Origin: Variovorax paradoxus NBRC 15149
GTDB lineage: Bacteria; Pseudomonadota; Gammaproteobacteria; Burkholderiales; Burkholderiaceae_C
Assembly: GCF_001591365.1 (NCBI RefSeq)
Contig: NZ_BCUT01000001.1
Span: forward strand, 434,001 to 498,000
DNA length: 64,000 nucleotides
Direction of reading: 5' to 3'
The notes under the pieces were generated by a model. It was not told the origin of the DNA. It searched no databases and was given only the letters and a program-made list of their open reading frames with translations. Below, one piece after another: positions 1-64,000 of the stretch. The position numbers and the translations under genes are program-made. The first letter of the stretch is position 1. Each line of letters starts with the position of its first letter.

Positions 1-1146
1 TTCGATGGCGGGCACCGGGCGCCCCTGGTCGAGGAACCAGTGCGAAGCCGCGCGGTGCAGCACCGCAATCTCCTGCGGATGCTGGCGCAACAGCTGGGTG
101 CGAAGGAACTCCGCGAACATCGCGTGGTACCGGTAGCCACCGCCATCGACCTGCAGCGGGATGAGGAAAAGGTTGGCCTGCTCGAGCGCATGCAGCATGG
201 CGGCACTGTCATCGCGCGCGCAGATTACGTTGCAAAGCGCCGCATTCAGGTCGCCCAGGATGCTGGTGCGCAGCAGGAAGCCGCGCACGTCCTCTGTCTG
301 GCGCGACAGCACGTCTTCCACCAGGTAGTCCACCACGGCGGCGTTCGAGCCAGAGAAGCCGGCGATGAAGCGACCGGGATGCTCGCGATGCTCGAGCGAT
401 ACCGACGCGAGCCACAGCGCCGCTGCCCAGCCATCGGTGCTGCGGTGCAGACGCACCACGTCTTCCTGCGCCAGCACCAGGCCGCGGCGTTGGCGCAGGA
501 AGCCATCGGTTTCGGCCACCGAGAAACGCAGCTGCTTCGGCTGCACTTCCAGCAGCCGGCCGCGCGCGCGCAGGCGGCCGAGGCTGAGTTCGGGGACGCC
601 GCGCGAGCCTACCGCCACCTGCACGCCGCGCGGCAGCTGGTCGATCAGTTCGTTGACGAGCCCGACAACCGCCGGGCTCTGCAGTACCTCGAAGTCGTCG
701 AGGAACAGCACGAAAGGCGTCGGATGCGCGGCCACGCGGTCGATCAGCGCAAAGGCCATGCCGTCCGGCCCCGCGCCCGCTGTGGCGGAAGCGGCTTGGG
801 CGAGCCCGGGCACCAGCGGATCGAGTGCCGAGGCCAGCACGGCGAGAAAGCGGCCCACGTCGTTGTCAGCGCGATCGAGCGTGAGCCATGCGGTGGGCAC
901 GCCCGCCTCGTCGAAGCGGCGCCGCACCTGCAGCATGACCGTGGTCTTGCCGAAGCCGGCGGGTGCGCGCAGCAACACCAGCTTGGCCGCGCCCGCATTG
1001 AAGATGGCCTCGCAGATCTCGGTGCGGGCCACCTCGAAGGGTGTCGGCTGCGGTGCGTTGAGCTTGGATGCGAGCGGTGACGCCGACCGGGTCTCACGCC
1101 GCGACATCAGCGATTCAAGGACGGGAAGGGGCACGGGTTCGACCAT
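1..1146 (-). CDS. MalT/LuxR-type ATP-dependent transcriptional regulator (5' part, cut by left edge)
   Basis: The first 382 residues of a large STAND-type regulator of the MalT family are visible; the gene runs off the left edge, so the expected TPR region and C-terminal LuxR helix-turn-helix are not seen. A Walker A loop (APAGFGKT) lies near residue 60 and a Walker B-like FVLFLDDFE near residue 140. The order fits MalT/AlkS-like proteins of about 900 residues, in which ATP and an inducer control activation. The chosen ATG at 1146 is the first in frame after the gap to the thiolase. The next gene downstream of this one lies outside the window. The regulator sits at the end of the Liv/ligase operon and could control it, but it is separate from the TetR system described further right. 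Family call firm; target unknown. Confidence 0.8.
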   Translation of the reverse strand, partial: MVEPVPLPVLESLMSRRETRSASPLASKLNAPQPTPFEVARTEICEAIFNAGAAKLVLLRAPAGFGKTTVMLQVRRRFDEAGVPTAWLTLDRADNDVGRFLAVLASALDPLVPGLAQAASATAGAGPDGMAFALIDRVAAHPTPFVLFLDDFEVLQSPAVVGLVNELIDQLPRGVQVAVGSRGVPELSLGRLRARGRLLEVQPKQLRFSVAETDGFLRQRRGLVLAQEDVVRLHRSTDGWAAALWLASVSLEHREHPGRFIAGFSGSNAAVVDYLVEDVLSRQTEDVRGFLLRTSILGDLNAALCNVICARDDSAAMLHALEQANLFLIPLQVDGGGYRYHAMFAEFLRTQLLRQHPQEIAVLHRAASHWFLDQGRPVPAIE

Positions 1147-1192
1147 GGCACGAGCTTACCGGCGCCCTGCGCGAATTGGCACTGGGCCATCC

Positions 1193-2377
1193 CTAAGTCC
1201 GCGCGTAGAGCGTCACCACGCAGGCGCCGCCGAGCCCCAGGTTGTGCTGCAATGCCCAACGCGCGCCTTCGACTTGCCGTGCGGCCGCCTGCCCGCGCAG
1301 TTGCCACACCAGTTCGGCGCATTGCGCGAGCCCGGTCGCTCCCAGCGGATGCCCCTTCGAGAGCAAGCCGCCCGACGGATTGGTCACGACCTTGCCGCCA
1401 TAGGTGTTGTCGCCGTCCGCGATGAACTGCTCCGCGCCGCCCTCGGGTGCGAAGCCCAACGCCTCGTAGGTGATCAGTTCGTTGGCGGTGAAGCAGTCGT
1501 GCAGTTCCGCCACCGGAATGTCTTCCGGCCCGATGCCGGCCGCTTCGTACACCTGCCGCGCGGCCTTGCGCGCCATGTCGTAGCCGACCAGCTTGCGCAT
1601 GTCGTTCTCGTCGAAGCTGCTGTTGCCGTCGGTCGTCATGGCCTGTGCCCGGATGACCACGCTGCGGTCCAGCCCGTAGCGCTTGGCGAAATCCTCGGAG
1701 CACAGCACCGCCGCCGCGCCGCCGCAGGTCGGCGGGCAGCACTGCAGGCGCGTGAGCGGATCGAACACCATCGGCGACGCCATCACCTCGTCGAGCGTAA
1801 GCGGCGCGCGAAAGATGGCATTCGGATTGTGCTGGGCATGCCGGCGTGCCTTCACGGCGATGCGTGCGAAGGTTTCGGGCAGCGTCCCGTAGAGCTGCAT
1901 GTGCATGCGACCAGCGCCGCCAAAGAGCTGTGCCGCAATCGGCGCCGGCGGACCGGTGCCCTGCGTGGCCTGCATCGCGTCGAGCAGCCGCTGCGACGGG
2001 TCCGGCCGATCGGCAAAGTGCGTGCCGAGGGCGCCGCGCTGCATCTGCTCGAAGCCGAGCGCCAGCACGCATTCGGCCGCCCCGCTGGCAATCGCCTGGC
2101 GCGCCAGGTAGAGCGCGGTCGAGCCGGTGGCGCAGTTGTTGTTGACGTTGATCACCGGGACGCTGGTCAGGCCCAGGTGATAGACCGCAGCCTGGCCGCT
2201 GCAGGAGTCGCCGTACACATAGCCGGCGTAGACCTGATCGATGCGTTGGTAGTCGACGCCTGCATCGGCCAGCGCTGCCTTGGCCGCGCGTGCGCCGAGC
2301 AGCGGATACGGGTCGCTGGCACCCGGCTTGGCGAAGGGGATCATGCCGACCCCGGCCACGTGCACGGCCCGGCTCAT
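1193..2377 (-). CDS. SCP2-type thiolase (acetyl-CoA acetyltransferase family)
   Basis: 394-residue non-decarboxylating thiolase of the sterol-carrier-protein type, which cleaves a 3-oxoacyl-CoA to release acetyl- or propionyl-CoA. The nucleophile region reads NNNCATGS, followed by the HDCF motif and the C-terminal GHPLGATG glycine loop, so the catalytic set looks complete. The ATG at 2377 starts a protein beginning MSRAVHVAGVG, as usual for the family, and overlaps the stop of the upstream binding-protein gene as ATGA, so it is the last gene of the second Liv operon. The presence of a thiolase in a transport operon supports uptake of a carboxylate that is then degraded as a CoA thioester. A second, divergent SCP2 thiolase lies at 30403-31605. 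Confidence 0.88.
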   Translation of the reverse strand: MSRAVHVAGVGMIPFAKPGASDPYPLLGARAAKAALADAGVDYQRIDQVYAGYVYGDSCSGQAAVYHLGLTSVPVINVNNNCATGSTALYLARQAIASGAAECVLALGFEQMQRGALGTHFADRPDPSQRLLDAMQATQGTGPPAPIAAQLFGGAGRMHMQLYGTLPETFARIAVKARRHAQHNPNAIFRAPLTLDEVMASPMVFDPLTRLQCCPPTCGGAAAVLCSEDFAKRYGLDRSVVIRAQAMTTDGNSSFDENDMRKLVGYDMARKAARQVYEAAGIGPEDIPVAELHDCFTANELITYEALGFAPEGGAEQFIADGDNTYGGKVVTNPSGGLLSKGHPLGATGLAQCAELVWQLRGQAAARQVEGARWALQHNLGLGGACVVTLYART

Positions 2378-3552
2378 TTGGCGCTCATCTGCGCGTAGTC
2401 GAGCACCACCTTCCACCGGCCATCCTGCAGCTGCGACAGGCGCGACTCGCTGGACGCCAGGTGATTGGCCGGCGACCAGCTCATCTCCGGCATGCCGAAG
2501 ATGTCCGAGGGCACGCGCATCGATTCCATGGTCTTCGACAGGCCATCGGTCGTGAGGTTCGGTCCGGTCTTCTGCATGGCGCTGATGAGCCTGTCGAGGA
2601 TCACGTAGCCGTAGACCGAGAACACCGTGGGCGAATCGGTGAAGCTGGTCTTGTACTTGTTGGCCCAGAAGCGCAGCGGTGCCGATGCGTCGTCTTCATA
2701 GGGATGCTGGGCGCTCATGGTGGCGTAGAAGCCGTCCATCGCCTTGCCGCCGAGCTTGGGGATCAGGTCGGTGTACGCCGACACCGAAGCGATCATGGTC
2801 GGGCTGTAGCCCAGCTTGCGAGCCTCGGCGATGGTGCCGACCGATTCGCGGATCAGCGTCCCCATCACGATGAAGTCGCAGTTCGCGGCCTTCATGCGCG
2901 CCACCTGCGACGAGAAGTCGGTGGCACCGCGCTTGTAGGTGGTGCGCTCGGCAAACTCCACGTTGATCGTCTTCAGACCCAGCTCGGCGCCGCGCATCAC
3001 CTCCAGCCCGAACTCGTCGTCCTGGTAGATCGTGCAGGCCCTGGTCGCCTTCTTCTCGCGATAGAGCTTGGGCACGGCCTTCACCATCTGCTCGACATAG
3101 GACGAGACGAAGGCGAACTTGAGCCTGTTGACCGGCTCGTACATTTCGCGGGCCAGCGCCATCGGAAAGAAGTTGATGACGCCGCGCTGCATCAGCACCG
3201 GCAGCGCGGCGTTGTTGCTGGACGTGCCGAGCAGGCCCGCAATGACAAAGACCTTGTCCTGCGTCACCAGCTTCTGGACGGCCAGCACCGCGCGCTTCGG
3301 GTCGTAGCCGCTGTCCTCGACCAGCAGCTTGATCTTGCGGCCGTTGACTCCACCCTGCTCGTTCACCTCGGCAACGCGCAGGTTCATGCCGTTGCGCAGG
3401 TCCTTGCCGTAGCCCGCCAGCGGACCTGAAAGGTCCTGGATGGTACCGATCAGAATCTCTTCCTTGGTCACACCCTGTTGCTGCGCCGTCGCGGCCTGTC
3501 CGGCCACTGCGAGCAGCGCTGCGAGAATTGTCAATAGGTGATTGAAATTCAT
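2374..3552 (-). CDS. Branched-chain amino acid-type ABC transporter substrate-binding protein
   Basis: 392-residue periplasmic binding protein of the LivJ/LivK type I fold. It has a Sec signal peptide (hydrophobic stretch in residues 5-20 ending near AQQQG), then the EILIGTIQDLSGPLAGYG start of the mature domain that is typical of family 5 binding proteins. In soil betaproteobacteria this family often binds aromatic or aliphatic carboxylates rather than amino acids. The start at 3552 has a strong AAGGAGA ribosome-binding site. It follows an acyl-CoA ligase by 32 bp and overlaps the thiolase start. The paralogue at 9203-10366 serves the first Liv module. Ligand not determinable by eye. Confidence 0.88.
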   Translation of the reverse strand: MNFNHLLTILAALLAVAGQAATAQQQGVTKEEILIGTIQDLSGPLAGYGKDLRNGMNLRVAEVNEQGGVNGRKIKLLVEDSGYDPKRAVLAVQKLVTQDKVFVIAGLLGTSSNNAALPVLMQRGVINFFPMALAREMYEPVNRLKFAFVSSYVEQMVKAVPKLYREKKATRACTIYQDDEFGLEVMRGAELGLKTINVEFAERTTYKRGATDFSSQVARMKAANCDFIVMGTLIRESVGTIAEARKLGYSPTMIASVSAYTDLIPKLGGKAMDGFYATMSAQHPYEDDASAPLRFWANKYKTSFTDSPTVFSVYGYVILDRLISAMQKTGPNLTTDGLSKTMESMRVPSDIFGMPEMSWSPANHLASSESRLSQLQDGRWKVVLDYAQMSAK

Positions 3553-3584
3553 GCTTTGTCTCCTTGATTGATGGGGGTCTGGCT

Positions 3585-5441
3585 TCAGGAATACATCGCC
3601 TCGATACGCTCGGCGTACTTGGTCTGCACCAGCTTGCGCTTGAGCTTCATGGTCGGCGTGAGCTCTTCGTCCTCGGCGCCGAGCTGCGTCTGCAGCAGGA
3701 AAAACTTCTTGATCTGCTCGACGCGCGCGAACTTCTTGTTGACCTGGTCGACCTCGGCCTGGATCAGCGCCAGCACTTCGGGCGCTCGCGTCAGGCTTGC
3801 ATAGCTGGAGAAGGGAATATCGTGATCCTGCGCGTACTTCTCGACGTTTTCCTGCTCGATCATCACGATCGCGGTGAGGTACGCACGCCGATCGCCGATG
3901 ACCACTGCATCCGTCACGTAGGGGGAGAATTTCAGTTCGTTCTCCCACTCGCTGGGCGTGATGTTCTTGCCGCCGGCGGTGATGATGATGTCCTTCATGC
4001 GGTCGGTGATGCGGAAGTAGCCGTCCGCATCCGCCACGCCGACGTCGCCCGTGTGCAACCAGCCGTCGGCGTCGATGGTCTCGGCCGTCTTCTCGGGCTG
4101 GTTCAGGTAGCCCATGAAGACATTGGGACCGCGCACCAGCAGCTCGCCGGTGCTCTCGTCGACCCGGACCTCGTTGTACACACTCGCGGTGCCGATGCTG
4201 CCCAGGCGCATGCCGCGCGGCGGCATCGACGTGGAGATGCCGCAGGACTCGGTCTGGCCCCAGGCCTCGAGCATCGGGATGCCGAGGGCCAGATACCAGC
4301 GGATGAGGTCCGGTGCGATGGGCGCCGCTCCGGTCGCCAGGATGCGGCAGCGGTGAATGCCGATGAAGCGCCGCACGTTGTTCAGCGCCGCGACGCCGGC
4401 AACCCGGTACTTGAACCGCAGCCACGGGCCGACGGTCTCTCCCTTGAGCACCTTCTCGGTCACCGCATGGCCGACCGACAGCGACCATGCGTACAGGGCC
4501 TGCTGCACCGGGCCCGCCTCCTTCACGGAAATGGTCACGGCCGAATAGAACTTCTCCCACAGCCGGGGCACGCCGCCGAACACCGTGGGCGCGATCTCAC
4601 GCACGTTCTCGGGCACGGTATCGGGGTTCTCCACGAAGTTCATGCGCGTGCCGGTGTAGATCGACGCATACAGCCCCGTGACCCGCTCCGCCACGTGGCA
4701 CAGCGGCAGGAAGCACATGCGCTCGTCGTGCTCGTCTTGCGGCAGCGTGGCATTCTGCCCGTGTACCGCCGTCAAAAGGCTGCGGTGCGAGTGCATCGCG
4801 CCCTTGGGCTTGCCGGTGGTGCCCGAGGTGTAGATCAGTATCGCCAGGTCGCCTGCGCTGCGAGACTGGCAGCGGCGCTCGAACTCACCCGGATGTGCGC
4901 TGTCGAAGGCCCGGCCCTCGGCTTGCAGCCGATCGAGTGTGATCACCATGGGGTCATCGAACTCGCCGAGGCCCTTCGAGTCGATGACAACGATTCTGCG
5001 CAGCAAAGGCAGGCCCGCTCGCGCCTCGAGCACCTTGTCGAGCTGCTCCTCGTCCTCGACCACAATCAGGACGGTCGACGAATCCTCGCAGAGAAAGCGC
5101 ACCTGCTCGACCGCATCGGTCGGGTAGATGCCGTTGGCCACGCCCCCCGCCGACAGCACCGCCAGGTCGCACCAGACCCACTCGATGCGCGTGTTCGCCA
5201 GGATCGACACGCAGTCGCCCGGCTGCAGACCCTGCGCAGCCAGGCCCATGGTCAGTTCGCGGACTTCCGTGGCGACCTGGTTCCAGCTCCAGCCGCGCCA
5301 GAAGCCGAAGTCCTTCTGGCGCATGAGGATGGTGTCGCCTCGCTTGGCCACCGCGTTCCAGAACATGGCGGGCAGCGTATCGCCGGGCACCACGATGTCG
5401 TGCCGTGGTTTGAAGTGATCGAGATTCCAGAGGTTCGCCAT
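3585..5441 (-). CDS. AMP-dependent long-chain-type acyl-CoA ligase (module 2)
   Basis: 618-residue FadD15/FAA1-type adenylate-forming ligase that makes acyl-CoA from a carboxylic acid, ATP and CoA. The ATP loop YTSGTTGKPKG is present near residue 190, the GQTE motif lies in the middle, and the hinge aspartate is in GWLHTGDVG. ANL C-terminal signatures follow (DRMKDIIITAGGKNITPSE). The start at 5441 gives MANLWNLDHF and lies 2 bp after the livF stop. Its location inside a Liv operon suggests import followed directly by CoA activation. The cognate acid is unknown. A similar ligase sits in module 1 (12321-14195), and a shorter one of another subfamily lies at 28802-30361. Confidence 0.88.
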   Translation of the reverse strand: MANLWNLDHFKPRHDIVVPGDTLPAMFWNAVAKRGDTILMRQKDFGFWRGWSWNQVATEVRELTMGLAAQGLQPGDCVSILANTRIEWVWCDLAVLSAGGVANGIYPTDAVEQVRFLCEDSSTVLIVVEDEEQLDKVLEARAGLPLLRRIVVIDSKGLGEFDDPMVITLDRLQAEGRAFDSAHPGEFERRCQSRSAGDLAILIYTSGTTGKPKGAMHSHRSLLTAVHGQNATLPQDEHDERMCFLPLCHVAERVTGLYASIYTGTRMNFVENPDTVPENVREIAPTVFGGVPRLWEKFYSAVTISVKEAGPVQQALYAWSLSVGHAVTEKVLKGETVGPWLRFKYRVAGVAALNNVRRFIGIHRCRILATGAAPIAPDLIRWYLALGIPMLEAWGQTESCGISTSMPPRGMRLGSIGTASVYNEVRVDESTGELLVRGPNVFMGYLNQPEKTAETIDADGWLHTGDVGVADADGYFRITDRMKDIIITAGGKNITPSEWENELKFSPYVTDAVVIGDRRAYLTAIVMIEQENVEKYAQDHDIPFSSYASLTRAPEVLALIQAEVDQVNKKFARVEQIKKFFLLQTQLGAEDEELTPTMKLKRKLVQTKYAERIEAMYS

Positions 5442-5443
5442 TT

Positions 5444-6217
5444 TTATCGCCAGTTCTTTTTCTTCTTCCAGCGTCGCTCGCCGCGCGCTCCGGCTTCCTT
5501 CATGCCGAGGTAGAACTCCTTGATGTCGTCCTTCTCGCGCAAGACGCTGCAACGGTCTTCCATCACGATGCGGCCGTTCTCCAACACGTAGCCGTGGTCG
5601 GCCACGTTGAGCGCCATGTTGGCGTTCTGCTCGACCAGCAAGATGGTGGTGCCGCGCTCGCGGTTGATGCGCACCACGATCTCGAAGATCTCCTTGGTCA
5701 GCTTGGGGCTCAGGCCCAGGCTGGGTTCGTCCAGCAGGATCAGCGCCGGCCCGGCGAGGATCGCACGGGCAATCGCCAGCATCTGCTGCTGCCCGCCGGA
5801 CAGAAGCCCCGCGTCGATCCGTGCGCGCTCGCGCAGGATGGGGAAGTAGCCGAACACCGTCTCCATGTCGCGCGCGACACCGTCGCGGTCCTTGCGGGTG
5901 TATGCGCCCATCAGCAGGTTGTCGTGCACCGAGAGCAGCGGAAACACCTCGCGGCCCTCGGGCACGTGGCTGAGCCCAAGGCGCACCACCTCGCTCGGCT
6001 CCCGCGCCGTGATGTCCTCGCCGCGGAAGCTGATGCTCCCCTTGCGCGGATCGATGATGCCGGAAATGGTCTTGAGGATGGTCGTCTTGCCGGCGCCGTT
6101 GGAGCCGAGCACCGTGACGATCTGGCCTTCAGTCACGACCAGGCTCACGCCGCGGATGGCTTTGATGGGGCCATAGGCGCTCTCGACGTTCGCCAGTGTG
6201 AGGATGGCTTCGGTCAT
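5444..6217 (-). CDS. livF: Liv-type ABC transporter ATP-binding protein LivF (module 2)
   Basis: 257-residue cytoplasmic ATPase of a branched-chain-amino-acid-type importer. Walker A is GSNGAGKTT near residue 38, the signature is LSGGQQQMLAIARA, Walker B is ALILLDEPSLGLSP, and the switch region LLVEQNANMAL is the LivF-type form. The tail ends in a lysine- and arginine-rich run (RRWKKKKNWR), as does the livF-like protein at 14964-15848. It overlaps the preceding livG by 4 bp and pairs with it as the ATPase heterodimer. Symbol used in the family sense; the transported compound is probably a carboxylate and not leucine. Confidence 0.9.
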   Translation of the reverse strand: MTEAILTLANVESAYGPIKAIRGVSLVVTEGQIVTVLGSNGAGKTTILKTISGIIDPRKGSISFRGEDITAREPSEVVRLGLSHVPEGREVFPLLSVHDNLLMGAYTRKDRDGVARDMETVFGYFPILRERARIDAGLLSGGQQQMLAIARAILAGPALILLDEPSLGLSPKLTKEIFEIVVRINRERGTTILLVEQNANMALNVADHGYVLENGRIVMEDRCSVLREKDDIKEFYLGMKEAGARGERRWKKKKNWR

Positions 6218-7017
6218 GCCGCCACCTCCCTGCGCAGCGACGCCACGTCGTCCACCGTGCCCAGGTAGGCCTCGATGACCGCCGGATCGGCCTGCACCTC
6301 GGCCGGGCCTCCCAGCGCCAGCACCTGGCCCTGGTTCATTGCCAGCACCCGGTCCGACACCTTGGACACCAGCCCCATGTCGTGCTCCACCATCAATACG
6401 GTCACCCCCAGTTCGCGCCGGATGTCCTGGATCCAGAACGCCATGTCCCCGGTCTCCTCGACATTGAGGCCGGACGAGGGTTCGTCCAGCAGCAGAAGCT
6501 TCGGGCCGGTCGACAGCGCCCGGGCCAGTTCGACCACCTTGCGCACGCCGTAGGGCAGACCGGCAACCAGCGCATCGCGGTGGTGCTGGAGCTCGAGAAA
6601 TTCGATCACCTCCTCCACCTTGCGCCGCGTCTCGCGCTCGGCATCGCGCACCTTGCGCGTGAAGAGCAGCTCGCTCCAGACCGTGGTCGAACGGCGGATG
6701 TGCCGGCCGATCAGCAGGTTCTGCAGCACCGTCGCATGCTCGAACAGCTCGATGTTCTGGAAGGTGCGCGCGATGCCCAGCGATGCGACGCCGTGCGGCG
6801 GCACGTCCGCCAGCGCGCGGCCCTCGAAATCGATGCTGCCGGCGCTCGGCGAGTAGATGCGGCTGATCAGGTTGAACACCGTGGTCTTGCCCGCACCGTT
6901 CGGCCCGATCAGCGTAAACACTTCGCCGCGCTTCACGTCGAAGCTGACCTTGTTGACCGCCAGCACACCGCCGAAGCGCACCGTGAGGTCGCGGGCCGAA
7001 AGCATGACCTCGCTCAT
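6214..7017 (-). CDS. livG: Liv-type ABC transporter ATP-binding protein LivG (module 2)
   Basis: 267-residue ATPase, LivG type. Walker A is [12 protein letters not shown], and the signature is degenerate ([15 protein letters not shown]), as expected for LivG. Walker B is [13 protein letters not shown] and the H-loop is MVEHDMGLV. The ATG at 7017 overlaps the livM stop as ATGA and gives [17 protein letters not shown]. It forms the ATPase pair with the LivF at 5444-6217. The order livH-livM-livG-livF-ligase-binding protein differs from module 1, where the ATPases come first. Confidence 0.9.
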
Positions 7018-8090
7018 TTCAGCCGCTCCGATTTCTGGAAGGATTTCTGGCGCTTGAACATGCCGCGCCGGTAGAAGGGGTACAACTCCAGCCAGGTGCG
7101 CACCTTGAGCCAACGGCCATACAGGCCCATCGGCTCCAGCATCACGAAGGCGATCAGCACCACGCCGTAGACGAAACCCTGCAATCCGGCGGCCTCGCCG
7201 ATCCCGGAAGGCAACACCCCCTTCGCAAGCCCGATGAGCTGCGGCATCACGATCAGGAAGATCGCGCCCAGGAACGCACCGTGCATCGAGCCCAGCCCGC
7301 CGATCACCACGATCAGCAACAGATCGATCGACTGCACGAGGCTGAACTGCTCGGGCGAGATGAACTGGATCTTGTGCGCGTACAACGCACCGCCGAGGCC
7401 GGCCAGCGCCGCCGAAATGGCAAAGGACAACGACTTGTAGCGCGCCAGCTGAATGCCCATGCTCTGCGCCGAAACCTCCGAGTCGCGAATCGCCACGAAG
7501 GCGCGCCCGGTCGGCGAGCGCAGCAGGTTCAACACCGCCAGCGTGCTGCCCACCATGCAGGCCAGGCACAGGAAGTAGAAGGAGGTCGAGTCGTCCAGGG
7601 TCCAGCCGAACATCGAAGGGCTCGGCACCGTGCGCCCGGCACTGCCTCCCGTCACGCTTTCCCAGCGGGCCATCACCTCTTCGACGATGAAGCCAAACGA
7701 CAGGGTGGCGATGCCGAGGTACATGCCCTTGACACGCAGCGCCGGCAGTCCGACGACCACGCCCGCCGCAGCCGACAGGCCCATGGCGCAGGCGAGCGAC
7801 AGCGGAAACGGCCAGCCCCTTGCCATCAGGTAGGCCTCGGCGTACGCACCCACGCCCATGAAGGCTGCATGGCCGATCGAGAACTGGCCGGTAAAGCCCG
7901 CCAGCAGCATCAGGCCGACGGCGACGATCGCATAGATGAAGATGAACACGAGCTGCGCCAGCCAATAGTCGGGCAGTACCCACGGCGCGGCGAGCAGCGC
8001 GAGCATGAGCAACCCGTACCAGAAGCGCTGGCCGCCATGCCGTGCCAGGTCGATGTCCTGGTCATAGCCCGTCTTGAAGATGAAGCGCAT
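7014..8090 (-). CDS. livM: Liv-type ABC transporter permease LivM (module 2)
   Basis: 358-residue inner-membrane permease with about nine or ten hydrophobic segments. It has the LivM signature [21 protein letters not shown] in the N-terminal third, the EAA-like loop around [12 protein letters not shown], and the [13 protein letters not shown] segment near the end. It starts one base after the livH stop, so the two are translationally coupled. It forms the membrane channel together with LivH at 8092-8964. Family assignment is clear from these motifs. Confidence 0.9.
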
Positions 8091-8091
8091 G

Positions 8092-8964
8092 TCAGACCTT
8101 TTTCCGAACGTTGCCGCCGAACAGGCCGGTCGGCTTGACCGCCAGCATCAGCAGCACCACTGCATACGGCATCACGTCCTTGAAGCCTTCGGGGAGATAG
8201 AAGCCGGAGAGCGACTCGACCAGCCCGATGACCAAGCCGCCGACGATCGCGCCGGGCAGGCTGCCGAAGCCGCCGACGATGGCTGCCGGAAAGGCCTTGA
8301 GACCGATGAAGCCCATGTTCACGTGCACGAACGTGATGGGCGCCAGCAACAAGCCGGCCACAGCGGCCACCGCCGCAGCGAGGCCCCAGACGAGGCCGTT
8401 CAGGCGCTGCACCGGAATGCCCATGTAGTAGGCAGCGAGCTGGTTCTGCGAAGACGCCTGCATCGCGACGCCCATGCGGGTAAAGCGAAACAGCAACCAG
8501 AGTGCACTGCACAGCAGCGCGGTGGCCGCGATCACCGCCAGCTGTTCACCGACAAGGGCCAGGCCGGCCGCGTTGAAGGCCGCCCCCTTGTAGGGTGCCG
8601 CCAATGCATGCGTGTCGGTGCCGACGCCCGGCAGCATGGTGATGGCGCCACGCGCAACGTAGCCGATGCCGAAGGTCAGCATCACGATGGAGAAGGCCGG
8701 CTGGCCCAGCACAGGCCGGATCACCAGGCGCTCGACGAGCACGCCGAAGACGCCCATCGCAAGCACCGCGAGCACGGCGGCGCCCCAGAACGGCAGGTGC
8801 AAGACGCTCATGCCCGCGAAGCCGGCGAACGCACCCAGCATCATCAACTCGCCCTGCGCAAAGTTGACTGTCTCGGTGGCTTTGTAGATCAGCACGAACC
8901 CGAGCGCGATGAGCCCGTAGACGCATCCCTGCGCGAGTCCTGCAACGATGGTTTGCAGCAGCAA
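8092..8964 (-). CDS. livH: Liv-type ABC transporter permease LivH (module 2), probable TTG start
   Basis: 290-residue LivH permease. It has the VYGLIALGFVLIYKATETVN opening, the FAQGELMMLGAF motif and the GLKAFPAAIVGGFGSLPGA segment. Three starts compete. ATG at 9012 and TTG at 9015 have no ribosome-binding site. TTG at 8964 has AAGGAGA seven bases upstream and gives a length identical to the LivH of module 1, so I prefer it. If the longer start is right, the protein gains 16 residues. It is the first gene of module 2 and follows a 238-bp gap after the module 1 binding-protein gene. Confidence 0.85.
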   Translation of the reverse strand: MLLQTIVAGLAQGCVYGLIALGFVLIYKATETVNFAQGELMMLGAFAGFAGMSVLHLPFWGAAVLAVLAMGVFGVLVERLVIRPVLGQPAFSIVMLTFGIGYVARGAITMLPGVGTDTHALAAPYKGAAFNAAGLALVGEQLAVIAATALLCSALWLLFRFTRMGVAMQASSQNQLAAYYMGIPVQRLNGLVWGLAAAVAAVAGLLLAPITFVHVNMGFIGLKAFPAAIVGGFGSLPGAIVGGLVIGLVESLSGFYLPEGFKDVMPYAVVLLMLAVKPTGLFGGNVRKKV

Positions 8965-9202
8965 AAAGTTGTCTCCTTCAAGAACCGGCGGTCGTTGGGG
9001 TGGCTGCAGCATCAATGCCTGCAGACCTCGCTAAGTTAAAGACCCGCGAGGCCCTGGGAATCGTCCGATCCGACGATCCATCGCGGGCATGACTGCGTGT
9101 ATTCCCGTAGCCCGGCCGCAAGTGAAAACAGCCCGCCGCCTTTCGGCTGCGGACTGCGTTCGGCGCTTGGCTCGCTGGCCGTGCACGTGGCACGGCCGCA
9201 GC
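8965..9202. other. Gap between the two Liv modules
   Basis: No gene is supported here. The stretch separates the module 1 binding-protein stop from the module 2 livH start and holds the hairpin at 9177-9197. No copy of the TetR operator found elsewhere in the island is visible. Module 2 may be read from module 1 or from its own weak promoter in this gap. Confidence 0.6.
9177..9197 (-). terminator. Stem-loop just downstream of binding-protein gene (no T-tract)
   Basis: Perfect 8-bp inverted repeat GGCCGTGC / GCACGGCC with a 5-base ACGTG loop, six bases past the stop of the substrate-binding-protein gene on the transcribed minus strand. No run of T follows, so it is not a classical intrinsic terminator. 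Hairpins in this position in ABC importer operons often protect the binding-protein part of the message or partly stop transcription. Structure is seen; function is inferred. Confidence 0.45.
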
Positions 9203-10366
9203 TCAGTCGACGGCTTTGAAAGACAGCGTGGCGGGGTTGGCCTTGAGGAGCACCAGCTTCTGCAGCGAAAGGTGGTTGGTGGGGCTGAAGGACACCGGTG
9301 ACGACATCACACCCGTGTCGTAGTCCTTGATTCCCTCGAGCTGCGTCACGGTGCAGGACCAGGTCAGCGCCTTGCCGCAGCGGCCGAAGGCCTCGAACAT
9401 TGTCTTGGCACCCGCGTACCCGGTGAAGGTGAAGCGGTTGATCTTGGCGAAGTCGTCCGCGCTGAGCAGCGCCTTGGCCTTGGCCAGGAAGGCCTTGCCC
9501 TTGTCGCTTTCCTCGGCCACCACGTAGTCGAGCACGTAGACGTTGTCGCCCGCGGTGCCCATCAGCTTGAGCGCGACCGGCACGCGCGACACGTAGGAGA
9601 TGCCCACCGGGATCCTCAGGCCCAGCCGTTCCAGCTCCTTGGCCATGGCGACGTTCTCGCCTACCACCCCGCCCGCGTACAGCACCTCAGCGCCGGCCTC
9701 CTTCGCGCGCAGCATCTCGGACGAGAAGTCGACCTGGCCCTTCTTGTAGACCGCAGTCGAAACGACGTTGAGCTTCTTCGCCTTCTGCACAGCCTCGAAG
9801 CCCTGGCGCGACAGGTCGCCGTACTCGTCGTCCTGAGTCACCGCCGCCCACTTCTTGCCAGGGTAGCGCGAAGCCAGCGCATCGGTCAGCTGTTCCGCCA
9901 CCAGCGGGTGCTTTGTGCCGAACACGAAGACGTTCTTGACCACAGGCGTATGCAGGTCGTCGGAGAAGCTGATGGTGCTGATCGCCGGCACGCCCAGCTG
10001 CTTGACCAGCGGCAACGCCGCCTGGCCCTGGCCGCTGCCCGACAGCGAGGTCAGAGCGAACACCTTGTCGACCGTGACCAGCTTGCGCACACCCTGGATG
10101 GTGCGCGAGACCACGTAGCCATCGTCCTCGGAAATCAGCCGCACCTTGCGGCCATGGATGCCCCCGGCCGCATTGGCCTCGGCCACGGCCAGCTTCACGC
10201 CGATGTTGTGCGCCACGCCCAGCAGCGCGGGCGGCCCGGTCAGCGGCAGGATGTCGCCGACAACGATCTCGGTGTCGGACACGCCCTGCTGCTGCGCGAG
10301 TGCGGGCAACGCCCAAACTGTGCAGGCCACGCAGAGGGCGGCGATGGCGGTCTTCTTGAATGTCAT
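9203..10366 (-). CDS. Branched-chain amino acid-type ABC transporter substrate-binding protein (module 1)
   Basis: 387-residue periplasmic binding protein of the LivJ/K family. A signal peptide occupies residues 1-24 (cleavage near ALPALAQ), followed by QQGVSDTEIVVGDILPLTGP. It has two lobes of the type I periplasmic fold. The ATG at 10366 has GGAGA upstream. It is the last gene of module 1 and is followed by a stem-loop. It differs clearly in sequence from the module 2 binding protein, so the two importers may have different ligands or different affinities. Confidence 0.88.
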   Translation of the reverse strand: MTFKKTAIAALCVACTVWALPALAQQQGVSDTEIVVGDILPLTGPPALLGVAHNIGVKLAVAEANAAGGIHGRKVRLISEDDGYVVSRTIQGVRKLVTVDKVFALTSLSGSGQGQAALPLVKQLGVPAISTISFSDDLHTPVVKNVFVFGTKHPLVAEQLTDALASRYPGKKWAAVTQDDEYGDLSRQGFEAVQKAKKLNVVSTAVYKKGQVDFSSEMLRAKEAGAEVLYAGGVVGENVAMAKELERLGLRIPVGISYVSRVPVALKLMGTAGDNVYVLDYVVAEESDKGKAFLAKAKALLSADDFAKINRFTFTGYAGAKTMFEAFGRCGKALTWSCTVTQLEGIKDYDTGVMSSPVSFSPTNHLSLQKLVLLKANPATLSFKAVD

Positions 10367-10402
10367 GGGAGTCTCCGTTGTCGATAGAAAGAAGCAGCGC
10401 CT

Positions 10403-11449
10403 TCAGTAGCGCAGCGGCCAGTGGATCCAGCGATGGCGCAAGTCGTGCCACATACCGAGCAAGCCGCGCGAGTCGAAGCGCAGGAACGCGATGATGGCGA
10501 TGCCGTACAACATGCTCTTGACCTCGTGCGCGCTGGTGGTCAGCACCTCGGCATAGCGCCCGCCGAGTAGGCCGAACAACGCGGCGACCACTTCGGGCAG
10601 CGTGACGATGAAAACGGTGCCCAGCACGGCCCCCAGCACCGAGCCGACCCCGCCCACCACGATGATCGCGAGTGCCTCGATGCTCAGCAGGAATGGAAAG
10701 CCCTCCACCGTCACGAAGTTGATGTAGATCGCCATCAGCGCGCCGCCGATGCCGGTGATGAAGGCGCTGATGACGAATGCAACCAGCTTGTAGCGCCACA
10801 GGTTGATGCCCATCGCACGTGCGGCGATGTCGTTGTCGCGGATCGCGACGAAGGCTCGGCCGAGCCGCGTGCGGCGGATGTTCAGCACGACGAGCACGGT
10901 GAGCACGGCAATGGCCAGGCACAGGCCGTACAGCGACTTGTCGTCGGCCAGGCTGATACCGAAGAGCGTCGGCCTCGGCACCTGGATGCCACGCGCCGCG
11001 CCGGTGAACTTTCCGCCCGCCAGGATCACTGCGCTCACGATGAAGGAGAAGGCCAATGTGGTGATCGCCAGGTACAGTCCCTTGAGCCGCAGCGACGGCA
11101 CGCCCACCACGAGCCCGGCCACGGCCGGCACAACGCCCGCCATGCCGAAGGCCAATAGCGGATGCCAGCCGAACCGGCTCACCGCGATCGCATAGCCGTA
11201 GGCGCCCAGCATCAGGAAGGCGACGTGGCCCAACGAGATCAGGCCGGTGAAGCCGGTCAGCACATTCAGCCCCAGCACCGCTACCAGCGTGAAGAGGATC
11301 ACCGTCATGTGCGACAGCAGGTAGGCGTTCGCCACCCACGGCAGCACCACCAGTGCGGCGACCAAGATGGCCAGCCAGGTCTTGACCAGGCGGGAATCCG
11401 TCAGCGCGACCAGCTCGCTGAAGTCCTGTTTGAAGAAACCACTGCGCAT
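10403..11449 (-). CDS. livM: Liv-type ABC transporter permease LivM (module 1)
   Basis: 348-residue LivM permease. The GFTGLISLGHVAFLMLGAYGY motif lies near residue 65, the RDNDIAARAMGINLWRYK loop follows in the middle, and VGGVGSVLGAVLGT lies near the C-terminal third. It has about nine hydrophobic segments. Its ATG shares a base with the stop of the upstream livH (TGATG), which shows tight coupling. It pairs with the LivH at 11449-12321. Confidence 0.9.
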   Translation of the reverse strand: MRSGFFKQDFSELVALTDSRLVKTWLAILVAALVVLPWVANAYLLSHMTVILFTLVAVLGLNVLTGFTGLISLGHVAFLMLGAYGYAIAVSRFGWHPLLAFGMAGVVPAVAGLVVGVPSLRLKGLYLAITTLAFSFIVSAVILAGGKFTGAARGIQVPRPTLFGISLADDKSLYGLCLAIAVLTVLVVLNIRRTRLGRAFVAIRDNDIAARAMGINLWRYKLVAFVISAFITGIGGALMAIYINFVTVEGFPFLLSIEALAIIVVGGVGSVLGAVLGTVFIVTLPEVVAALFGLLGGRYAEVLTTSAHEVKSMLYGIAIIAFLRFDSRGLLGMWHDLRHRWIHWPLRY

Positions 11450-12321
11450 CAGACCCTCTCAATCTCACGTTCGCCGAACAGGCCGAAGGGCCTGACCATC
11501 AGCACGACCAGAATCAGCAGGAAGCCCGCGACTTCCTTCAGCGTCGAAGACACGTAGCCGCCCACCAGGTTCTCGGCCACGCCGATCACCAGGCCACTGA
11601 TGCCGGAGCCGATCACGGCGTCGAGCCCGCCGAGCACCGTGGCCGGGAAGGCCTTGAGGCCAAGCGCGAACAGCTCGGGCGACAGGTTGTAGATGACGGC
11701 GAAGAAAACGCCTGCCAAGCCAGCAAAGACCGACGAGGCCGCCCAGGCCACCGCCTGCACCTGTGCTGTCGACACGCCCATCAGCCGTGCCGTCTTCTCG
11801 TCGGACGCCACCGCCCGCATCGCGATGCCGAAGCGACTGCGCTGGAAGAAGAACCAGACGCCCGCCACGCACAGCAGCAACACGACCACCACGCCGATCT
11901 GGCTGCTGCGCAACCCGATGTCGCCAAGGCGCACCACCGCATCGGCCGCGCCAACGTCCAGCTTCTGCGGCGAGGCGCCCCAGACAAGGATCACCAGCGA
12001 ACGCAGCACCACCGCCAGGCCGATCGTCACCAGCACCGCCGAAAACACCGGCTCGCCCAGCATCGGCCGCATCACGATGCGCTCGATCAGCAGCCCGACC
12101 GCGATGCCGCCGACCACGGCCATGGCGACCACGCCGAGCGCTCCGGTGCCGAAGGTGGTGCTGAAGGACCACGACAGGTAGGCGATCAGCATGCCCACTT
12201 CGCCTTGCGCAAAGTTGACCAGGCCGGTGGCCTTGTAGATGACCGAGAAGGCCATCGCGATCAGGCCGTAGATGGCACCGATCACCAGCCCCGAGATCAC
12301 CAGTTCGGACAAATAGCCCAT
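11449..12321 (-). CDS. livH: Liv-type ABC transporter permease LivH (module 1)
   Basis: 290-residue LivH permease with IYGLIAMAFSVIYKATGLVN at the N-terminus, FAQGEVGMLIAYLS, and GLKAFPATVLGGLDAVIGS in the C-terminal half. It contains about eight membrane segments. Its ATG overlaps the stop of the acyl-CoA ligase gene (TGATG), so the ligase and the permease are translated together. This coupling supports joint function in uptake and CoA activation. Confidence 0.9.
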   Translation of the reverse strand: MGYLSELVISGLVIGAIYGLIAMAFSVIYKATGLVNFAQGEVGMLIAYLSWSFSTTFGTGALGVVAMAVVGGIAVGLLIERIVMRPMLGEPVFSAVLVTIGLAVVLRSLVILVWGASPQKLDVGAADAVVRLGDIGLRSSQIGVVVVLLLCVAGVWFFFQRSRFGIAMRAVASDEKTARLMGVSTAQVQAVAWAASSVFAGLAGVFFAVIYNLSPELFALGLKAFPATVLGGLDAVIGSGISGLVIGVAENLVGGYVSSTLKEVAGFLLILVVLMVRPFGLFGEREIERV

Positions 12322-14195
12322 CAGGTAGCCCCTCCATAGATCTGATCGAGTTCGCGCGCGAACTTCTGGTTGATGAGCCCGCGCCGGACCTTCTGCGTGG
12401 CCGTGAGTTCGCCGTCGTCGTGATCCAGCTCTTTGTCGAAGATCACGAAGCGGCGAACGTTCTCGACCCGCGCGAATCGCGCGTTCACCGCGTCGACCAC
12501 GCTCTGCACGAGTTCTCGCACCTCCGGCAGGCTGGCGAGCGACTTGTAGGTCGTGTATTGCAGATCGCGTTCGCCGGCCCAGCGGCCCACGCTGTCGAAG
12601 TCGATCTGGATCAGGCCGCCGAGGAACTTCTTGCCCTCGCCGACGACGATGGCCTCGCGCACGAACGGGCTGTCCTTCAGCGCGTTCTCGATCTCGGAGG
12701 GCGCGATGTTCTTGCCGCCGCTGGTGATGATGATGGCCTTCTTGCGGTCGACGACAGCGATCTCGCCATCGGGCCGCACCTCGACGATGTCGCCCGTGGC
12801 GAGCCAGCCGTCCGCGTCCAGCACATCCCGCGTTCCCTTGTCGTCGAACAGGTAGCCCCTGAACACGCCCGCCGAGCGCACGAAGACCTCGTTGTCGGGG
12901 CCAAGCTTCCACTCCGTTCCGGGCAGCGGCACACCGCAGCTGCCCGCGACATTGGGCCGATCGGGCAGTTGCACGAAAGCGAGGCCGCCGCACTCGGTCA
13001 GACCGTAGCCTTGCCCCACCGGCAGGCCGATGATGTCGAAGAAGCGCAGCGTCTCCGGAGACACCGAGGCGCCACCGCACATGCGGGTGTGACTGCGGTT
13101 CAGGCCCATGTGGCGCTGCATGTTGCGAAAGAGCAGCGCATACCAGAAGCCGAACTCCAGTCGATCGGCCAGCCCGACACGCCCACCGGCGGCGGCACGG
13201 CGGTCCGATAGCACACGTCCGCGCTGCATGCCCTTCCGGAAGATCGCGTGTGGAATGGACCCGCTGTCCTTCATGCGGAACTCGAAGTTCTGCTGCAGCT
13301 TTTCCCAGATCCGCGGCACGCCGAGAAAGAACGAGGGCGCGATCTCGCGGATGTTCGCCGACACCGTATCGACCGACTCCGCGAAGTTCACGCAGCCGCC
13401 CGTCAGCAGATGCATCACCGTCGAATAGCTGCGCTCGGCCACATGGCACAGCGGCAGGTAGCAGACCGACTCGAAACGCTTGCCCAGCATGCCGCGCGCG
13501 GCTGCATAGGCGTGGGCACCGTAGATGAAGTTGCGGTGCGTCAGCATCGCGCCCTTCGGCGGCCCGGTGGTGCCTGAGGTGTAGACCAGGATGTTGACGT
13601 CGTCGGGCAGCAGCGACTCGATCGACGCGTCCAGCCGCTGTGCGGCCAGCGGGTCTTCCGCCTCCAGCAGCTGGCCGAGCTCGATCAGCGCATCGAAGCT
13701 TCGCGGCCGGTCAGGCTCGTAGCGGCGCAAGCCTTTCATGTCGACGCAGAACACGTGTTCGAGGAAAGGCAGGCCATCGCCCTCCTTCATCGCATCGAGC
13801 ACCTTGTCGGTCTGCTCCTGATCGCCGGTGATGGCGACCTTCGCCTGGCAATGGCGCGCGATGTACTGCACTTCGGGCCAGGGATTGGTCGGGTAGATGC
13901 CGACCACCTGCACGCCGAGCATCTGTGCCCCAAGGTCGGCGAAGAACCAGGCCGGCACGTCCTCGGCCGCAATGATGATGCGGTCGCCGCGCACGAGCCC
14001 CAGCTTCATCAAACCCAGCGCCACGTGCCGGGCCGCGGCTTCGTAGCCGGCCCACGTCGTGCCCTGCCAGATGCCGTGGTTCTTCTCGCGCAGGGCCACC
14101 TGGTCGCCTCGCGTGCGAGCATGAGCCCGCAGCAGTTCGGGCAGCGTGGCCTCGCCGCGCGCGAGCCTCTCGTGCGGAATCATCGAATCAGACAT
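12321..14195 (-). CDS. AMP-dependent long-chain-type acyl-CoA ligase (module 1)
   Basis: 624-residue adenylate-forming ligase of the FAA1/FadD15 group, converting a carboxylic acid to its CoA thioester. ATP loop VYTSGTTGPPKGAML, later GYGLTECGG, GWLATGDIV and DRKKAIIITSGGKNIAPSE. The ATG at 14195 (MSDSMIPHERL) has a GGGGAGAAG ribosome-binding site and overlaps the livG 3' end by 8 bp. It sits between the ATPase and permease genes of module 1, an unusual position for a ligase. Substrate unknown; the family acts on long-chain, aromatic and terpenoid acids. Confidence 0.88.
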   Translation of the reverse strand: MSDSMIPHERLARGEATLPELLRAHARTRGDQVALREKNHGIWQGTTWAGYEAAARHVALGLMKLGLVRGDRIIIAAEDVPAWFFADLGAQMLGVQVVGIYPTNPWPEVQYIARHCQAKVAITGDQEQTDKVLDAMKEGDGLPFLEHVFCVDMKGLRRYEPDRPRSFDALIELGQLLEAEDPLAAQRLDASIESLLPDDVNILVYTSGTTGPPKGAMLTHRNFIYGAHAYAAARGMLGKRFESVCYLPLCHVAERSYSTVMHLLTGGCVNFAESVDTVSANIREIAPSFFLGVPRIWEKLQQNFEFRMKDSGSIPHAIFRKGMQRGRVLSDRRAAAGGRVGLADRLEFGFWYALLFRNMQRHMGLNRSHTRMCGGASVSPETLRFFDIIGLPVGQGYGLTECGGLAFVQLPDRPNVAGSCGVPLPGTEWKLGPDNEVFVRSAGVFRGYLFDDKGTRDVLDADGWLATGDIVEVRPDGEIAVVDRKKAIIITSGGKNIAPSEIENALKDSPFVREAIVVGEGKKFLGGLIQIDFDSVGRWAGERDLQYTTYKSLASLPEVRELVQSVVDAVNARFARVENVRRFVIFDKELDHDDGELTATQKVRRGLINQKFARELDQIYGGAT

Positions 14196-14967
14196 GGTTC
14201 GCTTCTCCCCCCAGGTAGGCCGCCAGCACACGGGGATTGGCCGCCACTTGCTGCGGCGTTCCTTCCGCGATCAGGCTGCCGAAATCGAGCACGTAGATGC
14301 GGTCCGACAGGTCCATCACCACCTGCATGTCATGTTCGATCATCAGCACCGACACGCCGAACTCGTCGCGGATGTCGAGCGTGAATCGGGCGATGTCCTC
14401 CTTCTCCTCGCGGTTCATGCCTGCGACGATCTCGTCGAGCAGCAGCAGCGCAGGCTCGCAGGCCAGCGCGCGGCCGAGTTCCACCCGCTTCTGCTGGCCG
14501 TAGGCCAGCTGTGAGACCGGCTTGTCGCGCAGCTCCTCGATCTCCAAAAACTCGATGATGTGCTCGACCTTGCGGCGCGCAGCGATCTCGGCGTTGCGCG
14601 GGCGGCCCCAATACAGCAGCGACTCCAGCACGCTGTAGTCGAAGTGCACGTGACGCCCGATCAGCAGGTTCTCGACCACCGTGCCGTGGCGGAACAAGGC
14701 CAGGTTCTGGAAGGTGCGGCCGATGCCCGCGGCCGCATAGTCCGACGACTTCAGCGACGCCGTGTCTTCGCCCTTGAAAAGGATCTGCCCGGCCGACAGC
14801 TGCAGCACGCCGCTGATCAGGTTGAAGGTGGTGGTCTTGCCCGCGCCGTTGGGGCCGATCAGGCTCACGATCTCGCCGGGCATGACGTGCAGGCTGACGT
14901 CGTTGACCGCTTTCACGCCACCGAAGGAGCGAGACACGCCGCGCACGTCCAGGATTGGTGCGCTCAT
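14188..14967 (-). CDS. livG: Liv-type ABC transporter ATP-binding protein LivG (module 1)
   Basis: 259-residue LivG ATPase. Walker A is [12 protein letters not shown], the degenerate signature is QLAYGQQKRVELGRAL, Walker B is ALLLLDEIVAGMN and the H-loop is MIEHDMQVVM. Walker B carries DEIVAGMN where most family members have DEPxxGLN. The ATG at 14967 overlaps the livF stop as ATGA; a GTG nine bases further upstream is a weaker alternative. It works with the LivF at 14964-15848. Confidence 0.9.
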   Translation of the reverse strand: MSAPILDVRGVSRSFGGVKAVNDVSLHVMPGEIVSLIGPNGAGKTTTFNLISGVLQLSAGQILFKGEDTASLKSSDYAAAGIGRTFQNLALFRHGTVVENLLIGRHVHFDYSVLESLLYWGRPRNAEIAARRKVEHIIEFLEIEELRDKPVSQLAYGQQKRVELGRALACEPALLLLDEIVAGMNREEKEDIARFTLDIRDEFGVSVLMIEHDMQVVMDLSDRIYVLDFGSLIAEGTPQQVAANPRVLAAYLGGEANHV

Positions 14968-15848
14968 GACAACCACCTCTTGCGGCGCTTGTAGTGCTTC
15001 ACGTCGCGCATGCTGGTGCGGCCCTGCTGCGTGCTCAGGCCGAGGTAGAACTCGCGCACGTCGGCATTGCGGCCCAACGCCTCGGGCGTGCCGTCCAGCA
15101 CCACGCGGCCGTTCTCCATGATGTAGGCGTAGTCGGCGATGGCCAGCGCACGGCTGGCGTTTTGCTCCACCAGCAGAATGGTCAGCCCGTTGCGGTCGCG
15201 CAGGGTCCGGATCGCCTCGAAGATCTCCGACACCACCAGCGGTGCCAGGCCGAGCGAAGGCTCGTCGAGCGCCAGCATCCTTGGGCGGCTCATGAGCGCA
15301 CGGCCGATGGCAACCATCTGCTGCTCGCCGCCCGACAGGTAACCGGCGATCTGGTGGCGCTTCTCGACCAATCGCGGGAACAGGTCGAACACGTAGTCGC
15401 GCGCTTGGGCGAGGACGCGTCGGTCCTGCAGGTGCGCGCCGACGATCAGGTTTTCCTCAACCGTGAGCGTCGCAAACAGCCGCCGGCCTTCGGGCACCTG
15501 CACCAGGCCGAGGCCGACGATGCCGTGCGCCGTTGCCTGTTGGATCGACTGGTCCAGCAGGTGGATCGAGCCCTTCTCGACCTTCCCGTCCTCGGCATCG
15601 AGTACGGCCGAGACGGCCTTGAGCACGGTGGACTTGCCAGCGCCATTCGAACCGAGCAAGGCCACGATCCGGCCGGCGGGCACCTCGAGAGACACGTCGC
15701 GCACGGCCTCGATGGCACCGCCGTACACAACCTGGATGTTGCGGATGGCCAGCATCGGTGTTGCCATCGCATGCGATGCAGTGTTCGGGGGCTGCAATGA
15801 AACCGGGCCCGGCGTTGCGGGATGACTTGTCATGGGCATTGAATCCAT
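14964..15848 (-). CDS. livF: Liv-type ABC transporter ATP-binding protein LivF (module 1), first gene of the operon
   Basis: LivF ATPase with Walker A GSNGAGKSTVL, signature LSGGEQQMVAIGRALM, Walker B MLALDEPSLGLAP and switch LLVEQNASRAL. The C-terminus ends in a basic tail (KHYKRRKRWLS). The start is uncertain. ATG at 15848 gives 294 residues with a Pro/Ser-rich lead. ATG at 15767 (MATPMLAIRN) gives the standard family N-terminus and 267 residues. Neither has a clear ribosome-binding site. The gene heads module 1, and the TetR-type operator at 15889-15906 lies about 40 bp upstream of the longer start. Confidence 0.85.
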   Translation of the reverse strand: MDSMPMTSHPATPGPVSLQPPNTASHAMATPMLAIRNIQVVYGGAIEAVRDVSLEVPAGRIVALLGSNGAGKSTVLKAVSAVLDAEDGKVEKGSIHLLDQSIQQATAHGIVGLGLVQVPEGRRLFATLTVEENLIVGAHLQDRRVLAQARDYVFDLFPRLVEKRHQIAGYLSGGEQQMVAIGRALMSRPRMLALDEPSLGLAPLVVSEIFEAIRTLRDRNGLTILLVEQNASRALAIADYAYIMENGRVVLDGTPEALGRNADVREFYLGLSTQQGRTSMRDVKHYKRRKRWLS

Positions 15849-15888
15849 TGGCAATGTGGCGTTCAGCGAAGGACTTTGCCTCTTTATT

Positions 15889-15906
15889 AGACCGTCGGGT
15901 CGGTCT
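15889..15906. promoter_or_regulatory. TetR-type operator, site A (before Liv module 1)
   Basis: Palindrome AGACCGTC-GG-GTCGGTCT, 8+2+8 with one mismatch between arms, flanked by ATT and TTTTAAT. It lies between the reductase stop (15977) and the first Liv gene (15848), where it would overlap the promoter of the transport/ligase operon. The same motif occurs in three other control regions of this island. Confidence 0.75.
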
Positions 15907-15976
15907 TTTAATGGCTCGATTGTGTCGTGCTGCAGACCGGCCGGCACTAGTGCTTACCCGGGTCGGAATGGAATCG

Positions 15977-17233
15977 CTATGCGCAAGCCAGTGGCGCCAG
16001 GTGTTGCTTGAGCGCCAGCGACGCATCCGCCAGCTGGGCCGCATCGATGCGAGATGCCGCCGCCACCAGCCTCTTGGCCACCATGAAGTCGGCCGGCCGA
16101 TTGACTGCATCGGCGGCGATCACGCAGCCGTCGCGCAGGTAGAAGGCGATGAAGCTGCGCTCCTGCGGCTTGCCGCGCAGCACGCATTGTTCGAAGCCAG
16201 CCGACAGGCCGACCATCTGGAGTTTCAGATCGTATTGATCGGACCAGAACCACGGCACGGCATGGTTGGGCTTGGGCTTGCCGCAAAGGCCCGAGGCCGC
16301 CGCACGCGCCTGCTCGAGCGCATTGGGCACCGACTCCAGCCGCACACGCCGCCCGTAGAGCGCATGGTCGTGCACCGTGCAGTCGCCGGCCGCCACGATG
16401 TCAGGGTCCGAGGTGACGCCGAGCGCATCCACCACGATGCCACCGTCGACGGCGAGCCCGGCGGCCGCTGCCAGCTCTGCATTGGGCAGCATGCCCACCC
16501 CCACCACGACGCAATCCGCCTCCAGCCGCTGGCCGTCGCTGCAGATCACGGCCCGCACGCGGCCACACTGGTCGCATTCGACGCGCTGCACGGCGACACC
16601 GACCCGGAGGTCGACACCCGCATCGCGGTGCACCTCTGTGTAGAAGGCCGACAGCGCTTCGCCCGTCACGCGGGCCAGCACGCGCGGCTGGGCTTCCAGC
16701 ACCGTGACGTGGGCGCCCAGCTTGCGCGCCGAGGCGGCGACCTCCAGGCCCACGTACCCGCCGCCGATCACGACCAGGCGGGTGCCTTCGGCCAATGCCT
16801 CGCGGATCGCCTTCGCGTCCGCCTGCGTGCGCAGGACGTGCAGGTTGGCGGGCGTCGCATCCGCCACGAGTCCTTCGACCGCCAGCTGACGCGGACGGCC
16901 GCCGGTGCACAACGCGAGCTTGGCGTAGGCCAGCGTCGAGCCGCCCTGCAGTGTCACGGTCTTCGCGGTTGGGTCGATCGACGCGGTGCGGATGCCCAGC
17001 CGCACTTCGATGTGCGATTTCTCGTACGTTTCCTGCGGCCGCATCGTCAGCGACTCGGGCGTCGCCGTTCCTTGGAGGAAGGCCTTGGACAAAGGCGGCC
17101 GGTGGTAAGGCAGACAGGGCTCCTCGCCGAGCAGCACGATCGGCCCGGGCCAGCCGAGCTGGCGAACGCCTATGGCGAGTTCCGAGCCGGCGCTGCCGGC
17201 CCCGACGATCAACAGGGTATCGGTTGATTGCAT
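15977..17233 (-). CDS. Putidaredoxin reductase-like FAD-dependent ferredoxin reductase
   Basis: 418-residue NAD(P)H-ferredoxin reductase of the CamA/RedA2 type. The FAD-binding motif LLIVGAGSAGSELA is at residues 6-19, followed by LPYHRPPLSK, typical of the family. A second Rossmann motif (VVIGGGYVGLEVAA) sits in mid-protein and the FAD-end motif DIVAAGDC in the C-terminal third. The ATG at 17233 has AGGGA upstream. It probably passes electrons to the putidaredoxin-like ferredoxin at 37577, about 20 kb away, and on to the Rieske oxygenase. The two loci share the same operator motif (sites B and D). No P450 gene, the other usual partner, is in the window. Confidence 0.88.
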   Translation of the reverse strand: MQSTDTLLIVGAGSAGSELAIGVRQLGWPGPIVLLGEEPCLPYHRPPLSKAFLQGTATPESLTMRPQETYEKSHIEVRLGIRTASIDPTAKTVTLQGGSTLAYAKLALCTGGRPRQLAVEGLVADATPANLHVLRTQADAKAIREALAEGTRLVVIGGGYVGLEVAASARKLGAHVTVLEAQPRVLARVTGEALSAFYTEVHRDAGVDLRVGVAVQRVECDQCGRVRAVICSDGQRLEADCVVVGVGMLPNAELAAAAGLAVDGGIVVDALGVTSDPDIVAAGDCTVHDHALYGRRVRLESVPNALEQARAAASGLCGKPKPNHAVPWFWSDQYDLKLQMVGLSAGFEQCVLRGKPQERSFIAFYLRDGCVIAADAVNRPADFMVAKRLVAAASRIDAAQLADASLALKQHLAPLACA

Positions 17234-17269
17234 GATTTTCCCTAGGCTTTCGGTGCGTGAGGACGTTAT

Positions 17270-17287
17270 AGTCCGACTAGTCGGTCT
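17270..17287. promoter_or_regulatory. TetR-type operator, site B (reductase / tetR divergent region)
   Basis: Palindrome AGTCCGAC-TA-GTCGGTCT, one mismatch between arms, framed by TTAT and AATAATA. It lies 36 bp from the reductase ATG and 24 bp from the leader ORF in front of tetR, so one bound dimer could control both directions and give autoregulation. Confidence 0.8.
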
Positions 17288-17311
17288 AATAATAGGGAAT
17301 CGGAGGCTTCG

Positions 17312-17398
17312 ATGCAAGCAGGGGATGCGCCTGCTTGCCATCGACAAGATCGGCTTCAGAACCCGAGGCGCATCCGCAACCAACTGGCCATGGCATGA
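17312..17398 (+). CDS. 28-codon leader ORF coupled to tetR
   Basis: A small reading frame begins at ATG 17312 with a good GGAGG six bases upstream and ends at TGA 17396-17398, which overlaps the tetR ATG at 17395 as ATGA. The tetR start itself has no visible ribosome-binding site, so ribosomes finishing this frame could start tetR by coupling. The peptide is polar and basic, with no recognisable family. It could also be untranslated leader that happens to be open, so its reality rests on the ribosome-binding site and the overlap. Confidence 0.4.
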   Translation: MQAGDAPACHRQDRLQNPRRIRNQLAMA

Positions 17399-18024
17399 CA
17401 CGAGTACGCGCAGACGATTACGGCGACAAGAAGCAATCCATCCTCGACCGCGCGGCTGTGCTGTTCGCGCGCAAGGGCTTCGAACTGACGACCATGGTGG
17501 ACGTGGCCGCTGCGTGTGGCACGTCCAAGTCGCGCCTTTATCACTACTTCCCCGGCAAGGAAAACCTGCTGTTCGAGATCGTGCGCGAGCACATCGCCGG
17601 CCAGGCCAGCGAACTCACCGACATCGTGGCCATGCCGATCTCAGCGGAAGAACGTTTCCAGCGCTACGTGGATGCGTTTGTCAGGCGGGCCGCACACTCG
17701 CGCGACGAGCACCTCGTGTTGATGAACGACCTCAAGTTCCTGCCCGCGGCGCATCGCAAGCTGGTGCGAAAGCTCGAGACGCAGTTGGTCGACCTGATGA
17801 CCGGCCTTCTCAAGGAAATCAACCCTGCGCTGATGCTGCCGGACAAAGTGCAGACTCCTTACGCCATGCTGCTGTTCGGCATGATCATCTGGACCTTCAC
17901 CTGGTACCAAAAGAGTGGCGCAATCGCTCCGGCCGAACTCGCCGCGCGCATCTCGCACCTGTTCGTGCATGGTTTCAAGGACAGCGGTTTTGCCGACGGC
18001 TGCCTGAATAACGGCGGACGCTAA
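17395..18024 (+). CDS. TetR/AcrR family transcriptional regulator of the catabolic island
   Basis: 209-residue TetR-family repressor. The N-terminal helix-turn-helix spans residues 10-55 (SILDRAAVLFARKGFELTTM, then CGTSKSRLYHYFPGKENLL), followed by an all-helical ligand domain with a hydrophobic helix near MLLFGMIIWTFTWY. ATG 17395 is preferred over an upstream TTG at 17335 because the leader frame at 17312 ends exactly there. It is divergent from the reductase gene, with operator B between them. The matching palindromes before the Liv operon, the SnoaL/crotonase gene and the Rieske operon make it the likely regulator of the whole island. The ligand is probably an acyl-CoA of the pathway (inference from TetR regulators of acyl-CoA catabolism). 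Confidence 0.9.
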   Translation: MTRVRADDYGDKKQSILDRAAVLFARKGFELTTMVDVAAACGTSKSRLYHYFPGKENLLFEIVREHIAGQASELTDIVAMPISAEERFQRYVDAFVRRAAHSRDEHLVLMNDLKFLPAAHRKLVRKLETQLVDLMTGLLKEINPALMLPDKVQTPYAMLLFGMIIWTFTWYQKSGAIAPAELAARISHLFVHGFKDSGFADGCLNNGGR

Positions 18025-18090
18025 TGACGTGGCGGAGGCCCGGCCGGGAGGAATGAACCAGGTGCCCTGAGCAGGTCGCGCGGCCCGGGT

Positions 18091-18978
18091 TCAGGCGTAG
18101 CCCATGAGACAGTCCTGGGTGACTGATGCCACCAGCACGCCATGGCGGTCATGCACGCTGCCGATCGACAGTCCGCGCCCCGCCACGGCGCAGGGGCTGT
18201 GGCTGTCGAAGTGCAGCCAGTCGTCTGCTGCGAATGGACGGTGGAACCAGATGCAATGATTGAGGCTCGCGACGTACAGCCGCCGGTCGCTGTCGAGGTC
18301 TCTCACATGCGAGCCGAGGCTGCTGAAATTGAGCCACCAGTCCGACATATAGGCGAATGCCGCAGCGTGCATGCCTTGGGTCGCTGGCAGTGGATGACGC
18401 GCCTTGAGCCAGTACCTCAGACGCAGGGTTGCCGTATCGGGCGCCACCTGCGACTCCATATCGGGCACGCGGAAGTCAATGCACGCCTTCTCGCGCAGGG
18501 AATAGCCGCCGAGTCGCTTGAGGCGAGACTCCCAGGGCAGCGACGCATCCGGAAGCGGTGGCACGTCGTCAGGATTCGATTCCAGCGCCTGGATCGCCAC
18601 CTGGTGCTCAGGCGCGTCCAGTGGCAATGCGAAGGTGACCTGCGCATCGAACAGCGAGCGACTGCCCTGCGTGCCACGGACGTGTCGCGATGTGAAGCGC
18701 TTGCCGTCCTGCAAGGGCGTGACCTCGAAGTCAATGGGCTGGTCCGGCACGCTGCCCTGCAGAAACATGAACTGCATCGCGGTCGCCTCGCGGTCGGGCG
18801 GGGCGCTCATCGATGCAGCCATCAACGCCTGCCCCAGACTCTGCCCGCCGAAGGACCGGCCGTTCAGGTTCACATCCCCATGGCGGTTGCGATAGTGCCC
18901 GTGCCCCTCGCGCGCTTGCGTCAATGTCAGCAGCGCCGGCAGGTCGGCCTCGTTCCAGGGCTGGAGGCTATCGGCCAT
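18091..18978 (-). CDS. TesB-like acyl-CoA thioesterase-fold protein (double hotdog)
   Basis: 295-residue protein with the two-hotdog TesB architecture: GHYRNRHGDVNLNGRSFGGQ-type N-terminal half and SLNHCIWFHRPF and SVTQDCLMG in the C-terminal half. TesB thioesterases hydrolyse acyl-CoA with an Asp-Thr-Gln set. By eye the Gln is kept (VTQD), but the usual Asp of the DHxxWFHR segment is Asn here, and the Thr position seems to be Pro. It may therefore be slow, altered or non-hydrolytic. The gene overlaps the upstream SnoaL/crotonase gene by 11 bp and is convergent with tetR. The SnoaL gene has operator C in front, so both should respond to TetR. Confidence 0.75.
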   Translation of the reverse strand: MADSLQPWNEADLPALLTLTQAREGHGHYRNRHGDVNLNGRSFGGQSLGQALMAASMSAPPDREATAMQFMFLQGSVPDQPIDFEVTPLQDGKRFTSRHVRGTQGSRSLFDAQVTFALPLDAPEHQVAIQALESNPDDVPPLPDASLPWESRLKRLGGYSLREKACIDFRVPDMESQVAPDTATLRLRYWLKARHPLPATQGMHAAAFAYMSDWWLNFSSLGSHVRDLDSDRRLYVASLNHCIWFHRPFAADDWLHFDSHSPCAVAGRGLSIGSVHDRHGVLVASVTQDCLMGYA

Positions 18979-20191
18979 GGAACACCGGCTTGCGCTTGCC
19001 GATGAAGCTCGCAATGGCGTCGGTTGCGTCCGTGGTGGCAGCAGTCCGGTGCAAGGCCTCCGTTTCAGCGCCGAGTTGTTCGGACAAGGTGGCCCCCAGG
19101 GACTCCCGGTACAGGCGCCGCACTTCCCCATAGGCTTGGGTCGGTCCTTCTGCGAGGCGCTCCGCGCTGGCGCGTGCGTTGCGCAGCAGATCGGCCAGCG
19201 GCACCACACGATTGACCAGGCCCCAGTCCAGCGCTTCGTCCGCGTTGAGGACGCGCCCTTCCAGGTACAGCTCCGCAGCCCTTCGCATGCCCACCAGACG
19301 CGGGAGAAACCAGGAATTCGAGCCATCCATGGACAGCCCGAGTGCGCCGAAGCCCAGCGCAATCTTCGTGTTCTCCGCGGCCACCACGATGTCGGCGCAG
19401 TACATCAGCCCCAGGCCGCCTCCGGCGGTCGCGCCATGCACGGCAGCCACGATGGGCACATGCAGGCGGCTGAAGGTGCGCAAGGCCTCGTGGTACGGGC
19501 CGGTCATTGCACGCAGCAGGCCCGGCAGTTCGCCGTCCTTGGCTTTCGACAGAAAGGCGAGGTCGCCTCCCACTGTGAATGATTTTCCGTTGCCAAGCAG
19601 CAGCACGGCCCGGATCGACAGGTCGTTGGCGCATCGCCCGGCCACGATGCACAGTTCGTCCGCCATGTGTGCATTGATCGCGTTGTGGGCATCCGCCCTG
19701 TTCAAGCAGATCGTCGCGAGCCCATCCTGCACGTCGAACGTCAAGGTACGCAAGGCCTGCGGCAACGGCGGTGCGCCGCTCACCGAAGCCTGGACCCATC
19801 GTTCGCTGTCCGTGAGTTGGCTCAGTCCATTGATCTTCCGGTCGGCGAAGCTCAGGATGTGGATGAACTCGGCGTCGAGCCTTCCGCCTCCATTGCGGGC
19901 CTCGCCGGTGTACCTGCCCTGCACCAGGAGGCGCCCATCGTCGAGCCCATGAAAGCTCGTCGGTTGGGCCTGCGCAATGAAATTCTTCGCGATCTGACCC
20001 CAGAATTCCCGGCGCATCGCATTCGCGCCTTGATAGGTTCCACCAAGGCCGAACGGCAGCCCCTCGGTGGTCCGGCCCGTGAATTCGGGATGCAAGAGCG
20101 CATCCAGAGCTTCGCGGTCACCCTTGGCCAAGGCTTGGTACAACTGGCGTGCGCGTTCAATGCGGGCGGCTTCGTCCATGTGTTGTTGCAT
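18968..20191 (-). CDS. SnoaL-like domain fused to enoyl-CoA hydratase/isomerase-like domain
   Basis: 407-residue two-domain protein. Residues 1-130 look like a SnoaL/NTF2-type cone (begins with an ARQLYQALAKGDREAL helix, later FTGRTTEGLPF and LLVQGRYTGEARNG). Residues 140-400 form a crotonase domain (VGGDLAFLSKA oxyanion loop, GATAGGGLGLMYCADI). The two glutamates of true hydratases are not in their usual places, so it may be an isomerase, a hydrolase or a non-standard crotonase. The ATG at 20191 has GGAG seven bases upstream. It starts a two-gene unit with the TesB-like gene, with operator C 54 bp upstream. Fusion of these two domains is unusual. Confidence 0.8.
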   Translation of the reverse strand: MQQHMDEAARIERARQLYQALAKGDREALDALLHPEFTGRTTEGLPFGLGGTYQGANAMRREFWGQIAKNFIAQAQPTSFHGLDDGRLLVQGRYTGEARNGGGRLDAEFIHILSFADRKINGLSQLTDSERWVQASVSGAPPLPQALRTLTFDVQDGLATICLNRADAHNAINAHMADELCIVAGRCANDLSIRAVLLLGNGKSFTVGGDLAFLSKAKDGELPGLLRAMTGPYHEALRTFSRLHVPIVAAVHGATAGGGLGLMYCADIVVAAENTKIALGFGALGLSMDGSNSWFLPRLVGMRRAAELYLEGRVLNADEALDWGLVNRVVPLADLLRNARASAERLAEGPTQAYGEVRRLYRESLGATLSEQLGAETEALHRTAATTDATDAIASFIGKRKPVFHGR

Positions 20192-20244
20192 GTGTTCACT
20201 CCAAAAATCGACCGGCCATCGAGGTCCGATGGGCATCAGTATAT

Positions 20245-20262
20245 AGACCGTCTTGTCGGTTT
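20245..20262. promoter_or_regulatory. TetR-type operator, site C (before SnoaL/crotonase gene)
   Basis: Palindrome AGACCGTC-TT-GTCGGTTT, two mismatches between arms, framed by ATAT and ATTAAA. It is positioned to cover the promoter of the SnoaL/crotonase-thioesterase pair. It is the weakest of the four copies but matches site A exactly in its left arm. Confidence 0.7.
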
Positions 20263-20322
20263 ATTAAAACAGTAATGAATTTTCAGGTCGGCGCCAAGCG
20301 GCGCGTCGTTGACTGCCGAGCA

Positions 20323-20450
20323 TCAACCGCCGACCACGCCCTTGTCCTGCAGTCGTCTAAACTCGGCGCTGCCGAGGCCGAGCACCGAACAGAGTACCTG
20401 CTCCGTTTCTGTACCCAACCGCCGAGCCGGCTGCACGGGACGTCGCGCAT
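20323..20450 (-). pseudogene. C-terminal remnant of a CaiB-family CoA-transferase gene
   Basis: The last 42 codons of a CaiB/BaiF-type gene without the rest. The translated tail (RRPVQPARRLGTETEQVL...) and its stop codon line up with the tail of the intact gene at 21292-22506, and the DNA matches base by base over about 126 bp with roughly one difference in seven (estimated by eye). Similarity stops at the GACGTCGCGC position. It lies directly after the nitroreductase stop and is probably left from a duplication that once flanked the nitroreductase gene. Confidence 0.7.
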
Positions 20451-20503
20451 GGGAGGGGCAGCGCTTCGTGCCGCCCGCTCCGCCCAAGCGCTGAGTGGTG
20501 GTA

Positions 20504-21205
20504 TCAACCGCCCTCTTCGTCGCCCTCGCCGACCCACACCACGCAGTCGCTGGCCGGTGCGCGCGCGGTGCGAAAGCTGTTCGCCGGATGCGATGCATCG
20601 GCCATTCCGAAAGAAATGCCGCACACGATGCGGCGCTCGTGTGGAATGTCGAGGTGCGCACGAAGCACGGCGGGATGCGCAGTCACCGCCGCCTGCGGGA
20701 TCGCCGCAACGCCCACCGCCTGCGCAGCTGTCAGAAAGTTGGCGACGTACGCGCCGCAGTCGATCGCACCATAGGTGCCGAGCGCCTCGTCTGCCGTCAC
20801 GATGGCCAGATGCGGCGCCCCGAACAACCTGAAGTTTTCGCTCGCCTGCCGCGCCGATGCGACGCGGTCGCCCTCTGCGATGCCGACCGCCGCATAGAGA
20901 CCCATGGCGCACTTGCGCCGACGCTCGCGGTAGATGCCGTTGTACGCACGCGGCCATGACAGGTCGGGCGCTGGCACGTCGGACGCGACGGCCACCAGCG
21001 CCGTGCGCAGCCGCTCCAGACGCGGACCACTGGCAATATAGACCTGCCACGGCTGCGCGTTGCACCAGGAGGCGGTGCGCTGGGCCGCATCGAGCACGTG
21101 CTCGATCTGCTCGCGTGCGAGCGGGGCGGGCAGGAACGCCCGGCAGCTGTAGCGTTCGCTCAGCAGCGAACGTAGCGTGTCAAATGCAAGGGAGGCTTCA
21201 GCCAT
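20504..21205 (-). CDS. Nitroreductase family FMN oxidoreductase
   Basis: 233-residue nitroreductase-fold protein. Family features include the N-terminal SERYSCRAFLP region (FMN phosphate contact), SWCNAQPWQVYIASG, and the C-terminal ARAPASDCVVW tail. Such enzymes bind FMN and reduce enones, quinones or nitro compounds with NAD(P)H. The ATG at 21205 has GAGG upstream. It is the last gene of the Rieske/beta-oxidation operon, sits between a CaiB gene and a CaiB remnant, and may serve as an ene-reductase in the pathway (inference). The substrate cannot be read from the sequence. Confidence 0.85.
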   Translation of the reverse strand: MAEASLAFDTLRSLLSERYSCRAFLPAPLAREQIEHVLDAAQRTASWCNAQPWQVYIASGPRLERLRTALVAVASDVPAPDLSWPRAYNGIYRERRRKCAMGLYAAVGIAEGDRVASARQASENFRLFGAPHLAIVTADEALGTYGAIDCGAYVANFLTAAQAVGVAAIPQAAVTAHPAVLRAHLDIPHERRIVCGISFGMADASHPANSFRTARAPASDCVVWVGEGDEEGG

Positions 21206-21291
21206 GCGCGAACCTCTCGTGCACACGCAGTGCAAACTTCATTTCCATGATGTTCTTCATTGGGTTTTGGAACTTGCAAGGACGCCGGAAA

Positions 21292-22506
21292 TCACCCGCC
21301 GACCACGCCTCTGTCATGCAGACGACCGAACTCGGCGCTGTCCACGCCGAGCACCGAACACAGCACCTGCTCCGTGTCTGCACCCAACCGCGGGGCCGGC
21401 TGCACGGGACGTCGCGCCACGGCAGAGAAATCCAGCGGCAGGCCTGGCGCGACCAAGTGGCCCACGCCGGGCTGATCGACCTCGCCGAACATCGGATTGG
21501 CCAGTGAACAGGAGGCGTCTTCTCTCACGAGCTGGCCGACCGTCTGGTATTTGCCCCAGCAGACGCCATGCCGATCGAGTTGCGTGGCCACGTCCGCGAA
21601 CGGCCTGGCACCCATCCACCGTGCGACCACGGCCGCGATCTCTTCGCGCGCGATGAAACGGTTGCCCTCGCGCGCAAGATCGAGCCCGGTGCGCTGCGCA
21701 ATCACGGCGATCTCGTCTCCCATCGCCAGCGCATCGCAGAGCGAACGCCATTGCTTTCCTGTGAGGCCGACCACCATCACGCGCACGCCGTCCGAGGTGG
21801 CGAAGTCGTGGCCGAACGCACCGAAAAGATGGTTGCCGTGACGACCCCTCGCCTGCCCCAGTTGAGCCTCCGCCAGAAAGCCCAGGCTGCCTACGGCCGC
21901 AAGCGCCACGTCTTCGAGCGCCAGCTTCACGTGCTGTCCCGCGCCCCGGCGCCGCCGATGCCGCTCCGCCGCCAGCAACCCTGCGGCTGCCATCTGTCCC
22001 GTCACAAGATCCCAGGCCGGCAGTACATGGTTGACAGCCGTTTCGACCGCTTCACTGCCAGTGAGGTAAGGCAGGCCCATGCGGGGGTTGATCGTGTAGT
22101 CTACGGCCGAACCGCCATGGCGGTCCCCCTGCACGGTCAGCTGGATCAGGTCGCTGCGCCGCTCCCGCAGCTTCTCATGATCGAGCCAGCCGCGCGGCGG
22201 GAAGTTCGTGAGCAACATGCCCGCATCCTCGCCGGGGGCAGCGATGAGTGCCATCGCGAACTCCCGGCCCTCGGGCGAGCCGAGGTCGAGGGTGACAGAT
22301 TTCTTGCCCTTGTTGAGCCCGGCCCAGAACAAGCTGGTGCCGTCCCGGGTGACCGGCCAGCGCCGGTAGTCCAGGCCACCGCCCAGCGCATCGATGCGGA
22401 TCACCTCCGCCCCCATCTGGGCCAGCGTCATGCCGCCGAGCGGCGCCGCCACGAACGCGGCGGCCTCGACCACGCGCATGCCCTCCAGCAGGTTCGCGTT
22501 TTCCAT
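21292..22506 (-). CDS. CaiB/BaiF family CoA-transferase, 2-methylfumaryl-CoA isomerase-like
   Basis: 404-residue class III CoA-transferase-fold protein. The N-terminus (RVVEAAAFVAAPLGGMTLAQ, then GAEVIRID, DYRRWP and WAGLNKGKKSV) resembles mesaconyl-CoA C1-C4 CoA-transferase (Mct), which moves CoA within one molecule. The likely catalytic Asp is near residue 166 in LPAWDLVTG. The ATG at 22506 has GAGGAG upstream. The gene lies 11 bp after an acyl-CoA dehydrogenase with the long N-terminal extension of methylsuccinyl-CoA dehydrogenase, the partner of Mct-type enzymes in C5 dicarboxylate metabolism. A simple CoA-transferase on the pathway acid is the alternative. Confidence 0.82.
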   Translation of the reverse strand: MENANLLEGMRVVEAAAFVAAPLGGMTLAQMGAEVIRIDALGGGLDYRRWPVTRDGTSLFWAGLNKGKKSVTLDLGSPEGREFAMALIAAPGEDAGMLLTNFPPRGWLDHEKLRERRSDLIQLTVQGDRHGGSAVDYTINPRMGLPYLTGSEAVETAVNHVLPAWDLVTGQMAAAGLLAAERHRRRRGAGQHVKLALEDVALAAVGSLGFLAEAQLGQARGRHGNHLFGAFGHDFATSDGVRVMVVGLTGKQWRSLCDALAMGDEIAVIAQRTGLDLAREGNRFIAREEIAAVVARWMGARPFADVATQLDRHGVCWGKYQTVGQLVREDASCSLANPMFGEVDQPGVGHLVAPGLPLDFSAVARRPVQPAPRLGADTEQVLCSVLGVDSAEFGRLHDRGVVGG

Positions 22507-22517
22507 CGCGCCGCTCC

Positions 22518-24221
22518 TCAACGCACGGGGGCGACCGACCGGGCGGGCGTGGCGTCGGCCAACGCCTGCTCGAGCAGGCTGCGTGCGATGACCTTGAGCG
22601 CCAGCGTCTCCTCCGCGCCCTCGAAGATCGACAGCACTCGGGCGTCGACGAAGTAGCGGCTCACCGGAGACTCCTCCGCGTAGCCATTGCCCCCATGCAG
22701 TTGCAGCGCCTCGCGCGTGACCCATTCGGCCGAGCGGCAGGCCAGCAGCTTGACCAGGCTGGCTTCCATGCGGCCGCCGCCTTCGTCGAGCGTCCGGGCC
22801 ACCGCGTAAGCCAGGCGCTGGCAGGCCGCATAGCGCGCGCCCATGCGTGCCAGCTTGGCGAGCGTCAGCGGGCAGTCGAGCAGGGGCGAACCGAAGACCT
22901 TGCGGTCGGCGGCATAGCGCAGGGCTGCGCGGATGGCTGCGCGCATCACACCCGACGCACGCCCCGCAGTCTGCATGCGGCCGCCCATCATGCCGGCCAT
23001 CGTGAAATAGAAACCCTTGCCCAGACCCGCTGCGCCGCCGATCACGTGGCTCTCGGGCACAAACAGGTTGTCGAACGACAGCTCGAACGAATGCATCCCG
23101 CGATAGCCGATGGTCGCGATGGCCTTGCCGGTCAGCGCCCCGCCACCCTGCGCTTCACTCTGGCGATAGGCGAAGGCATGGCCGTCGTCCGAAGGTTTTT
23201 CCACCAGCATCAGACTCAGCCCGCGATGGCCGGCCGAGCGATCGGGGTCGGTGCGCACCACCACCATCACCAGCCCTGCCTTGCCGGCAAAGGTGCACCA
23301 GGTCTTGGCTCCATCCAGGCGCCATCCACCTTCGACACGCGTGCCGCGCAGCATCAGGCTGGCGACGTCCGAACCGTAGTCCGGCTCGGTGATCGCGATC
23401 GCGCACAGCGGATCACCTGCGGCGATGCGCGGCAGCCAATGGGATTTCTGTTCCTCGGTGCCGCCGGCCATCAGCGCGCGGCTCAGGATCTCGGGCCGCG
23501 TGATCAGGCTGCCGGCGCCCGCCAGCGACGCTTCGGAGAGAGCCTCGGTGACCAGCACCATCAGCAGCGTGTCGTCACGGTCGTTCGGCGCGTGACCGCC
23601 GAAGCGCTCGGGCACGGAAAGGCCAAACACGCCCATCTCCCGCAGCGGCTGCAGCAGGCTCTCGGGCACCGTGAGGTCATGGCGGTGCAGTGCTTCGGCC
23701 TGCGGCGCCACCACATCGGCGGCAAAGCGGCGAAAGGCATCCTGCGCCATCGCATGGGCCTCGTCGAGCACCACGCCCCCGACCTCGCCGTCGGCATTGG
23801 CCAACGCCCATCCTACCGCCTGCAGCGCGGCCGCACTGCCGGCTGAACGGCGCAAGGCCGCCCATGCGGCATCCGATGCGAAGGCCTGGAGGGGCGCGAT
23901 GTCCAATCCGAGCTCGAGGAAGAGCATTTCCGTGCGCGCCAGCACCGAACCGATGGCATCGATGCCGAAGACCAGCGCCAGGCCGGTTTCGAGCGAGTTC
24001 GCATCACTGCCGGGGCCCTGGATGGCCGTCTCCGCGGCGAGCAGATCGGCGCTGGCCCAGGCCAGTTCATAGCTGGCGACCTGCTGCGCGTCGAAGCGAC
24101 GCGCACTGAAGACGCCTTCTTCGGCGCAGCATTGCGCCAGCGCCTGCGTGGCCTGCTCGAAGAGCGGGCGCAAACGCGCCAGCAGCAACGCGCAGGTCTG
24201 GATGTCTGGGTTCGCGGCCAT
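22518..24221 (-). CDS. Acyl-CoA dehydrogenase with N-terminal extension, (2S)-methylsuccinyl-CoA dehydrogenase-like
   Basis: 567-residue FAD-dependent acyl-CoA dehydrogenase; ordinary members have about 380-400 residues. The extra 150 residues at the N-terminus are helical (AWASADLLAAETAIQGPG, SVLARTEMLFLELG) and match the layout of methylsuccinyl-CoA dehydrogenase. The catalytic domain has AITEPDYGSD, KTWCTFAGKAG and, near the C-terminus, IFEGAEETLALKV with a candidate catalytic Glu, then a final basic tail. The ATG at 24221 has GAGG upstream. Together with the neighbouring Mct-like gene, this suggests oxidation of a substituted succinyl-CoA or similar branched intermediate. The exact substrate is inference. 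Confidence 0.83.
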   Translation of the reverse strand: MAANPDIQTCALLLARLRPLFEQATQALAQCCAEEGVFSARRFDAQQVASYELAWASADLLAAETAIQGPGSDANSLETGLALVFGIDAIGSVLARTEMLFLELGLDIAPLQAFASDAAWAALRRSAGSAAALQAVGWALANADGEVGGVVLDEAHAMAQDAFRRFAADVVAPQAEALHRHDLTVPESLLQPLREMGVFGLSVPERFGGHAPNDRDDTLLMVLVTEALSEASLAGAGSLITRPEILSRALMAGGTEEQKSHWLPRIAAGDPLCAIAITEPDYGSDVASLMLRGTRVEGGWRLDGAKTWCTFAGKAGLVMVVVRTDPDRSAGHRGLSLMLVEKPSDDGHAFAYRQSEAQGGGALTGKAIATIGYRGMHSFELSFDNLFVPESHVIGGAAGLGKGFYFTMAGMMGGRMQTAGRASGVMRAAIRAALRYAADRKVFGSPLLDCPLTLAKLARMGARYAACQRLAYAVARTLDEGGGRMEASLVKLLACRSAEWVTREALQLHGGNGYAEESPVSRYFVDARVLSIFEGAEETLALKVIARSLLEQALADATPARSVAPVR

Positions 24222-24232
24222 GGTGCGACGCC

Positions 24233-25546
24233 TCAAGCCGCGGCCAGCGCATCGAGCGCCAGCTTGGCCACGGAACGGCCCGTGTCCGCGCAGGCCTGCG
24301 TGCCGCCATCGCCGTAGGGCTTGACCGCATCGCCCACATGCCAGACGTTCGGCAGCGGCGTGGTCTGCGGCAGGTCGTAGCCGCCGCAAGACCGCTGGGC
24401 GGGCCAGCCGTCGCGCATGACGCGCACCGACAGCATCTTCGCGTTCGCGAAGCCGGGGAAAAGATCGCGAAGGTCCTGCAGCGAGGCCTCGACCTCGGCG
24501 TCGTTGTCGAAGTCGCCCAGCGCGGGGTGCGGCACGGCATAGGCCACGTACTGGTGCCAGCCTGCGGGCGCCAGTTCGGGGCAGGTGGCGGTCAGCTCGC
24601 CGATGTTGCACAGGCGGCGCGTGCGCCCGAAGGTGACCAGGCCCGGCGCATCGTAGAGGCGCTCGCGCGTCGCGAAGTTGATGACGATGTTGGCGGCCGG
24701 CTTCGGCCCGGTGGTCGCCAGCGCGATGTATTCGCCGCCGAAAGCTTCTGCGCCCGGCAGCAGGGCCGTGGCGTGCGGGCCGATGTTGCTGATCACGGCG
24801 CGCGCATTGACGCGCAGCGTCACGCCGTCCTTGACCAGGTCGACGCCCGTCGCGCGGCCGTTCTCGATGTTCAGCGCCGCCACCGGCGCATCGAGCCAGA
24901 CCTCACCGCCGCGGCGGCGGATCGCATCGGTCAGGTCGTTCCACAGCCCGACTGTGCCGCGCGGGCAGAAGCCGAAGCGCTTGAACGCGCCCTTGACTGC
25001 AAAGTAGGTCAGGAAGGCCCGCGCGGGCAGTTCATCCGAGTTGGCCGCGAAGATGGCCGCGCACAGGTTGCGGAAGATTGCATGCACGGTCTCGTTCTTG
25101 GTGTATTGCGACAACCACTCCTTGGTGGTCAGCTTGGCCTCGGGCAGGTCGCCGCCGCGCGCATCCGCGAACTTGGCGCCGATCTTCGCCGCCTGCTTGG
25201 TGAATCCGCCCAGCAGCATGCCCCAGCCGCCCTTGGCGACATTGATGATCTTGCCGTCGATCAGGAAGACGGTCGCGGGGTTGGGCTCGCGCAGGTCGAG
25301 CTCGACATCGAGCAAGGCGAAGGTCTCTTCGAAGGTGGACCCCTTCTCGATCGCGATGGCGCCGATGTTGACTGTGAAGCCGTCGATCTGCTCGCTCGAG
25401 GCGCGGCCGCCGACGCGGGCCAGGCTCTCGGCCACCAGCACCTTCTTGCCTGCGGCCACGAGGCGCGCGGCCACACTGAGGCCTCCAGCGCCGGCGCCGA
25501 TCACGACGGCGTCGTAGCTGATGGGGTGAATCACGGTCTCGCTCAT
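24233..25546 (-). CDS. Phytoene desaturase-like FAD-dependent oxidoreductase
   Basis: 437-residue flavoprotein of the CrtI/amine-oxidase superfamily. Dinucleotide-binding motif AVVIGAGAGGLSVAARL at residues 14-30 followed by GKKVLVAE and GGRASS; the C-terminal FAD motif is VWHVGDAVKPYGDGG. Such enzymes desaturate or isomerise alicyclic or polyene substrates. No other carotenoid genes are nearby, so a role in the catabolic pathway, such as ring desaturation, is more likely than pigment synthesis. The ATG at 25546 has AGGAG upstream. It follows the HADH gene by 97 bp, the largest gap in this operon. Confidence 0.83.
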   Translation of the reverse strand: MSETVIHPISYDAVVIGAGAGGLSVAARLVAAGKKVLVAESLARVGGRASSEQIDGFTVNIGAIAIEKGSTFEETFALLDVELDLREPNPATVFLIDGKIINVAKGGWGMLLGGFTKQAAKIGAKFADARGGDLPEAKLTTKEWLSQYTKNETVHAIFRNLCAAIFAANSDELPARAFLTYFAVKGAFKRFGFCPRGTVGLWNDLTDAIRRRGGEVWLDAPVAALNIENGRATGVDLVKDGVTLRVNARAVISNIGPHATALLPGAEAFGGEYIALATTGPKPAANIVINFATRERLYDAPGLVTFGRTRRLCNIGELTATCPELAPAGWHQYVAYAVPHPALGDFDNDAEVEASLQDLRDLFPGFANAKMLSVRVMRDGWPAQRSCGGYDLPQTTPLPNVWHVGDAVKPYGDGGTQACADTGRSVAKLALDALAAA

Positions 25547-25643
25547 GATGATTGTTCTCCTGTGGATGGATTCGTTCGGTTAGGCATGACAGTGGCGCGG
25601 CGCGATGCGCGCGGGTGAGCGGTGCCGGCCTGCGGCACAGCGG

Positions 25644-27164
25644 TCATCGGCGTGCGGCCTCGGCCGTGCGCAGGGACAGGCCCAGCGCCACACGCCGTTC
25701 GAGCCAGGGACTTGGCCGGTAGCGCGGATCGCCCGTCACCGCCTGCATGCGTCGCAGGATCGCGAGCACCCGCGCCCCGCCGATGCGGTCTCCCCAGGAC
25801 AGCGGACCTTGCGGATAGCCAAGCCCCAGCTTGACCGCATCTTCGATGTCCTCCACCGATGCAATGCCGCGCTGTGCGATCTGGGCCGCGATGTTGACGA
25901 CGGTCGCCAGCACGCGTTGCACGATGAAGCCGGGGCTGTCGTTGATCACCGTGACGCCCACGCCGTCGTGTGCGCACAGCGCGTGCGCGGCGTCGCGCAT
26001 GGCCGGCGCGGTGGCCACCGTGAGCATGAGGGTGCGATGGCGCCCCAGGCCGGGCAGCGGGTCGATCGCGACGCAACGCGCAGCATCGAGCCCGAGCGCG
26101 ACCGCCTCACCGGTGGCGTCGCCGCCCCAGGGCTGGACGATCAGAAGTGCCTCGGGCGTCGGACGTTCGACCCATTGCGCACCGGCGGCCTCCACCAGCG
26201 TCTTCAACGCGTCGCGCTCCGCGGCCTCCGGCGCCACCCAGACCTCCAGGCCGGTCGGCAGCGCCGGCACCGGGGCCGTCGGCGGAACCTGTCGCGCATC
26301 GCCTTCATAGGCATACCAGCCCTGCCCTGTCTTGCGACCGAACAGACCTGCCGCCACCCGCGGCGGCACCAAAGACGAGGGACGGAAGCGCGGCTCCTGC
26401 TGGAACTGCTCGTAGATCGAACTCATCACCTTGCTCGAGACGTCCAGTCCTGTGAGATCGAGCAGCTCGAAAGGCCCCATCCGGAAGCCGGCCGCCTCGC
26501 GCAGCACAAGGTCGATCTGGTCGACGCTGGCCGACTGTTCCTCGAGCAGGCGAAGCCCTTCCGTGTAAAGGCCGCGTCCCGCATGGTTCACGAGGAACCC
26601 CGGTTGATCCGCCGCCACCACCGCGCGATGGCCCGCACCCGCGACCAGGTCGCGCAATGCGGTGACCACCGCCGGCGCGGTACGCACCGCGGCGATCACC
26701 TCGGCCACCTTCATGAGCGGCACCGGATTGAAAAAATGCAGGCCCGCCACCCGCTGCGGATGTGCGCACGCGGCTGCGATCTCGGCGACCACGAGCGACG
26801 AAGTGTTGCTCGCGAGGATCGCCTCGGGCGAGACGACTGCTTCGAGGCTGCGGAACAGCGCGCGCTTGGCCTCCAGGTCTTCCACGATGGCTTCGATCAG
26901 GACGTTGCAATCCGCGAGGTCCTGCATCGTCTCGGCGGCATGGATCTGACCGCGGATGCGCTCGAATTCATCGGCGTCGAGGCGGCCCTTCTCGACACCC
27001 CGACCGATCATGCCGACGACGAATTCCACCGCCTTGCCTGCGGCGCCTTCGAAGCTGTCGAAGCAATGCACCCGGTGCCCGGCCTGGGCGAAGAGCTGCA
27101 CGATGCCGCGACCCATGGTCCCGGCGCCGATGACGGCGATCTTGAGTTTGTCTGTCATGGTCAT
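25644..27164 (-). CDS. 3-hydroxyacyl-CoA dehydrogenase (two-domain PaaH type)
   Basis: 506-residue NAD-dependent dehydrogenase converting 3-hydroxyacyl-CoA to 3-oxoacyl-CoA. The Rossmann motif IAVIGAGTMGRGI is at residues 9-21, then ASNTSSL and HFFNPVPLMKV with the catalytic His. It has the C-terminal dimerisation domain plus a second copy of that domain from about residue 390, which gives the PaaH length. The ATG at 27164 overlaps the enoyl-CoA hydratase stop as ATGA. It acts after the hydratase at 27161 and before the thiolase at 30403. Confidence 0.9.
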   Translation of the reverse strand: MTMTDKLKIAVIGAGTMGRGIVQLFAQAGHRVHCFDSFEGAAGKAVEFVVGMIGRGVEKGRLDADEFERIRGQIHAAETMQDLADCNVLIEAIVEDLEAKRALFRSLEAVVSPEAILASNTSSLVVAEIAAACAHPQRVAGLHFFNPVPLMKVAEVIAAVRTAPAVVTALRDLVAGAGHRAVVAADQPGFLVNHAGRGLYTEGLRLLEEQSASVDQIDLVLREAAGFRMGPFELLDLTGLDVSSKVMSSIYEQFQQEPRFRPSSLVPPRVAAGLFGRKTGQGWYAYEGDARQVPPTAPVPALPTGLEVWVAPEAAERDALKTLVEAAGAQWVERPTPEALLIVQPWGGDATGEAVALGLDAARCVAIDPLPGLGRHRTLMLTVATAPAMRDAAHALCAHDGVGVTVINDSPGFIVQRVLATVVNIAAQIAQRGIASVEDIEDAVKLGLGYPQGPLSWGDRIGGARVLAILRRMQAVTGDPRYRPSPWLERRVALGLSLRTAEAARR

Positions 27165-27952
27165 TTGCCGGTGAATTCCGGGCGTCGCTTGTCGAGGAAG
27201 GCACGCATGCCCTCGGTCTTGTCGGGGGTGTCGAAGAGCAGCAGGAACTCCCGGTTCTCCAGCGCGAGGGCCGCGTCGAGCGGCAGGTCGGGGCCCTGGC
27301 GAAGCATGCGGCGCGTGGCGGCAACCGCCTTGGGCGGCATGCGCGCGGCCTTGCGCGCCAGCGCCGTTGCGCGCGCCAGTGCCTGGCCCTCTTCAGCCAG
27401 CTCGGCCACCAGGCCGAGCTGGAAGGCGCGGTCGGCCGTCAGTTGCTCGCCGGTCAGCAAAAGCATCGCGGCCACCGGCCGGCCCACGGCGCGCAGCAGT
27501 CGCTGTGTGCCGCCGGCGCCGGGCATGATGCCGACCGCCAACTCCGGCTGGCCGAAGCGCGCGGTCGAATCGGCCACGATGAAGTCGCACATCATCGCCA
27601 ACTCGCAGCCCGCACCGAGTGCGAAACCGGCGACCGCTGCGATGGTCGGCTTGCTGCATTGCGCCACCGGCGCCCAGTACTGGCCCAGGTCGATGCCGGC
27701 CACCTCCTGCGCCCCCTTGTCGACCAGCAGGTTCAGGTCGGCGCCGGCCGCGAACACGGTGCCGCCGGTGATGACGATGGCGCGGATCGCGTCATCGTGG
27801 TCCAGCGTCATGACCGCCTCGGCAATCGCGCGGCGCATGGCGATGTCGAGCGCATTGCGCTTCTCCGGCCGGTTCAGCACGACGATGCCGACGGCGCCGT
27901 CGCGCTCGATCCGCACGCCCTCCGGTGTCGGCCCGTTGGCGGCGCCCGTCAT
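27161..27952 (-). CDS. Enoyl-CoA hydratase with both catalytic glutamates
   Basis: 263-residue crotonase that adds water to a 2-enoyl-CoA. Oxyanion loop AAGADLNLLV; the two acidic positions are both present (GALGAGCELAMMCD-type helix with Glu and GQPELAVGIMPGAGGTQRL with Glu). This makes it the best candidate for the true hydratase of the operon. The ATG at 27952 overlaps the stop of the preceding crotonase gene as ATGA, and its own stop overlaps the HADH start. Family certain; chain specificity unknown. Confidence 0.9.
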   Translation of the reverse strand: MTGAANGPTPEGVRIERDGAVGIVVLNRPEKRNALDIAMRRAIAEAVMTLDHDDAIRAIVITGGTVFAAGADLNLLVDKGAQEVAGIDLGQYWAPVAQCSKPTIAAVAGFALGAGCELAMMCDFIVADSTARFGQPELAVGIMPGAGGTQRLLRAVGRPVAAMLLLTGEQLTADRAFQLGLVAELAEEGQALARATALARKAARMPPKAVAATRRMLRQGPDLPLDAALALENREFLLLFDTPDKTEGMRAFLDKRRPEFTGK

Positions 27953-28758
27953 GCCTTCACTCCCGGCATCCCGATGAAATCGGCGGGCCGCTTGTTCTTG
28001 AAGGCGTCGTAGCCCTCGCGGAACTCGTCGCCGGTCAGGCTCACCGCCTGGTCGTCTTCCTCGCGCTGCAGCTCGAAGTCGAGCGAGGAAGAAACACGCG
28101 TGAGCCGGTCCTTCATCCGCGCAAAAGCCCCCATCGGGAGCCGCGCGAGCTCGCTCGCCTTCTCGATGGCGCAGGCCATCACCTGGTCGTCGGCCACCAG
28201 CACGTCGGCCAGACCGATGCGCTGCGCTTCCTCGCCGCGCACAGGCACGCCCGCCGTGAGGATGCGTCGGGCCTCGCGCACGCCCACACGGCGCGGCAGC
28301 GTGAGCATCTGCCCCCAGTCCGGCACCAGCCCGAGCTGGAGAAAGGGAAACAGGATGCGGGTCCCCGCCCCCACAACGATGTGATCGCCGAGCAGCGCGA
28401 GGCCGACTGCCGCGCCGGCGCCGATGCCTTCGACGGCACTGACCACCGGCATGCGCAAGGCCGCGACCATGCGGCACAGCGCCGCGACGTGCTGCATCCG
28501 TGCCCGCGCGCCGGCCTCGTCCAGCCCCAGCATGCTCGGCACATCGCCGCCGGCCGAGAACACGCCCGCCGTTCCACCGAACACCAGCGCGCGCACGCTG
28601 CCGTCGTCACGGATGCCGGCGATCGCGGCGGTGAGCGCTTGCCGCACATCGTGGTCGATCGCATTGCGCTTGTCGGGGCGGTTGATCAGAAGGCGCGCCA
28701 CGTGGGGGGCGGGCCGGTCCAGCAACACCACCGGGTTCGGATTCGCAGGGACAGTCAT
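27949..28758 (-). CDS. Enoyl-CoA hydratase/isomerase family protein lacking the usual glutamates
   Basis: 269-residue crotonase-fold protein. Substrate and oxyanion segments are present (INRPDKRNAIDHD, FSAGGDVPSM, GIGAGAAVGLALLGDHIV), but the hydratase glutamates are absent. The second site reads FPFLQLGLVPDWG, a form seen in isomerases and other crotonases. The ATG at 28758 is preferred over an in-frame TTG at 28779 because AAGG precedes it closely. It overlaps the following hydratase gene by 4 bp. Possible roles are double-bond isomerisation or C-C hydrolysis of a ring product. Confidence 0.85.
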   Translation of the reverse strand: MTVPANPNPVVLLDRPAPHVARLLINRPDKRNAIDHDVRQALTAAIAGIRDDGSVRALVFGGTAGVFSAGGDVPSMLGLDEAGARARMQHVAALCRMVAALRMPVVSAVEGIGAGAAVGLALLGDHIVVGAGTRILFPFLQLGLVPDWGQMLTLPRRVGVREARRILTAGVPVRGEEAQRIGLADVLVADDQVMACAIEKASELARLPMGAFARMKDRLTRVSSSLDFELQREEDDQAVSLTGDEFREGYDAFKNKRPADFIGMPGVKA

Positions 28759-28801
28759 ATGCCTTGGCGTTTCATTCAAAGGAAGGGGTCGGTGCGCCCG
28801 C

Positions 28802-30361
28802 TCAGGCGACCTGGCGGCCGCGGCCAGCCCAGTGCGACTCGCGCAGCTTGTTCTTCTGGATCTTTCCTGCGCCGGACAACGGAAGCTCCATGCGCACTTC
28901 GACGCTGCGCGGGCACTTGTAGCCCGCGATGTGCGTCTTGCAATGGGCGATCAGCTCCGCTTCCGACACGCTCTGGCCCGGCTTGAGCACCACCACCGCA
29001 TGCACGCTCTCGCCCCACTTCTCGCTCGGGACGCCGATCACCGCGCACGCCGCAATGGCCGCGTGCTTGAGGACGGCGTTCTCGACCTCGGCCGAATAGA
29101 CGTTCTCGCCGCCGCTGACCACCATGTCCTTCATGCGGTCCACGATGAAGATGAAGCCTTCTTCGTCCATGTAGGCACCGTCGCCTGAGTGCACCCAACC
29201 GTTTCGCAGGGTGGTGGCGTCGTCTTCCGGGCGATTCCAGTAGCCCGTCATGGCGGACATGCCGCGTGCGGCGATCTCGCCCACCGTGCCGCGTGGCAGT
29301 TCCTTGCCGTCGGCGCCGACGATCCTGATCTCGGCCAGCGCCGCCGCACGCCCGGCCGAACGCAGCTTGCCCAGCGCGCGCCCCTCGGCCGTGTGGTAGT
29401 ACGGCGGCAGGTAGCTCACGCAACCCGAGAGTTCGGTCATGCCGTAGCCCTGCATCAGGGCCAACTGCGGGAAAGCCGCGGTCAGGCGGTCGAGCAGCGT
29501 TTCGGCGATGGGCGATGCGCCGTACACCATGAACTTCAGGCTGCCCAGATCGAACGTGTTGAACTCGGGGTGGTCCAGCACCATCTGGATCATGGTCGGC
29601 ACCAGCAGCGTGTCGGTCACTCGCTCGTTCTGCACCGTCTCCATGAACTGCAGCGCGTTGAAGGTCGGCAGCAGAACGTGCGTACCGCCGGCAATGAACT
29701 GCCACCAGACGCCCATGGCGCCCGCGAGGTGAAAGACCGGCGCGGCGTGCAGGTACACCGGGCCCACGGGGTAGCCCATGGCCAGCCGATTGAGGGCCGC
29801 ACCCATGAGGCTGTCATGGGACGTCATCACGCCCTTGGGGAAACCCGTGGTGCCGCCGGTATAGAACACCGCGGCCAGGTCCGAGCCGCCTGCGCCCACG
29901 TCGTCCACGGGGTCGGACTGCGCGATCAACTGCTCGTACTCGACCATGCCTGCGGGACATGCTCCATTGCCGAGATAGATGATCTCGCGCAGCGTGCGCG
30001 ATTCGGCCCGCACCTCGTCCATCAGCGGCAGATGGGCGTCGTCCACGAAGAGCTGCGTGGTCTCGCAATCGTTGAACGAGAAGGCGAGCTCCTTCGCGCT
30101 CCATCGCGTGTTGGCCGGATTGATCGCCGCGCCGAGCCAGAACACTGCCATGAAGACTTCAAGGTAGCGGTCCGAGTTGAGAGACACGATGCCGACCCGG
30201 TCGCCCTTCTTGACACCGAGGCTGCGCAGGCCGCCGGCCAGGTGCTGGACGCGGCCGACAAACTCGGCATAGGTCTGGCGGCGCCCATCGGCGACCGTTG
30301 CGATTCGATGCGGGTTCTGCTGCAAAGCGCGGTGGATGGATTGGGTTAGGCTGACGGTCAT
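28802..30361 (-). CDS. AMP-dependent acyl-CoA ligase (operon copy)
   Basis: 519-residue ANL-family ligase of the fatty-acid/aromatic-acid type, shorter than the two Liv-linked ligases. ATP loop VFYTGGTTGFPKGVM, later GYGMTELSG, WVHSGDGAYMDEEG and DRMKDMVVSGGENVYSAEVE; the C-terminal Lys candidate lies in LSGAGKIQKNKL. The ATG at 30361 begins MTVSLTQSIHRAL. It probably activates either the original acid or a later free-acid intermediate. Three ligases in one regulon suggests more than one CoA activation step or substrate. Confidence 0.88.
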   Translation of the reverse strand: MTVSLTQSIHRALQQNPHRIATVADGRRQTYAEFVGRVQHLAGGLRSLGVKKGDRVGIVSLNSDRYLEVFMAVFWLGAAINPANTRWSAKELAFSFNDCETTQLFVDDAHLPLMDEVRAESRTLREIIYLGNGACPAGMVEYEQLIAQSDPVDDVGAGGSDLAAVFYTGGTTGFPKGVMTSHDSLMGAALNRLAMGYPVGPVYLHAAPVFHLAGAMGVWWQFIAGGTHVLLPTFNALQFMETVQNERVTDTLLVPTMIQMVLDHPEFNTFDLGSLKFMVYGASPIAETLLDRLTAAFPQLALMQGYGMTELSGCVSYLPPYYHTAEGRALGKLRSAGRAAALAEIRIVGADGKELPRGTVGEIAARGMSAMTGYWNRPEDDATTLRNGWVHSGDGAYMDEEGFIFIVDRMKDMVVSGGENVYSAEVENAVLKHAAIAACAVIGVPSEKWGESVHAVVVLKPGQSVSEAELIAHCKTHIAGYKCPRSVEVRMELPLSGAGKIQKNKLRESHWAGRGRQVA

Positions 30362-30402
30362 GATTTGCGCGTGGACGAAAGTGGGGCGAACGGGGGGCGC
30401 GC

Positions 30403-31605
30403 TCAGGCGCCTTCGAGGCCGACGATGGAAACCGAACAGACGTTCTGCGAAGGCTGGCCGCCGAGGTTGTGCGTCAGACCGACGGAGGGATTGCTCAGCT
30501 GGCGGGGGCCCGCCCTGCCCTGCAGCTGCAGGTACATCTCGTAGAGCATGCGAATGCCGCTGGCGCCGATCGGGTGGCCGAAGCACTTGAGGCCGCCGTC
30601 GATCTGGCACGGGATCTTTCCGTCGGCATCGAACATGCCGTCGAGCACGTCCTTCACGCCGCCGCCCACATCGGACAGGCCCAGGTCTTCCATCGTCACC
30701 AGCTCAGTGATCGAGAAGCAGTCGTGCACCTCGGTCATGCTGATCTGCTCGCGCGGCCTGGTGATGCCGGCCTCGGCATAGGCGCGCTGGGCCGCGATGC
30801 GCGCGGTGTGGACGTAGCTTCCGTCCCATTCGTTGGACTGCAGCTCCCAGCCGTTGGAGGTCACGATCTGCAGCGCCTTGAAGGTCACGAGGTCGCGCTT
30901 GCCCAGGCTGCGTGCGATGTCGGGCCGCGTGACGATCACGGCGGCCGCGCCGTCGGACACGCCCGCGCAGTCGAACAGGCCCAGCGGCTCGGCGATGATC
31001 GGGGCCTTCAGCACCGTCTCTTCGCTCACGGCCTTCTGGAAGTGCGCCTTCGGGTTCTTCGCGCCGTTAGCATGGCTCTTGACCGAGACGTGCGCAATCG
31101 CCCGCTTGAGCAGCGCCGCATCGACGCCATGCTTGCTGCTGTAGGCCGAAGCCAGCTGCGCGAAGTTGGCCGGCGCCACCGCATTGGGATACCACTGCGG
31201 AATGTAGGTGCCGACCGTGGCCACCGGCAGGCCGCCGTAGCCGGTGTCCTTGAGCTTTTCCACCCCCAGCGCTATCGCGATGTCGCACGCACCGGCGGCC
31301 ACGGCGTACACCGCTGCGCGGATGGCCTCGGAGCCGCCGGCGCAGAAGTTCTCCACGCGCGTCACCCCGATGTTGGGCAGGCGCAGCGCGATGCCCATCG
31401 GTGTGCCGCCGCGGCCGGTGCCGACGTCGTCCATGTGGGTCGAGAACCATGCGGCGTCGAGCTGCCCGGGCGCAATGCCGGCGTCCGCCATGGCCTCGTT
31501 GTAGGCCTCGACCATGAGGTCCTCCGGGCTTGCGTCCCAGCGCTCGCCGAACTTGCTGCAGCCCATCCCGAGGATGGCGACCTTGTCTTTGATACCTGCG
31601 GCCAT
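30403..31605 (-). CDS. SCP2-type thiolase (operon copy)
   Basis: 400-residue thiolase of the SCP2/acetyl-CoA acetyltransferase family. Nucleophile segment ENFCAGGSEA, the EVHDCFSITE motif, and GHPIGASGIRM near the end. It cleaves 3-oxoacyl-CoA or condenses acyl groups. It lies 3 bp downstream of the HMG-CoA-synthase-like/DUF35 gene. In archaea and bacteria, SCP2 thiolases often form complexes in which a DUF35 protein bridges the thiolase and an HMG-CoA-synthase-like enzyme, so a physical complex is likely here. The start has GGAG upstream. Confidence 0.88.
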   Translation of the reverse strand: MAAGIKDKVAILGMGCSKFGERWDASPEDLMVEAYNEAMADAGIAPGQLDAAWFSTHMDDVGTGRGGTPMGIALRLPNIGVTRVENFCAGGSEAIRAAVYAVAAGACDIAIALGVEKLKDTGYGGLPVATVGTYIPQWYPNAVAPANFAQLASAYSSKHGVDAALLKRAIAHVSVKSHANGAKNPKAHFQKAVSEETVLKAPIIAEPLGLFDCAGVSDGAAAVIVTRPDIARSLGKRDLVTFKALQIVTSNGWELQSNEWDGSYVHTARIAAQRAYAEAGITRPREQISMTEVHDCFSITELVTMEDLGLSDVGGGVKDVLDGMFDADGKIPCQIDGGLKCFGHPIGASGIRMLYEMYLQLQGRAGPRQLSNPSVGLTHNLGGQPSQNVCSVSIVGLEGA

Positions 31606-31608
31606 GAT

Positions 31609-33084
31609 TTACTCCGATCCTTTTTCCGTTGCGGCAGCGCGCACCGGGGTGGCTTTCCAGAAATAGCGGGTGTAGCCGCGGCGGTCGTCGATGTCCTTGA
31701 TGCGGAACGTCATCTCGACCGAACTGCCGGCGTCGATCTCGCCCTCGCCGGTATCGGTGAACTCCATGAGCACGCGACCGCCGCCGTCGAAGTCGACCTG
31801 CCCGTAGCGATGCGGCGGCGAACGGTGGAACGACAGGAACTCGGCCGACCAGCTCAGCACGGTGCCGCGGCGCTCGGCCAGCTTGTAGGGCTTCTGCGTG
31901 TCCTGCAGCGGCTTGCCTTGGTCGTACGAGATGCGCGACGGCGGGAAGTGCACGCTGCCGGTCACCTCACAGCGGCCGGCGACCAGGCCCAGGATCGCGC
32001 TGCGATGGCGGTAGGCGGTGGACAGTGCGGTCTTGCGGTCCTGCTCGCCGCGCATGCCGCGCTCGAGGTCCAACTGTTCCTTGAAAGACAGGAAGCGCGT
32101 GTACGCCGTTTCTTCGAGGCCGCGGCGGATCCATTCGCTCACTCCCTTGGCCGGACGGAAGTTACGGACCTCGTCGGTGACGCGGAACATCATCGCCTGC
32201 GCCCCGCTGCCGAACTGGGCCAACAGGATGTGCTGGCCGGGCACGGCGCGCTCGAGCACATGGGCCAGCAGCAGCATGCCGTGCGACAGGCCGGTGTCGC
32301 CCACGCGCGAGGCCAGCGAGTCGACCACCGCCTCTTCGCGCACGCCGCAGGTCTTGGCCAGTTGCCGGTCCATCTTCTGGAAGGTGGTCGGAAAGATGAA
32401 GTGGTCGATCTGCGTGGCTTCGACCTTCGCCTCGGCCAGTGCAGCCTTCACGGCCCGTGGCACGAGCTTGGTGATGCCCTCGTCGCGCACCCAACGCTCT
32501 TCCCAGGCGTAGTCGATGTCCTCGCCTGTGGCGCGGAAGTGATCGACAAAATCGACCGTGACCGTTCCGGCGCCCAGGTACTCGGCCAGCACCTTGTCGC
32601 GACCCACCTGGAGCGCGGCGGCGCCGTCACCGAAGTCCAGTTCCTGCGAACTGGCCGCACGTGTCTTGCGGTTGTCGGATGCCAGCACCAGCACATCGCC
32701 GCCGCCGCCGCGCACCTGCGCCACGGCCTGCGCGAGCGCTGAGAGGCCGGCGCGCTGCGAGCCGGTGACATCAGCGGCCTGCACGTCGTCGCGCAAGGTG
32801 AGCGCTTCGCACACCACGCCGGCATTCAGTCGCTCGGCGAAGGGCAACGTGCCCGATGCCAACAGCACGCTGGCGATGCGCGAGCGATCGTCCGCCGCGC
32901 CGAGGCAGTCGCGCGCTGCGGCCACCGCCATCGTGATGCTGTCTTCGTCCCAGTTGGCAAAAGCGCGCGTGCCCTTGGCAGCGTTGACGAACTGGGGGGC
33001 GTACCAGGCATTGGCCTCGGCCGCCGCGCGGCGAACAAGCCGCAAGCGGGGCACGTAGCCGCCGTATCCGACGATTCCGAACAT
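31609..33084 (-). CDS. HMG-CoA synthase/KAS III-like protein fused to DUF35 OB-fold domain
   Basis: 491-residue fusion. Residues 1-340 follow the thiolase-fold HMG-CoA-synthase/KAS III pattern (MFGIVGYGGYVPRLRL start, ELDFGDGAAAL, HGMLLLAHVLERA, LAQFGSGAQAMMF). Residues 350-480 are a DUF35 OB-fold with only one Cys left of the usual zinc ribbon (GRCEVTGSVHFPPS). At the position of the nucleophilic Cys the segment reads DVTGSQRAG, so the Cys appears to be replaced by Gln. It would not then form an acyl-enzyme in the normal way. It lies next to the SCP2 thiolase. Likely a partner or a decarboxylase-like variant; function not established. Confidence 0.75.
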   Translation of the reverse strand: MFGIVGYGGYVPRLRLVRRAAAEANAWYAPQFVNAAKGTRAFANWDEDSITMAVAAARDCLGAADDRSRIASVLLASGTLPFAERLNAGVVCEALTLRDDVQAADVTGSQRAGLSALAQAVAQVRGGGGDVLVLASDNRKTRAASSQELDFGDGAAALQVGRDKVLAEYLGAGTVTVDFVDHFRATGEDIDYAWEERWVRDEGITKLVPRAVKAALAEAKVEATQIDHFIFPTTFQKMDRQLAKTCGVREEAVVDSLASRVGDTGLSHGMLLLAHVLERAVPGQHILLAQFGSGAQAMMFRVTDEVRNFRPAKGVSEWIRRGLEETAYTRFLSFKEQLDLERGMRGEQDRKTALSTAYRHRSAILGLVAGRCEVTGSVHFPPSRISYDQGKPLQDTQKPYKLAERRGTVLSWSAEFLSFHRSPPHRYGQVDFDGGGRVLMEFTDTGEGEIDAGSSVEMTFRIKDIDDRRGYTRYFWKATPVRAAATEKGSE

Positions 33085-33086
33085 GG

Positions 33087-34025
33087 TCAGGACTTTCTCG
33101 TGATGGAAGGGGTTGAAAAAAGGCTTCGAACGAAGGCACCAATGGCGCGCCGGGCGTCGCGCGCTTCGGGCAGGTCGTCAGGGAATTGCTGGAAGACGTG
33201 GATCATTCGGTCCCACACCTCCAGGTGCACATCGACACCGGCCGCCTTCGCCTTCGCGGCGAAGTCGACCGAATCGCTGAGCACCGTCTCGCGGTCGCCG
33301 ACCTGGATCAGCAGCGGCGGCAGGCCGTGCAGTTCAGCGAACAGAGGCGACACCCACGGATGCCGGGGATCGCCGTCGGCGCCGAGGGCGTTGCGCGCCA
33401 TGGCGAGGATCATTGGACGTTGGTGAATCGGGTCGCTCTCGGCGCGCGAGACATAGCTCTCGCCCGCGGCCGTCATGTCAGTCCAGGCGGACATCAGCAC
33501 CGCGCCCGTGGGCAGTGCGCGGCCCGCGTCGCGCAACTTGATCAGGGCGGCCAGCACGAGGCTGCCACCCGCCGAGTCGCCCGCGAAGACGATGTCGACG
33601 GGCTGCGTGCCCTGTGCGATCAGCCAGTCGTAAGCGGCGCAGGCATCGTCGAGCGCGGCCGGATGACGATGCTCGGGGGCAAGTCGATAGTCCAGGCCCA
33701 GCACGCGGCAGCCTGTGGCTTCGGAAATCCCCGCCATCAGCTCGCGGTGCGAATGCACTGACCCGACCTGGAAGCCGCCGCCATGAAAGTAGAGCACCAC
33801 GCGCTGCGGATTCGCCTTTGCCGCGGCGATCCACTCGGCCTTCAGGCCGCCGATGGTCACAGCCTGCACCGCAGCCTCCAAGGGCTGGCCGCCGAAGAGC
33901 GCGTCCCAATCGGCGCGCATCTGTGCCACCGTGGTGTTCCGGCCCCAGCTTCGGTAGACCGACAGCACGCGGCGGATAACGCCATCGAGCTGTTCGTCGG
34001 AAGCGGTGATCCTGCGCTCGCTCAT
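33087..34025 (-). CDS. Alpha/beta hydrolase of the hormone-sensitive-lipase (HSL) type
   Basis: 312-residue cytoplasmic esterase. The HSL oxyanion motif YFHGGGFQVG lies near residue 80, the nucleophile elbow is GDSAGGS near residue 150, then a candidate Asp in QVGDRETVLSDS and a His in DRMIHVFQQFP. The ATG at 34025 overlaps the SDR stop as ATGA. These enzymes hydrolyse short acyl or aryl esters and lactones, so it could open a lactone or remove an ester group from the pathway substrate. Substrate unknown. Confidence 0.88.
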   Translation of the reverse strand: MSERRITASDEQLDGVIRRVLSVYRSWGRNTTVAQMRADWDALFGGQPLEAAVQAVTIGGLKAEWIAAAKANPQRVVLYFHGGGFQVGSVHSHRELMAGISEATGCRVLGLDYRLAPEHRHPAALDDACAAYDWLIAQGTQPVDIVFAGDSAGGSLVLAALIKLRDAGRALPTGAVLMSAWTDMTAAGESYVSRAESDPIHQRPMILAMARNALGADGDPRHPWVSPLFAELHGLPPLLIQVGDRETVLSDSVDFAAKAKAAGVDVHLEVWDRMIHVFQQFPDDLPEARDARRAIGAFVRSLFSTPSITRKS

Positions 34026-34750
34026 TGGCCGCACCCCATGCCGCCTGAAACACCCAAGGTCTCGCCGGTGATGAACGCCGCAGCGTCGGAAGCCAGGAAG
34101 GCGACCGCGGCAGCCACTTCCTCGGGCGTGCCAAGCCGACCCGCCAGCGTGGCGCCCTTCATGGCGTCCAGCAGCTTGTCGCCGCCAGCGGCCACGGCTT
34201 CGCGCAGCAGCGGCGTGTCGATCGGCCCGGGCGCGATCACGTTGGCCGTGATGCCCTTGCGGCCGTTCTCGCGCGCGATGGAACGCGTGAAGGCGATCAC
34301 GCCGCCTTTGGCCGCGGCATACACCGCCGCGCCGCGCGAACCCATGCGGCCGGCCTCGGAGGCGATATTGATGATGCGGCCGAAGCCCGCCGCCTGCATT
34401 GCGGGCAAGGCCGCGTGCGTGGTGGCGAACACCGATTCGAGATTGACGGCCAGCAGCCGGCGCCAGTCGGCGATTTCGGTCTTGGTGAAGTAGGCATGCT
34501 GGTCGATGCCCGCGTTGTTCACCAGGACCTGATGCGGCCCGGTGTCGAGCACCGTGCGCTGCACACGCTCAAGGTCCGCCACGTCAAGTTGGACTGCGAT
34601 GGCCCCGATCTCAGCAGCCAGAGCCTGCGCGCTCGCGATGTCCAGGTCGGCAATGATCACACGCGCGCCGTCGGCCGCCAGCCGCCGCGCAATAGCAGCG
34701 CCGATGCCCTTGGCGCCGCCGGTGAGGAACACGCTGTGCATCGTGCTCAT
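34022..34750 (-). CDS. Short-chain dehydrogenase/reductase (SDR)
   Basis: 242-residue classical SDR. Cofactor motif LTGGAKGIGAAIA at residues 8-20, an Asp after the second strand (ADLDIA) that suggests NAD preference, NNAG near residue 82, catalytic Ser in NIASEAG and YAAAKGG with Tyr and Lys. The final GETLGVSGGMGCGQ matches the family end. Possible roles: dehydrogenation of the cis-dihydrodiol made by the Rieske oxygenase, or of a hydroxyacyl-CoA. ATGA overlaps on both sides place it firmly in the operon. Confidence 0.88.
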   Translation of the reverse strand: MSTMHSVFLTGGAKGIGAAIARRLAADGARVIIADLDIASAQALAAEIGAIAVQLDVADLERVQRTVLDTGPHQVLVNNAGIDQHAYFTKTEIADWRRLLAVNLESVFATTHAALPAMQAAGFGRIINIASEAGRMGSRGAAVYAAAKGGVIAFTRSIARENGRKGITANVIAPGPIDTPLLREAVAAGGDKLLDAMKGATLAGRLGTPEEVAAAVAFLASDAAAFITGETLGVSGGMGCGQ

Positions 34751-35586
34751 TGCCCGGTGAAGTGCGGCGCGCGCTTCTCTATCACCGCGGCAAGGCCTTC
34801 GAGCGCGTCCTTCATGCCCGCCAGTTGCGCCTGCGTGCGGTTCTCCTCGGGCATCGCGGCCTCGGCGCTGAGTCCAAGCCCATTCCACAGCAAGCGCTTG
34901 GTTGCCGCAAGCGCGGCCGGTGGGCCGCTCGCAAGTTGGCGCGCGAGCGACAGCGCGTCGTCTGCCAGTGACGCATCGGGTACCACGCGCGAGATCAGCC
35001 CTATGCGCAACGCCTCCGCGGCCTCGATGACCGGATTGAACAGCACAATGTCCATTGCCTTGCGAAAGCCCACCAGGTGCGTGAGCGTCACGGTCACCCC
35101 GGCGTCGGGCACCATCGCCACGCGGATGGCGCCCGCCATGAAGCGGCTCGATTCGCCTGCCACGACCACGTCGGACGAACACACCAGCCCCATGCCACCG
35201 CCGCCGGCTGCAAAGCCCTGCACGGCGCAGATGACCGGCGCGTTGAGCCGCATCAGCAGTGACACCACCAGTTGCAAGTAGGAAGTCGCCATGCGGATGT
35301 AGTCGGGCAACGCCTCGCCCTTTGATAGGAAGGTGTGGACGTCACCCCCGGCGCAGAAGTTCTTCCCCTCGCCCGTGATCAGCACAACGCGGACACGACC
35401 ATCGCCGTGCACCTGCATCAGCACCTCGTGCAGCGCCTTGAGCACCTCCATGTCCAAACCGTTCGAGGCCTCGGGCCGGTTCAGCCGCACGTGGGCCACG
35501 CCATCGGCATGCAGTTCCAGCCGCACCGGTCCTTTGCCCACCAGCACCTCGATCGCGGTGTCGTCGCTTCGCTTGTCCACAGTCAT
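34747..35586 (-). CDS. Enoyl-CoA hydratase/isomerase family protein (no canonical glutamates)
   Basis: 279-residue crotonase. NFCAGGDVHTF oxyanion loop, GFAAGGGGMGLVCSSDVVV, and MVPDAGVTVTLTHLVG in the region where hydratases carry Glu. Both usual glutamates appear absent, as in the proteins at 27949 and 18968. It resembles PaaG-like isomerase forms (inference). It has an AGGAG ribosome-binding site before ATG 35586 and directly follows the oxygenase beta-subunit gene. Confidence 0.85.
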   Translation of the reverse strand: MTVDKRSDDTAIEVLVGKGPVRLELHADGVAHVRLNRPEASNGLDMEVLKALHEVLMQVHGDGRVRVVLITGEGKNFCAGGDVHTFLSKGEALPDYIRMATSYLQLVVSLLMRLNAPVICAVQGFAAGGGGMGLVCSSDVVVAGESSRFMAGAIRVAMVPDAGVTVTLTHLVGFRKAMDIVLFNPVIEAAEALRIGLISRVVPDASLADDALSLARQLASGPPAALAATKRLLWNGLGLSAEAAMPEENRTQAQLAGMKDALEGLAAVIEKRAPHFTGQ

Positions 35587-35623
35587 TCTTTTTCTCCTGC
35601 CTCGCGGCGTGGGGATCGGGGAT

Positions 35624-36109
35624 CTAGATCAGGAAGGCCATCGAATAGAGGGCTCGTTCGTTGTTGGTCAGCACCACCTTCTTGCCGGCCATGCGCAGCA
35701 CGCCGCCTTCGCGGCGCAGCTTGTATTCGTTGCGCGAACCCCAGAGCGTGTCGCCGCGCGCATGCGCTTCGAACACGATCGCGTTGGCGGTGACCACCAG
35801 ATCGGTTCCGTCGTTTTCGAGCACCTCCACGTTGGAAATCACTCGACGCAGCGGCGAGCGCGGCGACTGGCTGTATCGCTTGCCGGTATGGAACTGGCGC
35901 ACCCGCAGCGCAATGCGCGAGCGGTTGTCATAGATGATGGACATCTCCTGCTCCGGATCGCCGGCCTCGCCGTTGGCGGGAATCCAGTAGACCCCGTCGT
36001 CGGTCCACAAGGCCTCCCAGGCGTCGTACTCGTGGTTGTCCTGAAGCCGCCCTTCGCGGTAGATGAACTGCGACACCTCGTGGTGAAGCAGCAGGTCTTC
36101 GACATTCAT
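35624..36109 (-). CDS. Aromatic-ring-hydroxylating dioxygenase beta subunit
   Basis: 161-residue small subunit of a Rieske oxygenase, NTF2/SnoaL fold. Family features: DNHEYDAWEALWTDDGVYW near residue 30, DNRSRIALRV, and the SNVEVLEND segment. It has a structural role, holding the alpha3beta3 hexamer together. The ATG at 36109 has GGAGG eight bases upstream inside the alpha-subunit end, and starts 2 bp after that stop. It makes the alpha gene a two-subunit oxygenase of the benzoate/biphenyl general type. Confidence 0.88.
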   Translation of the reverse strand: MNVEDLLLHHEVSQFIYREGRLQDNHEYDAWEALWTDDGVYWIPANGEAGDPEQEMSIIYDNRSRIALRVRQFHTGKRYSQSPRSPLRRVISNVEVLENDGTDLVVTANAIVFEAHARGDTLWGSRNEYKLRREGGVLRMAGKKVVLTNNERALYSMAFLI

Positions 36110-36111
36110 GT

Positions 36112-37401
36112 TCACGCCGCCTCCATTAGCGATCGGTAGTGGCGCCAGATGCCGCGCGTTGGCGTCTCGTCCGTGGCGTCGCCGATCAGATAGCCGTTTT
36201 CGTCCGTACGCTCGCGGTGCTTGCCACGCCCCAGATACAACCACTCAGGGCGCTTCGCCTGGACACCGAGCTGGGTTCGCTCGTACATCTCGGCGTCGTC
36301 CGCCAACAGGAAGCCGGCCGGGCCGACCGATCCCATGGTCTGCTGACGCAGGCGACGGTTCAGATCGGGCGCGCCCTTGAACTGCAGCGCCGTGACGTGC
36401 TGCACCGATTCATTGAACGCCAGCGGCTGGATCACGAAGATCTGGATCTCCGCGATGAAGAGATTCGGGTAGATCATGACGTGCGGCGTGCCGTCGATCA
36501 TGATCTTGCGGGCCTGCTCCACGCCGTAGGCGGCTTCCATACGCCGGGTGTACTCGGGCAGCCGGTCGGCCGTGGTATTGAACCAGCTCATCGGGATGTC
36601 GCGCTTGCGGAACTCGGGCCGCAGATCGTTCTCCGAATGGCCTTGGCCGAAGTAGCGCGAGACCGCCGTCGAGTCGCTGCTGTAGAGCGAGCCGATCCCG
36701 CTCTTCGCGACTTCGAAGATCGACGCGTGCACGAACGACGGGTGATAGCCGTCGGTCTCGTTCTCGACCAGGAATTTCCAGTTGGACTTGACCTTGTGCT
36801 TCAGGAAGCCGGCCGTGACCTCCACCTCGCCCTCGGGCGAGGTCAGGCACAGCGCATCGATGGCCGCCATGGCCGCGCCGAGGTGCTCCTCCAACGAAGG
36901 CCCCTCTTGCGCCATCGAGCCGAAGACGAAGCCCTTGTAGGAAGCGACGCGCGCCACCTTGCCGAGCCCGAGCTCCGAGCGATCGACGCCCTCGTAGCCC
37001 GAGGGAAACGGATAGCCGCGCAGCGCGCCGTCGTTGGTGAACGTCCAGCCGTGGTACGGGCACGTGAACGAACGCGCCGACCCTTTCTCGGTCATGCACA
37101 CCCGGTTGCCGCGGTGCGGACAGCGGTTGTGCAGAAGATGGATCCGGCCTTCGCGGTCACGCGTCATGAGGATCGGCTCGGGTCCGATCGACTTCATCAC
37201 GTAGTCGTTGGGCTGGGGCAGTTCGCTCTCATGGCCGACGTAGACCCAGGTGCGAAACCAGATCTTGCGCAGCTCTTCCTCGAAGATTGCCGGGTCGGTG
37301 TAGAGCGAGCCGTGCACCTCGTTGTCTCGGACCAGATCGCCCCACGCACGGGGCTCGGAATTGGCGCGGGCGATGGGGATCACCGGGGCACAGGTACTCA
37401 T
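36112..37401 (-). CDS. Aromatic-ring-hydroxylating dioxygenase alpha subunit (Rieske)
   Basis: 429-residue catalytic subunit. The Rieske [2Fe-2S] ligands are Cys94, His96, Cys114 and His117 (CPHRG and CPYHGW). The mononuclear iron site has His220 and His225 with bridging Asp217 (ETDGYHPSFVH), and the third ligand is Asp368 or Asp369 in LLADDAEMYE. It adds O2 to an aromatic ring, giving a cis-dihydrodiol, or monooxygenates. The ATG at 37401 has AAGG upstream. It heads the 15-gene operon behind operator D. Electron donors are probably the ferredoxin at 37577 and the reductase at 15977, which would be a Batie class IIA-type system. The exact substrate is not readable. Confidence 0.9.
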   Translation of the reverse strand: MSTCAPVIPIARANSEPRAWGDLVRDNEVHGSLYTDPAIFEEELRKIWFRTWVYVGHESELPQPNDYVMKSIGPEPILMTRDREGRIHLLHNRCPHRGNRVCMTEKGSARSFTCPYHGWTFTNDGALRGYPFPSGYEGVDRSELGLGKVARVASYKGFVFGSMAQEGPSLEEHLGAAMAAIDALCLTSPEGEVEVTAGFLKHKVKSNWKFLVENETDGYHPSFVHASIFEVAKSGIGSLYSSDSTAVSRYFGQGHSENDLRPEFRKRDIPMSWFNTTADRLPEYTRRMEAAYGVEQARKIMIDGTPHVMIYPNLFIAEIQIFVIQPLAFNESVQHVTALQFKGAPDLNRRLRQQTMGSVGPAGFLLADDAEMYERTQLGVQAKRPEWLYLGRGKHRERTDENGYLIGDATDETPTRGIWRHYRSLMEAA

Positions 37402-37472
37402 GTTGTCACCTTCAGAAGAGTGTTTCTGCAAGTCGCAAAAGCATTGCGATGCGTTGTCGTTGCATCGATAAT

Positions 37473-37490
37473 AGTCCGACGGGACGGTCT
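37473..37490. promoter_or_regulatory. TetR-type operator, site D (Rieske operon / ferredoxin divergent region)
   Basis: Palindrome AGTCCGAC-GG-GACGGTCT, two mismatches between arms, preceded by ATAAT. It lies between the divergent oxygenase alpha gene (ATG 37401) and ferredoxin gene (ATG 37577). Its left arm is identical to that of site B. One bound TetR dimer could repress both directions. Confidence 0.75.
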
Positions 37491-37576
37491 ATGTCAACAA
37501 GACGAAGCGACCATGTCGACCGTCACAGACTTGCCCTTGCGGACCCGATCAACCTCTATGAGATGCAGAAAAAACC

Positions 37577-37897
37577 ATGCTCCAAGTGACATTCATCGAG
37601 CACGATGGCACCACACACCTTGTTCCCGCGCCTCCCGAACGGACGCTGATGCAGATTGCCGTGGACAACGGAGTGCCAGGCATCCTGGGGGACTGCGGTG
37701 GGTCTTGCAGTTGCGCCACCTGCCACGCATACATCGATACGCGCTGGGCAGACAAACTGCCCACGCTCTCGGAGACGGAGACCTTCATGCTCGAGGGCGT
37801 GCCTGAGCCGCGCGAGAACAGTCGGCTGTGCTGCCAGATCAAGATGCAGGCCGCGCTCGATGGGATCGTTGTCGAGTTGCCAGAAGTGCAAGTCTGA
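37577..37897 (+). CDS. Putidaredoxin-like [2Fe-2S] ferredoxin
   Basis: 106-residue adrenodoxin/putidaredoxin-type ferredoxin. Cluster ligands are Cys40, Cys46, Cys49 and Cys86 (CGGSCSCATC and SRLCCQIKM); the C-terminal part NSRLCCQI is that of putidaredoxin. It carries one electron at a time from the FAD reductase to a terminal oxygenase. It is divergent from the Rieske operon with operator D between. Most partners of this ferredoxin type are P450s, but none is present here and the Rieske oxygenase is the obvious acceptor. Rieske-type ferredoxins, the more common partner, are not in the window. Confidence 0.92.
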   Translation: MLQVTFIEHDGTTHLVPAPPERTLMQIAVDNGVPGILGDCGGSCSCATCHAYIDTRWADKLPTLSETETFMLEGVPEPRENSRLCCQIKMQAALDGIVVELPEVQV

Positions 37898-38885
37898 GCT
37901 GGCGCCATCCTGTCGCTCTGAATACGAGCGAAGGGGCATGTCGGGCTCGATCGATCGTGCCGACCATTCATCCACGATTTCCTGCCAACCTGGCCGGCGG
38001 CTCCCCCGACTTGCTGACCGAAGGCCTTCCGGGGCGCAGCTTGGTGCCTGCCCTGGAAGGCGGAACAATCGCAGGACCCGATGTCTTGTCGATCACCGCA
38101 TCGACACGAGCATCGTCGATGGTTCTTGGCGCGCCGGGGCGCGTTGCGTCCGGCAGGCCAACGAGTCGATATTCGACAAATCGTGCTCGCCACTTGCTGA
38201 CCATCTGTCCACCACTCGATAGAGGCCGTAGAGTTGCGGCAGGAATCCAAGTTGCCTCTTGCAGGTATTCACGGCCGGCGGCGGTCCCCTCAAGTCGTTC
38301 GTGGCATGGCAAAGCGCGTTGACTTGAAGCGCCAACTGCTCCGCACTGGTTTATCTGCCGTCCGTAGGAATGCCCGTAGAGGTGCGGGCGGTCGACGGGC
38401 CGCTGCGGGTAGCGGCGCCCCTGATCCAATCTTGTTCTTTGCTCAGCATCAGACCGAGCCGCTCGGCCGCGGCTTCGTAGGTCGCGAATTGAAGCCCAAA
38501 GACTCGCTAGATCGACCAGAGTCCTTTCAAGCCAGCGACGTGCGCGCAGCAGCTTGTCGTCGCGGTCAATCCAGAAGCCCAGATGTGCGAGGCGCCTTTG
38601 GCCTAGCGGTAGTTGGCAAGCAGGGTGTATTCCTTGGAACTCACGGGAGTAGCGGACAGGTGATCGCTGACCTAGGTCTTCCGATACGCTTCCAACTTGG
38701 CAATACTGGTGCACACGCCCTGCACACAGACGCCCCTAAGTAGTTGATTTATTTCAGGTTTCCGATTTATCCATCATGGGCGCGACGGAAACGACTTTTT
38801 CTTTCAAATTCAACAGCTTGGCGCTTTCGTTCATACAGATGGCCTTCAGCTGTAGTTTCTCATGCAGCGGCCGCCCGGGCGAGGT
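37898..38885. other. Non-coding boundary region between catabolic island and PhnCDE/sen region
   Basis: About 990 bp with no intact gene. It contains an IS630 transposase fragment (38082-38207) and stretches with open frames on both strands that I do not recognise. Base composition is less GC-rich toward 38740-38860, which has runs of T and A unlike the neighbouring coding DNA. It looks like decayed mobile-element DNA marking a junction. Confidence 0.55.
38082..38207 (-). mobile_element. IS630-family transposase fragment
   Basis: 42 codons matching the end of the N-terminal helix-turn-helix of IS630-type transposases (QMVSKWRARFVEYRLVGLPD, then RPGAPRTIDDARVDAVI). The frame breaks away from the family pattern on both sides, and neither the DDE domain nor terminal inverted repeats were found. 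It is a dead remnant. Confidence 0.65.
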
Positions 38886-39725
38886 TCACCGCCCCATCAG
38901 GCGCCGCGCGATGTAGCTCGCAGCATCCACCAGCGCGACCAGCACGATCATCGCGAGCAGCACCGCGCTGGTCTCGCGCATCTGGAACAGGCCCAGGTGG
39001 AAGGCCAGCATCTGGCCCAGTCCGCCGGCGCCGACCACGCCCAGCACGGCCGCGGCGCGGATGTTGTTCTCCCACCGGTAGAGCGCATAGCTCATCAGTT
39101 GCGGCAGCACCTGCGGCAGCGTCGCATAGAGGAACACCCGCCCTTCCGGCACGCCGCGCACGCGCAGCGCAAAGGCGGGGCCCTGGGCCGCGTTCTCGAT
39201 GCTTTCGGCGAACAGGCGGCCCAGCACGCCGGAGGTGTGCACCGCCAGCGCCAGCGTGCCCGCGAAAGGCCCGAGGCCGGCCGCTATCAGCAGCAGCGCG
39301 GCCCACATGAGTTCCGGCACGCTGCGCAGGGCATTGAGCAGCAGCCGCGTGGGGCCGCGCCAGCGCGCCGGGTCGCCGGCGTGCAGCTTGCTCGCGGGCA
39401 GCGCGAGCAGCAGGCCGGCCACCACGGCCAGCAAGGTGCCGACCACCGACATCGCCAGCGTCTCGAGCGCGGCCGGCAGCAGCTTCTGCAGGAAGGCCGC
39501 ACCAAGGGCCGGCTTGGCGAGCTCGCCGGCGAAGCGGCCCATGCGGGCCAGCGAATCGATCGAGAAGAAGCGCGCCCACTGCAGGTCGAGCGACCAGAAG
39601 CTCGCGACCACCAGCGCCACCATCGCAGCGACCATCCAGCAGGCGCGGCAGCGCGCATCGAACAGCGGCGGCGGCAGCCGGTAGACCTCGTTGGCGGCGG
39701 ATGATTGCGGTTCGGTCTTGGGCAT
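38886..39725 (-). CDS. phnE: PhnE-type ABC transporter permease (second copy)
   Basis: 279-residue inner-membrane permease of the phosphonate/phosphite importer family. Six or so hydrophobic segments, with the permease loop LNALRSVPELMWAALL in the middle and LGVVGAGGLGQMLAF near the C-terminus. It lies 13 bp after a related permease and 160 bp or so from the IS remnant region. Two PhnE-type permeases in one operon probably form a heterodimer. No C-P lyase or phosphonatase genes are nearby, so phosphonate is not implied as substrate. Confidence 0.85.
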   Translation of the reverse strand: MPKTEPQSSAANEVYRLPPPLFDARCRACWMVAAMVALVVASFWSLDLQWARFFSIDSLARMGRFAGELAKPALGAAFLQKLLPAALETLAMSVVGTLLAVVAGLLLALPASKLHAGDPARWRGPTRLLLNALRSVPELMWAALLLIAAGLGPFAGTLALAVHTSGVLGRLFAESIENAAQGPAFALRVRGVPEGRVFLYATLPQVLPQLMSYALYRWENNIRAAAVLGVVGAGGLGQMLAFHLGLFQMRETSAVLLAMIVLVALVDAASYIARRLMGR

Positions 39726-39738
39726 GGCGAGGAGGCTC

Positions 39739-40578
39739 TCAGGCCAGGGCGCGCCGCAGCCAGGCGCTCAGCCGGTCGGTGGCCGCGACCAGCAGCACGA
39801 ACACCAGCAGCATGGTGCTGACCTCGGCGCCGTTGAACATCTTCATCGACGCATCCATCTGCTGGCCGAGCCCGCCCGCGCCCACGAAGCCGAGCACCGC
39901 GGACGAGCGGATGGCGCACTCCCAACGATAGACGGTGTAGCTGGTGAGCTCGGCCGCGTTCTGCGGCAGCAGGCCGTAGAAAAAGGCCTGGATGCGGCCG
40001 GCGCCGTTGCGCAGCAGCGTCTCGGTCGGATGGGCATCGCCGCTCTCCAGTATCTCGCCGTAGACCTTGCCCAGCATGCCGGCATAGGTCAGCGCGATGG
40101 CCAGCACGCCGGCCGTGACGCCCAGCCCGACCACGCGCACGAACACCAGCGCCCAGATGAGTTCCGGCACGCTGCGCAGCACGATGAGCAGGCCGCGCAC
40201 CGAAAAGCGCAGCACCGCCGGCAGCGCCGCCATGCGGCCGGCCAAGCCGGAGATGGAGAGCGAGCGCACCGACAGCAGCGTGAGCGGAACCGCCAGCACC
40301 ATGGCCAGCGTGAGCCCGGCCGTGGCAATGGCCACCGTGCGCCAGGTTTCCCGCGCCACCAGCGCCAGGAACTCCGCGTCCATGCGCGGCGGCACGAAGC
40401 CGGCCAGAAATTGCAGTGCCGGCTCCATGCCGCCGGGCGCCAGCAGCAGCCAGGGCTTGAATTCGGTCAGCACGAGCATGGGCCACAGCACCACGGCCGC
40501 GGCCAGCAGCCAGAACACGCGGTGCGCCCAGGCGGGGTCGCGCTCGGCCGGTGTTGTGCGTGACGGGACGGCGGCCAT
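39739..40578 (-). CDS. phnE: PhnE-type ABC transporter permease (first copy)
   Basis: 279-residue permease. Hydrophobic segment at residues 20-40 (VFWLLAAAVVLWPMLV), RGLLIVLRSVPELIWALVF loop, and LGFVGAGGLGQQMDASMKMF at the C-terminal side. The ATG at 40578 gives MAAVPSRTTPAE and lies 2 bp after the ATPase gene stop. It is a clear paralogue of the permease at 38886, with matching motifs at the same positions. It belongs to the importer adjoining the selenoneine genes. Confidence 0.85.
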   Translation of the reverse strand: MAAVPSRTTPAERDPAWAHRVFWLLAAAVVLWPMLVLTEFKPWLLLAPGGMEPALQFLAGFVPPRMDAEFLALVARETWRTVAIATAGLTLAMVLAVPLTLLSVRSLSISGLAGRMAALPAVLRFSVRGLLIVLRSVPELIWALVFVRVVGLGVTAGVLAIALTYAGMLGKVYGEILESGDAHPTETLLRNGAGRIQAFFYGLLPQNAAELTSYTVYRWECAIRSSAVLGFVGAGGLGQQMDASMKMFNGAEVSTMLLVFVLLVAATDRLSAWLRRALA

Positions 40579-40580
40579 GC

Positions 40581-41399
40581 TCAGCGGCAGTGCATCACGA
40601 CAGGAGCCGCTTCGGCCGGACCCTCGTCGAGGACACCGGCCTGCGCCGGCTCCTGCGCATACAGCTCGCGCAAGAGGGCCGGCGTCACCTGCGCGGTCGG
40701 CAAGTCGAAAGCCAGCAATCCGTCGCGCAGGCCGATGATGCGCGGAAAGTGCTGCAGCGCGAGCGGCACGTCGTGCAGGGTGGCCACCAGTGTGGCCCCG
40801 CTGTCGCGCGCCCATTGCGTGAGGGTGTCCAGCGCCTGCCCGGCGCGGGCCGGGTCGAGCGCCGACAAGGGCTCGTCGACCAGCACCAGCTGCGCTTCGG
40901 ACAGCAGGCCGCGCGCCAGCCCCACGCGCTGCCGCTCGCCGCCGGACAGCCGGTCCACGCGCGCGAAGAGCTTGTCCGCCATGTCGAAGCGCGCGAGCGC
41001 GGCGTCGGCCTGCGCGATGCCGGTCGGATAGAACAGGCTGCGCAGCGCCTGCCACAGCCCGATGCGCGGCAGCCGGCCGGCCAGCACCGCGGTCACCACG
41101 CGCTGGCGCGGCGGCAGCGGCGGCACCTGGGGCGCCAGGAACAGCCGGCCGCGCAGGCGCTGCAGTTCGCGCCGGGGCAGCCGCCACGGATCGCGGCCGT
41201 CGAGCTCGATGCTGCCGGCCGCGGGCGCGAGCGCACAGGCCATCAGGTGCAGCAGCGTCGTCTTGCCGGCGCCCGAGGGCCCGATCACCGCGGCCTGCTC
41301 GCCCGCCGCCACGTGCAGGTCCAGCGCCCGCAGCGCCGCCGGCGCCGCAGCGAGGGCCGCCGGGTGCCGGCCGGAGGCCGACCGCAGCTCGATGTTCAC
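40581..41399 (-). CDS. phnC: PhnC-type ABC transporter ATP-binding protein
   Basis: 272-residue ATPase. Walker [13 protein letters not shown] near residue 40, signature [15 protein letters not shown], Walker [15 protein letters not shown]-loop [12 protein letters not shown]-loop segment [15 protein letters not shown]. It starts with GTG at 41399, preceded by AGGAG. It energises the PhnE pair and takes ligand from the PhnD-type protein at 41425. Confidence 0.86.
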
Positions 41400-41424
41400 C
41401 GGCTTCGCTCCTGCATTGCGCCGG

Positions 41425-42282
41425 TCAGTTCAGCAGCCCGGCGTTGCGCGCCGCGGCCTCGATGCCCTTGTAGTTCTCGGCGCGCGTCGGCACGAAGCGC
41501 GTGGCACGCTGCAGCGCGAGGATGTCCTTGCCCTCAGGCGTGGCCGGGCTCAGCTCGATGAACGCGCGCACCAGCTGCTCGCGCCGGGCGGCCGGCATGT
41601 CGGCATGCACGGTCCAGTTGTAGTCGTAGTAGGCGGGCGTGGTGTAGAACACCCGCACCTTCGCCGGATCGACCTTCTTGTCGGCCACGAGCTTGTCCCA
41701 CACCGAGATGTTGAGCGCCCCGGCGTCCACCTTGCCCGATGCCACTGCGGCCACCGTGGCATCGTGCGCGCCGGAATAGGCCACGCGCTTGAGGTCGCGG
41801 TCGGGGTCGATGCCGGCCGCCAGCAGGAAGCTGCGCGGCATCAGGTGGCCCGAGGTGCTGGACTGCGAGCCGAAGCTCAGGTTGCGGCCCTTGAGGTCGG
41901 CGAGCGAGCGGATGTCCGGATTCGTCGTGATGAACACCGAGCGGAATTTCTCGTCTTCCTCGCGCTGCACCAGCGGCACCACCTTGCCGCCCGAACGATG
42001 GCTGGCCTGCACGAAGGTGAAGCCGCCGAGCCAGGCCAGGTCGACCTGCTTGTTGGCCAGGGCCTCGACGGCGGCGGCGTAGTCGGTGACCGGCGTGAAT
42101 TCGACCTTCACGCCCAGCTTGCGCTCCAGGTAGGCGGCCAGCGGCGCCGACTTGCGCGCGAGCTCGGTGGGCGATTCGTCGGGGATCGCGGTGATGCGGA
42201 AGGTTTGTTGGGCCTGCGCGGCCATGGCACCGGCCAGCAGGGCCAGCGCCAGCACGAAGCGCGGCAAGACAGCAAATTTCAT
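41425..42282 (-). CDS. phnD: PhnD-type phosphate/phosphite/phosphonate-family substrate-binding protein
   Basis: 285-residue periplasmic protein with a signal peptide (hydrophobic residues 8-22, cleavage near AQAQQ), then [17 protein letters not shown] and [20 protein letters not shown]. Its [10 protein letters not shown] loop corresponds to the oxyanion-binding region of PhnD and PtxB. The ligand should therefore be an oxyanion or organic oxyanion. It follows senA by 52 bp on the same strand, so it is probably transcribed with it. A selenium oxyanion is an attractive but unproven ligand. The ATG at 42282 has GGGAG upstream. Confidence 0.85.
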
Positions 42283-42334
42283 GAGACTCCCGAAAAGCGA
42301 AGAACAAGGCGGGGATTAGACCGCAAGACCCCAA

Positions 42335-43585
42335 TCACCCGCCGGGGGCCCGGCAGCTGCGGAAGCCGGCGAAGATGTCGCGGCGGTGCGGCTCGAAGAA
42401 GTTGCGGTAGCGCGCATGCGCGAGCGCCGCCGACGTGGCGTGGCAGGCGCCGCGCAGCACCCGCCGGGTGCCGAACCACGGCGCCGAGTAGTCGCGGTAG
42501 GGATGGGGCGCGAAGCCTGGGTAAGGCTCGAACGGGCTCGAGGTCCATTCCCAGACCCGGCCCCAGGCGAAGCCCGGCAGCGTGAGCGCCGCGCACTCCC
42601 ATTCGGCTTCGGTCGGCAGCCGCCGCCCGGCCCAGCGGCACCAGGCCTCGGCTTCGTGCGCGTTCAGGTGGACCGCTGCGCCCTGCGGGTCGAGCGGCAG
42701 CCAGCGGCCGCCGCGCCGCTGCTGCCAGCCGGTGCCCGCCGCACGCAGATGGGCAGGGTGGCGCAGCAGCTGGCGCGCGAGCCAGTCGCGGCCCGCGTCG
42801 GACCACCACGCCGGGTGCTCGTAGCCGCCGGCTTCCACGAACGGCAGGAAGCGCGCCCAGCTCACGGCCTGCGCATCGATGCGCAGCGGCTCGATGCTCA
42901 CGTCGTGGGACAGGAGCTCGTTGTCGAACGCAAAGCCGGTGCCTGCATCGGAACCCATGCGCAAGCGCTGCGCCGGCAGTTCCAGTTCGGCATCCTCTGC
43001 AAGCTGCGGCGCAACCCCGCCCTCGCGCAGCGCGATGCCCAGGCCCTCGGCCATGTAGGCCGCCGCTTCCGCATGCATGGCCTCGTGCAGGGCGACCAGG
43101 CGGAAGAAGTAGAGCGCATCGTCGTGCGCATCGGGCGGGAGCTCGTCCAGCAGGGCCAGCGTTTGCGCGAGCGTGCGTTCGAGGTAGTCGCGCGTGGCCT
43201 CGGCATCGGGCAGCGGGAGCGCCCAGCGGGTGCGGTGCGCCACGCGGCCGGAGTCGTACCAGGCATCGGCCTGCGGCAGCAGCGAAGGCTCGCGCGCGTG
43301 GTCCGGCTCGCAGGCCACGCCGCGTGCGCGCTGCCGGTTGCGGCCGATCCACCATTCCTGGAACCAGGCCACGTGGCCCAGCTCCCAGAGCGGCGGATTG
43401 AGTTCGGGCGCGTAGCCGATGCCGGGATAGGCATCCCCCAGCGCGGCCCGGAAATCGTCCGCGAGGTCGAGCGTGCGCCGCCGTGCAGCCAGCAGCGCCG
43501 CGCGCACCGATGCCGGCGGCCCCGCGCGCAGCGCGAGTGCCTCGGGCGCACCGGCCACGCTATAAACAGGCAATGTCGAATCCAT
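42335..43585 (-). CDS. senA: Selenoneine synthase SenA (EgtB-like sulfoxide synthase family)
   Basis: 416-residue non-haem iron enzyme of the EgtB family: DinB_2 N-terminal domain with His71, His167 and His171 (HVAWFQEW and HEAMHAE) as likely iron ligands, and a C-terminal FGE-sulfatase-like domain (LPTEAEWECAAL, WEWTSSPFEPYPGF, RVLRGACHAT). The neighbouring senB and senC genes identify it as selenoneine synthase, which joins a selenosugar to hercynine; this cluster was first described in Variovorax. The ATG at 43585 would overlap the divergent senB start by 13 bp. GTG at 43507 or 43558 may be the real start. It is followed by the PhnDCE-type transporter genes. Confidence 0.88.
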   Translation of the reverse strand: MDSTLPVYSVAGAPEALALRAGPPASVRAALLAARRRTLDLADDFRAALGDAYPGIGYAPELNPPLWELGHVAWFQEWWIGRNRQRARGVACEPDHAREPSLLPQADAWYDSGRVAHRTRWALPLPDAEATRDYLERTLAQTLALLDELPPDAHDDALYFFRLVALHEAMHAEAAAYMAEGLGIALREGGVAPQLAEDAELELPAQRLRMGSDAGTGFAFDNELLSHDVSIEPLRIDAQAVSWARFLPFVEAGGYEHPAWWSDAGRDWLARQLLRHPAHLRAAGTGWQQRRGGRWLPLDPQGAAVHLNAHEAEAWCRWAGRRLPTEAEWECAALTLPGFAWGRVWEWTSSPFEPYPGFAPHPYRDYSAPWFGTRRVLRGACHATSAALAHARYRNFFEPHRRDIFAGFRSCRAPGG

Positions 43586-44568
43586 CGCTTGTCATCGTAA
43601 GCCCGGCCTTGCCCGGCGCCAACAATGGCAACTGGCGCACCGCCCAGCGCTGGAAGGCCCTGCTGTCGCCCGTCTGCAGCGCGCGCGTGGTGCAGCAATG
43701 GCCCGATGCAGACGCATCGGCCGACACCGTGATGCTGGCGCTGCACGCGCGGCGCTCCGCGGAATCGATCGCGCACTGGGCCCACGCCCACCCCGGCCGC
43801 GGCCTGGGCGTGGTGCTGACCGGCACCGACCTGTACCAGGACATCGGCAGCGACCCGCAGGCGCAGCGCTCGCTGCAGCTGGCGCAGCGCCTGGTCGTGC
43901 TGCAGGCGCTGGGCGCCGAGGCCCTGCCGCCGGAGTGCCGGGCCAAGGCGCGCGTGGTGTACCAGTCGACATCCGCGCGCGCCGAGCTGCCCAAGTCCGC
44001 ACGCCAACTGCGCGCGGTGATGGTCGGCCACCTGCGGCAGGTCAAGTCGCCGCAGACGCTGTTCGACGCGGCGCGCCTGCTGTGCGGGCGCGAGGACATC
44101 CGCATCGACCACATCGGCGACGCGGGCGATGCCGGGCTGGGCGAGCTTGCGCGCGCATTGGCAAGCGACTGCCCGGGCTACCGCTGGCTCGGCGCCCTGC
44201 CCCATGCGCAGACCCGCCAGCGCATCCAGCGCGCCCACGTGCTGGTGCACACCAGCGCGCTGGAAGGCGGGGCCCACGTGATCATGGAAGCGGTGCGCAG
44301 CGGCACGCCGGTGCTGGCGTCGCGCGTGCCGGGCAATGTCGGCATGCTCGGCAACGACTACGCGGGCTACTTTCCGCACGGGGATGCCGCCGCACTGGCG
44401 GCGCTGCTCGAGGCCTGCCGCGCGGGCCAGGGCTCCAAAGACCGCGCGGCCGGTCTGCTCGACAGCTTGCGCACACAATGCGCGTTGCGCGCGCCGCTGT
44501 TCGACCCCAGGGCCGAGCAGGCCGCACTGTTCCAACTCCTGAACGAACTCCAGCCACCACCACCATGA
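43573..44568 (+). CDS. senB: Selenosugar synthase SenB (TIGR04348-type glycosyltransferase)
   Basis: 331-residue GT-B glycosyltransferase-like protein. The start SNPSLVIVSPALPGANNGN is characteristic, followed by LTGTDLYQDI, VGHLRQVKSPQTLFDA, and EGGAHVIMEAVRSGTPVLAS in the donor-binding half. In the selenoneine pathway SenB forms a selenosugar from selenophosphate and a UDP-sugar. The ATG at 43573 has only a weak AGG upstream. Its TGA overlaps the senC ATG (ATGA), so the two are coupled. It is divergent from senA. Confidence 0.9.
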   Translation: MSNPSLVIVSPALPGANNGNWRTAQRWKALLSPVCSARVVQQWPDADASADTVMLALHARRSAESIAHWAHAHPGRGLGVVLTGTDLYQDIGSDPQAQRSLQLAQRLVVLQALGAEALPPECRAKARVVYQSTSARAELPKSARQLRAVMVGHLRQVKSPQTLFDAARLLCGREDIRIDHIGDAGDAGLGELARALASDCPGYRWLGALPHAQTRQRIQRAHVLVHTSALEGGAHVIMEAVRSGTPVLASRVPGNVGMLGNDYAGYFPHGDAAALAALLEACRAGQGSKDRAAGLLDSLRTQCALRAPLFDPRAEQAALFQLLNELQPPPP

Positions 44569-45638
44569 ACGCTGCCCTCCCGCAAGCCCCCGCCGCCGAG
44601 CCCCGCCTCACCTCGCTGTCGCACGGCGGCGGCTGCGGCTGCAAGATCGCGCCCGGCGTGCTGTCGGAAATCCTCAAGGGCACGGCGCGCATGCCGATGC
44701 CGCCCGAGCTGCTGGTCGGCATCGAGACGGCCGACGACGCGGCCGTCTACCAGCTCAACGACGAGCAGGCGCTGATCGCCACCACCGACTTCTTCATGCC
44801 GATCGTCGACGATCCGTTCGACTTCGGCCGCATCGCGGCCACCAACGCGATCTCCGACGTGTATGCGATGGGCGGCAAGCCGATCCTGGCGCTCGCGCTG
44901 GTCGGCATGCCGATCAACGTGCTCAGCACGGCGACCATCGGGCGCATCCTCGAAGGCGGCGAATCGGTGTGCCGGGCGGCGGGCATTCCGATCGCGGGCG
45001 GCCACACCATCGATTCGGTCGAGGCCATCTACGGGCTGGTCGCGCTCGGCCTGGTCCACCCGAAGCGCGTCAAGCGCAATGCCGGCGCCAAGGCCGGCGA
45101 CCTGCTGGTGCTGGGCAAGCCGCTGGGCGTGGGCATCCTGTCGGCGGCGCTCAAGAAGGAGGCACTCGACGCGGCCGGCTACCAACGCATGATCGCCACC
45201 ACGACGCGGCTGAACACGTCCGGCCCCGAGCTCGCGGCGCTCGACGGCGTGCATGCGCTGACCGACGTGACGGGCTTCGGCTTGGCCGGCCATGCGCTGG
45301 AACTGGCACGCGGCGCAAAGCTGTCGCTGGAGATCGACTGGCAGCAGGTGCCCGTGCTGGAAGGCGTGCGCGGCCTGGTGCAGTCGGGACACGTCACCGG
45401 CGCATCCGGCCGCAACTGGGCCGGCTACGGCTCCGATGTGGCGCTGCCGCAGAACTTTGCCGAGGAAGAGCGCGCCCTGCTCACCGACCCGCAGACCAGC
45501 GGCGGACTGCTGGTTTCGTGCGCGCCCGAGGCGCTCGACGAGGTGCTGGCCATCTTCCGCCGGCATGGCTTCGACGACGCCGCGGTGATTGGCACTGCCA
45601 GCGCGCAAGGGAGCGCGCCGCGGCTGGTGATCCGCTGA
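44565..45638 (+). CDS. senC: Selenide, water dikinase SenC/SelD
   Basis: 357-residue selenophosphate synthetase, making selenophosphate from selenide and ATP. Catalytic Cys24 and Lys27 in SHGGGCGCKIAP correspond to E. coli SelD Cys17 and Lys20; GGHTIDSVEAIYGL and DVTGFGLAGHALE follow. The ATG at 44565 overlaps the senB stop as ATGA. In this operon it supplies selenophosphate to SenB. It could equally supply selenocysteine or selenouridine synthesis, but no selA, selB or selU is in the window. Confidence 0.93.
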   Translation: MNAALPQAPAAEPRLTSLSHGGGCGCKIAPGVLSEILKGTARMPMPPELLVGIETADDAAVYQLNDEQALIATTDFFMPIVDDPFDFGRIAATNAISDVYAMGGKPILALALVGMPINVLSTATIGRILEGGESVCRAAGIPIAGGHTIDSVEAIYGLVALGLVHPKRVKRNAGAKAGDLLVLGKPLGVGILSAALKKEALDAAGYQRMIATTTRLNTSGPELAALDGVHALTDVTGFGLAGHALELARGAKLSLEIDWQQVPVLEGVRGLVQSGHVTGASGRNWAGYGSDVALPQNFAEEERALLTDPQTSGGLLVSCAPEALDEVLAIFRRHGFDDAAVIGTASAQGSAPRLVIR

Positions 45639-45663
45639 CGGGCTGCCGGGACCGCGGCTCGGG

Positions 45664-46149
45664 CTACCTCGCACCCAGTCGCTTCTGGATTGCGTTCATC
45701 TCATCGATCTCCTTGCGCTGCGAGCTCGAGATCTGCCCGCACAGCCTGACCAGTTCCGGGTCCTTGAGCTCGGCCTCGCGGCACATGAGGATGGCGCCCG
45801 AGTGGTGCGGCACCATCGAGGCGATGAACTGCCTGTCGCCGATCAGGCCCTGCTGCCGAGTCCCGGCCAGGGCGGCGACAAACAGGATCGCGAGCCCCGC
45901 ATGGAGCGCCGCATTGAGCGCCTTGCTGCGGTACATGCCTCGCATGGTGGCGAGCATGATGATTCCCATCGGCGCGACCATGGTGAGCGCCATGTAGAAC
46001 ATGTTGAGGTTGTTCCGGAAGTCGCCCCAGCCGTCGATCATCGAAAACATGACCAGGTACATGACGGCGAGGCTGAGCAGCATGTTCACTGCAAACATCC
46101 CGTAGGGGTGCCCGCCTTGGTGCTGCGGGGCATGTTCGTGAGGTTCCAT
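45664..46149 (-). CDS. DUF305-domain membrane protein
   Basis: 161-residue protein with a His-rich start (EPHEHAPQHQGGHPYG), three hydrophobic segments (residues 18-38, 47-66 and 75-95), and a C-terminal DUF305-type helical piece with FIASMVPHHSGAILMCREA. The MVPHH motif is the family mark; some DUF305 proteins are linked to copper or other metal handling. It is convergent with senC, 25 bp away. The ATG at 46149 is preceded by a purine-rich AGAGAGAGAA. The role here is unknown; His and Met residues suggest metal binding. Confidence 0.75.
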   Translation of the reverse strand: MEPHEHAPQHQGGHPYGMFAVNMLLSLAVMYLVMFSMIDGWGDFRNNLNMFYMALTMVAPMGIIMLATMRGMYRSKALNAALHAGLAILFVAALAGTRQQGLIGDRQFIASMVPHHSGAILMCREAELKDPELVRLCGQISSSQRKEIDEMNAIQKRLGAR

Positions 46150-46496
46150 CGTGTTCTCTCTCTCTGCAAAGACGAGCATGGGCCCGTTGCCGTACCCTGC
46201 GCAACAAACGAAACCCGATGCTCCTTTTTTGTAAAGCTGTGCTCGCGTAGGAAAAAAGCGCATCGCCTCGTGGGAAGCTGCAAGCGGCGGCGCGGTGTTC
46301 GATGCGCCGCGCCATGGCTAAACGCGGGCATTGCTGGAGGCCACGCCGCGGCCGCTGGCCTCGCTCGCATCGCCCGAAGCACAGTCCCTTCCCGAAGAAA
46401 TCTTCGCCTGAGCGGCGCGCACCGACGGCATCCCGCAAAAAACGGCCGAGCCTCTCCTAGTATTCTGGGAACGACATGAAGAACTGAGGGGCCCCG
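46150..46496. other. Intergenic region between DUF305 gene and antiporter gene
   Basis: 347 bp carrying the divergent control regions of both neighbours. It contains a CTTTTTTGTAAAG stretch near 46230 and a GC-rich middle. No gene, repeat or regulator site was recognised. The antiporter ribosome-binding site GAGGGG lies at the right end. Confidence 0.5.
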
Positions 46497-48056
46497 GTGG
46501 ACATCTTCGAAAACGTGCTGCTCATGCTGGTCGCGGCCTGCCTGCTGCTGCAGCTTTCGCGGCGCCTTGCGCTGCCCTACCCGTCGATGCTGGCGCTGGC
46601 CGGCGTGGCGCTGGGCGCGATGCCCTGGGTGCCGCACATCAGCCTCGATCCGCACCTGGCGCTCGCGCTTTTCATCGCGCCTGCACTGCTCGACTCGGCC
46701 TTCGACACCGCGCCGCGCGAGCTGCGCCGCAACTGGCTGCCGCTGGTTTCGCTGGTGCTGGTGGCCGTGCTGCTGACCACCGCTGCGGTGGCATGGGCCG
46801 GCTGGGCATTCGCCGGCCTGCCGCTGGCCGCGGCCATCACGCTCGGCGCCATCGTCGCACCGCCCGATGCGGTGGCCGCCGCGGCGGTGATGCAGCAGTT
46901 CCGCATTCCGCGGCGCACGCTGTCGGTCATCAACGGCGAAAGCCTGCTCAATGACGCCGTCGCACTGCTGGTGTTCGGCGTGGCGGTGTCGGCCGCAGGC
47001 TCGGCGCACCTGCCGATCACCAGCTCGCTGCCGATGCTGCTGGTTGCAGTGCCGGGCGGCGCGCTGGTCGGCATCGCGTTTGCCAAGCTCAACCTGCACG
47101 TGGGCGCACCGCTCTTTGCCGGCACGCGCTCGGCCATCATCTTCCAGTTTGTCATGACCTTCGGCGCATGGATCGTGGCCGAGCGGCTGCACCTGTCGCC
47201 GATCATCTCGGTGGTCGCGTTCGGCATGACGCTGGGCCAATACGCGCCGGGCCGCAACGCACCGCGCGACCGCGTGCATTCCTACGCGGTGTGGGGCGCG
47301 GTGGTGTTCACGCTCAACGTGCTCGCGTTCTTCCTGATGGGCCTGCAGGCACGCGGCATCGTCGACCGGCTTTCGGAGCCCGCGCTTGCGCACGCGCTGC
47401 AATTCGCGGGCATCGTGCTGGCGCTGGTCATCGCCGTGCGTGTGGGCTGGGTGCTGTTCTACGGTGCGGTGATGCGCGCGGCCAAGCACCGGCTGGGCTT
47501 CAAGCCCCGGCGCATCGCGATTCCGTCGAAGCGCATCGGGCTGCTGGTGGGATGGTCGGGCATGCGTGGGCTGGTCACCATGGCCACGGCCTTCGCGCTG
47601 CCGCCCGACTTTCCGGGACGCGACCTGATCGTGCTGAGCGCGTTCGCGGTCGTGCTCGGCACGCTGGTGATCCAGGGCTTCACGATCGGGCCGCTGATCA
47701 GGGCCTTGAGGATCGCGCCCGATGCATCGCTCGAAGAAGAGATCTCGCTCGCGCGCACCGCCATGATGGATGCGGCGCTGTCTGCGCTCGAAGCCGAGAA
47801 CGGCACCGAGGCCGAGGCCGTGCGCGACGAGTACCGCGCAGCGCGCGTGCTGGCGTCGGACACGGCCGAGCCGCAGGCGAAGACGGCGCACGACCGCCTG
47901 CGCGCCACGGCCATCCGCGCGCAGCGGCAGGCGCTCGACGGCCTGCGCGCGAGTGGCCGGATCGAGGACGACACCTACCACCGGCTCGAGGAGGAGATGG
48001 ACTGGGCCGAGCTCAATGCGATCCCGGCCGCCGACGTGCGCCTGCAGAGCGTCTAG
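46497..48056 (+). CDS. CPA1-family Na+/H+ antiporter (NhaP/YjcE type)
   Basis: 519-residue inner-membrane exchanger with about 12 hydrophobic segments over residues 1-400 and a hydrophilic, Ala- and Arg-rich cytoplasmic tail after residue 410 (includes [20 protein letters not shown]). Family motifs: [16 protein letters not shown] with the conserved Asp, and [15 protein letters not shown] with the ion-binding ND pair. It exchanges Na+ or K+ for protons. GTG start at 46497 with GAGGGG upstream. Its TAG overlaps the TAG of the convergent acetolactate synthase gene in a shared CTAG. Confidence 0.9.
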
Positions 48057-49843
48057 GCTTCTTCGTACCAGCGGTCCTTCGCCAGCATCACGCGGTGGTG
48101 CCCCTGCCCGGCCGGCATCATCGGAAAGCAGTTTTCCTGCGCGGCGACCTGCACGTCGAGGAAGAACGGGCCTTCGCTGGCCAGGCATTCGGCCAGCGCG
48201 GCTTCGAGTTCGGCCGGGTCCGACACGCGGCGTGCGCCCCAGCCGAAGGCCTTGGCCAGCGCCACGAAATCGGGCAGCGCCTCGTTCCAGCTGTGGCTCA
48301 GCCGGTTGCCGTGGTTGAGCTCCTGCCACTGCCGCACCATGCCCATGTAGCCGTTGTTGCACAGCACCAGCTTCACAGGCGCGCGGTGCTGCACCGCCGT
48401 CGACAGCTCCTGGATGTTCATGAGCACCGAGGCGTCGCCGCTCACGCAGACCGTCAGCGCATCGGGGTGGCCGATCTGCGCGCCGATGGCCGCGGGCAGC
48501 CCGTAGCCCATGGTGCCGGCGCCGCCCGAGGTGAGCCAGCGGCGCGGGCGGTCGAAGCGCAGGTATTGCGCGGCCCACATCTGGTGCTGGCCCACGTCGG
48601 TGGAGACGATCGCGTCGCGGCCCGCGATGGCGCGCTGCAGCGACGACATCAGCTGCTGCGGCAGGATGGCGTCGCCACGCTGCGCGAAGCGCAGGCACGC
48701 CTCGGCACGCCAGCGCTCGATGCGCTCCCACCAAGGCGCGAGCCGTTCGGGCGCAAGGCCTTCGGCCGGCAGCAGCGCAAGCACGGCGTCGAGGATCGCG
48801 GCGCAGTCGCCCACCATGGGCACATCGACCTTCACCACCTTGTTGATGCTGCCCGGATCAATGTCGATGTGGATCTTGCGCCCATGCGGACAGAACTCGT
48901 CGAGCTTGCCGGTCACGCGGTCGTCGAAGCGCGCACCGACGCACACCACCAGGTCGGCCTCGTGCATCGCAAGGTTGGCTTCGAGCATGCCGTGCATGCC
49001 CAGCATGCCGATGAATTTGGGGTCGGACGCGGGGAAGGCGCCGAGCCCCATCAGCGTGAGCGTGCACGGCGCATGCAGGCGCTGCACCAGCTGCGCGAAG
49101 GCCTCGCAGGCGGCCAGCCCCGAGTTGATCAGCCCGCCGCCGCCGTAGAGCACGGGCCGGCGCGCGGTCGAGAGCAGGTCGGCCGCGCGCTGCAGCATGG
49201 CCTTCGGCGGCAGCGCCGCCCTGCCCGTGCGGAGCGCGCGCAGCGGCTTTGGCGCAGTGCCATGCGCGAGGCGCGCGAGCTGGACATCCTTCGGCACGTC
49301 GAGCAGCACCGGCCCCGGCCGGCCCGAGGCGGCGATCTCCAGCGCGCGGCGCACCAGCGAAGGCACATCGTCCGCCGTGCGCACCTGCTGGTTCCACTTG
49401 GTGACGGGGCGCGACATGCCCAGCGCATCGCTCTCCTGGAAGGCCTGCGTGCCGATCACCGCGGTCGCGACCTGCCCGCTGATGCAGAGCACCGGCACTG
49501 AATCGCTCATGGCATCGAGCAGCCCCGTGATGGTGTTGCCCACGCCCGGCCCCGAGGTGACCAGCACCACGCCCACGCGCCCCGTGCTGCGCGCATAGCC
49601 CTCGGCCGCATGCACCGCGGCCTGCTCATGGCGCACCAGCACGTGGCGCAGCCGCGGCTCGCCATGCAGCGCGTCGTACAGCGGCAGCGCGGCGCCGCCC
49701 GGGTAGCCGAAGATGGTGTCGACGCCGCACTCGACCAGCGTGTCGAGCAGGGCCTCGGCGCCGTTGCGCACGCGGAAGGCGGCGCCGGGGACTTCGGGGT
49801 GGAGGGACGGGGAAGGCGTGAGGGGAAGGTCGAGCAGTCGCAT
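48053..49843 (-). CDS. Acetolactate synthase-type thiamine diphosphate enzyme, catalytic subunit
   Basis: 596-residue ThDP enzyme of the IlvB type. [15 protein letters not shown] and the catalytic Glu in [15 protein letters not shown] lie in the N-terminal domain, FAD-domain motifs in the middle, and the ThDP motif [15 protein letters not shown] with [14 protein letters not shown] in the C-terminal domain. The MVRQWQ segment is typical of true acetolactate synthases. No ilvN regulatory subunit or ilvC follows, so it is a stand-alone copy. It is divergent from an Lrp/AsnC regulator 65 bp away, which probably controls it. Confidence 0.87.
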
Positions 49844-49908
49844 GCCGTCTATTTTTCCGCTTCTGATGCAGAATTTGCTTCTTTCTTTTGGCTCTTTCGG
49901 TCCAATTC

Positions 49909-50403
49909 ATGAAAACTCTTCGGAAAACAGCCTCCATTGAAGAAGGATCTTTCGACAAGATCGACATGGCGATCCTGCGGGTGCTGCTGCTCGATTCGCG
50001 CAAGACCCTGCAGGAGATCGGCAACGAGGTCGGCCTGTCGCCCACCAGCTGCTGGACGCGCATCAAGAAGCTCGAAGCCCATGGCGTCATCAAGCGCTAC
50101 ACCATCGACGTGGATCCGGCCAAGCTCGGCTACCACGATTCCGTGATCGTGCAGGTCACGCTCGAAAGCCACACCGACGAAACGCTCTACGACTTCGGCC
50201 GCGTGCTCGCGACCATTCCGGAGATCCAGGAGGCCTATCTTGTGTCGGGCGACTACGACTACTACATCCGCATTGCGGTGCGCGACACGCGCGACTACGA
50301 ACGGCTGCTGCGCGAAAAGCTCTACAAGATCCCGGGCATCCGCCACAGCAAGTCGCATTTCGTGCTGCGCGTGCTCAAGGAAACCAGCGTGCCGGTGATC
50401 TGA
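49909..50403 (+). CDS. Lrp/AsnC family transcriptional regulator
   Basis: 164-residue feast/famine regulator. N-terminal winged helix (FDKIDMAILRVLLLDSRKTL, GNEVGLSPTSCWTRIKKLE) and C-terminal RAM domain (VIVQVTLESH, DYDYYIRIAVRDT). It acts as an octamer or similar, sensing an amino acid. The ATG at 49909 (MKTLRK) is chosen over an in-frame TTG at 49888. The 65-bp AT-rich divergent region shared with the acetolactate synthase gene is the likely binding place, in line with branched-chain amino acid control. Confidence 0.9.
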   Translation: MKTLRKTASIEEGSFDKIDMAILRVLLLDSRKTLQEIGNEVGLSPTSCWTRIKKLEAHGVIKRYTIDVDPAKLGYHDSVIVQVTLESHTDETLYDFGRVLATIPEIQEAYLVSGDYDYYIRIAVRDTRDYERLLREKLYKIPGIRHSKSHFVLRVLKETSVPVI

Positions 50404-50518
50404 GGGGGCTGGGCCGGCACACGAGCCAGCCGTCGATCTCGTCGATCGCATCGGCCTTGGGACCGCCCGCAAGCGCCTGCAGCCGTATCCGCGGCAGCAG
50501 GTCTTGCTTCACCTTCAT
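50375..50518 (-). CDS. Possible 47-residue protein at the end of the type I secretion operon
   Basis: A short frame begins with ATG at 50518 overlapping the HlyD stop as ATGA, and ends at 50375, 29 bases inside the convergent lrp gene. The sequence (MKVKQDLLPRIRLQALAGG, then ADAIDEIDGWLV) has no family I know. The start overlap is typical of coupled genes, but there is no other proof of coding. It could be the remnant of a larger gene that once followed hlyD. Confidence 0.3.
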   Translation of the reverse strand: MKVKQDLLPRIRLQALAGGPKADAIDEIDGWLVCRPSPLRSPARWFP

Positions 50519-51885
50519 TCTTCCGTCATCGAGGCGGCGATGCGCTTGGTGAGCGGATGCAAGAGGTAGACGAGCAGCGAGCGCTCTCCCGTCTTGAAGA
50601 CCACCTCGACCGGCATGCCCGGCTGCAGCGAGCGCTTTCCGAGCTTCTTCAGGCCCTCTTGCGTCACGGCCACCCGCGCAAGGTAGTAGCTCGCGTTGGT
50701 CTGCGAATCGACCAGCAGGTCGCCGGAGACCGAGACCAGCCTGCCCTGCACCACGAGCTGCGGAGAATGGGCAAAATTCGAGAAGCGCACATCCACCGGT
50801 ATGCCGGCGCGGACGCGGTCGATCAGGTGGGGCGGCACCCTGGTCTCGAGCAGCAAGGGCTCGTTGGCAGGAACCACGTCCATCAGTTTCTGCCCTGGCG
50901 CGACCACGCCGCCAACGGTCTGCGCCACCAGCGCCACCACCTGGCCCGAAGCGGGCGAGCGGATTTCGGTGCGGCCCAGTTCATCGCGCAAGGCAACGAA
51001 CTTCTCGAAATCTCCAAGCACCTCGCGGCTGACTTCGGCCTGCTGGGTTTCCACCTCCTTGTGGTACTCCTGCTGCCGAACGATGGCGCGCTGGCGAAGC
51101 TCCGCGACCGATCGCCGCGCCCGGCCCATGTTGCCGATGAGTTCTGCGATGGAGGTGTTCGATTCCGCCACTTGCCGCTCCATCTCCAGCTGGCGATTGC
51201 GCGGGGCAAAGCCTTCGCCGACCATCTTGCGCATCTGGCCCAGTTCTTCGTCGAGGAGCGACAGCTGGGTCCGGCGGCTGCCCAACATGCTTGAATAGGC
51301 TTGGGACAGCTCCTGCTGGCCCTGGATGTTCTCTTCGATCGATTGCAGGTCGGCGCGCAAGGCGGCGCGGCGCGACCTGAGCAGGTGCTCCTGGTTGAAC
51401 ATCTGCTGGCGGATCAGCGGGTCCGAGGCCGCCGCCTGCAGGTCCGGATGAAAGTCGATGGTGTCCTGGCCCGCCTGTTCGGCCAGCAGCCGGCTCTGTA
51501 TGGCACGAAAGCCCAGATAGCGCTGCCGCACGGTTTCGAAGCTCGCCCTGGCCGCGGCGTCGTCGAGCTTGAACAGCAACTGGCCTTCCTGGACCTGGTC
51601 GCCCTCGCCCACCCGCACCTCCTTGAGAATGCCGCCGATCTGGTGCTGGACAGCCTTGCGCTTGGTGTCGATGGCCACCTGCCCCTGGCTCGGCACGCCC
51701 TCGTCCAGCGGAGCAAAGGCAGCCCACAGCAGAAAGCCGCCGAATCCGGCAGCCAGCGCCCACGCACCGATGCGCCCTGCACGGCCGAACTCGTTTCCGA
51801 GGCCGTTGGCATCGTCCTGCGACAGACCGTTGTCCTCGGCCGGCAGGGGGTTGGAAGCGACGTCCCGCAGATTCGGTCTGGCCAT
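50515..51885 (-). CDS. HlyD family type I secretion periplasmic adaptor
   Basis: 456-residue membrane-fusion protein. A single membrane segment at about residues 38-58 (AWALAAGFGGFLLWAAFAPL) follows a cytoplasmic lead; then a biotinyl-lipoyl half-motif, a long coiled coil of about 200 residues, and the beta-barrel region with ALVAQTVGGVVAPGQKLMDVVP and RVKTGERS-like end. It links the inner-membrane ABC exporter to an outer-membrane TolC channel. Its closest pattern is PrtE/LapC/PrsE. No tolC gene is in the operon, so the channel must come from elsewhere. Confidence 0.9.
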   Translation of the reverse strand: MARPNLRDVASNPLPAEDNGLSQDDANGLGNEFGRAGRIGAWALAAGFGGFLLWAAFAPLDEGVPSQGQVAIDTKRKAVQHQIGGILKEVRVGEGDQVQEGQLLFKLDDAAARASFETVRQRYLGFRAIQSRLLAEQAGQDTIDFHPDLQAAASDPLIRQQMFNQEHLLRSRRAALRADLQSIEENIQGQQELSQAYSSMLGSRRTQLSLLDEELGQMRKMVGEGFAPRNRQLEMERQVAESNTSIAELIGNMGRARRSVAELRQRAIVRQQEYHKEVETQQAEVSREVLGDFEKFVALRDELGRTEIRSPASGQVVALVAQTVGGVVAPGQKLMDVVPANEPLLLETRVPPHLIDRVRAGIPVDVRFSNFAHSPQLVVQGRLVSVSGDLLVDSQTNASYYLARVAVTQEGLKKLGKRSLQPGMPVEVVFKTGERSLLVYLLHPLTKRIAASMTEE

Positions 51886-51930
51886 TTGAAGCTCCCGGAG
51901 ATGAATCGATGACAGGAGGAAAGCGCCGGC

Positions 51931-53655
51931 TCAAGCCGACTGCACCAGGACCGCCGTTCGCACCGGCGGCTGCGGGCGACGAAGGGATGCGAGCATGGCA
52001 TCGCGCGGCCCGTCCGCGGCCAGCACGCCGTCCCGCAAGACCATGAGGCGGTCGGCAATCGAAACCGCGCCTTGGCGGTGCGTCACCAGGAACACCGTCT
52101 TTCCCTTGGCCTTCAACTGCCGTATGGCGCACACCAATGCGGCCTCCCCGGCGTCGTCGAGGTTGGCATTCGGCTCATCCAGGACGATGAGCGACGGGTC
52201 GCCATAGATCGCACGCGCGAGTCCGATGCGCTGCCTCTGCCCGCCAGACAGCAGACTGCCTGCATCGCCGATGGGGGTGTCGTAGCCTTTGGGAAAACGC
52301 AGGATCGTCTCGTGCATGCCCGCGCTGCTTGCGGCCTCGATGACCTTGCGCGAGTCGATCTCCCCGAGCCGCGCGATGTTTTCGGCGATGGTGCCGCCGA
52401 ACAACTCCACGTCCTGCGGCAAATAGCCGATATGCGGCCCCAGTTCCAGGCGGTTCCAGCCGCCGATCGGCTCCCCGTCGAGCAGCACCGCGCCGGAAGA
52501 CGGGCTCCAGATGCCCACCACCACCTTCGCGAGCGTCGACTTGCCCGAGCCCGAAGGGCCCAGCACCGCAACCACGGTTCCTGCGGGAACCGCAAAAGAA
52601 ATACCCTGGAGGATCGGCGCCGCGCGGCCGGCGGCCCCTGCAGAGACAGCCTCCAGGCTGATGGTGCCGGTCGGCCGGCCCCGGGAAGGGGGGTGGCCGC
52701 GTTCGGGAAATTCGTCCAGCAGCCTTTCGAGACGCTGGAACGCGCTGCGGCAGGAGAAGAAGCCGCGCCATGTGCCGACCAACTGGTCGATCGGCACGAG
52801 CGCACGGCTCATCAGCACGTTCGCCGCAATCATGGCGCTTGGCGACAACTGGCCATCGATCACCAGCAGCGCGCCGGCCCCCAATGCGAGCGACTGCTGG
52901 CTGTAGCGTATGAACTTGCTCCAGCCGGCAACGCGGTTGATGAGGCCCTGCGCGAGCGCACCCTTGTCCATGGTGGCCGCATGCTGGCGATTCCAGCGCC
53001 TTTGCAGATTGGCGACCATGCCCATCGATTCGAGCACCTCGATGTTCCGGAGCTTGTCCTGCAAGTCGCCCGCCGTCTCTCCCGCGGCTTTCAGGACCTC
53101 TTCCGACGGCGCGACGGTCTGCCGCTGTCCGAACCAGGCCAGTGCGGCCTGGACCAGCGCGAACCCCAGCGCCAGGATGCCGAGCCAGGGATGAAGAAAG
53201 GAGATCACCGCAATGTAGATCGGCGTCCAGGGCGCATCGAAGAGCGCAAAGACGCCGGAGCCGGTGAGAAACTGGCGGATCTGGTTGAGGTCTGCGAACG
53301 GCCTGGACTGGCTGGACGCCGACTGGGCCAGATAAGCCAGGAAGCTTCCGTTGAACACCCGCGTGCTCAGTTGCCGGTCGAAGCGCAGGCTGGCCCGGAC
53401 CAGCAGGCGCGATCGCAGCCATTCCGACAAGGCCAGCGCCATGAACAGGAGCAGCGTGATCAAGGACACCGCGAGCAATGTCAGCTCGCTTTGACTGGAC
53501 AGCACGCGGTCGAATACCTGCAGCATGTAGAGGGTCGGCGCGAGCATGAGCAGGTTGGCCAGAAAGCTCAGCGACCCGACCAGCAGGAACTCCCTGCGGA
53601 ACCCCCAGAGCGCGCGTGCCAGTTCGCTGCGGCTGAAGAACGAAGGCTTGTTCAT
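51931..53655 (-). CDS. Type I secretion ABC permease/ATPase (second of pair)
   Basis: 574-residue half-transporter of the PrtD type with six membrane segments in residues 20-300 and a C-terminal ATPase: Walker A LGPSGSGKSTLAK, signature LSGGQRQRIGLARAIYGDP, Walker B LIVLDEPNANLDD, H-loop LVTHRQ. No N-terminal C39 peptidase or C39-like domain. The ATG overlaps the stop of the other ABC gene (ATGA), so equal amounts are expected. Both ATPase sites look complete, so either a heterodimer or two homodimers are possible. Confidence 0.88.
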   Translation of the reverse strand: MNKPSFFSRSELARALWGFRREFLLVGSLSFLANLLMLAPTLYMLQVFDRVLSSQSELTLLAVSLITLLLFMALALSEWLRSRLLVRASLRFDRQLSTRVFNGSFLAYLAQSASSQSRPFADLNQIRQFLTGSGVFALFDAPWTPIYIAVISFLHPWLGILALGFALVQAALAWFGQRQTVAPSEEVLKAAGETAGDLQDKLRNIEVLESMGMVANLQRRWNRQHAATMDKGALAQGLINRVAGWSKFIRYSQQSLALGAGALLVIDGQLSPSAMIAANVLMSRALVPIDQLVGTWRGFFSCRSAFQRLERLLDEFPERGHPPSRGRPTGTISLEAVSAGAAGRAAPILQGISFAVPAGTVVAVLGPSGSGKSTLAKVVVGIWSPSSGAVLLDGEPIGGWNRLELGPHIGYLPQDVELFGGTIAENIARLGEIDSRKVIEAASSAGMHETILRFPKGYDTPIGDAGSLLSGGQRQRIGLARAIYGDPSLIVLDEPNANLDDAGEAALVCAIRQLKAKGKTVFLVTHRQGAVSIADRLMVLRDGVLAADGPRDAMLASLRRPQPPVRTAVLVQSA

Positions 53656-55412
53656 GGCTGCGCGCCCGCTTCTGGCGCGACGCTCGCGGCGTTGGCCGCC
53701 TTGCGCACGCGCTCCATCGCCTGCTCGCCGGCTCGCCGCAGCGCGGCCAGCACTTCGTCGCGTGGGCCGAACCCCTGCATCGCGCCGTCGCTCAGCACCA
53801 GCATCTTGTCGGCCACGGCCAGCACGCTGGTGCGGTGCGTCATGACGACGAACGTGGTGCCGCGCGCCTTGAGTTTCAGGATGGCGGCCGTCAATGCGGC
53901 GTCACCGGCATCGTCGAGGCTCGAGTTCGGTTCGTCGAGCACCACCAGCGCGGGCTCGCCGTAAAGAGCGCGCGCCAGTGCAACCCGCTGCCGCTGGCCG
54001 CCCGACAGTGCCGTGCCTTCGCGCCCGACCGGGCTGTCATAGCCCAGCGGAAGGCTCGTGATGCCGGCATGCAGGTCGACGGCCAGCGCAGCCTCCTTGA
54101 CCTTCGAAGGCCGCACCTCTCCAAAGCGCGCAATGTTCTCGGCCAAGGTGCCTTCGAGCAACTCCACGTCCTGGGGCAGATAGCCGATGTGCGGGCCGAG
54201 TTCGGCCTTGTCCCACGCGAACACGTCCGCGCCGTCCAGCCGCACCTTGCCGCTCGCGGCCGGCCAAAGGCCCACGATGAGGCGCGCCAGGGTCGTCTTC
54301 CCCGCGGCGGAGGGGCCGACAACTGCAAGCACCTCGCCAGGCAGCAGGCTGAAAGCCACGTTCTTCAAGATGGCCGGGCCGCCGCCCGGAGCGCCCGCGA
54401 CAAGGCTTTCGACCTGCAGCGCGCCTCTGGGCGGCGGCAGGGCCATCGTCTGCGGCCGCGGCGCGATGGCGCTCAACAGGCTGCCCAGGCGCAGCCATGC
54501 ATCGCCCGCGTGGACCACCATGCGCCATTGCGCCACCAGCTGCACCAGCGGTGCCAGGGCCCGGCCGCCCAGGATCGAGCCGACAATGATCATCCCGGCA
54601 TCGCCGTTGAGCTGGTTCTTCAGCAGCAGCCAGGCCCCGAGGCCGAGCAACAGGGAACCCATGGCGACCTGCATGAACTTGCCGACGGCCTGGCAGGCCC
54701 CGGCGTTGTCCGAGGCCAGGGCTTCGCGCTGCAGGAAATCGCGCCGCTTGCCCATCCAGCGGCGATGCACGTCCCGCAGCATGCCCATCGACTCGATCAC
54801 CTGCGAATTTCGCAGCGCCGCATCCGCATACTGCTGCGCCTCGATCGCGCATCGATTGGCCGCCACCAGCGGCGGACGCGTGTTCCGGTCGTTGAGCCAG
54901 CCGACGAACACCTGCAGCAGCGAGCCCACCACGGCCGACCAGCCCAGCACGGGGCTGATGGCGAACATCAGCCCCATGAAGACCAGAGCCACCGGCGCTT
55001 CCATCAGCGCCAGCAGCGGCGGTGAATACAGGAATTCGCGCAAGGTGCGAAGGTCGTTGAGCGGCTGCACGGTGCCGCCCGGCAAGCGCTTGAGGCCGGC
55101 TTCGAAGATGGCGGCGAAGACGCGATTGCGCAGCCTCTGATCGAGCTTCTGCCCAGCCCGGTACATCACCTCGGCGCGCGCCCAGTCGAGCACTTCCATC
55201 AGGCCGTAGGCGGCCAGGACCAGCAGCGTCAGCATGGCCAGCGTGAGCGTGCTGCGGCTGTTCACGACCCGCCCGTACACCTCGAGCATGTACGCGCTAG
55301 GCGCCAGCAGGAGAAGGCCCGAGCACACGCTGAACCAGGCCGCCCGCACGAAGCAGGCGTTGAGCGCTGTCACCGCCCCGCGCAGTTCGCCAGACTTTTC
55401 CTGAGGTTTCAT
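53652..55412 (-). CDS. Type I secretion ABC permease/ATPase (first of pair)
   Basis: 586-residue PrtD-type exporter subunit. Six hydrophobic segments in the first 310 residues (SVCSGLLLLAPSAYMLEVYG early), then Walker A VGPSAAGKTTLAR, signature LSGGQRQRVALARALYGEP, Walker B LVVLDEPNSSLDD and H-loop VMTHRTS. ATG 55412 (GAGG upstream) is preferred over TTG 55433. It follows the secreted protein gene by 29 bp. With the next ABC gene and HlyD it makes a substrate-specific exporter. Confidence 0.87.
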   Translation of the reverse strand: MKPQEKSGELRGAVTALNACFVRAAWFSVCSGLLLLAPSAYMLEVYGRVVNSRSTLTLAMLTLLVLAAYGLMEVLDWARAEVMYRAGQKLDQRLRNRVFAAIFEAGLKRLPGGTVQPLNDLRTLREFLYSPPLLALMEAPVALVFMGLMFAISPVLGWSAVVGSLLQVFVGWLNDRNTRPPLVAANRCAIEAQQYADAALRNSQVIESMGMLRDVHRRWMGKRRDFLQREALASDNAGACQAVGKFMQVAMGSLLLGLGAWLLLKNQLNGDAGMIIVGSILGGRALAPLVQLVAQWRMVVHAGDAWLRLGSLLSAIAPRPQTMALPPPRGALQVESLVAGAPGGGPAILKNVAFSLLPGEVLAVVGPSAAGKTTLARLIVGLWPAASGKVRLDGADVFAWDKAELGPHIGYLPQDVELLEGTLAENIARFGEVRPSKVKEAALAVDLHAGITSLPLGYDSPVGREGTALSGGQRQRVALARALYGEPALVVLDEPNSSLDDAGDAALTAAILKLKARGTTFVVMTHRTSVLAVADKMLVLSDGAMQGFGPRDEVLAALRRAGEQAMERVRKAANAASVAPEAGAQP

Positions 55413-55441
55413 GGCACCTCGCAGATTCGACAATCGATACC

Positions 55442-58400
55442 CTAGACGGCCTCCGTCTGCTGGGTGGGTGTGCCGATCAGGTTGGCCACGCCATCGATCT
55501 CCAGGTGGACACCAAAGTCGAAGTTCGCGTAGTCGGCATCGCCGTCGATCACCTGGCCGGTAAAGTTCAGGTCCACGTCCGAATTGATGGTCGCCGATGT
55601 GATCACGTCGATCTTGATGATCTTGAACACGTCGTTGTCCGACGTATCTGCATAGTTCATCCCGGTCGCCGTCAGGTTCACCGAGCCGTGGGTACTCAGG
55701 CTGATGCCCGTGCCGGTGATGTCTTCGGTGCTGCTCATGACCTGCACGCCCGCGATCTTGTAGTGGGCGCTGTCGTAGTCGTCCGTGCCGATGCTGACGA
55801 TCTTCATGCCTCCTGCGGCGGACTGGTAGTCCGTCGCAGCGTTGGCAACGAGCAGCGTGGTCATCGAGACGCTGCTGTCCGTCTTGCTGACCAGCTTCAG
55901 CATGACGGCCACGTCTTCGCCGTCCGTGATCTGATCGATCGTGATGTTCAATCCGTCTGCGTAGGCCTTGTCCGTGCCGACGACGGTGGCGTTGGGCCGC
56001 TGCGGCGGACTCGTCAGGTTGGGATCGCTCACCGGATTCGACCTGTAGAAGTCGAAGTTCAGCAACTCGCCGGCCTGGACGGTGTCGGAGTTCACACCAA
56101 GCGTGTTGGTCGCGACATTGACAAAGCCGGCGCTCACGCTGTTGAAGGTTTCGCCCGCCGTATATGCGTGATCGGTGCCTGACACCAGGTCGCTGGTGTC
56201 GCTTGGAGGCGTGGCAGCCCTGGCGGACAGCACGCCGAAGAAGTCGCTGCTGTACTGCTGGACCACGATCTCCGGCGAGTTGTTGCCTTCCGTGTCGTAG
56301 TTGAAGGAGGTCAGCGGCGCACTCGTGGAGAACGTCGTCTGTCCACCGAAGACCTGGTCCAGGTCGAAGGTGAAAGTGCCGTCCGTCTTGTTGAAGATGA
56401 CCGTGCCGGTTGCCGCCTGCGTCGTCGTCGACGTCGGCCCGGGGTAGTAGTTGAAGCTGAAGTTGTAGGTGACCGTCGTGGCGTCTTCGGCAAAGTGCGC
56501 GACGGCCGCATCGGTGATGGGGCGCCCGCCGGCGGTCGTTCCCGTGAGGCTGTTGAGCACGATGCCGTCGATCGACGCGTTGTCCACGTCGTCCGCGCCC
56601 ACGGAGAAGTTGTAGGTGCCGGCAATGGGCTGGGCGTCGTTCGCTCCGGTGAGGTCCGAGATGGCGGTCACCGTCGGGCCGTGGTCGTCGAACTTGATGT
56701 TGGCGCCGATGTTGAGCACCTTCGAATCGCTGGCGGTGTCGCCGTCCCCGTCGGTGACCGTCACCGTGTTGGTCAAGGTGACCAGCGTGTCGGCCAGCGT
56801 GGCCTGCTGGGCCGCGTAGTTGGAACCCGCGCCCGGCAGCGCGTGGTCGATTTCCGCAAACTGCCGCAAGGTCACCGAACCAGTCGCGCTCACCGCCAGG
56901 TCGAAGATGGTGTTGTCCGCCGTGATGGCGCCCGCGGCGGCGGCCGTCGAACCGATGACATTCCCGCCCACCAGGTACAGCTTGATGGAGACGGCGTCGC
57001 TCGTGAGTCCGGATGCTCCGCCCGGCGCGGACAGGCCGAGCGCAAAGGCCGAACCGGTGGTGCCCGGCCCGTCGGCGCCGTAGCTGCTCGATGTGACGCC
57101 GAAGGCCGTCGCGAAGTTCTGCGTGTCGGAGTCGGTGGCTGCGCCGATGGTCTGGGCGTCCTGCGTGTTGAGCAGGATGGTGTCGGTGGGCGTTGCCAGC
57201 ACGACCGAGGGGCCGTGGTCATCGAACTTGATGTTGCCGCCGATGTTGAGCGCCTTGGAATCGCTCGCGGTATCGCCGTCCTGGTCGGTGATCGTCACCG
57301 TATCGCTGAGCGTGACAAGGTCGTCGGCCATCGTGGCCTGCTGGGCCGCGTAGTTCGACGAGGACCCCGGAAGCGCGTGGTCGATTTCCGAGAACTGCTG
57401 CAGCGTCACCGAACCGCTTGCGCTCACGGCCAGGTCGAAAATAGTGTTGGTCGCAAGAATGCCGGCTTCGGTGCCGGAGGTCGAGCCAATGACCTTGCCG
57501 CTCACCAGATACAGGTAGATGGTCGCGCCATCGCTCTTGAGGCCTGAGTCCCCACCTTGCGTTTTCACGCCGAGCGCGAAGGCCGCGTCGGTGGAGCCCG
57601 CTCCATCGGCGCCATAGCTGCTCGACGCCGTGCCGAAGGCGGTCGCGAAGTTCGTGTTGGCGGAGTCGGTGTTGGCTCCGATGGTGTCGGCGTCCTGCGT
57701 GTTGACCAGCGCGGTGTCGGTGGGCGTCGCCAGCACGATGGACGGCCCGTCGTCCTCGAAATTCATCGTCGAGCCGACCTCTGCCGTTGCGGAGGAGACC
57801 TGCAGCAGCCTGAACCCCCCGATGTCGAAGTCGGCGTGGGTGTTGCCCGATGCATTGAGGGCCGCCCCGTTTTCGATGAGTACGCGGTTGTGGTCGGCCG
57901 ACGTCGTGTACTCGATGGATTGGCCGGCCTTGACGCCGGTGATCGTCGCAACGCCGCCGGTAATGCTGATGCCGATGGCCGAACTCACTCCGCCCTCGGC
58001 GCCGTTCGCGAAGGTTTCGTAGACCGCCCCGGTCACGGAGTCGAGTACGCGCACGCTCGTGATCGAGATCACCGTGTCGCCCGCATAGCCATCGACGAAG
58101 CTGGTGCCGGACTCGACCGCCGTGCTGTACGCGCTGATCTTGACCTGGGCACTCTTTCCGCTTTGCAACTGCACAACGTCAAAGTCGGCGGTCCTCGCAC
58201 CGAACATGCCGGTGAAGTCGATGTTCGACTCCAGATCGGCTTCGTTCTGGTCCAGGTTCGGGATGGTGACATCGGCCTTGGCGCCGGTCACGAACGTGAA
58301 GCGGATGCCTTCCTGCTCGGTGATCATCTGGCTGTTGGTGCCGAACGTGGTCGGTCCGCCGGCCTTGCTGGTGTTGATCGTGTCTCCGGTGCTGATGTTG

Positions 58401-59128
58401 ATGTCGTCATGGGTGTCGGCTGCATCGGCCCCGGACTGATTGGCCGGGTCCTTTCCGGTCGCGATGATCGTCACGTCGGAAATGCGGCCGTTGACGATGG
58501 TCGGGTTCTCCTTCGTGAACATCAGGAACAGGTTCTGGCCGGATGGCGCACCTTCGAGATTGAACTCCGCATCCTGGCTGACGCTCACGAAGACCTTGTT
58601 CAGCAGGTTGACTGAATCGTCGGCGTTGGCCGGATCGGGGTTCGATATCGCTTCATACTGGACCATCCAGATCTTGGCGCCCGACACCGGGGTTCCCGTT
58701 TCCTCCAGGTAGGCGGCAAACACGATGACACCGGCGCTGGTCTTTCCCAGGACGATGTTGTTGTTGGCCGTATCGGTGAACAGGAAGATGTCTTCGCCAT
58801 CGGCGGTGTTGAGACCGCTGTCCAGGCCATTGAGCGGAGCGCCCGTCGAGCCGGTGAACGAAAGATCGGTGACCGTGCCGGTTGCGGTGAACGTGAATGC
58901 GTTGGCGCCGGTGCTGCTCCCCCCCGCATAGCCGCTCAAGGCGGCTTTGGTTGGAGCCGCCGCACCCAGGGTGCTCAGGCGGCTGCTGAAAGCGGTCGGC
59001 AGCGAGCTTGCGAGGATGTCATTGTCGTTAGCGTCTTGCGCAGGTGCGGGGGTAGCGACAGAGTTCTGCAGCCCGGCGGATTCATCCAGGGTGACGGTCG
59101 AGATGGCCGTCGTGATCAGCACAGACAT
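55442..59128 (-). CDS. Large T1SS-143/DUF5801 repeat protein, predicted type I secretion substrate
   Basis: 1228-residue acidic, Ser/Thr/Asp/Gly-rich protein with almost no Cys. It begins MSVLITTAISTVTLDESAG and has no Sec signal. Residues 1-460 form a DUF5801-like region. Two tandem 178-residue T1SS-143 repeats follow (each begins DDGPS or DHGPS and has SSYGADG, EIDHALPG and DQDGDTASDSK or DGDGDTASDSK), then a unique C-terminal part ending GVANLIGTPTQQTEAV. No GGxGxDxLx nonapeptides were seen. The ATG at 59128 has GAGGAG upstream. Gene order (substrate, two ABCs, HlyD) marks it as the cargo. Likely a surface or extracellular protein, possibly an adhesin. Confidence 0.82.
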   Translation of the reverse strand: MSVLITTAISTVTLDESAGLQNSVATPAPAQDANDNDILASSLPTAFSSRLSTLGAAAPTKAALSGYAGGSSTGANAFTFTATGTVTDLSFTGSTGAPLNGLDSGLNTADGEDIFLFTDTANNNIVLGKTSAGVIVFAAYLEETGTPVSGAKIWMVQYEAISNPDPANADDSVNLLNKVFVSVSQDAEFNLEGAPSGQNLFLMFTKENPTIVNGRISDVTIIATGKDPANQSGADAADTHDDINISTGDTINTSKAGGPTTFGTNSQMITEQEGIRFTFVTGAKADVTIPNLDQNEADLESNIDFTGMFGARTADFDVVQLQSGKSAQVKISAYSTAVESGTSFVDGYAGDTVISITSVRVLDSVTGAVYETFANGAEGGVSSAIGISITGGVATITGVKAGQSIEYTTSADHNRVLIENGAALNASGNTHADFDIGGFRLLQVSSATAEVGSTMNFEDDGPSIVLATPTDTALVNTQDADTIGANTDSANTNFATAFGTASSSYGADGAGSTDAAFALGVKTQGGDSGLKSDGATIYLYLVSGKVIGSTSGTEAGILATNTIFDLAVSASGSVTLQQFSEIDHALPGSSSNYAAQQATMADDLVTLSDTVTITDQDGDTASDSKALNIGGNIKFDDHGPSVVLATPTDTILLNTQDAQTIGAATDSDTQNFATAFGVTSSSYGADGPGTTGSAFALGLSAPGGASGLTSDAVSIKLYLVGGNVIGSTAAAAGAITADNTIFDLAVSATGSVTLRQFAEIDHALPGAGSNYAAQQATLADTLVTLTNTVTVTDGDGDTASDSKVLNIGANIKFDDHGPTVTAISDLTGANDAQPIAGTYNFSVGADDVDNASIDGIVLNSLTGTTAGGRPITDAAVAHFAEDATTVTYNFSFNYYPGPTSTTTQAATGTVIFNKTDGTFTFDLDQVFGGQTTFSTSAPLTSFNYDTEGNNSPEIVVQQYSSDFFGVLSARAATPPSDTSDLVSGTDHAYTAGETFNSVSAGFVNVATNTLGVNSDTVQAGELLNFDFYRSNPVSDPNLTSPPQRPNATVVGTDKAYADGLNITIDQITDGEDVAVMLKLVSKTDSSVSMTTLLVANAATDYQSAAGGMKIVSIGTDDYDSAHYKIAGVQVMSSTEDITGTGISLSTHGSVNLTATGMNYADTSDNDVFKIIKIDVITSATINSDVDLNFTGQVIDGDADYANFDFGVHLEIDGVANLIGTPTQQTEAV
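56678..57745 (-). repeat. Two tandem 534-bp repeats inside the secreted-protein gene
   Basis: Units 57212-57745 and 56678-57211 each encode 178 residues of the T1SS-143 type. The D(D/H)GP Pro codons that bound the units are spaced exactly 534 bp apart three times (57743, 57209, 56675). The two copies differ at many positions, so the duplication is old. Confidence 0.8.
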
Positions 59129-59433
59129 AAACGCTCCTCGAGTTAGGAAAAATACGGCCGACGGAGAACCGCGCAACTCGAAACGGGCCGCGCTTGCTGG
59201 CAATGGAGCAGGTTCACTTATCAGCAAAGGGGAGACGATGCTGAACCGCGGGCCCGCGCACTGTCCATAGTTCGAAAGTTGTCACCCATAGGGTGACGCG
59301 CCGCGCCGCCATCGCGGCCTGGACCGCCGCATACATCTCGATACCTTGCAACGCCCAGGAATCATTCCGAACAATCGTGTAACCCTTTATCATTAATTTA
59401 AGGGTGCAACGAACAGGCATCCCGGGGGAAAAC
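59129..59433. other. Divergent control region of the secretion operon and luxR-type gene
   Basis: 305 bp between the secreted-protein gene and the LuxR-type gene. It holds a perfect 17-bp palindrome (59281-59297) and, next to the luxR side, an AT-rich stretch with arms CCCTT/AAGGG (59383-59404), unusual for this genome and probably a promoter. Confidence 0.6.
59281..59297. promoter_or_regulatory. Perfect palindrome GTCACCC-ATA-GGGTGAC, probable operator
   Basis: 7+3+7 inverted repeat with no mismatch, 153 bp upstream of the secreted-protein ATG and 137 bp upstream of the luxR-type ATG. Size and symmetry fit a dimeric regulator. The neighbouring LuxR-type protein is the natural candidate, but this is inference. 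It is not followed by a T-tract and lies far from any stop codon, so it is not a terminator. Confidence 0.55.
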
Positions 59434-60447
59434 ATGGAACATGTCCCACGCTCGTCTGCGGGGCTTGGCTCCGCCTGGAACGCGGATCCGCGGCCCTCGA
59501 CGCCAGACCCTCGCCCGCTGCCGCCATTCGCGCCGAGCGCACCGCGGACATCGAAATGCTTTCATCCCGTTCGCGTGGAGAGCCCATCTCTTTCGCCGCA
59601 TGCGTTCGCAACCCGCGTTCCGGTTCTGATTGCATGTTGTCCGAGCTGCGCATCAACGCTGCTGGGACTGGACCTGTTGGCGTCGAGGCACCGTCCCGAG
59701 CGGATGTACAGCGTCGAACATGCGCAGATGAACAGCATCTGCGACCTGGAAGCCTGTTGCCGCCAGCAGGCGCCTCGCCTGCTGCTGGTGGACATCGCGC
59801 TTCTTTCCCCGGAAGGGATCGGCAAGCTGGGCGATCTGCGCCGCCACTTCCCAGCCACCGACTGGCTTCTTGGCTGGGAGCAGCCCTCGGCGAAGGGCCT
59901 GGATGCGGCGATCCGGATCCAGGCGCGCGGCTGCGTCGAATGGGAAGCGAGCGCGGAGCAGTTCGCGCAATCGCTCGATGCCGTGCTGGCAGGGATCCTG
60001 GGCTTTCCGGGGCCGGTATTGCAGGCACTCTATCTTTCCGTGCTGCGATGGACTGTGGCGGGCGGGCGTCCGGCATCGGGTTCGACGCCGCCTGCAATCC
60101 GGCTGACAGCGCGGGAGGACGAGGTGCTGTCGCTGATGCACCGGGACTTGTCCAACAAGCAAATCGCCGAGCAACTCGGGATCAGCGTCAACACGGTCAA
60201 GAAGCACCTCGCCCATGTGTTCGCGAAGCAGGGCCAGCACAGCCGCCGCTGGCATCTCGCCCGGCCCGGGCTCGCCGAGCCGGTTCTGGAGAGGTTCATC
60301 CCGCAGCGCGAACCGGCAGCCCCGCCATACCCGGCCGACAGGCCTGGCCAGTTGGCTCGGATTGCCTATCGCCTCGAGGGCGCAGGCGCTTCGCCCCTTG
60401 CCTGCCCTGCCGGGCAGTCCGATGTCCTCAGGGCTCAGGCCAAGTAG
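59434..60447 (+). CDS. LuxR-family response-regulator-like protein
   Basis: 337-residue regulator. Residues 60-190 look like a degenerate receiver domain (VPVLIACCPSC opening, RLLLVDIALLSPEG with a possible phospho-acceptor Asp120), but the acidic pocket at its start is missing. Residues 222-265 are a LuxR helix-turn-helix (LTAREDEVLSLMHRDLSNKQ, then GISVNTVKKHL). ATG 59434 has GGGGGA upstream and is preferred over GTG 59404. No sensor kinase is adjacent. It is divergent from the type I secretion operon and probably controls it. The 80-residue Pro-rich tail is atypical. Confidence 0.8.
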   Translation: MEHVPRSSAGLGSAWNADPRPSTPDPRPLPPFAPSAPRTSKCFHPVRVESPSLSPHAFATRVPVLIACCPSCASTLLGLDLLASRHRPERMYSVEHAQMNSICDLEACCRQQAPRLLLVDIALLSPEGIGKLGDLRRHFPATDWLLGWEQPSAKGLDAAIRIQARGCVEWEASAEQFAQSLDAVLAGILGFPGPVLQALYLSVLRWTVAGGRPASGSTPPAIRLTAREDEVLSLMHRDLSNKQIAEQLGISVNTVKKHLAHVFAKQGQHSRRWHLARPGLAEPVLERFIPQREPAAPPYPADRPGQLARIAYRLEGAGASPLACPAGQSDVLRAQAK

Positions 60448-60455
60448 CCCGGCGC

Positions 60456-61349
60456 CTACAGGCTCGCCGCAATCCGCTCCCGCAGCCAGCGATGCCCCGG
60501 GTCGCGATGGCGCCGCTCGTGCCACAGCATCGCCATCTCGTAGCCCGGCACTTCCAGCGGCGCCTCCACCACGCGCAGCCCCGGCGCGCCGCGCGCCAGC
60601 CGCTCTGGCAGCATCGCAACCATGTCGGTGCTCGCCAGCACCGACATCATGAAAAGGAAATGCGGCACCGAGAGCGCCACGCGCCGCGCGAGCCCCTGCT
60701 GCGCCAGCGCATCGTCCGTGGGCCCGGCAAAGCCGCCGCCGCCGAGCGACACCACCACATGCTCCAGCGCGCAGAACTGCGCAAGCGTGGGCCGGCGCTT
60801 CAGGCGCGGATGGCCGGTGCGCCCGGCGAGCACATAGCGCTCGTTGAACAGCACGCGCCGGTGCAGCCCGGACGGCGCGCCCACGCTGGTGTGGAAGAAC
60901 AGGTCGATCTCGCCCTGCTCCAGCTGCCGCGCCATGCGCGAGGGCACCGCCTCCACCACGGCCAGCCGCGTGTGGGGCGCGGCCGCGCGCAGACCGGCGA
61001 GCGCCGGCAGCAGGATCGCCGACTCGGCATAGTCGGCCGCGGCCACGCGCCAGGTGGTGGTCGCCTCGGCGGGGTCGAAGGGTTTGGTGGGCGCCACCGC
61101 GCGGCCCAATGATTCGAGCGCTTCGCGCAGCGGCTCGCGCAATTCGTCGGCGCGCGCGGTGGGCCGCATGCCGCGCTGCGCGGGCACCAGAAGCGGATCG
61201 CTGAACACCTCGCGCAGCCGGGCGAGCTGCACACTCACCGAGGGCTGCGAGAGGTTCAGGCGCTCGGCGGCACGGGTCACGCTGCGTTCGGCCAGCAGCA
61301 CGTCGAGCGTGAGCAGCAGGTTGAGGTCGAGCCGCTTGAAATTGTCCAT
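60456..61349 (-). CDS. LysR family transcriptional regulator
   Basis: 297-residue LysR-type regulator. The N-terminal winged helix is in residues 6-65 (LDLNLLLTLDVLLAERSVTR, AAERLNLSQPSVSVQLARLR), followed by a periplasmic-binding-like effector domain (VVEAVPSRMARQLEQGEIDL). This form, with SVSVQLARLREVF and DPLLVP, is the NodD/LinR-like group. It is divergent from a quinone reductase gene, its probable target, and convergent with the LuxR-type gene 8 bp away. Confidence 0.9.
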   Translation of the reverse strand: MDNFKRLDLNLLLTLDVLLAERSVTRAAERLNLSQPSVSVQLARLREVFSDPLLVPAQRGMRPTARADELREPLREALESLGRAVAPTKPFDPAEATTTWRVAAADYAESAILLPALAGLRAAAPHTRLAVVEAVPSRMARQLEQGEIDLFFHTSVGAPSGLHRRVLFNERYVLAGRTGHPRLKRRPTLAQFCALEHVVVSLGGGGFAGPTDDALAQQGLARRVALSVPHFLFMMSVLASTDMVAMLPERLARGAPGLRVVEAPLEVPGYEMAMLWHERRHRDPGHRWLRERIAASL

Positions 61350-61352
61350 CGC

Positions 61353-61386
61353 TATTCCTGGAATTCTGAATATTCATTTCCAATAT
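61353..61386. promoter_or_regulatory. AT-rich inverted-repeat region between lysR and quinone reductase genes
   Basis: Contains TGGAA and TTCCA arms around a central GAATATTC palindrome just upstream of the lysR start. It is much more AT-rich than its surroundings. This is the expected place for LysR binding and both promoters. The repeat is imperfect, so the exact site is a guess. Confidence 0.4.
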
Positions 61387-61438
61387 AGCTCGACGAGGCC
61401 TAACCTGCCTGCATCTTCATCCGACGAACCATGCAGCC

Positions 61439-62236
61439 ATGAAAATCCTTCTTGTCCATGCCCATCCCGAAGCCCGTTCACTCAACGGCTCGCTCAAACA
61501 GTTCATGCGCGAACGTCTCGTGCAGGCCGGGCACGAGGTGCAGGTGTCCGACCTGTACGCCATGCAATGGAAGGCGACCTTGGCCGCCGACGACTTCGCG
61601 CATCTCGAGCCCGGCGCACCCTTCGACCCCATCGCCGATTCCCAGCGCGCCTTCGAGGCCGGCACCCAGCGCGAGGAAGTCGCCGCCGAGCAGGCCAAGC
61701 TGCTCTGGGCTGACACCGTGATCTTCCAGTTTCCGCTGTGGTGGTACACGATGCCGGCCATCCTCAAGGGCTGGGTCGACCGCGTCTACGCCTACGGCTT
61801 TGCCTACGGCGTGGGCGAGCATTCCGACAGGCACTGGGGCGACCGCTTCGGCCAGGGCGTGATGGCCGGCAAGCGCGCGATGCTGGTGGTCACGACCGGC
61901 GGCTGGGCCTCGCACTACAGCGCGCGCGGCATCAACGGGCCGATGGACGACCTGCTGTTCCCGATCCACCACGGCATTCTCTACTACCCCGGCTTCGAGG
62001 TGCTGCCGCCCTACGTGGTGTACCGCACCGGCAAGGTCGATGCCGCGGCCTACGCGCGCATCACCGAAGAACTGGGCCGCCGGCTCGATACGCTCGCAAC
62101 CACCGAGCCGATCCCGTTCCGCCCGCAGAACGCCGGCGACTACGAGATTCCCGCGCTCACACTGCGGGGCGACATCGCACCGGGCGAGGCGGGCTTCGCG
62201 GTGCACGCCGCGCCGGCCGGCAGGAACTCGGGCTAA
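61439..62236 (+). CDS. NAD(P)H dehydrogenase (quinone), NQO1/MdaB-type flavodoxin-fold protein
   Basis: 265-residue FAD/FMN protein. Flavodoxin-like start MKILLVHAHPEARSLNGSL, core motif FQFPLWWYTMPAILKGWVDR, and TTGGWASHYSARG in the C-terminal half. It reduces quinones by two electrons with NAD(P)H, avoiding semiquinones, and can also reduce azo or nitro compounds. It is under probable control of the divergent LysR protein. Its TAA overlaps the TAG of the convergent hydrolase gene. Confidence 0.9.
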   Translation: MKILLVHAHPEARSLNGSLKQFMRERLVQAGHEVQVSDLYAMQWKATLAADDFAHLEPGAPFDPIADSQRAFEAGTQREEVAAEQAKLLWADTVIFQFPLWWYTMPAILKGWVDRVYAYGFAYGVGEHSDRHWGDRFGQGVMAGKRAMLVVTTGGWASHYSARGINGPMDDLLFPIHHGILYYPGFEVLPPYVVYRTGKVDAAAYARITEELGRRLDTLATTEPIPFRPQNAGDYEIPALTLRGDIAPGEAGFAVHAAPAGRNSG

Positions 62237-64000
62237 GGCAGCACCGGATTCGCCGCCGCGTTGGCAATGGCCGCATCCGCATCGGCGCGCAGCATGAAGC
62301 GCCTGGCGACGAGGTCGTTGGCGGCGGCAGTCAGGGCCGCGAGGTAGCCGGCCTGGTCGGTGTAGCGCTCCTGCAGCGAGGGCCGCGGATCGCCGCTGCC
62401 CGAACGCTCGACCGCCGTCTTCGCAAACGGAAAGTACGCGCCGAACAAGCCTGCCAGGTCGATGGTGCCCGGCTTGCTGGTGTAGTTCCAGCCGGTGTTG
62501 GTGCCCACCGGCACCGCCACGTCGAGGCTGCGGATGCCCGCGATGTCGTTGCCGTCGGCATCCACCTGCGGCACGAGGATGGCGTAGTCGCGGCCGAGGT
62601 ATGCAGGCGGCACCTGCGTGGCAATGCCGCTCTCGTCTTGCGGCCGGTAGTTCGGCCCCCAGTCGAGCAGCGAATAGGTGTTGACCAGGCCCGTGTAGTT
62701 CGCGCCCGGAATGGCCGGAAACTTCAGCTGCTGCGGGCGCACCAGCGTGGCGTCGGCCAGCTTGGGCACCTGGCTGTCGGGCGGCGTGGCGCCCTTGACG
62801 ACCCAGTCTTCCAGGTTCTGGTAGAGCGCGCGCACCACCGGCACCACGCCGGCGTTCGCATTGGTGGTATAGAGCGCCCCGGCGCTCGCGCCCGGCAGCG
62901 AGGGCAGGCCCAGCAGGTGGTGCGTGCTCGCGTAGTAGTAGATGCGCGCGTTGTCCGGCTGCACGAGGTCGGCCGTGCCCCAGGCGTCGGTCAAAAGCGG
63001 CGAGCCCTGCAGCACATAGAACTCCGTGCCGCTGATGCCGATGAAGAGCTTGGGGCAGGTGCCGCTCGCCTCGCAGCGCGACAGGATGCCGCCGCGGCGC
63101 TGCGCCACGTCGTCCACGTAGTCCTTCGAGAGGCCGCGCGTGCCGGCCTGGCCGAAGGCCGTGTGGTCGGTGCGCACGCCTCCGCCGCCGCCCGGGATCG
63201 CGAAGCGCATGTTGATGTTGGTCTGCCGCGCCGCGATCTGCGCGAACACGCCGTCGAACACCTTGCGCCCCGCGAGGTCCTGGTTGAAGCCCAGGTGCAC
63301 GAAGGTCTTCATGAAGTTGCCGCACTGCGACACGCCCGAGGCAATGGTGTTCCTGATGGCGGCCGCCACCGGGTTGGCGGTGCCCGCGGCATCGCTCGCC
63401 TCGCGGTGGAAGAAGGCGATCATGTCGCGCACCGCGGCAAGGCCCAGGCCCATGACCTTCGGGTCCTTCGCGACGTAGACCAGCTCGTACATGTAGGCCG
63501 GATCCCATTTGTCGCGCAGGCACACGTTCGTCTCGTCGGGCGTGCCGGGGAACGGTGCGGCGGCGCTGCACTTGGCAAACTTCCAGTCGCTCGCGGGAAT
63601 GAGCTGGCGCGCATCGGCTTCGTTGATGCGCCGCGTGAGCACGTAGCCGGGTTGCGTGTTGTCCAGGCTCGCGGTCGCATAGGCCTGCATGGCCGCGTTG
63701 AACGGCCCGCCGGGCAGCGGCAGCGAATCGTTGCTTGCCGCCGTGGGCAGCAGCTCGGCGCGGTAGGTGCCGGTGATGCTGCTGCCGTCTGCATTGCGGG
63801 CCACGGGCACCTTGAGCGTGAGCTTGCCCGCCGCGGCCGGCACATCGCCCTGCCAGGCCGCCGTGAGGAACACGTAGCCGCGCGATGCAAAGTACGGATC
63901 GAGGTTGACGATGTTGCCGCGGTTCGGCGCGTCGTAGCGCAGCACGCCGCTGGCCTTGCCCATGTCCTTGGGCTTGAAGAGCACGAAGTCGGAGCTGTAC
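62233..64000 (-). CDS. Alpha/beta hydrolase-domain protein (3' part, cut by right edge)
   Basis: The visible 589 codons belong to a large exported-type hydrolase (Abhydrolase_10-like); the start lies beyond the right edge. The segment SGVSQCGNFMKTFVHLGFNQ has a GxSxxG-type nucleophile elbow, followed by an FDGVFAQIAARQTNINMRF stretch and many Asp/Asn/Tyr-rich loops. Paired Cys (KCSAAAPFPGTPDETNVC, RCEASGTC) suggest disulfides and export. The first readable codons before 63984 remain in frame, so the gene is not broken here. No function closer than esterase/lipase-like can be given. Confidence 0.75.
   Translation of the reverse strand, partial: YSSDFVLFKPKDMGKASGVLRYDAPNRGNIVNLDPYFASRGYVFLTAAWQGDVPAAAGKLTLKVPVARNADGSSITGTYRAELLPTAASNDSLPLPGGPFNAAMQAYATASLDNTQPGYVLTRRINEADARQLIPASDWKFAKCSAAAPFPGTPDETNVCLRDKWDPAYMYELVYVAKDPKVMGLGLAAVRDMIAFFHREASDAAGTANPVAAAIRNTIASGVSQCGNFMKTFVHLGFNQDLAGRKVFDGVFAQIAARQTNINMRFAIPGGGGGVRTDHTAFGQAGTRGLSKDYVDDVAQRRGGILSRCEASGTCPKLFIGISGTEFYVLQGSPLLTDAWGTADLVQPDNARIYYYASTHHLLGLPSLPGASAGALYTTNANAGVVPVVRALYQNLEDWVVKGATPPDSQVPKLADATLVRPQQLKFPAIPGANYTGLVNTYSLLDWGPNYRPQDESGIATQVPPAYLGRDYAILVPQVDADGNDIAGIRSLDVAVPVGTNTGWNYTSKPGTIDLAGLFGAYFPFAKTAVERSGSGDPRPSLQERYTDQAGYLAALTAAANDLVARRFMLRADADAAIANAAANPVLP

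Follow-up and report, generated by a model that had tools for sequence, protein, structure and literature searches.

How a large catabolic gene cluster of Variovorax paradoxus is brought under common control is the question raised by the window, by which the whole analysed stretch of 64,000 nucleotides is meant. In a preliminary description, it was proposed that one TetR-type regulator, through four copies of one 18-bp palindrome, governs uptake, CoA-ligation, oxygenation and beta-oxidation genes around an orphan Rieske oxygenase. Judged from the sequence, the regulon so proposed appears to be right, but with two paralogous TetRs and five sites; the second regulator, TetR2, and its operator variant lie left of the window.

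The four palindromes were recovered exactly, in place as well as in pattern (AGWCCGWC-NN-GWCGGTYT), and each lies, as described, in a gap between called genes. They are found before the livF operon of Liv module 1 (15889..15906), between the ferredoxin reductase gene (minus strand) and tetR1 (plus strand), that is, in the control region of the window's own TetR (17270..17287), before the SnoaL-crotonase/thioesterase operon (20245..20262), and between the Rieske operon (minus strand) and the ferredoxin gene (plus strand; 37473..37490). When the window was shuffled 100 times with its dinucleotides preserved, the pattern was never matched. A genome-wide scan, suggested at the outset as a check, did not find the motif at many unrelated positions and left the claim of a dedicated operator set standing: the exact matches in the 6,664,268 bases (16 contigs) of this genome are the four window sites only. 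Two places have one mismatch. C1:429441, some 4.5 kb beyond the window on its left side, precedes the second TetR gene and is the fifth operator copy; C6:337633 lies within a predicted ORF and was excluded as a regulon member. The window's two other places, with two mismatches (30429 and 45259), are intragenic by the ORF calls and were likewise excluded. The operator form found here is AGWCCGWCNNGWCGGWCT. An extended pattern, TARNCCGNCNNGNCGGNYTA, has four exact places genome-wide (C1:429440, 451269, 454244 and 471472), all in the catabolic cluster; the Liv site (C1:449888) has one mismatch to it, as have two further places, C1:46480 and C1:1087579. In the gap preceding Liv module 2 (1193-8964) no site was found, the one listed there having four mismatches, and no claim of direct control by the operators is made for this module.

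According to the gene calls, 26 genes stand in operons behind the four window sites, close to the number of about 25 estimated before. Liv module 1 (9203..15755, minus strand) comprises livF, livG, a CoA ligase gene, livH, livM and a substrate-binding protein gene. The ferredoxin reductase (15977..17233, minus strand) contains Pyr_redox_2 and Reductase_C domains, and its best NCBIfam match, AndAa, is below cut-off. The predicted autoregulated repressor TetR1, with TetR_N and TetR_C_24 domains, is encoded at 17395..18024 (plus strand), and a TesB-type thioesterase and the SnoaL-crotonase fusion at 18091..20191 (minus strand). Farther downstream, the Rieske operon has thirteen genes (20504..35586, minus strand), which code for a nitroreductase-like protein (a name based on weak NCBIfam matches), a mesaconyl-CoA-isomerase-like CoA transferase, an acyl-CoA dehydrogenase, an FAD oxidoreductase, HCDH and two crotonases, together with a CoA ligase, a thiolase, an HMGCS-DUF35 fusion, a hydrolase, an SDR and a crotonase. 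The beta and alpha subunits of the Rieske oxygenase (PF00866, PF00355, PF00848) are encoded at 35624..37383 (minus strand). The 2Fe-2S ferredoxin (37577..37897, plus strand) was read from its ORF and gave no NCBIfam match; its place is kept in relatives, and the divergent gene at the plasmid copy of Variovorax SRS16 is annotated '2Fe-2S iron-sulfur cluster-binding protein'. The gene caller gave a wrong start for the window ferredoxin and truncated several genes. The word orphan holds only loosely for the oxygenase, since the same operators also cover a beta subunit, a ferredoxin and a ferredoxin reductase. The best PDB sequence matches of the alpha subunit include 7yls/8h2t, which we take to be IadDE.

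At the Rieske operon, the operator lies within the spacer of a promoter TTGACA-N18-TATTAT (37468..37497, minus strand; 11 of 12 hexamer positions), a layout as expected of a promoter-blocking repressor. All 16 RHO-alpha loci with a site share this geometry: in 14 of them the operator fills all 18 bases from TTGACA to TATTAT, and near-matching boxes are present in the other two. The promoter score of these loci was reached at only 16 of 116,590 intergenic positions, 15 of them at operators. The divergent ferredoxin promoter (TTGCGA-N17-GATAAT; 37444..37472, plus strand) abuts the operator; of 13 relatives scored for it, a set without the window itself, 12 show the like arrangement. On the reductase strand, TTGCAT-N17-TATTAT stands directly upstream of the 17270 operator, and a -10 box is at the matching place in 11 of 16 loci; the 20245 operator is spanned by a promoter-like TTAATA-N18-TATACT. 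Overlap of the operator with the core promoter was thus seen at Rieske (16/16), ferredoxin (12/13) and reductase (11/16) loci and is inconsistent at livF and tetR1, where no consistent sigma-70 geometry was found (no call in 12 of 16 livF and 5 of 17 tetR1 promoters).

It was found that TetR1 is encoded (E <= 1e-60) in 15 of 495 sampled relatives, and that these are exactly the 15 genomes with at least two exact operators (two to five in each). Among the 480 genomes without TetR1, as judged from the top-scored candidates per genome (up to 30 in one search, 7 in another), 20 have one exact operator, 460 none and none more than one; the sampled genomes are mutually related, and the significance of this association is nominal. 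With the reversed pattern as a control, two matches were reached in 8 of 399 family genomes, and 32 control loci with distant TetRs (541 kb) had no site with one mismatch or fewer. In 23 neighbourhoods (716 kb, 86% coding), none of the 57 exact sites overlaps a called gene under strict overlap, and 13 of 14 one-mismatch and 22 of 30 two-mismatch sites are strictly clear. With a 30-base tolerance at gene ends, 57 exact, 14 one-mismatch and 23 of the 30 two-mismatch sites count as intergenic, the sites lost under strict overlap being G468:4950 and G001:23219. The tetR1 gene of G468 is present, although it was missed by the gene caller.

Placement before livF (16 neighbourhoods), reductase, tetR1 and RHO alpha/ferredoxin is kept across genera, and the SnoaL-crotonase gene is also preceded by a site in G054 (one mismatch) and G414 (two mismatches). 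The half-sites are conserved; the centre and outer flanks vary. Variovorax SRS16 carries a rearranged copy on a plasmid, examined only after the main comparison set; there, too, the spacer of the RHO promoter holds an exact site, and two near matches lie beside tetR. The tetR1 site of G252 has two mismatches, L048 has a site with three mismatches only, in L053 no site within two mismatches precedes tetR1, and the plasmid clusters of Rhodococcus PD630 and Sulfitobacter gave three-mismatch places at best. There were 12 ortholog loci; L055, annotated at first, was excluded from the later neighbourhood and promoter comparisons, where L047, L050, L051, L052 and L058 are represented by longer stretches taken as the same genomes.

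TetR1 belongs to the TetR family by its scores to PF00440 (58.4 bits, cut-off 24) and PF17932 (75.1, cut-off 26.4), and its structure model (pLDDT 84.8) has the all-helical TetR fold, with Z 25.3 to 3ccy and Z 23.4 to PfmR. None of 17 listed NCBIfam curated TetR equivalogs (e.g. Bacillus FadR, KstR, AcuR) scored above cut-off, the best being NF050111 (64.3, cut-off 250). Regulators solved with CoA thioesters are among the high-ranking folds; DarR, which binds c-di-AMP, stands equally high, and therefore the fold leaves the ligand of TetR1 unsettled.

TetR2 is 47% identical to TetR1. Its gene lies close outside the left edge of the window, next to a variant operator and a divergently oriented operon for beta-oxidation; it accompanies tetR1 in most neighbourhoods long enough to show it. 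Sites were compared by class when intergenic and with at most two mismatches (51 main-class and 16 TetR2-side sites; 27 before other genes excluded): only 1 of 16 is exact on the TetR2 side, against 48 of 51 in the main class, and the sites beside TetR2 form a diverged operator class. The DNA-binding parts of both proteins are 59% identical on average, and within genomes the two agree at 7-9 of 12 positions around the recognition helix; in this helix TetR2 has Met and most TetR1 have His (20 TetR1 rows, one a third G386 paralog). The operator tag is probably read by two related repressors.

The sites, their co-occurrence with TetR1, the promoter geometry and the operator classes are best explained if the sites are TetR1 operators and TetR1 is a promoter-blocking repressor of the cluster, which we consider very probable. 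A TetR1 dimer would bind the palindrome AGWCCGWC-NN-GWCGGWCT and block RNA polymerase, occupying the -35/-10 spacer at the Rieske operon and a place just after the -10 box at the divergent ferredoxin and the reductase promoters. It would repress tetR1 itself, the operon for Liv uptake and CoA ligation, the Rieske oxygenase with its three components, and the pathway of CoA thioesters, and would most likely be released by a CoA thioester of the imported acid. TetR2 would use the diverged operator form at the tetR2/acyl-CoA dehydrogenase control region.

Most of the genomes with TetR1 also encode TetR2, and therefore association alone cannot tell which of them binds. The similarity of the DNA-binding parts would also allow all five operators to be read mainly by TetR2, or by both paralogs equally, with TetR1 minor or auxiliary; tetR2 of G094 is even preceded by a perfect main-class site, and overlapping operators of two TetRs were reported for Thermus PfmR/SbtR (in excerpts of PMC7022988). 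TetR1 is favoured for the main class because G252, which has TetR1 and lacks TetR2 (E <= 1e-40), retains exact main-class sites, and because the two classes differ systematically. A single exact site is present in G085, a genome only 88% complete that has no TetR1 and two matches at the level of TetR2 (44-46% to TetR1). A main or an equal role of TetR2 is accordingly considered improbable.

Still less probable is that the TetR is an activator or anti-activator and that expression is driven by a LuxR-type, MalT-like regulator, whose gene stands in the interval from tetR2 to Liv module 2. In the stretches analysed around tetR2, the gene calls include no LuxR/MalT gene in several operator-keeping relatives such as G386, G074, G094 and G104. 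The Rieske operator lies between near-consensus boxes in all 16 loci, and a protein bound there would exclude polymerase. Multi-gene clusters can gain spreading short repeats, yet palindromes arising by chance or as a mobile repeat without regulatory function would hardly be absent from all shuffles, clear of genes at every exact site and conserved in their half-sites only, and this origin is given almost no credence. TetR1 as promoter-blocking repressor remains the preferred reading.

NCBIfam and PDB comparisons of the pathway enzymes named no substrate, and a literature search on abscisic acid as a candidate gave nothing. Auxin (iad), suggested by the Rieske match, was dropped, as the regulator differs and so does the set of genes; routes of the ibuprofen type (ipf) and for resin acids may be considered as well. 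Searches by topic among openly licensed papers showed no title on this cluster among those listed, and its large degradation pathway is apparently undescribed. Most of the Rieske/HMG-CoA-synthase-DUF35/thiolase/transferase core is also found on a Rhodococcus plasmid. Tentatively, and with rather more doubt than confidence, the whole may be read as follows: two TetRs with one largely kept DNA-binding domain and diverged ligand domains gate one pathway by two signals, so that two different CoA intermediates are needed for full induction; positions 2 and 7 of the two operator subclasses co-vary with residue 47 (His or Met); and the pathway takes a cyclic acid through a so far undescribed series of CoA thioesters, around the Rieske oxygenase, the HMG-CoA-synthase/DUF35 fusion with thiolase and the mesaconyl-CoA-isomerase-like transferase. 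The pair is a natural test of operator splitting by a duplicated repressor. The regulon is ready for experiment, since its operator is conserved, its repressor named, its promoter geometry exact and its list of genes bounded, and the substrate could be identified from cluster de-repression or acid-induced activity of the Rieske promoter.

Among known systems, MbdR of Azoarcus sp. CIB is a TetR repressor with 18-bp palindromic operators overlapping promoters; its targets are an operon for a substrate ABC transporter and a CoA ligase, another for a CoA-thioester pathway, and the regulator gene itself, and the inducer is the first CoA thioester of the pathway (excerpts of PMC4424350). A like mode of control is predicted here, where a palindrome stands both in the control region of tetR1 and at target promoters. 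MbdR differs in its operator, ATACN10GTAT against AGWCCGWCNNGWCGGWCT, which speaks against TetR1 as its ortholog, in its anaerobic pathway and single TetR (same excerpts), and in a lower structural match to TetR1 than others (Z 17.9, 14% identity). By fold, PfmR of Thermus thermophilus HB8 ranks first among the named regulators, and its earlier operator, TACCGACCGNTNGGTN, includes ACCGAC, as does the half-site here; according to the same partial account, PfmR and SbtR act on the same promoters, the targets of PfmR are fatty-acid genes, and its later in-vitro consensus is centred on GACCGATCGGTC, without the two-base centre seen here (PMC7022988). KstR2, AibR and Bacillus FadR also rank high by fold, with several CoA-thioester structures (5k7h, 5k7z, 3whc), but are only about 18-22% identical to TetR1, whose binding of CoA ligands is putative. 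The iad auxin-degradation locus, also found in Variovorax, has a Rieske alpha/beta pair (in part of PMC10374108), but is tied to MarR regulators by a title (PMC9613470), in contrast to TetR and a different gene set here. In betaproteobacteria, TetR control of acyl-CoA catabolism is exemplified by FadP, which occurs in Comamonadaceae as well, and by LiuQ, both with regulons predicted by comparative genomics (in part of PMC5343134). Control of this kind is already well known; the operator tag itself is real and conserved in relatives.

The operator, an 18-bp palindrome, matches the pattern AGWCCGWCNNGWCGGTYT exactly at window positions 15889, 17270, 20245 and 37473, as the preliminary description had reported, and no exact match arose in any of 100 shuffles of the window sequence. 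When the whole genome was scanned (6.66 Mb, 16 contigs), no further exact place was found; a slightly extended pattern occurs exactly at four places genome-wide, every one in this cluster, and allowing one mismatch adds the Liv site, along with two places that are unrelated. With one mismatch, AGWCCGWCNNGWCGGTYT itself has two places in the genome, C1:429441 and C6:337633 (the window spans C1:434001-498000). The former lies some 4.5 kb beyond the window's left edge, upstream of a second TetR gene, tetR2 (C1:429565-430143); the latter was rejected as a regulon operator, as it sits within a predicted ORF. Because four sites are exact, C1:429441 precedes a TetR gene and C6:337633 is intragenic, the regulon likely has five operators within 42 kb; the original set of four thus stands, with a likely fifth member outside the window.

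Genes were called with our own codon-usage script and named from Pfam and NCBIfam, and operon limits were inferred from spacing and direction. The leftward Rieske operon (37383 to 20504, 15 genes) encodes Rieske alpha and beta subunits, three crotonases, an SDR, a hydrolase, an HMG-CoA-synthase-like/DUF35 fusion, a thiolase, a CoA ligase, an HCDH, an FAD oxidoreductase, an acyl-CoA dehydrogenase, a CoA transferase and, from a weak match only, a nitroreductase-like protein. Together with the divergent ferredoxin (37577-37897), the reductase, tetR1, the SnoaL-crotonase/thioesterase pair and the six-gene Liv/CoA-ligase operon, the total is 26 genes. The CoA transferase (21292-22506) is close to the mesaconyl-CoA C1-C4 isomerase 8apq (512 bits) and scores 535 bits against the NCBIfam mesaconyl-CoA isomerase model, below its cut-off of 725. 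The resemblance points tentatively to a step in which CoA moves within one dicarboxylate molecule. Right of the ferredoxin, almost 1 kb (37900-38880) has no confident gene; one ORF there matches HTH_32 barely over the cut-off, perhaps a transposase remnant at the cluster edge.

TetR1 was scored as present at E ≤ 1e-60 among the top 30 (genus) or top 7 (family) first-look TetR candidates per genome, and was found in 8 of 101 genus genomes and 9 of 399 family-sample genomes; the samples overlap in 5 genomes, giving 15 of 495. Relatives were named from the ortholog loci as Variovorax, Pseudorhodoferax, Hydrogenophaga, Macromonas and MAGs. The 15 genomes with TetR1 are precisely those in which AGWCCGWCNNGWCGGWCT occurs without mismatch at two or more places (2 to 5 per genome); the other 480 have one site (20 genomes) or none (460), a nominal p of 6e-29 that does not account for kinship of the genomes. 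A reversed-pattern control occurs in 6 of the 101 genus genomes, a single time in each, and by our count in 48 of the 399 family genomes, eight of them with two copies, so single sites mean little and pairs can occur by chance. The real pattern reaches two copies only in genomes encoding TetR1.

Across 716 kb of sequence from 23 neighbourhoods, of which 86% is coding, sites clear of called genes numbered 57/57 for exact, 13/14 for one-mismatch and 22/30 for two-mismatch sites. They recur before livF and in the reductase-tetR1, Rieske alpha-ferredoxin and acyl-CoA dehydrogenase-tetR2 gaps, and in several relatives before a TRAP-transporter operon (Pfam names for genome G094 alone). In G094 (L170:11675-18749) an operator variant stands ahead of TRAP-transporter genes that share their operon with those of an APH-type kinase and a CoA ligase, and similar-sized genes lie downstream of operators in several other relatives. 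Against a uniform pattern, the best reductase-tetR1 site has two mismatches in genome G252 and three at locus L048, and locus L053 has none within two mismatches in this gap. A rearranged copy on plasmid 3 of Variovorax sp. SRS16, examined after the other neighbourhoods, carries an exact site within the Rieske promoter (TTGACT and TATTAT) and two near sites beside tetR. At 32 loci of distant TetRs (541 kb in all), no site was found at one mismatch or fewer.

In the promoter of the Rieske operon, the -35 and -10 boxes are separated by an 18-base spacer that coincides exactly with the operator; the boxes read TTGACA and TATTAT (11 of 12 hexamer positions) in 14 of 16 loci, the others scoring 10 and 9. 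Of the 116,590 positions between genes in the same set of neighbourhoods, only 16 reach a score of 11: the 14 Rieske loci, an operator of the operon that is split in G252, and a single further position. On the opposite side of the operator, the ferredoxin promoter abuts it in 12 of 13 scored relatives, and the reductase -10 box keeps its place in 11 of 16 loci; no uniform geometry was seen at livF (12/16 without a call) or tetR1 (5/17 without a call). The layout at the first three promoters is that of a polymerase-excluding repressor, and bound TetR1 would keep polymerase from them.

The proposal that one regulator controls all of this is not supported, as TetR2, with variant sites beside its gene, is encoded just left of the window. 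Divergent from tetR2 runs an acyl-CoA dehydrogenase operon with crotonases, a thiolase, FadJ-like, CoA transferase, DUF2889 and ETF genes. Mean identity between TetR1 and TetR2 is 59% over the first 62 residues and 36% over the remainder. Residue 47, within the recognition helix (model helix 45-51), is Met in all 16 TetR2 rows and His in 17 of 20 TetR1 rows, the exceptions being Arg (the window's own), Leu (L048) and Asn (a third paralog in genome G386). Only 1 of 16 sites beside tetR2 or its acyl-CoA dehydrogenase is exact, compared with 48 of 51 in the main class (p 3.6e-11, kinship of genomes not accounted for); the former depart mainly at position 2, where A replaces G, and at position 7, where G replaces T. 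Genome G252 encodes TetR1 and keeps exact main-class sites without TetR2 at E ≤ 1e-40, and because of this and the deviating tetR2-side sites, the main-class operators most likely belong to TetR1. By inference, the variant class would be read by TetR2, and the ligands of the two proteins would differ. Near the third G386 paralog (G386:C1:1271821-1272414, locus L154) lie two CGACCGACGCGACGGTTT copies in opposite orientations, possibly a third operator class.

The structure model of TetR1 (pLDDT 84.8) is closest to 3ccy and PfmR, followed by a tied group of DarR, AibR with isovaleryl-CoA, KstR2 and FadR. This group, and MbdR, the Azoarcus TetR repressor of a CoA-thioester pathway, make a CoA thioester a plausible inducer. 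DarR binds c-di-AMP, and its place in the tied group speaks against a firm reading of this kind; fold likeness does not reveal a ligand.

In searches of openly licensed papers, no listed title concerned this cluster. Much of the enzyme core (Rieske/HMGCS-DUF35/thiolase/SnoaL-crotonase/FAD-oxidoreductase) recurs on a megaplasmid of Rhodococcus opacus PD630 (NZ_CP080955.1), with identities of 60% for Rieske alpha, 48% for thiolase and 33% for HMGCS-DUF35; other TetR genes are present there, and the operator was not found within two mismatches. The HMGCS-DUF35 fusion (31609-33084), whose fused part is a DUF35/OB domain and which adjoins the thiolase in a catabolic setting, has sequence likeness to the archaeal thiolase/HMGCS/DUF35 complex (6esq) and to PhlA. 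The control mode appears to be the same as that of MbdR (PMC4424350) and, as regards repressors with overlapping operators, that reported for PfmR and SbtR of Thermus thermophilus (PMC7022988).
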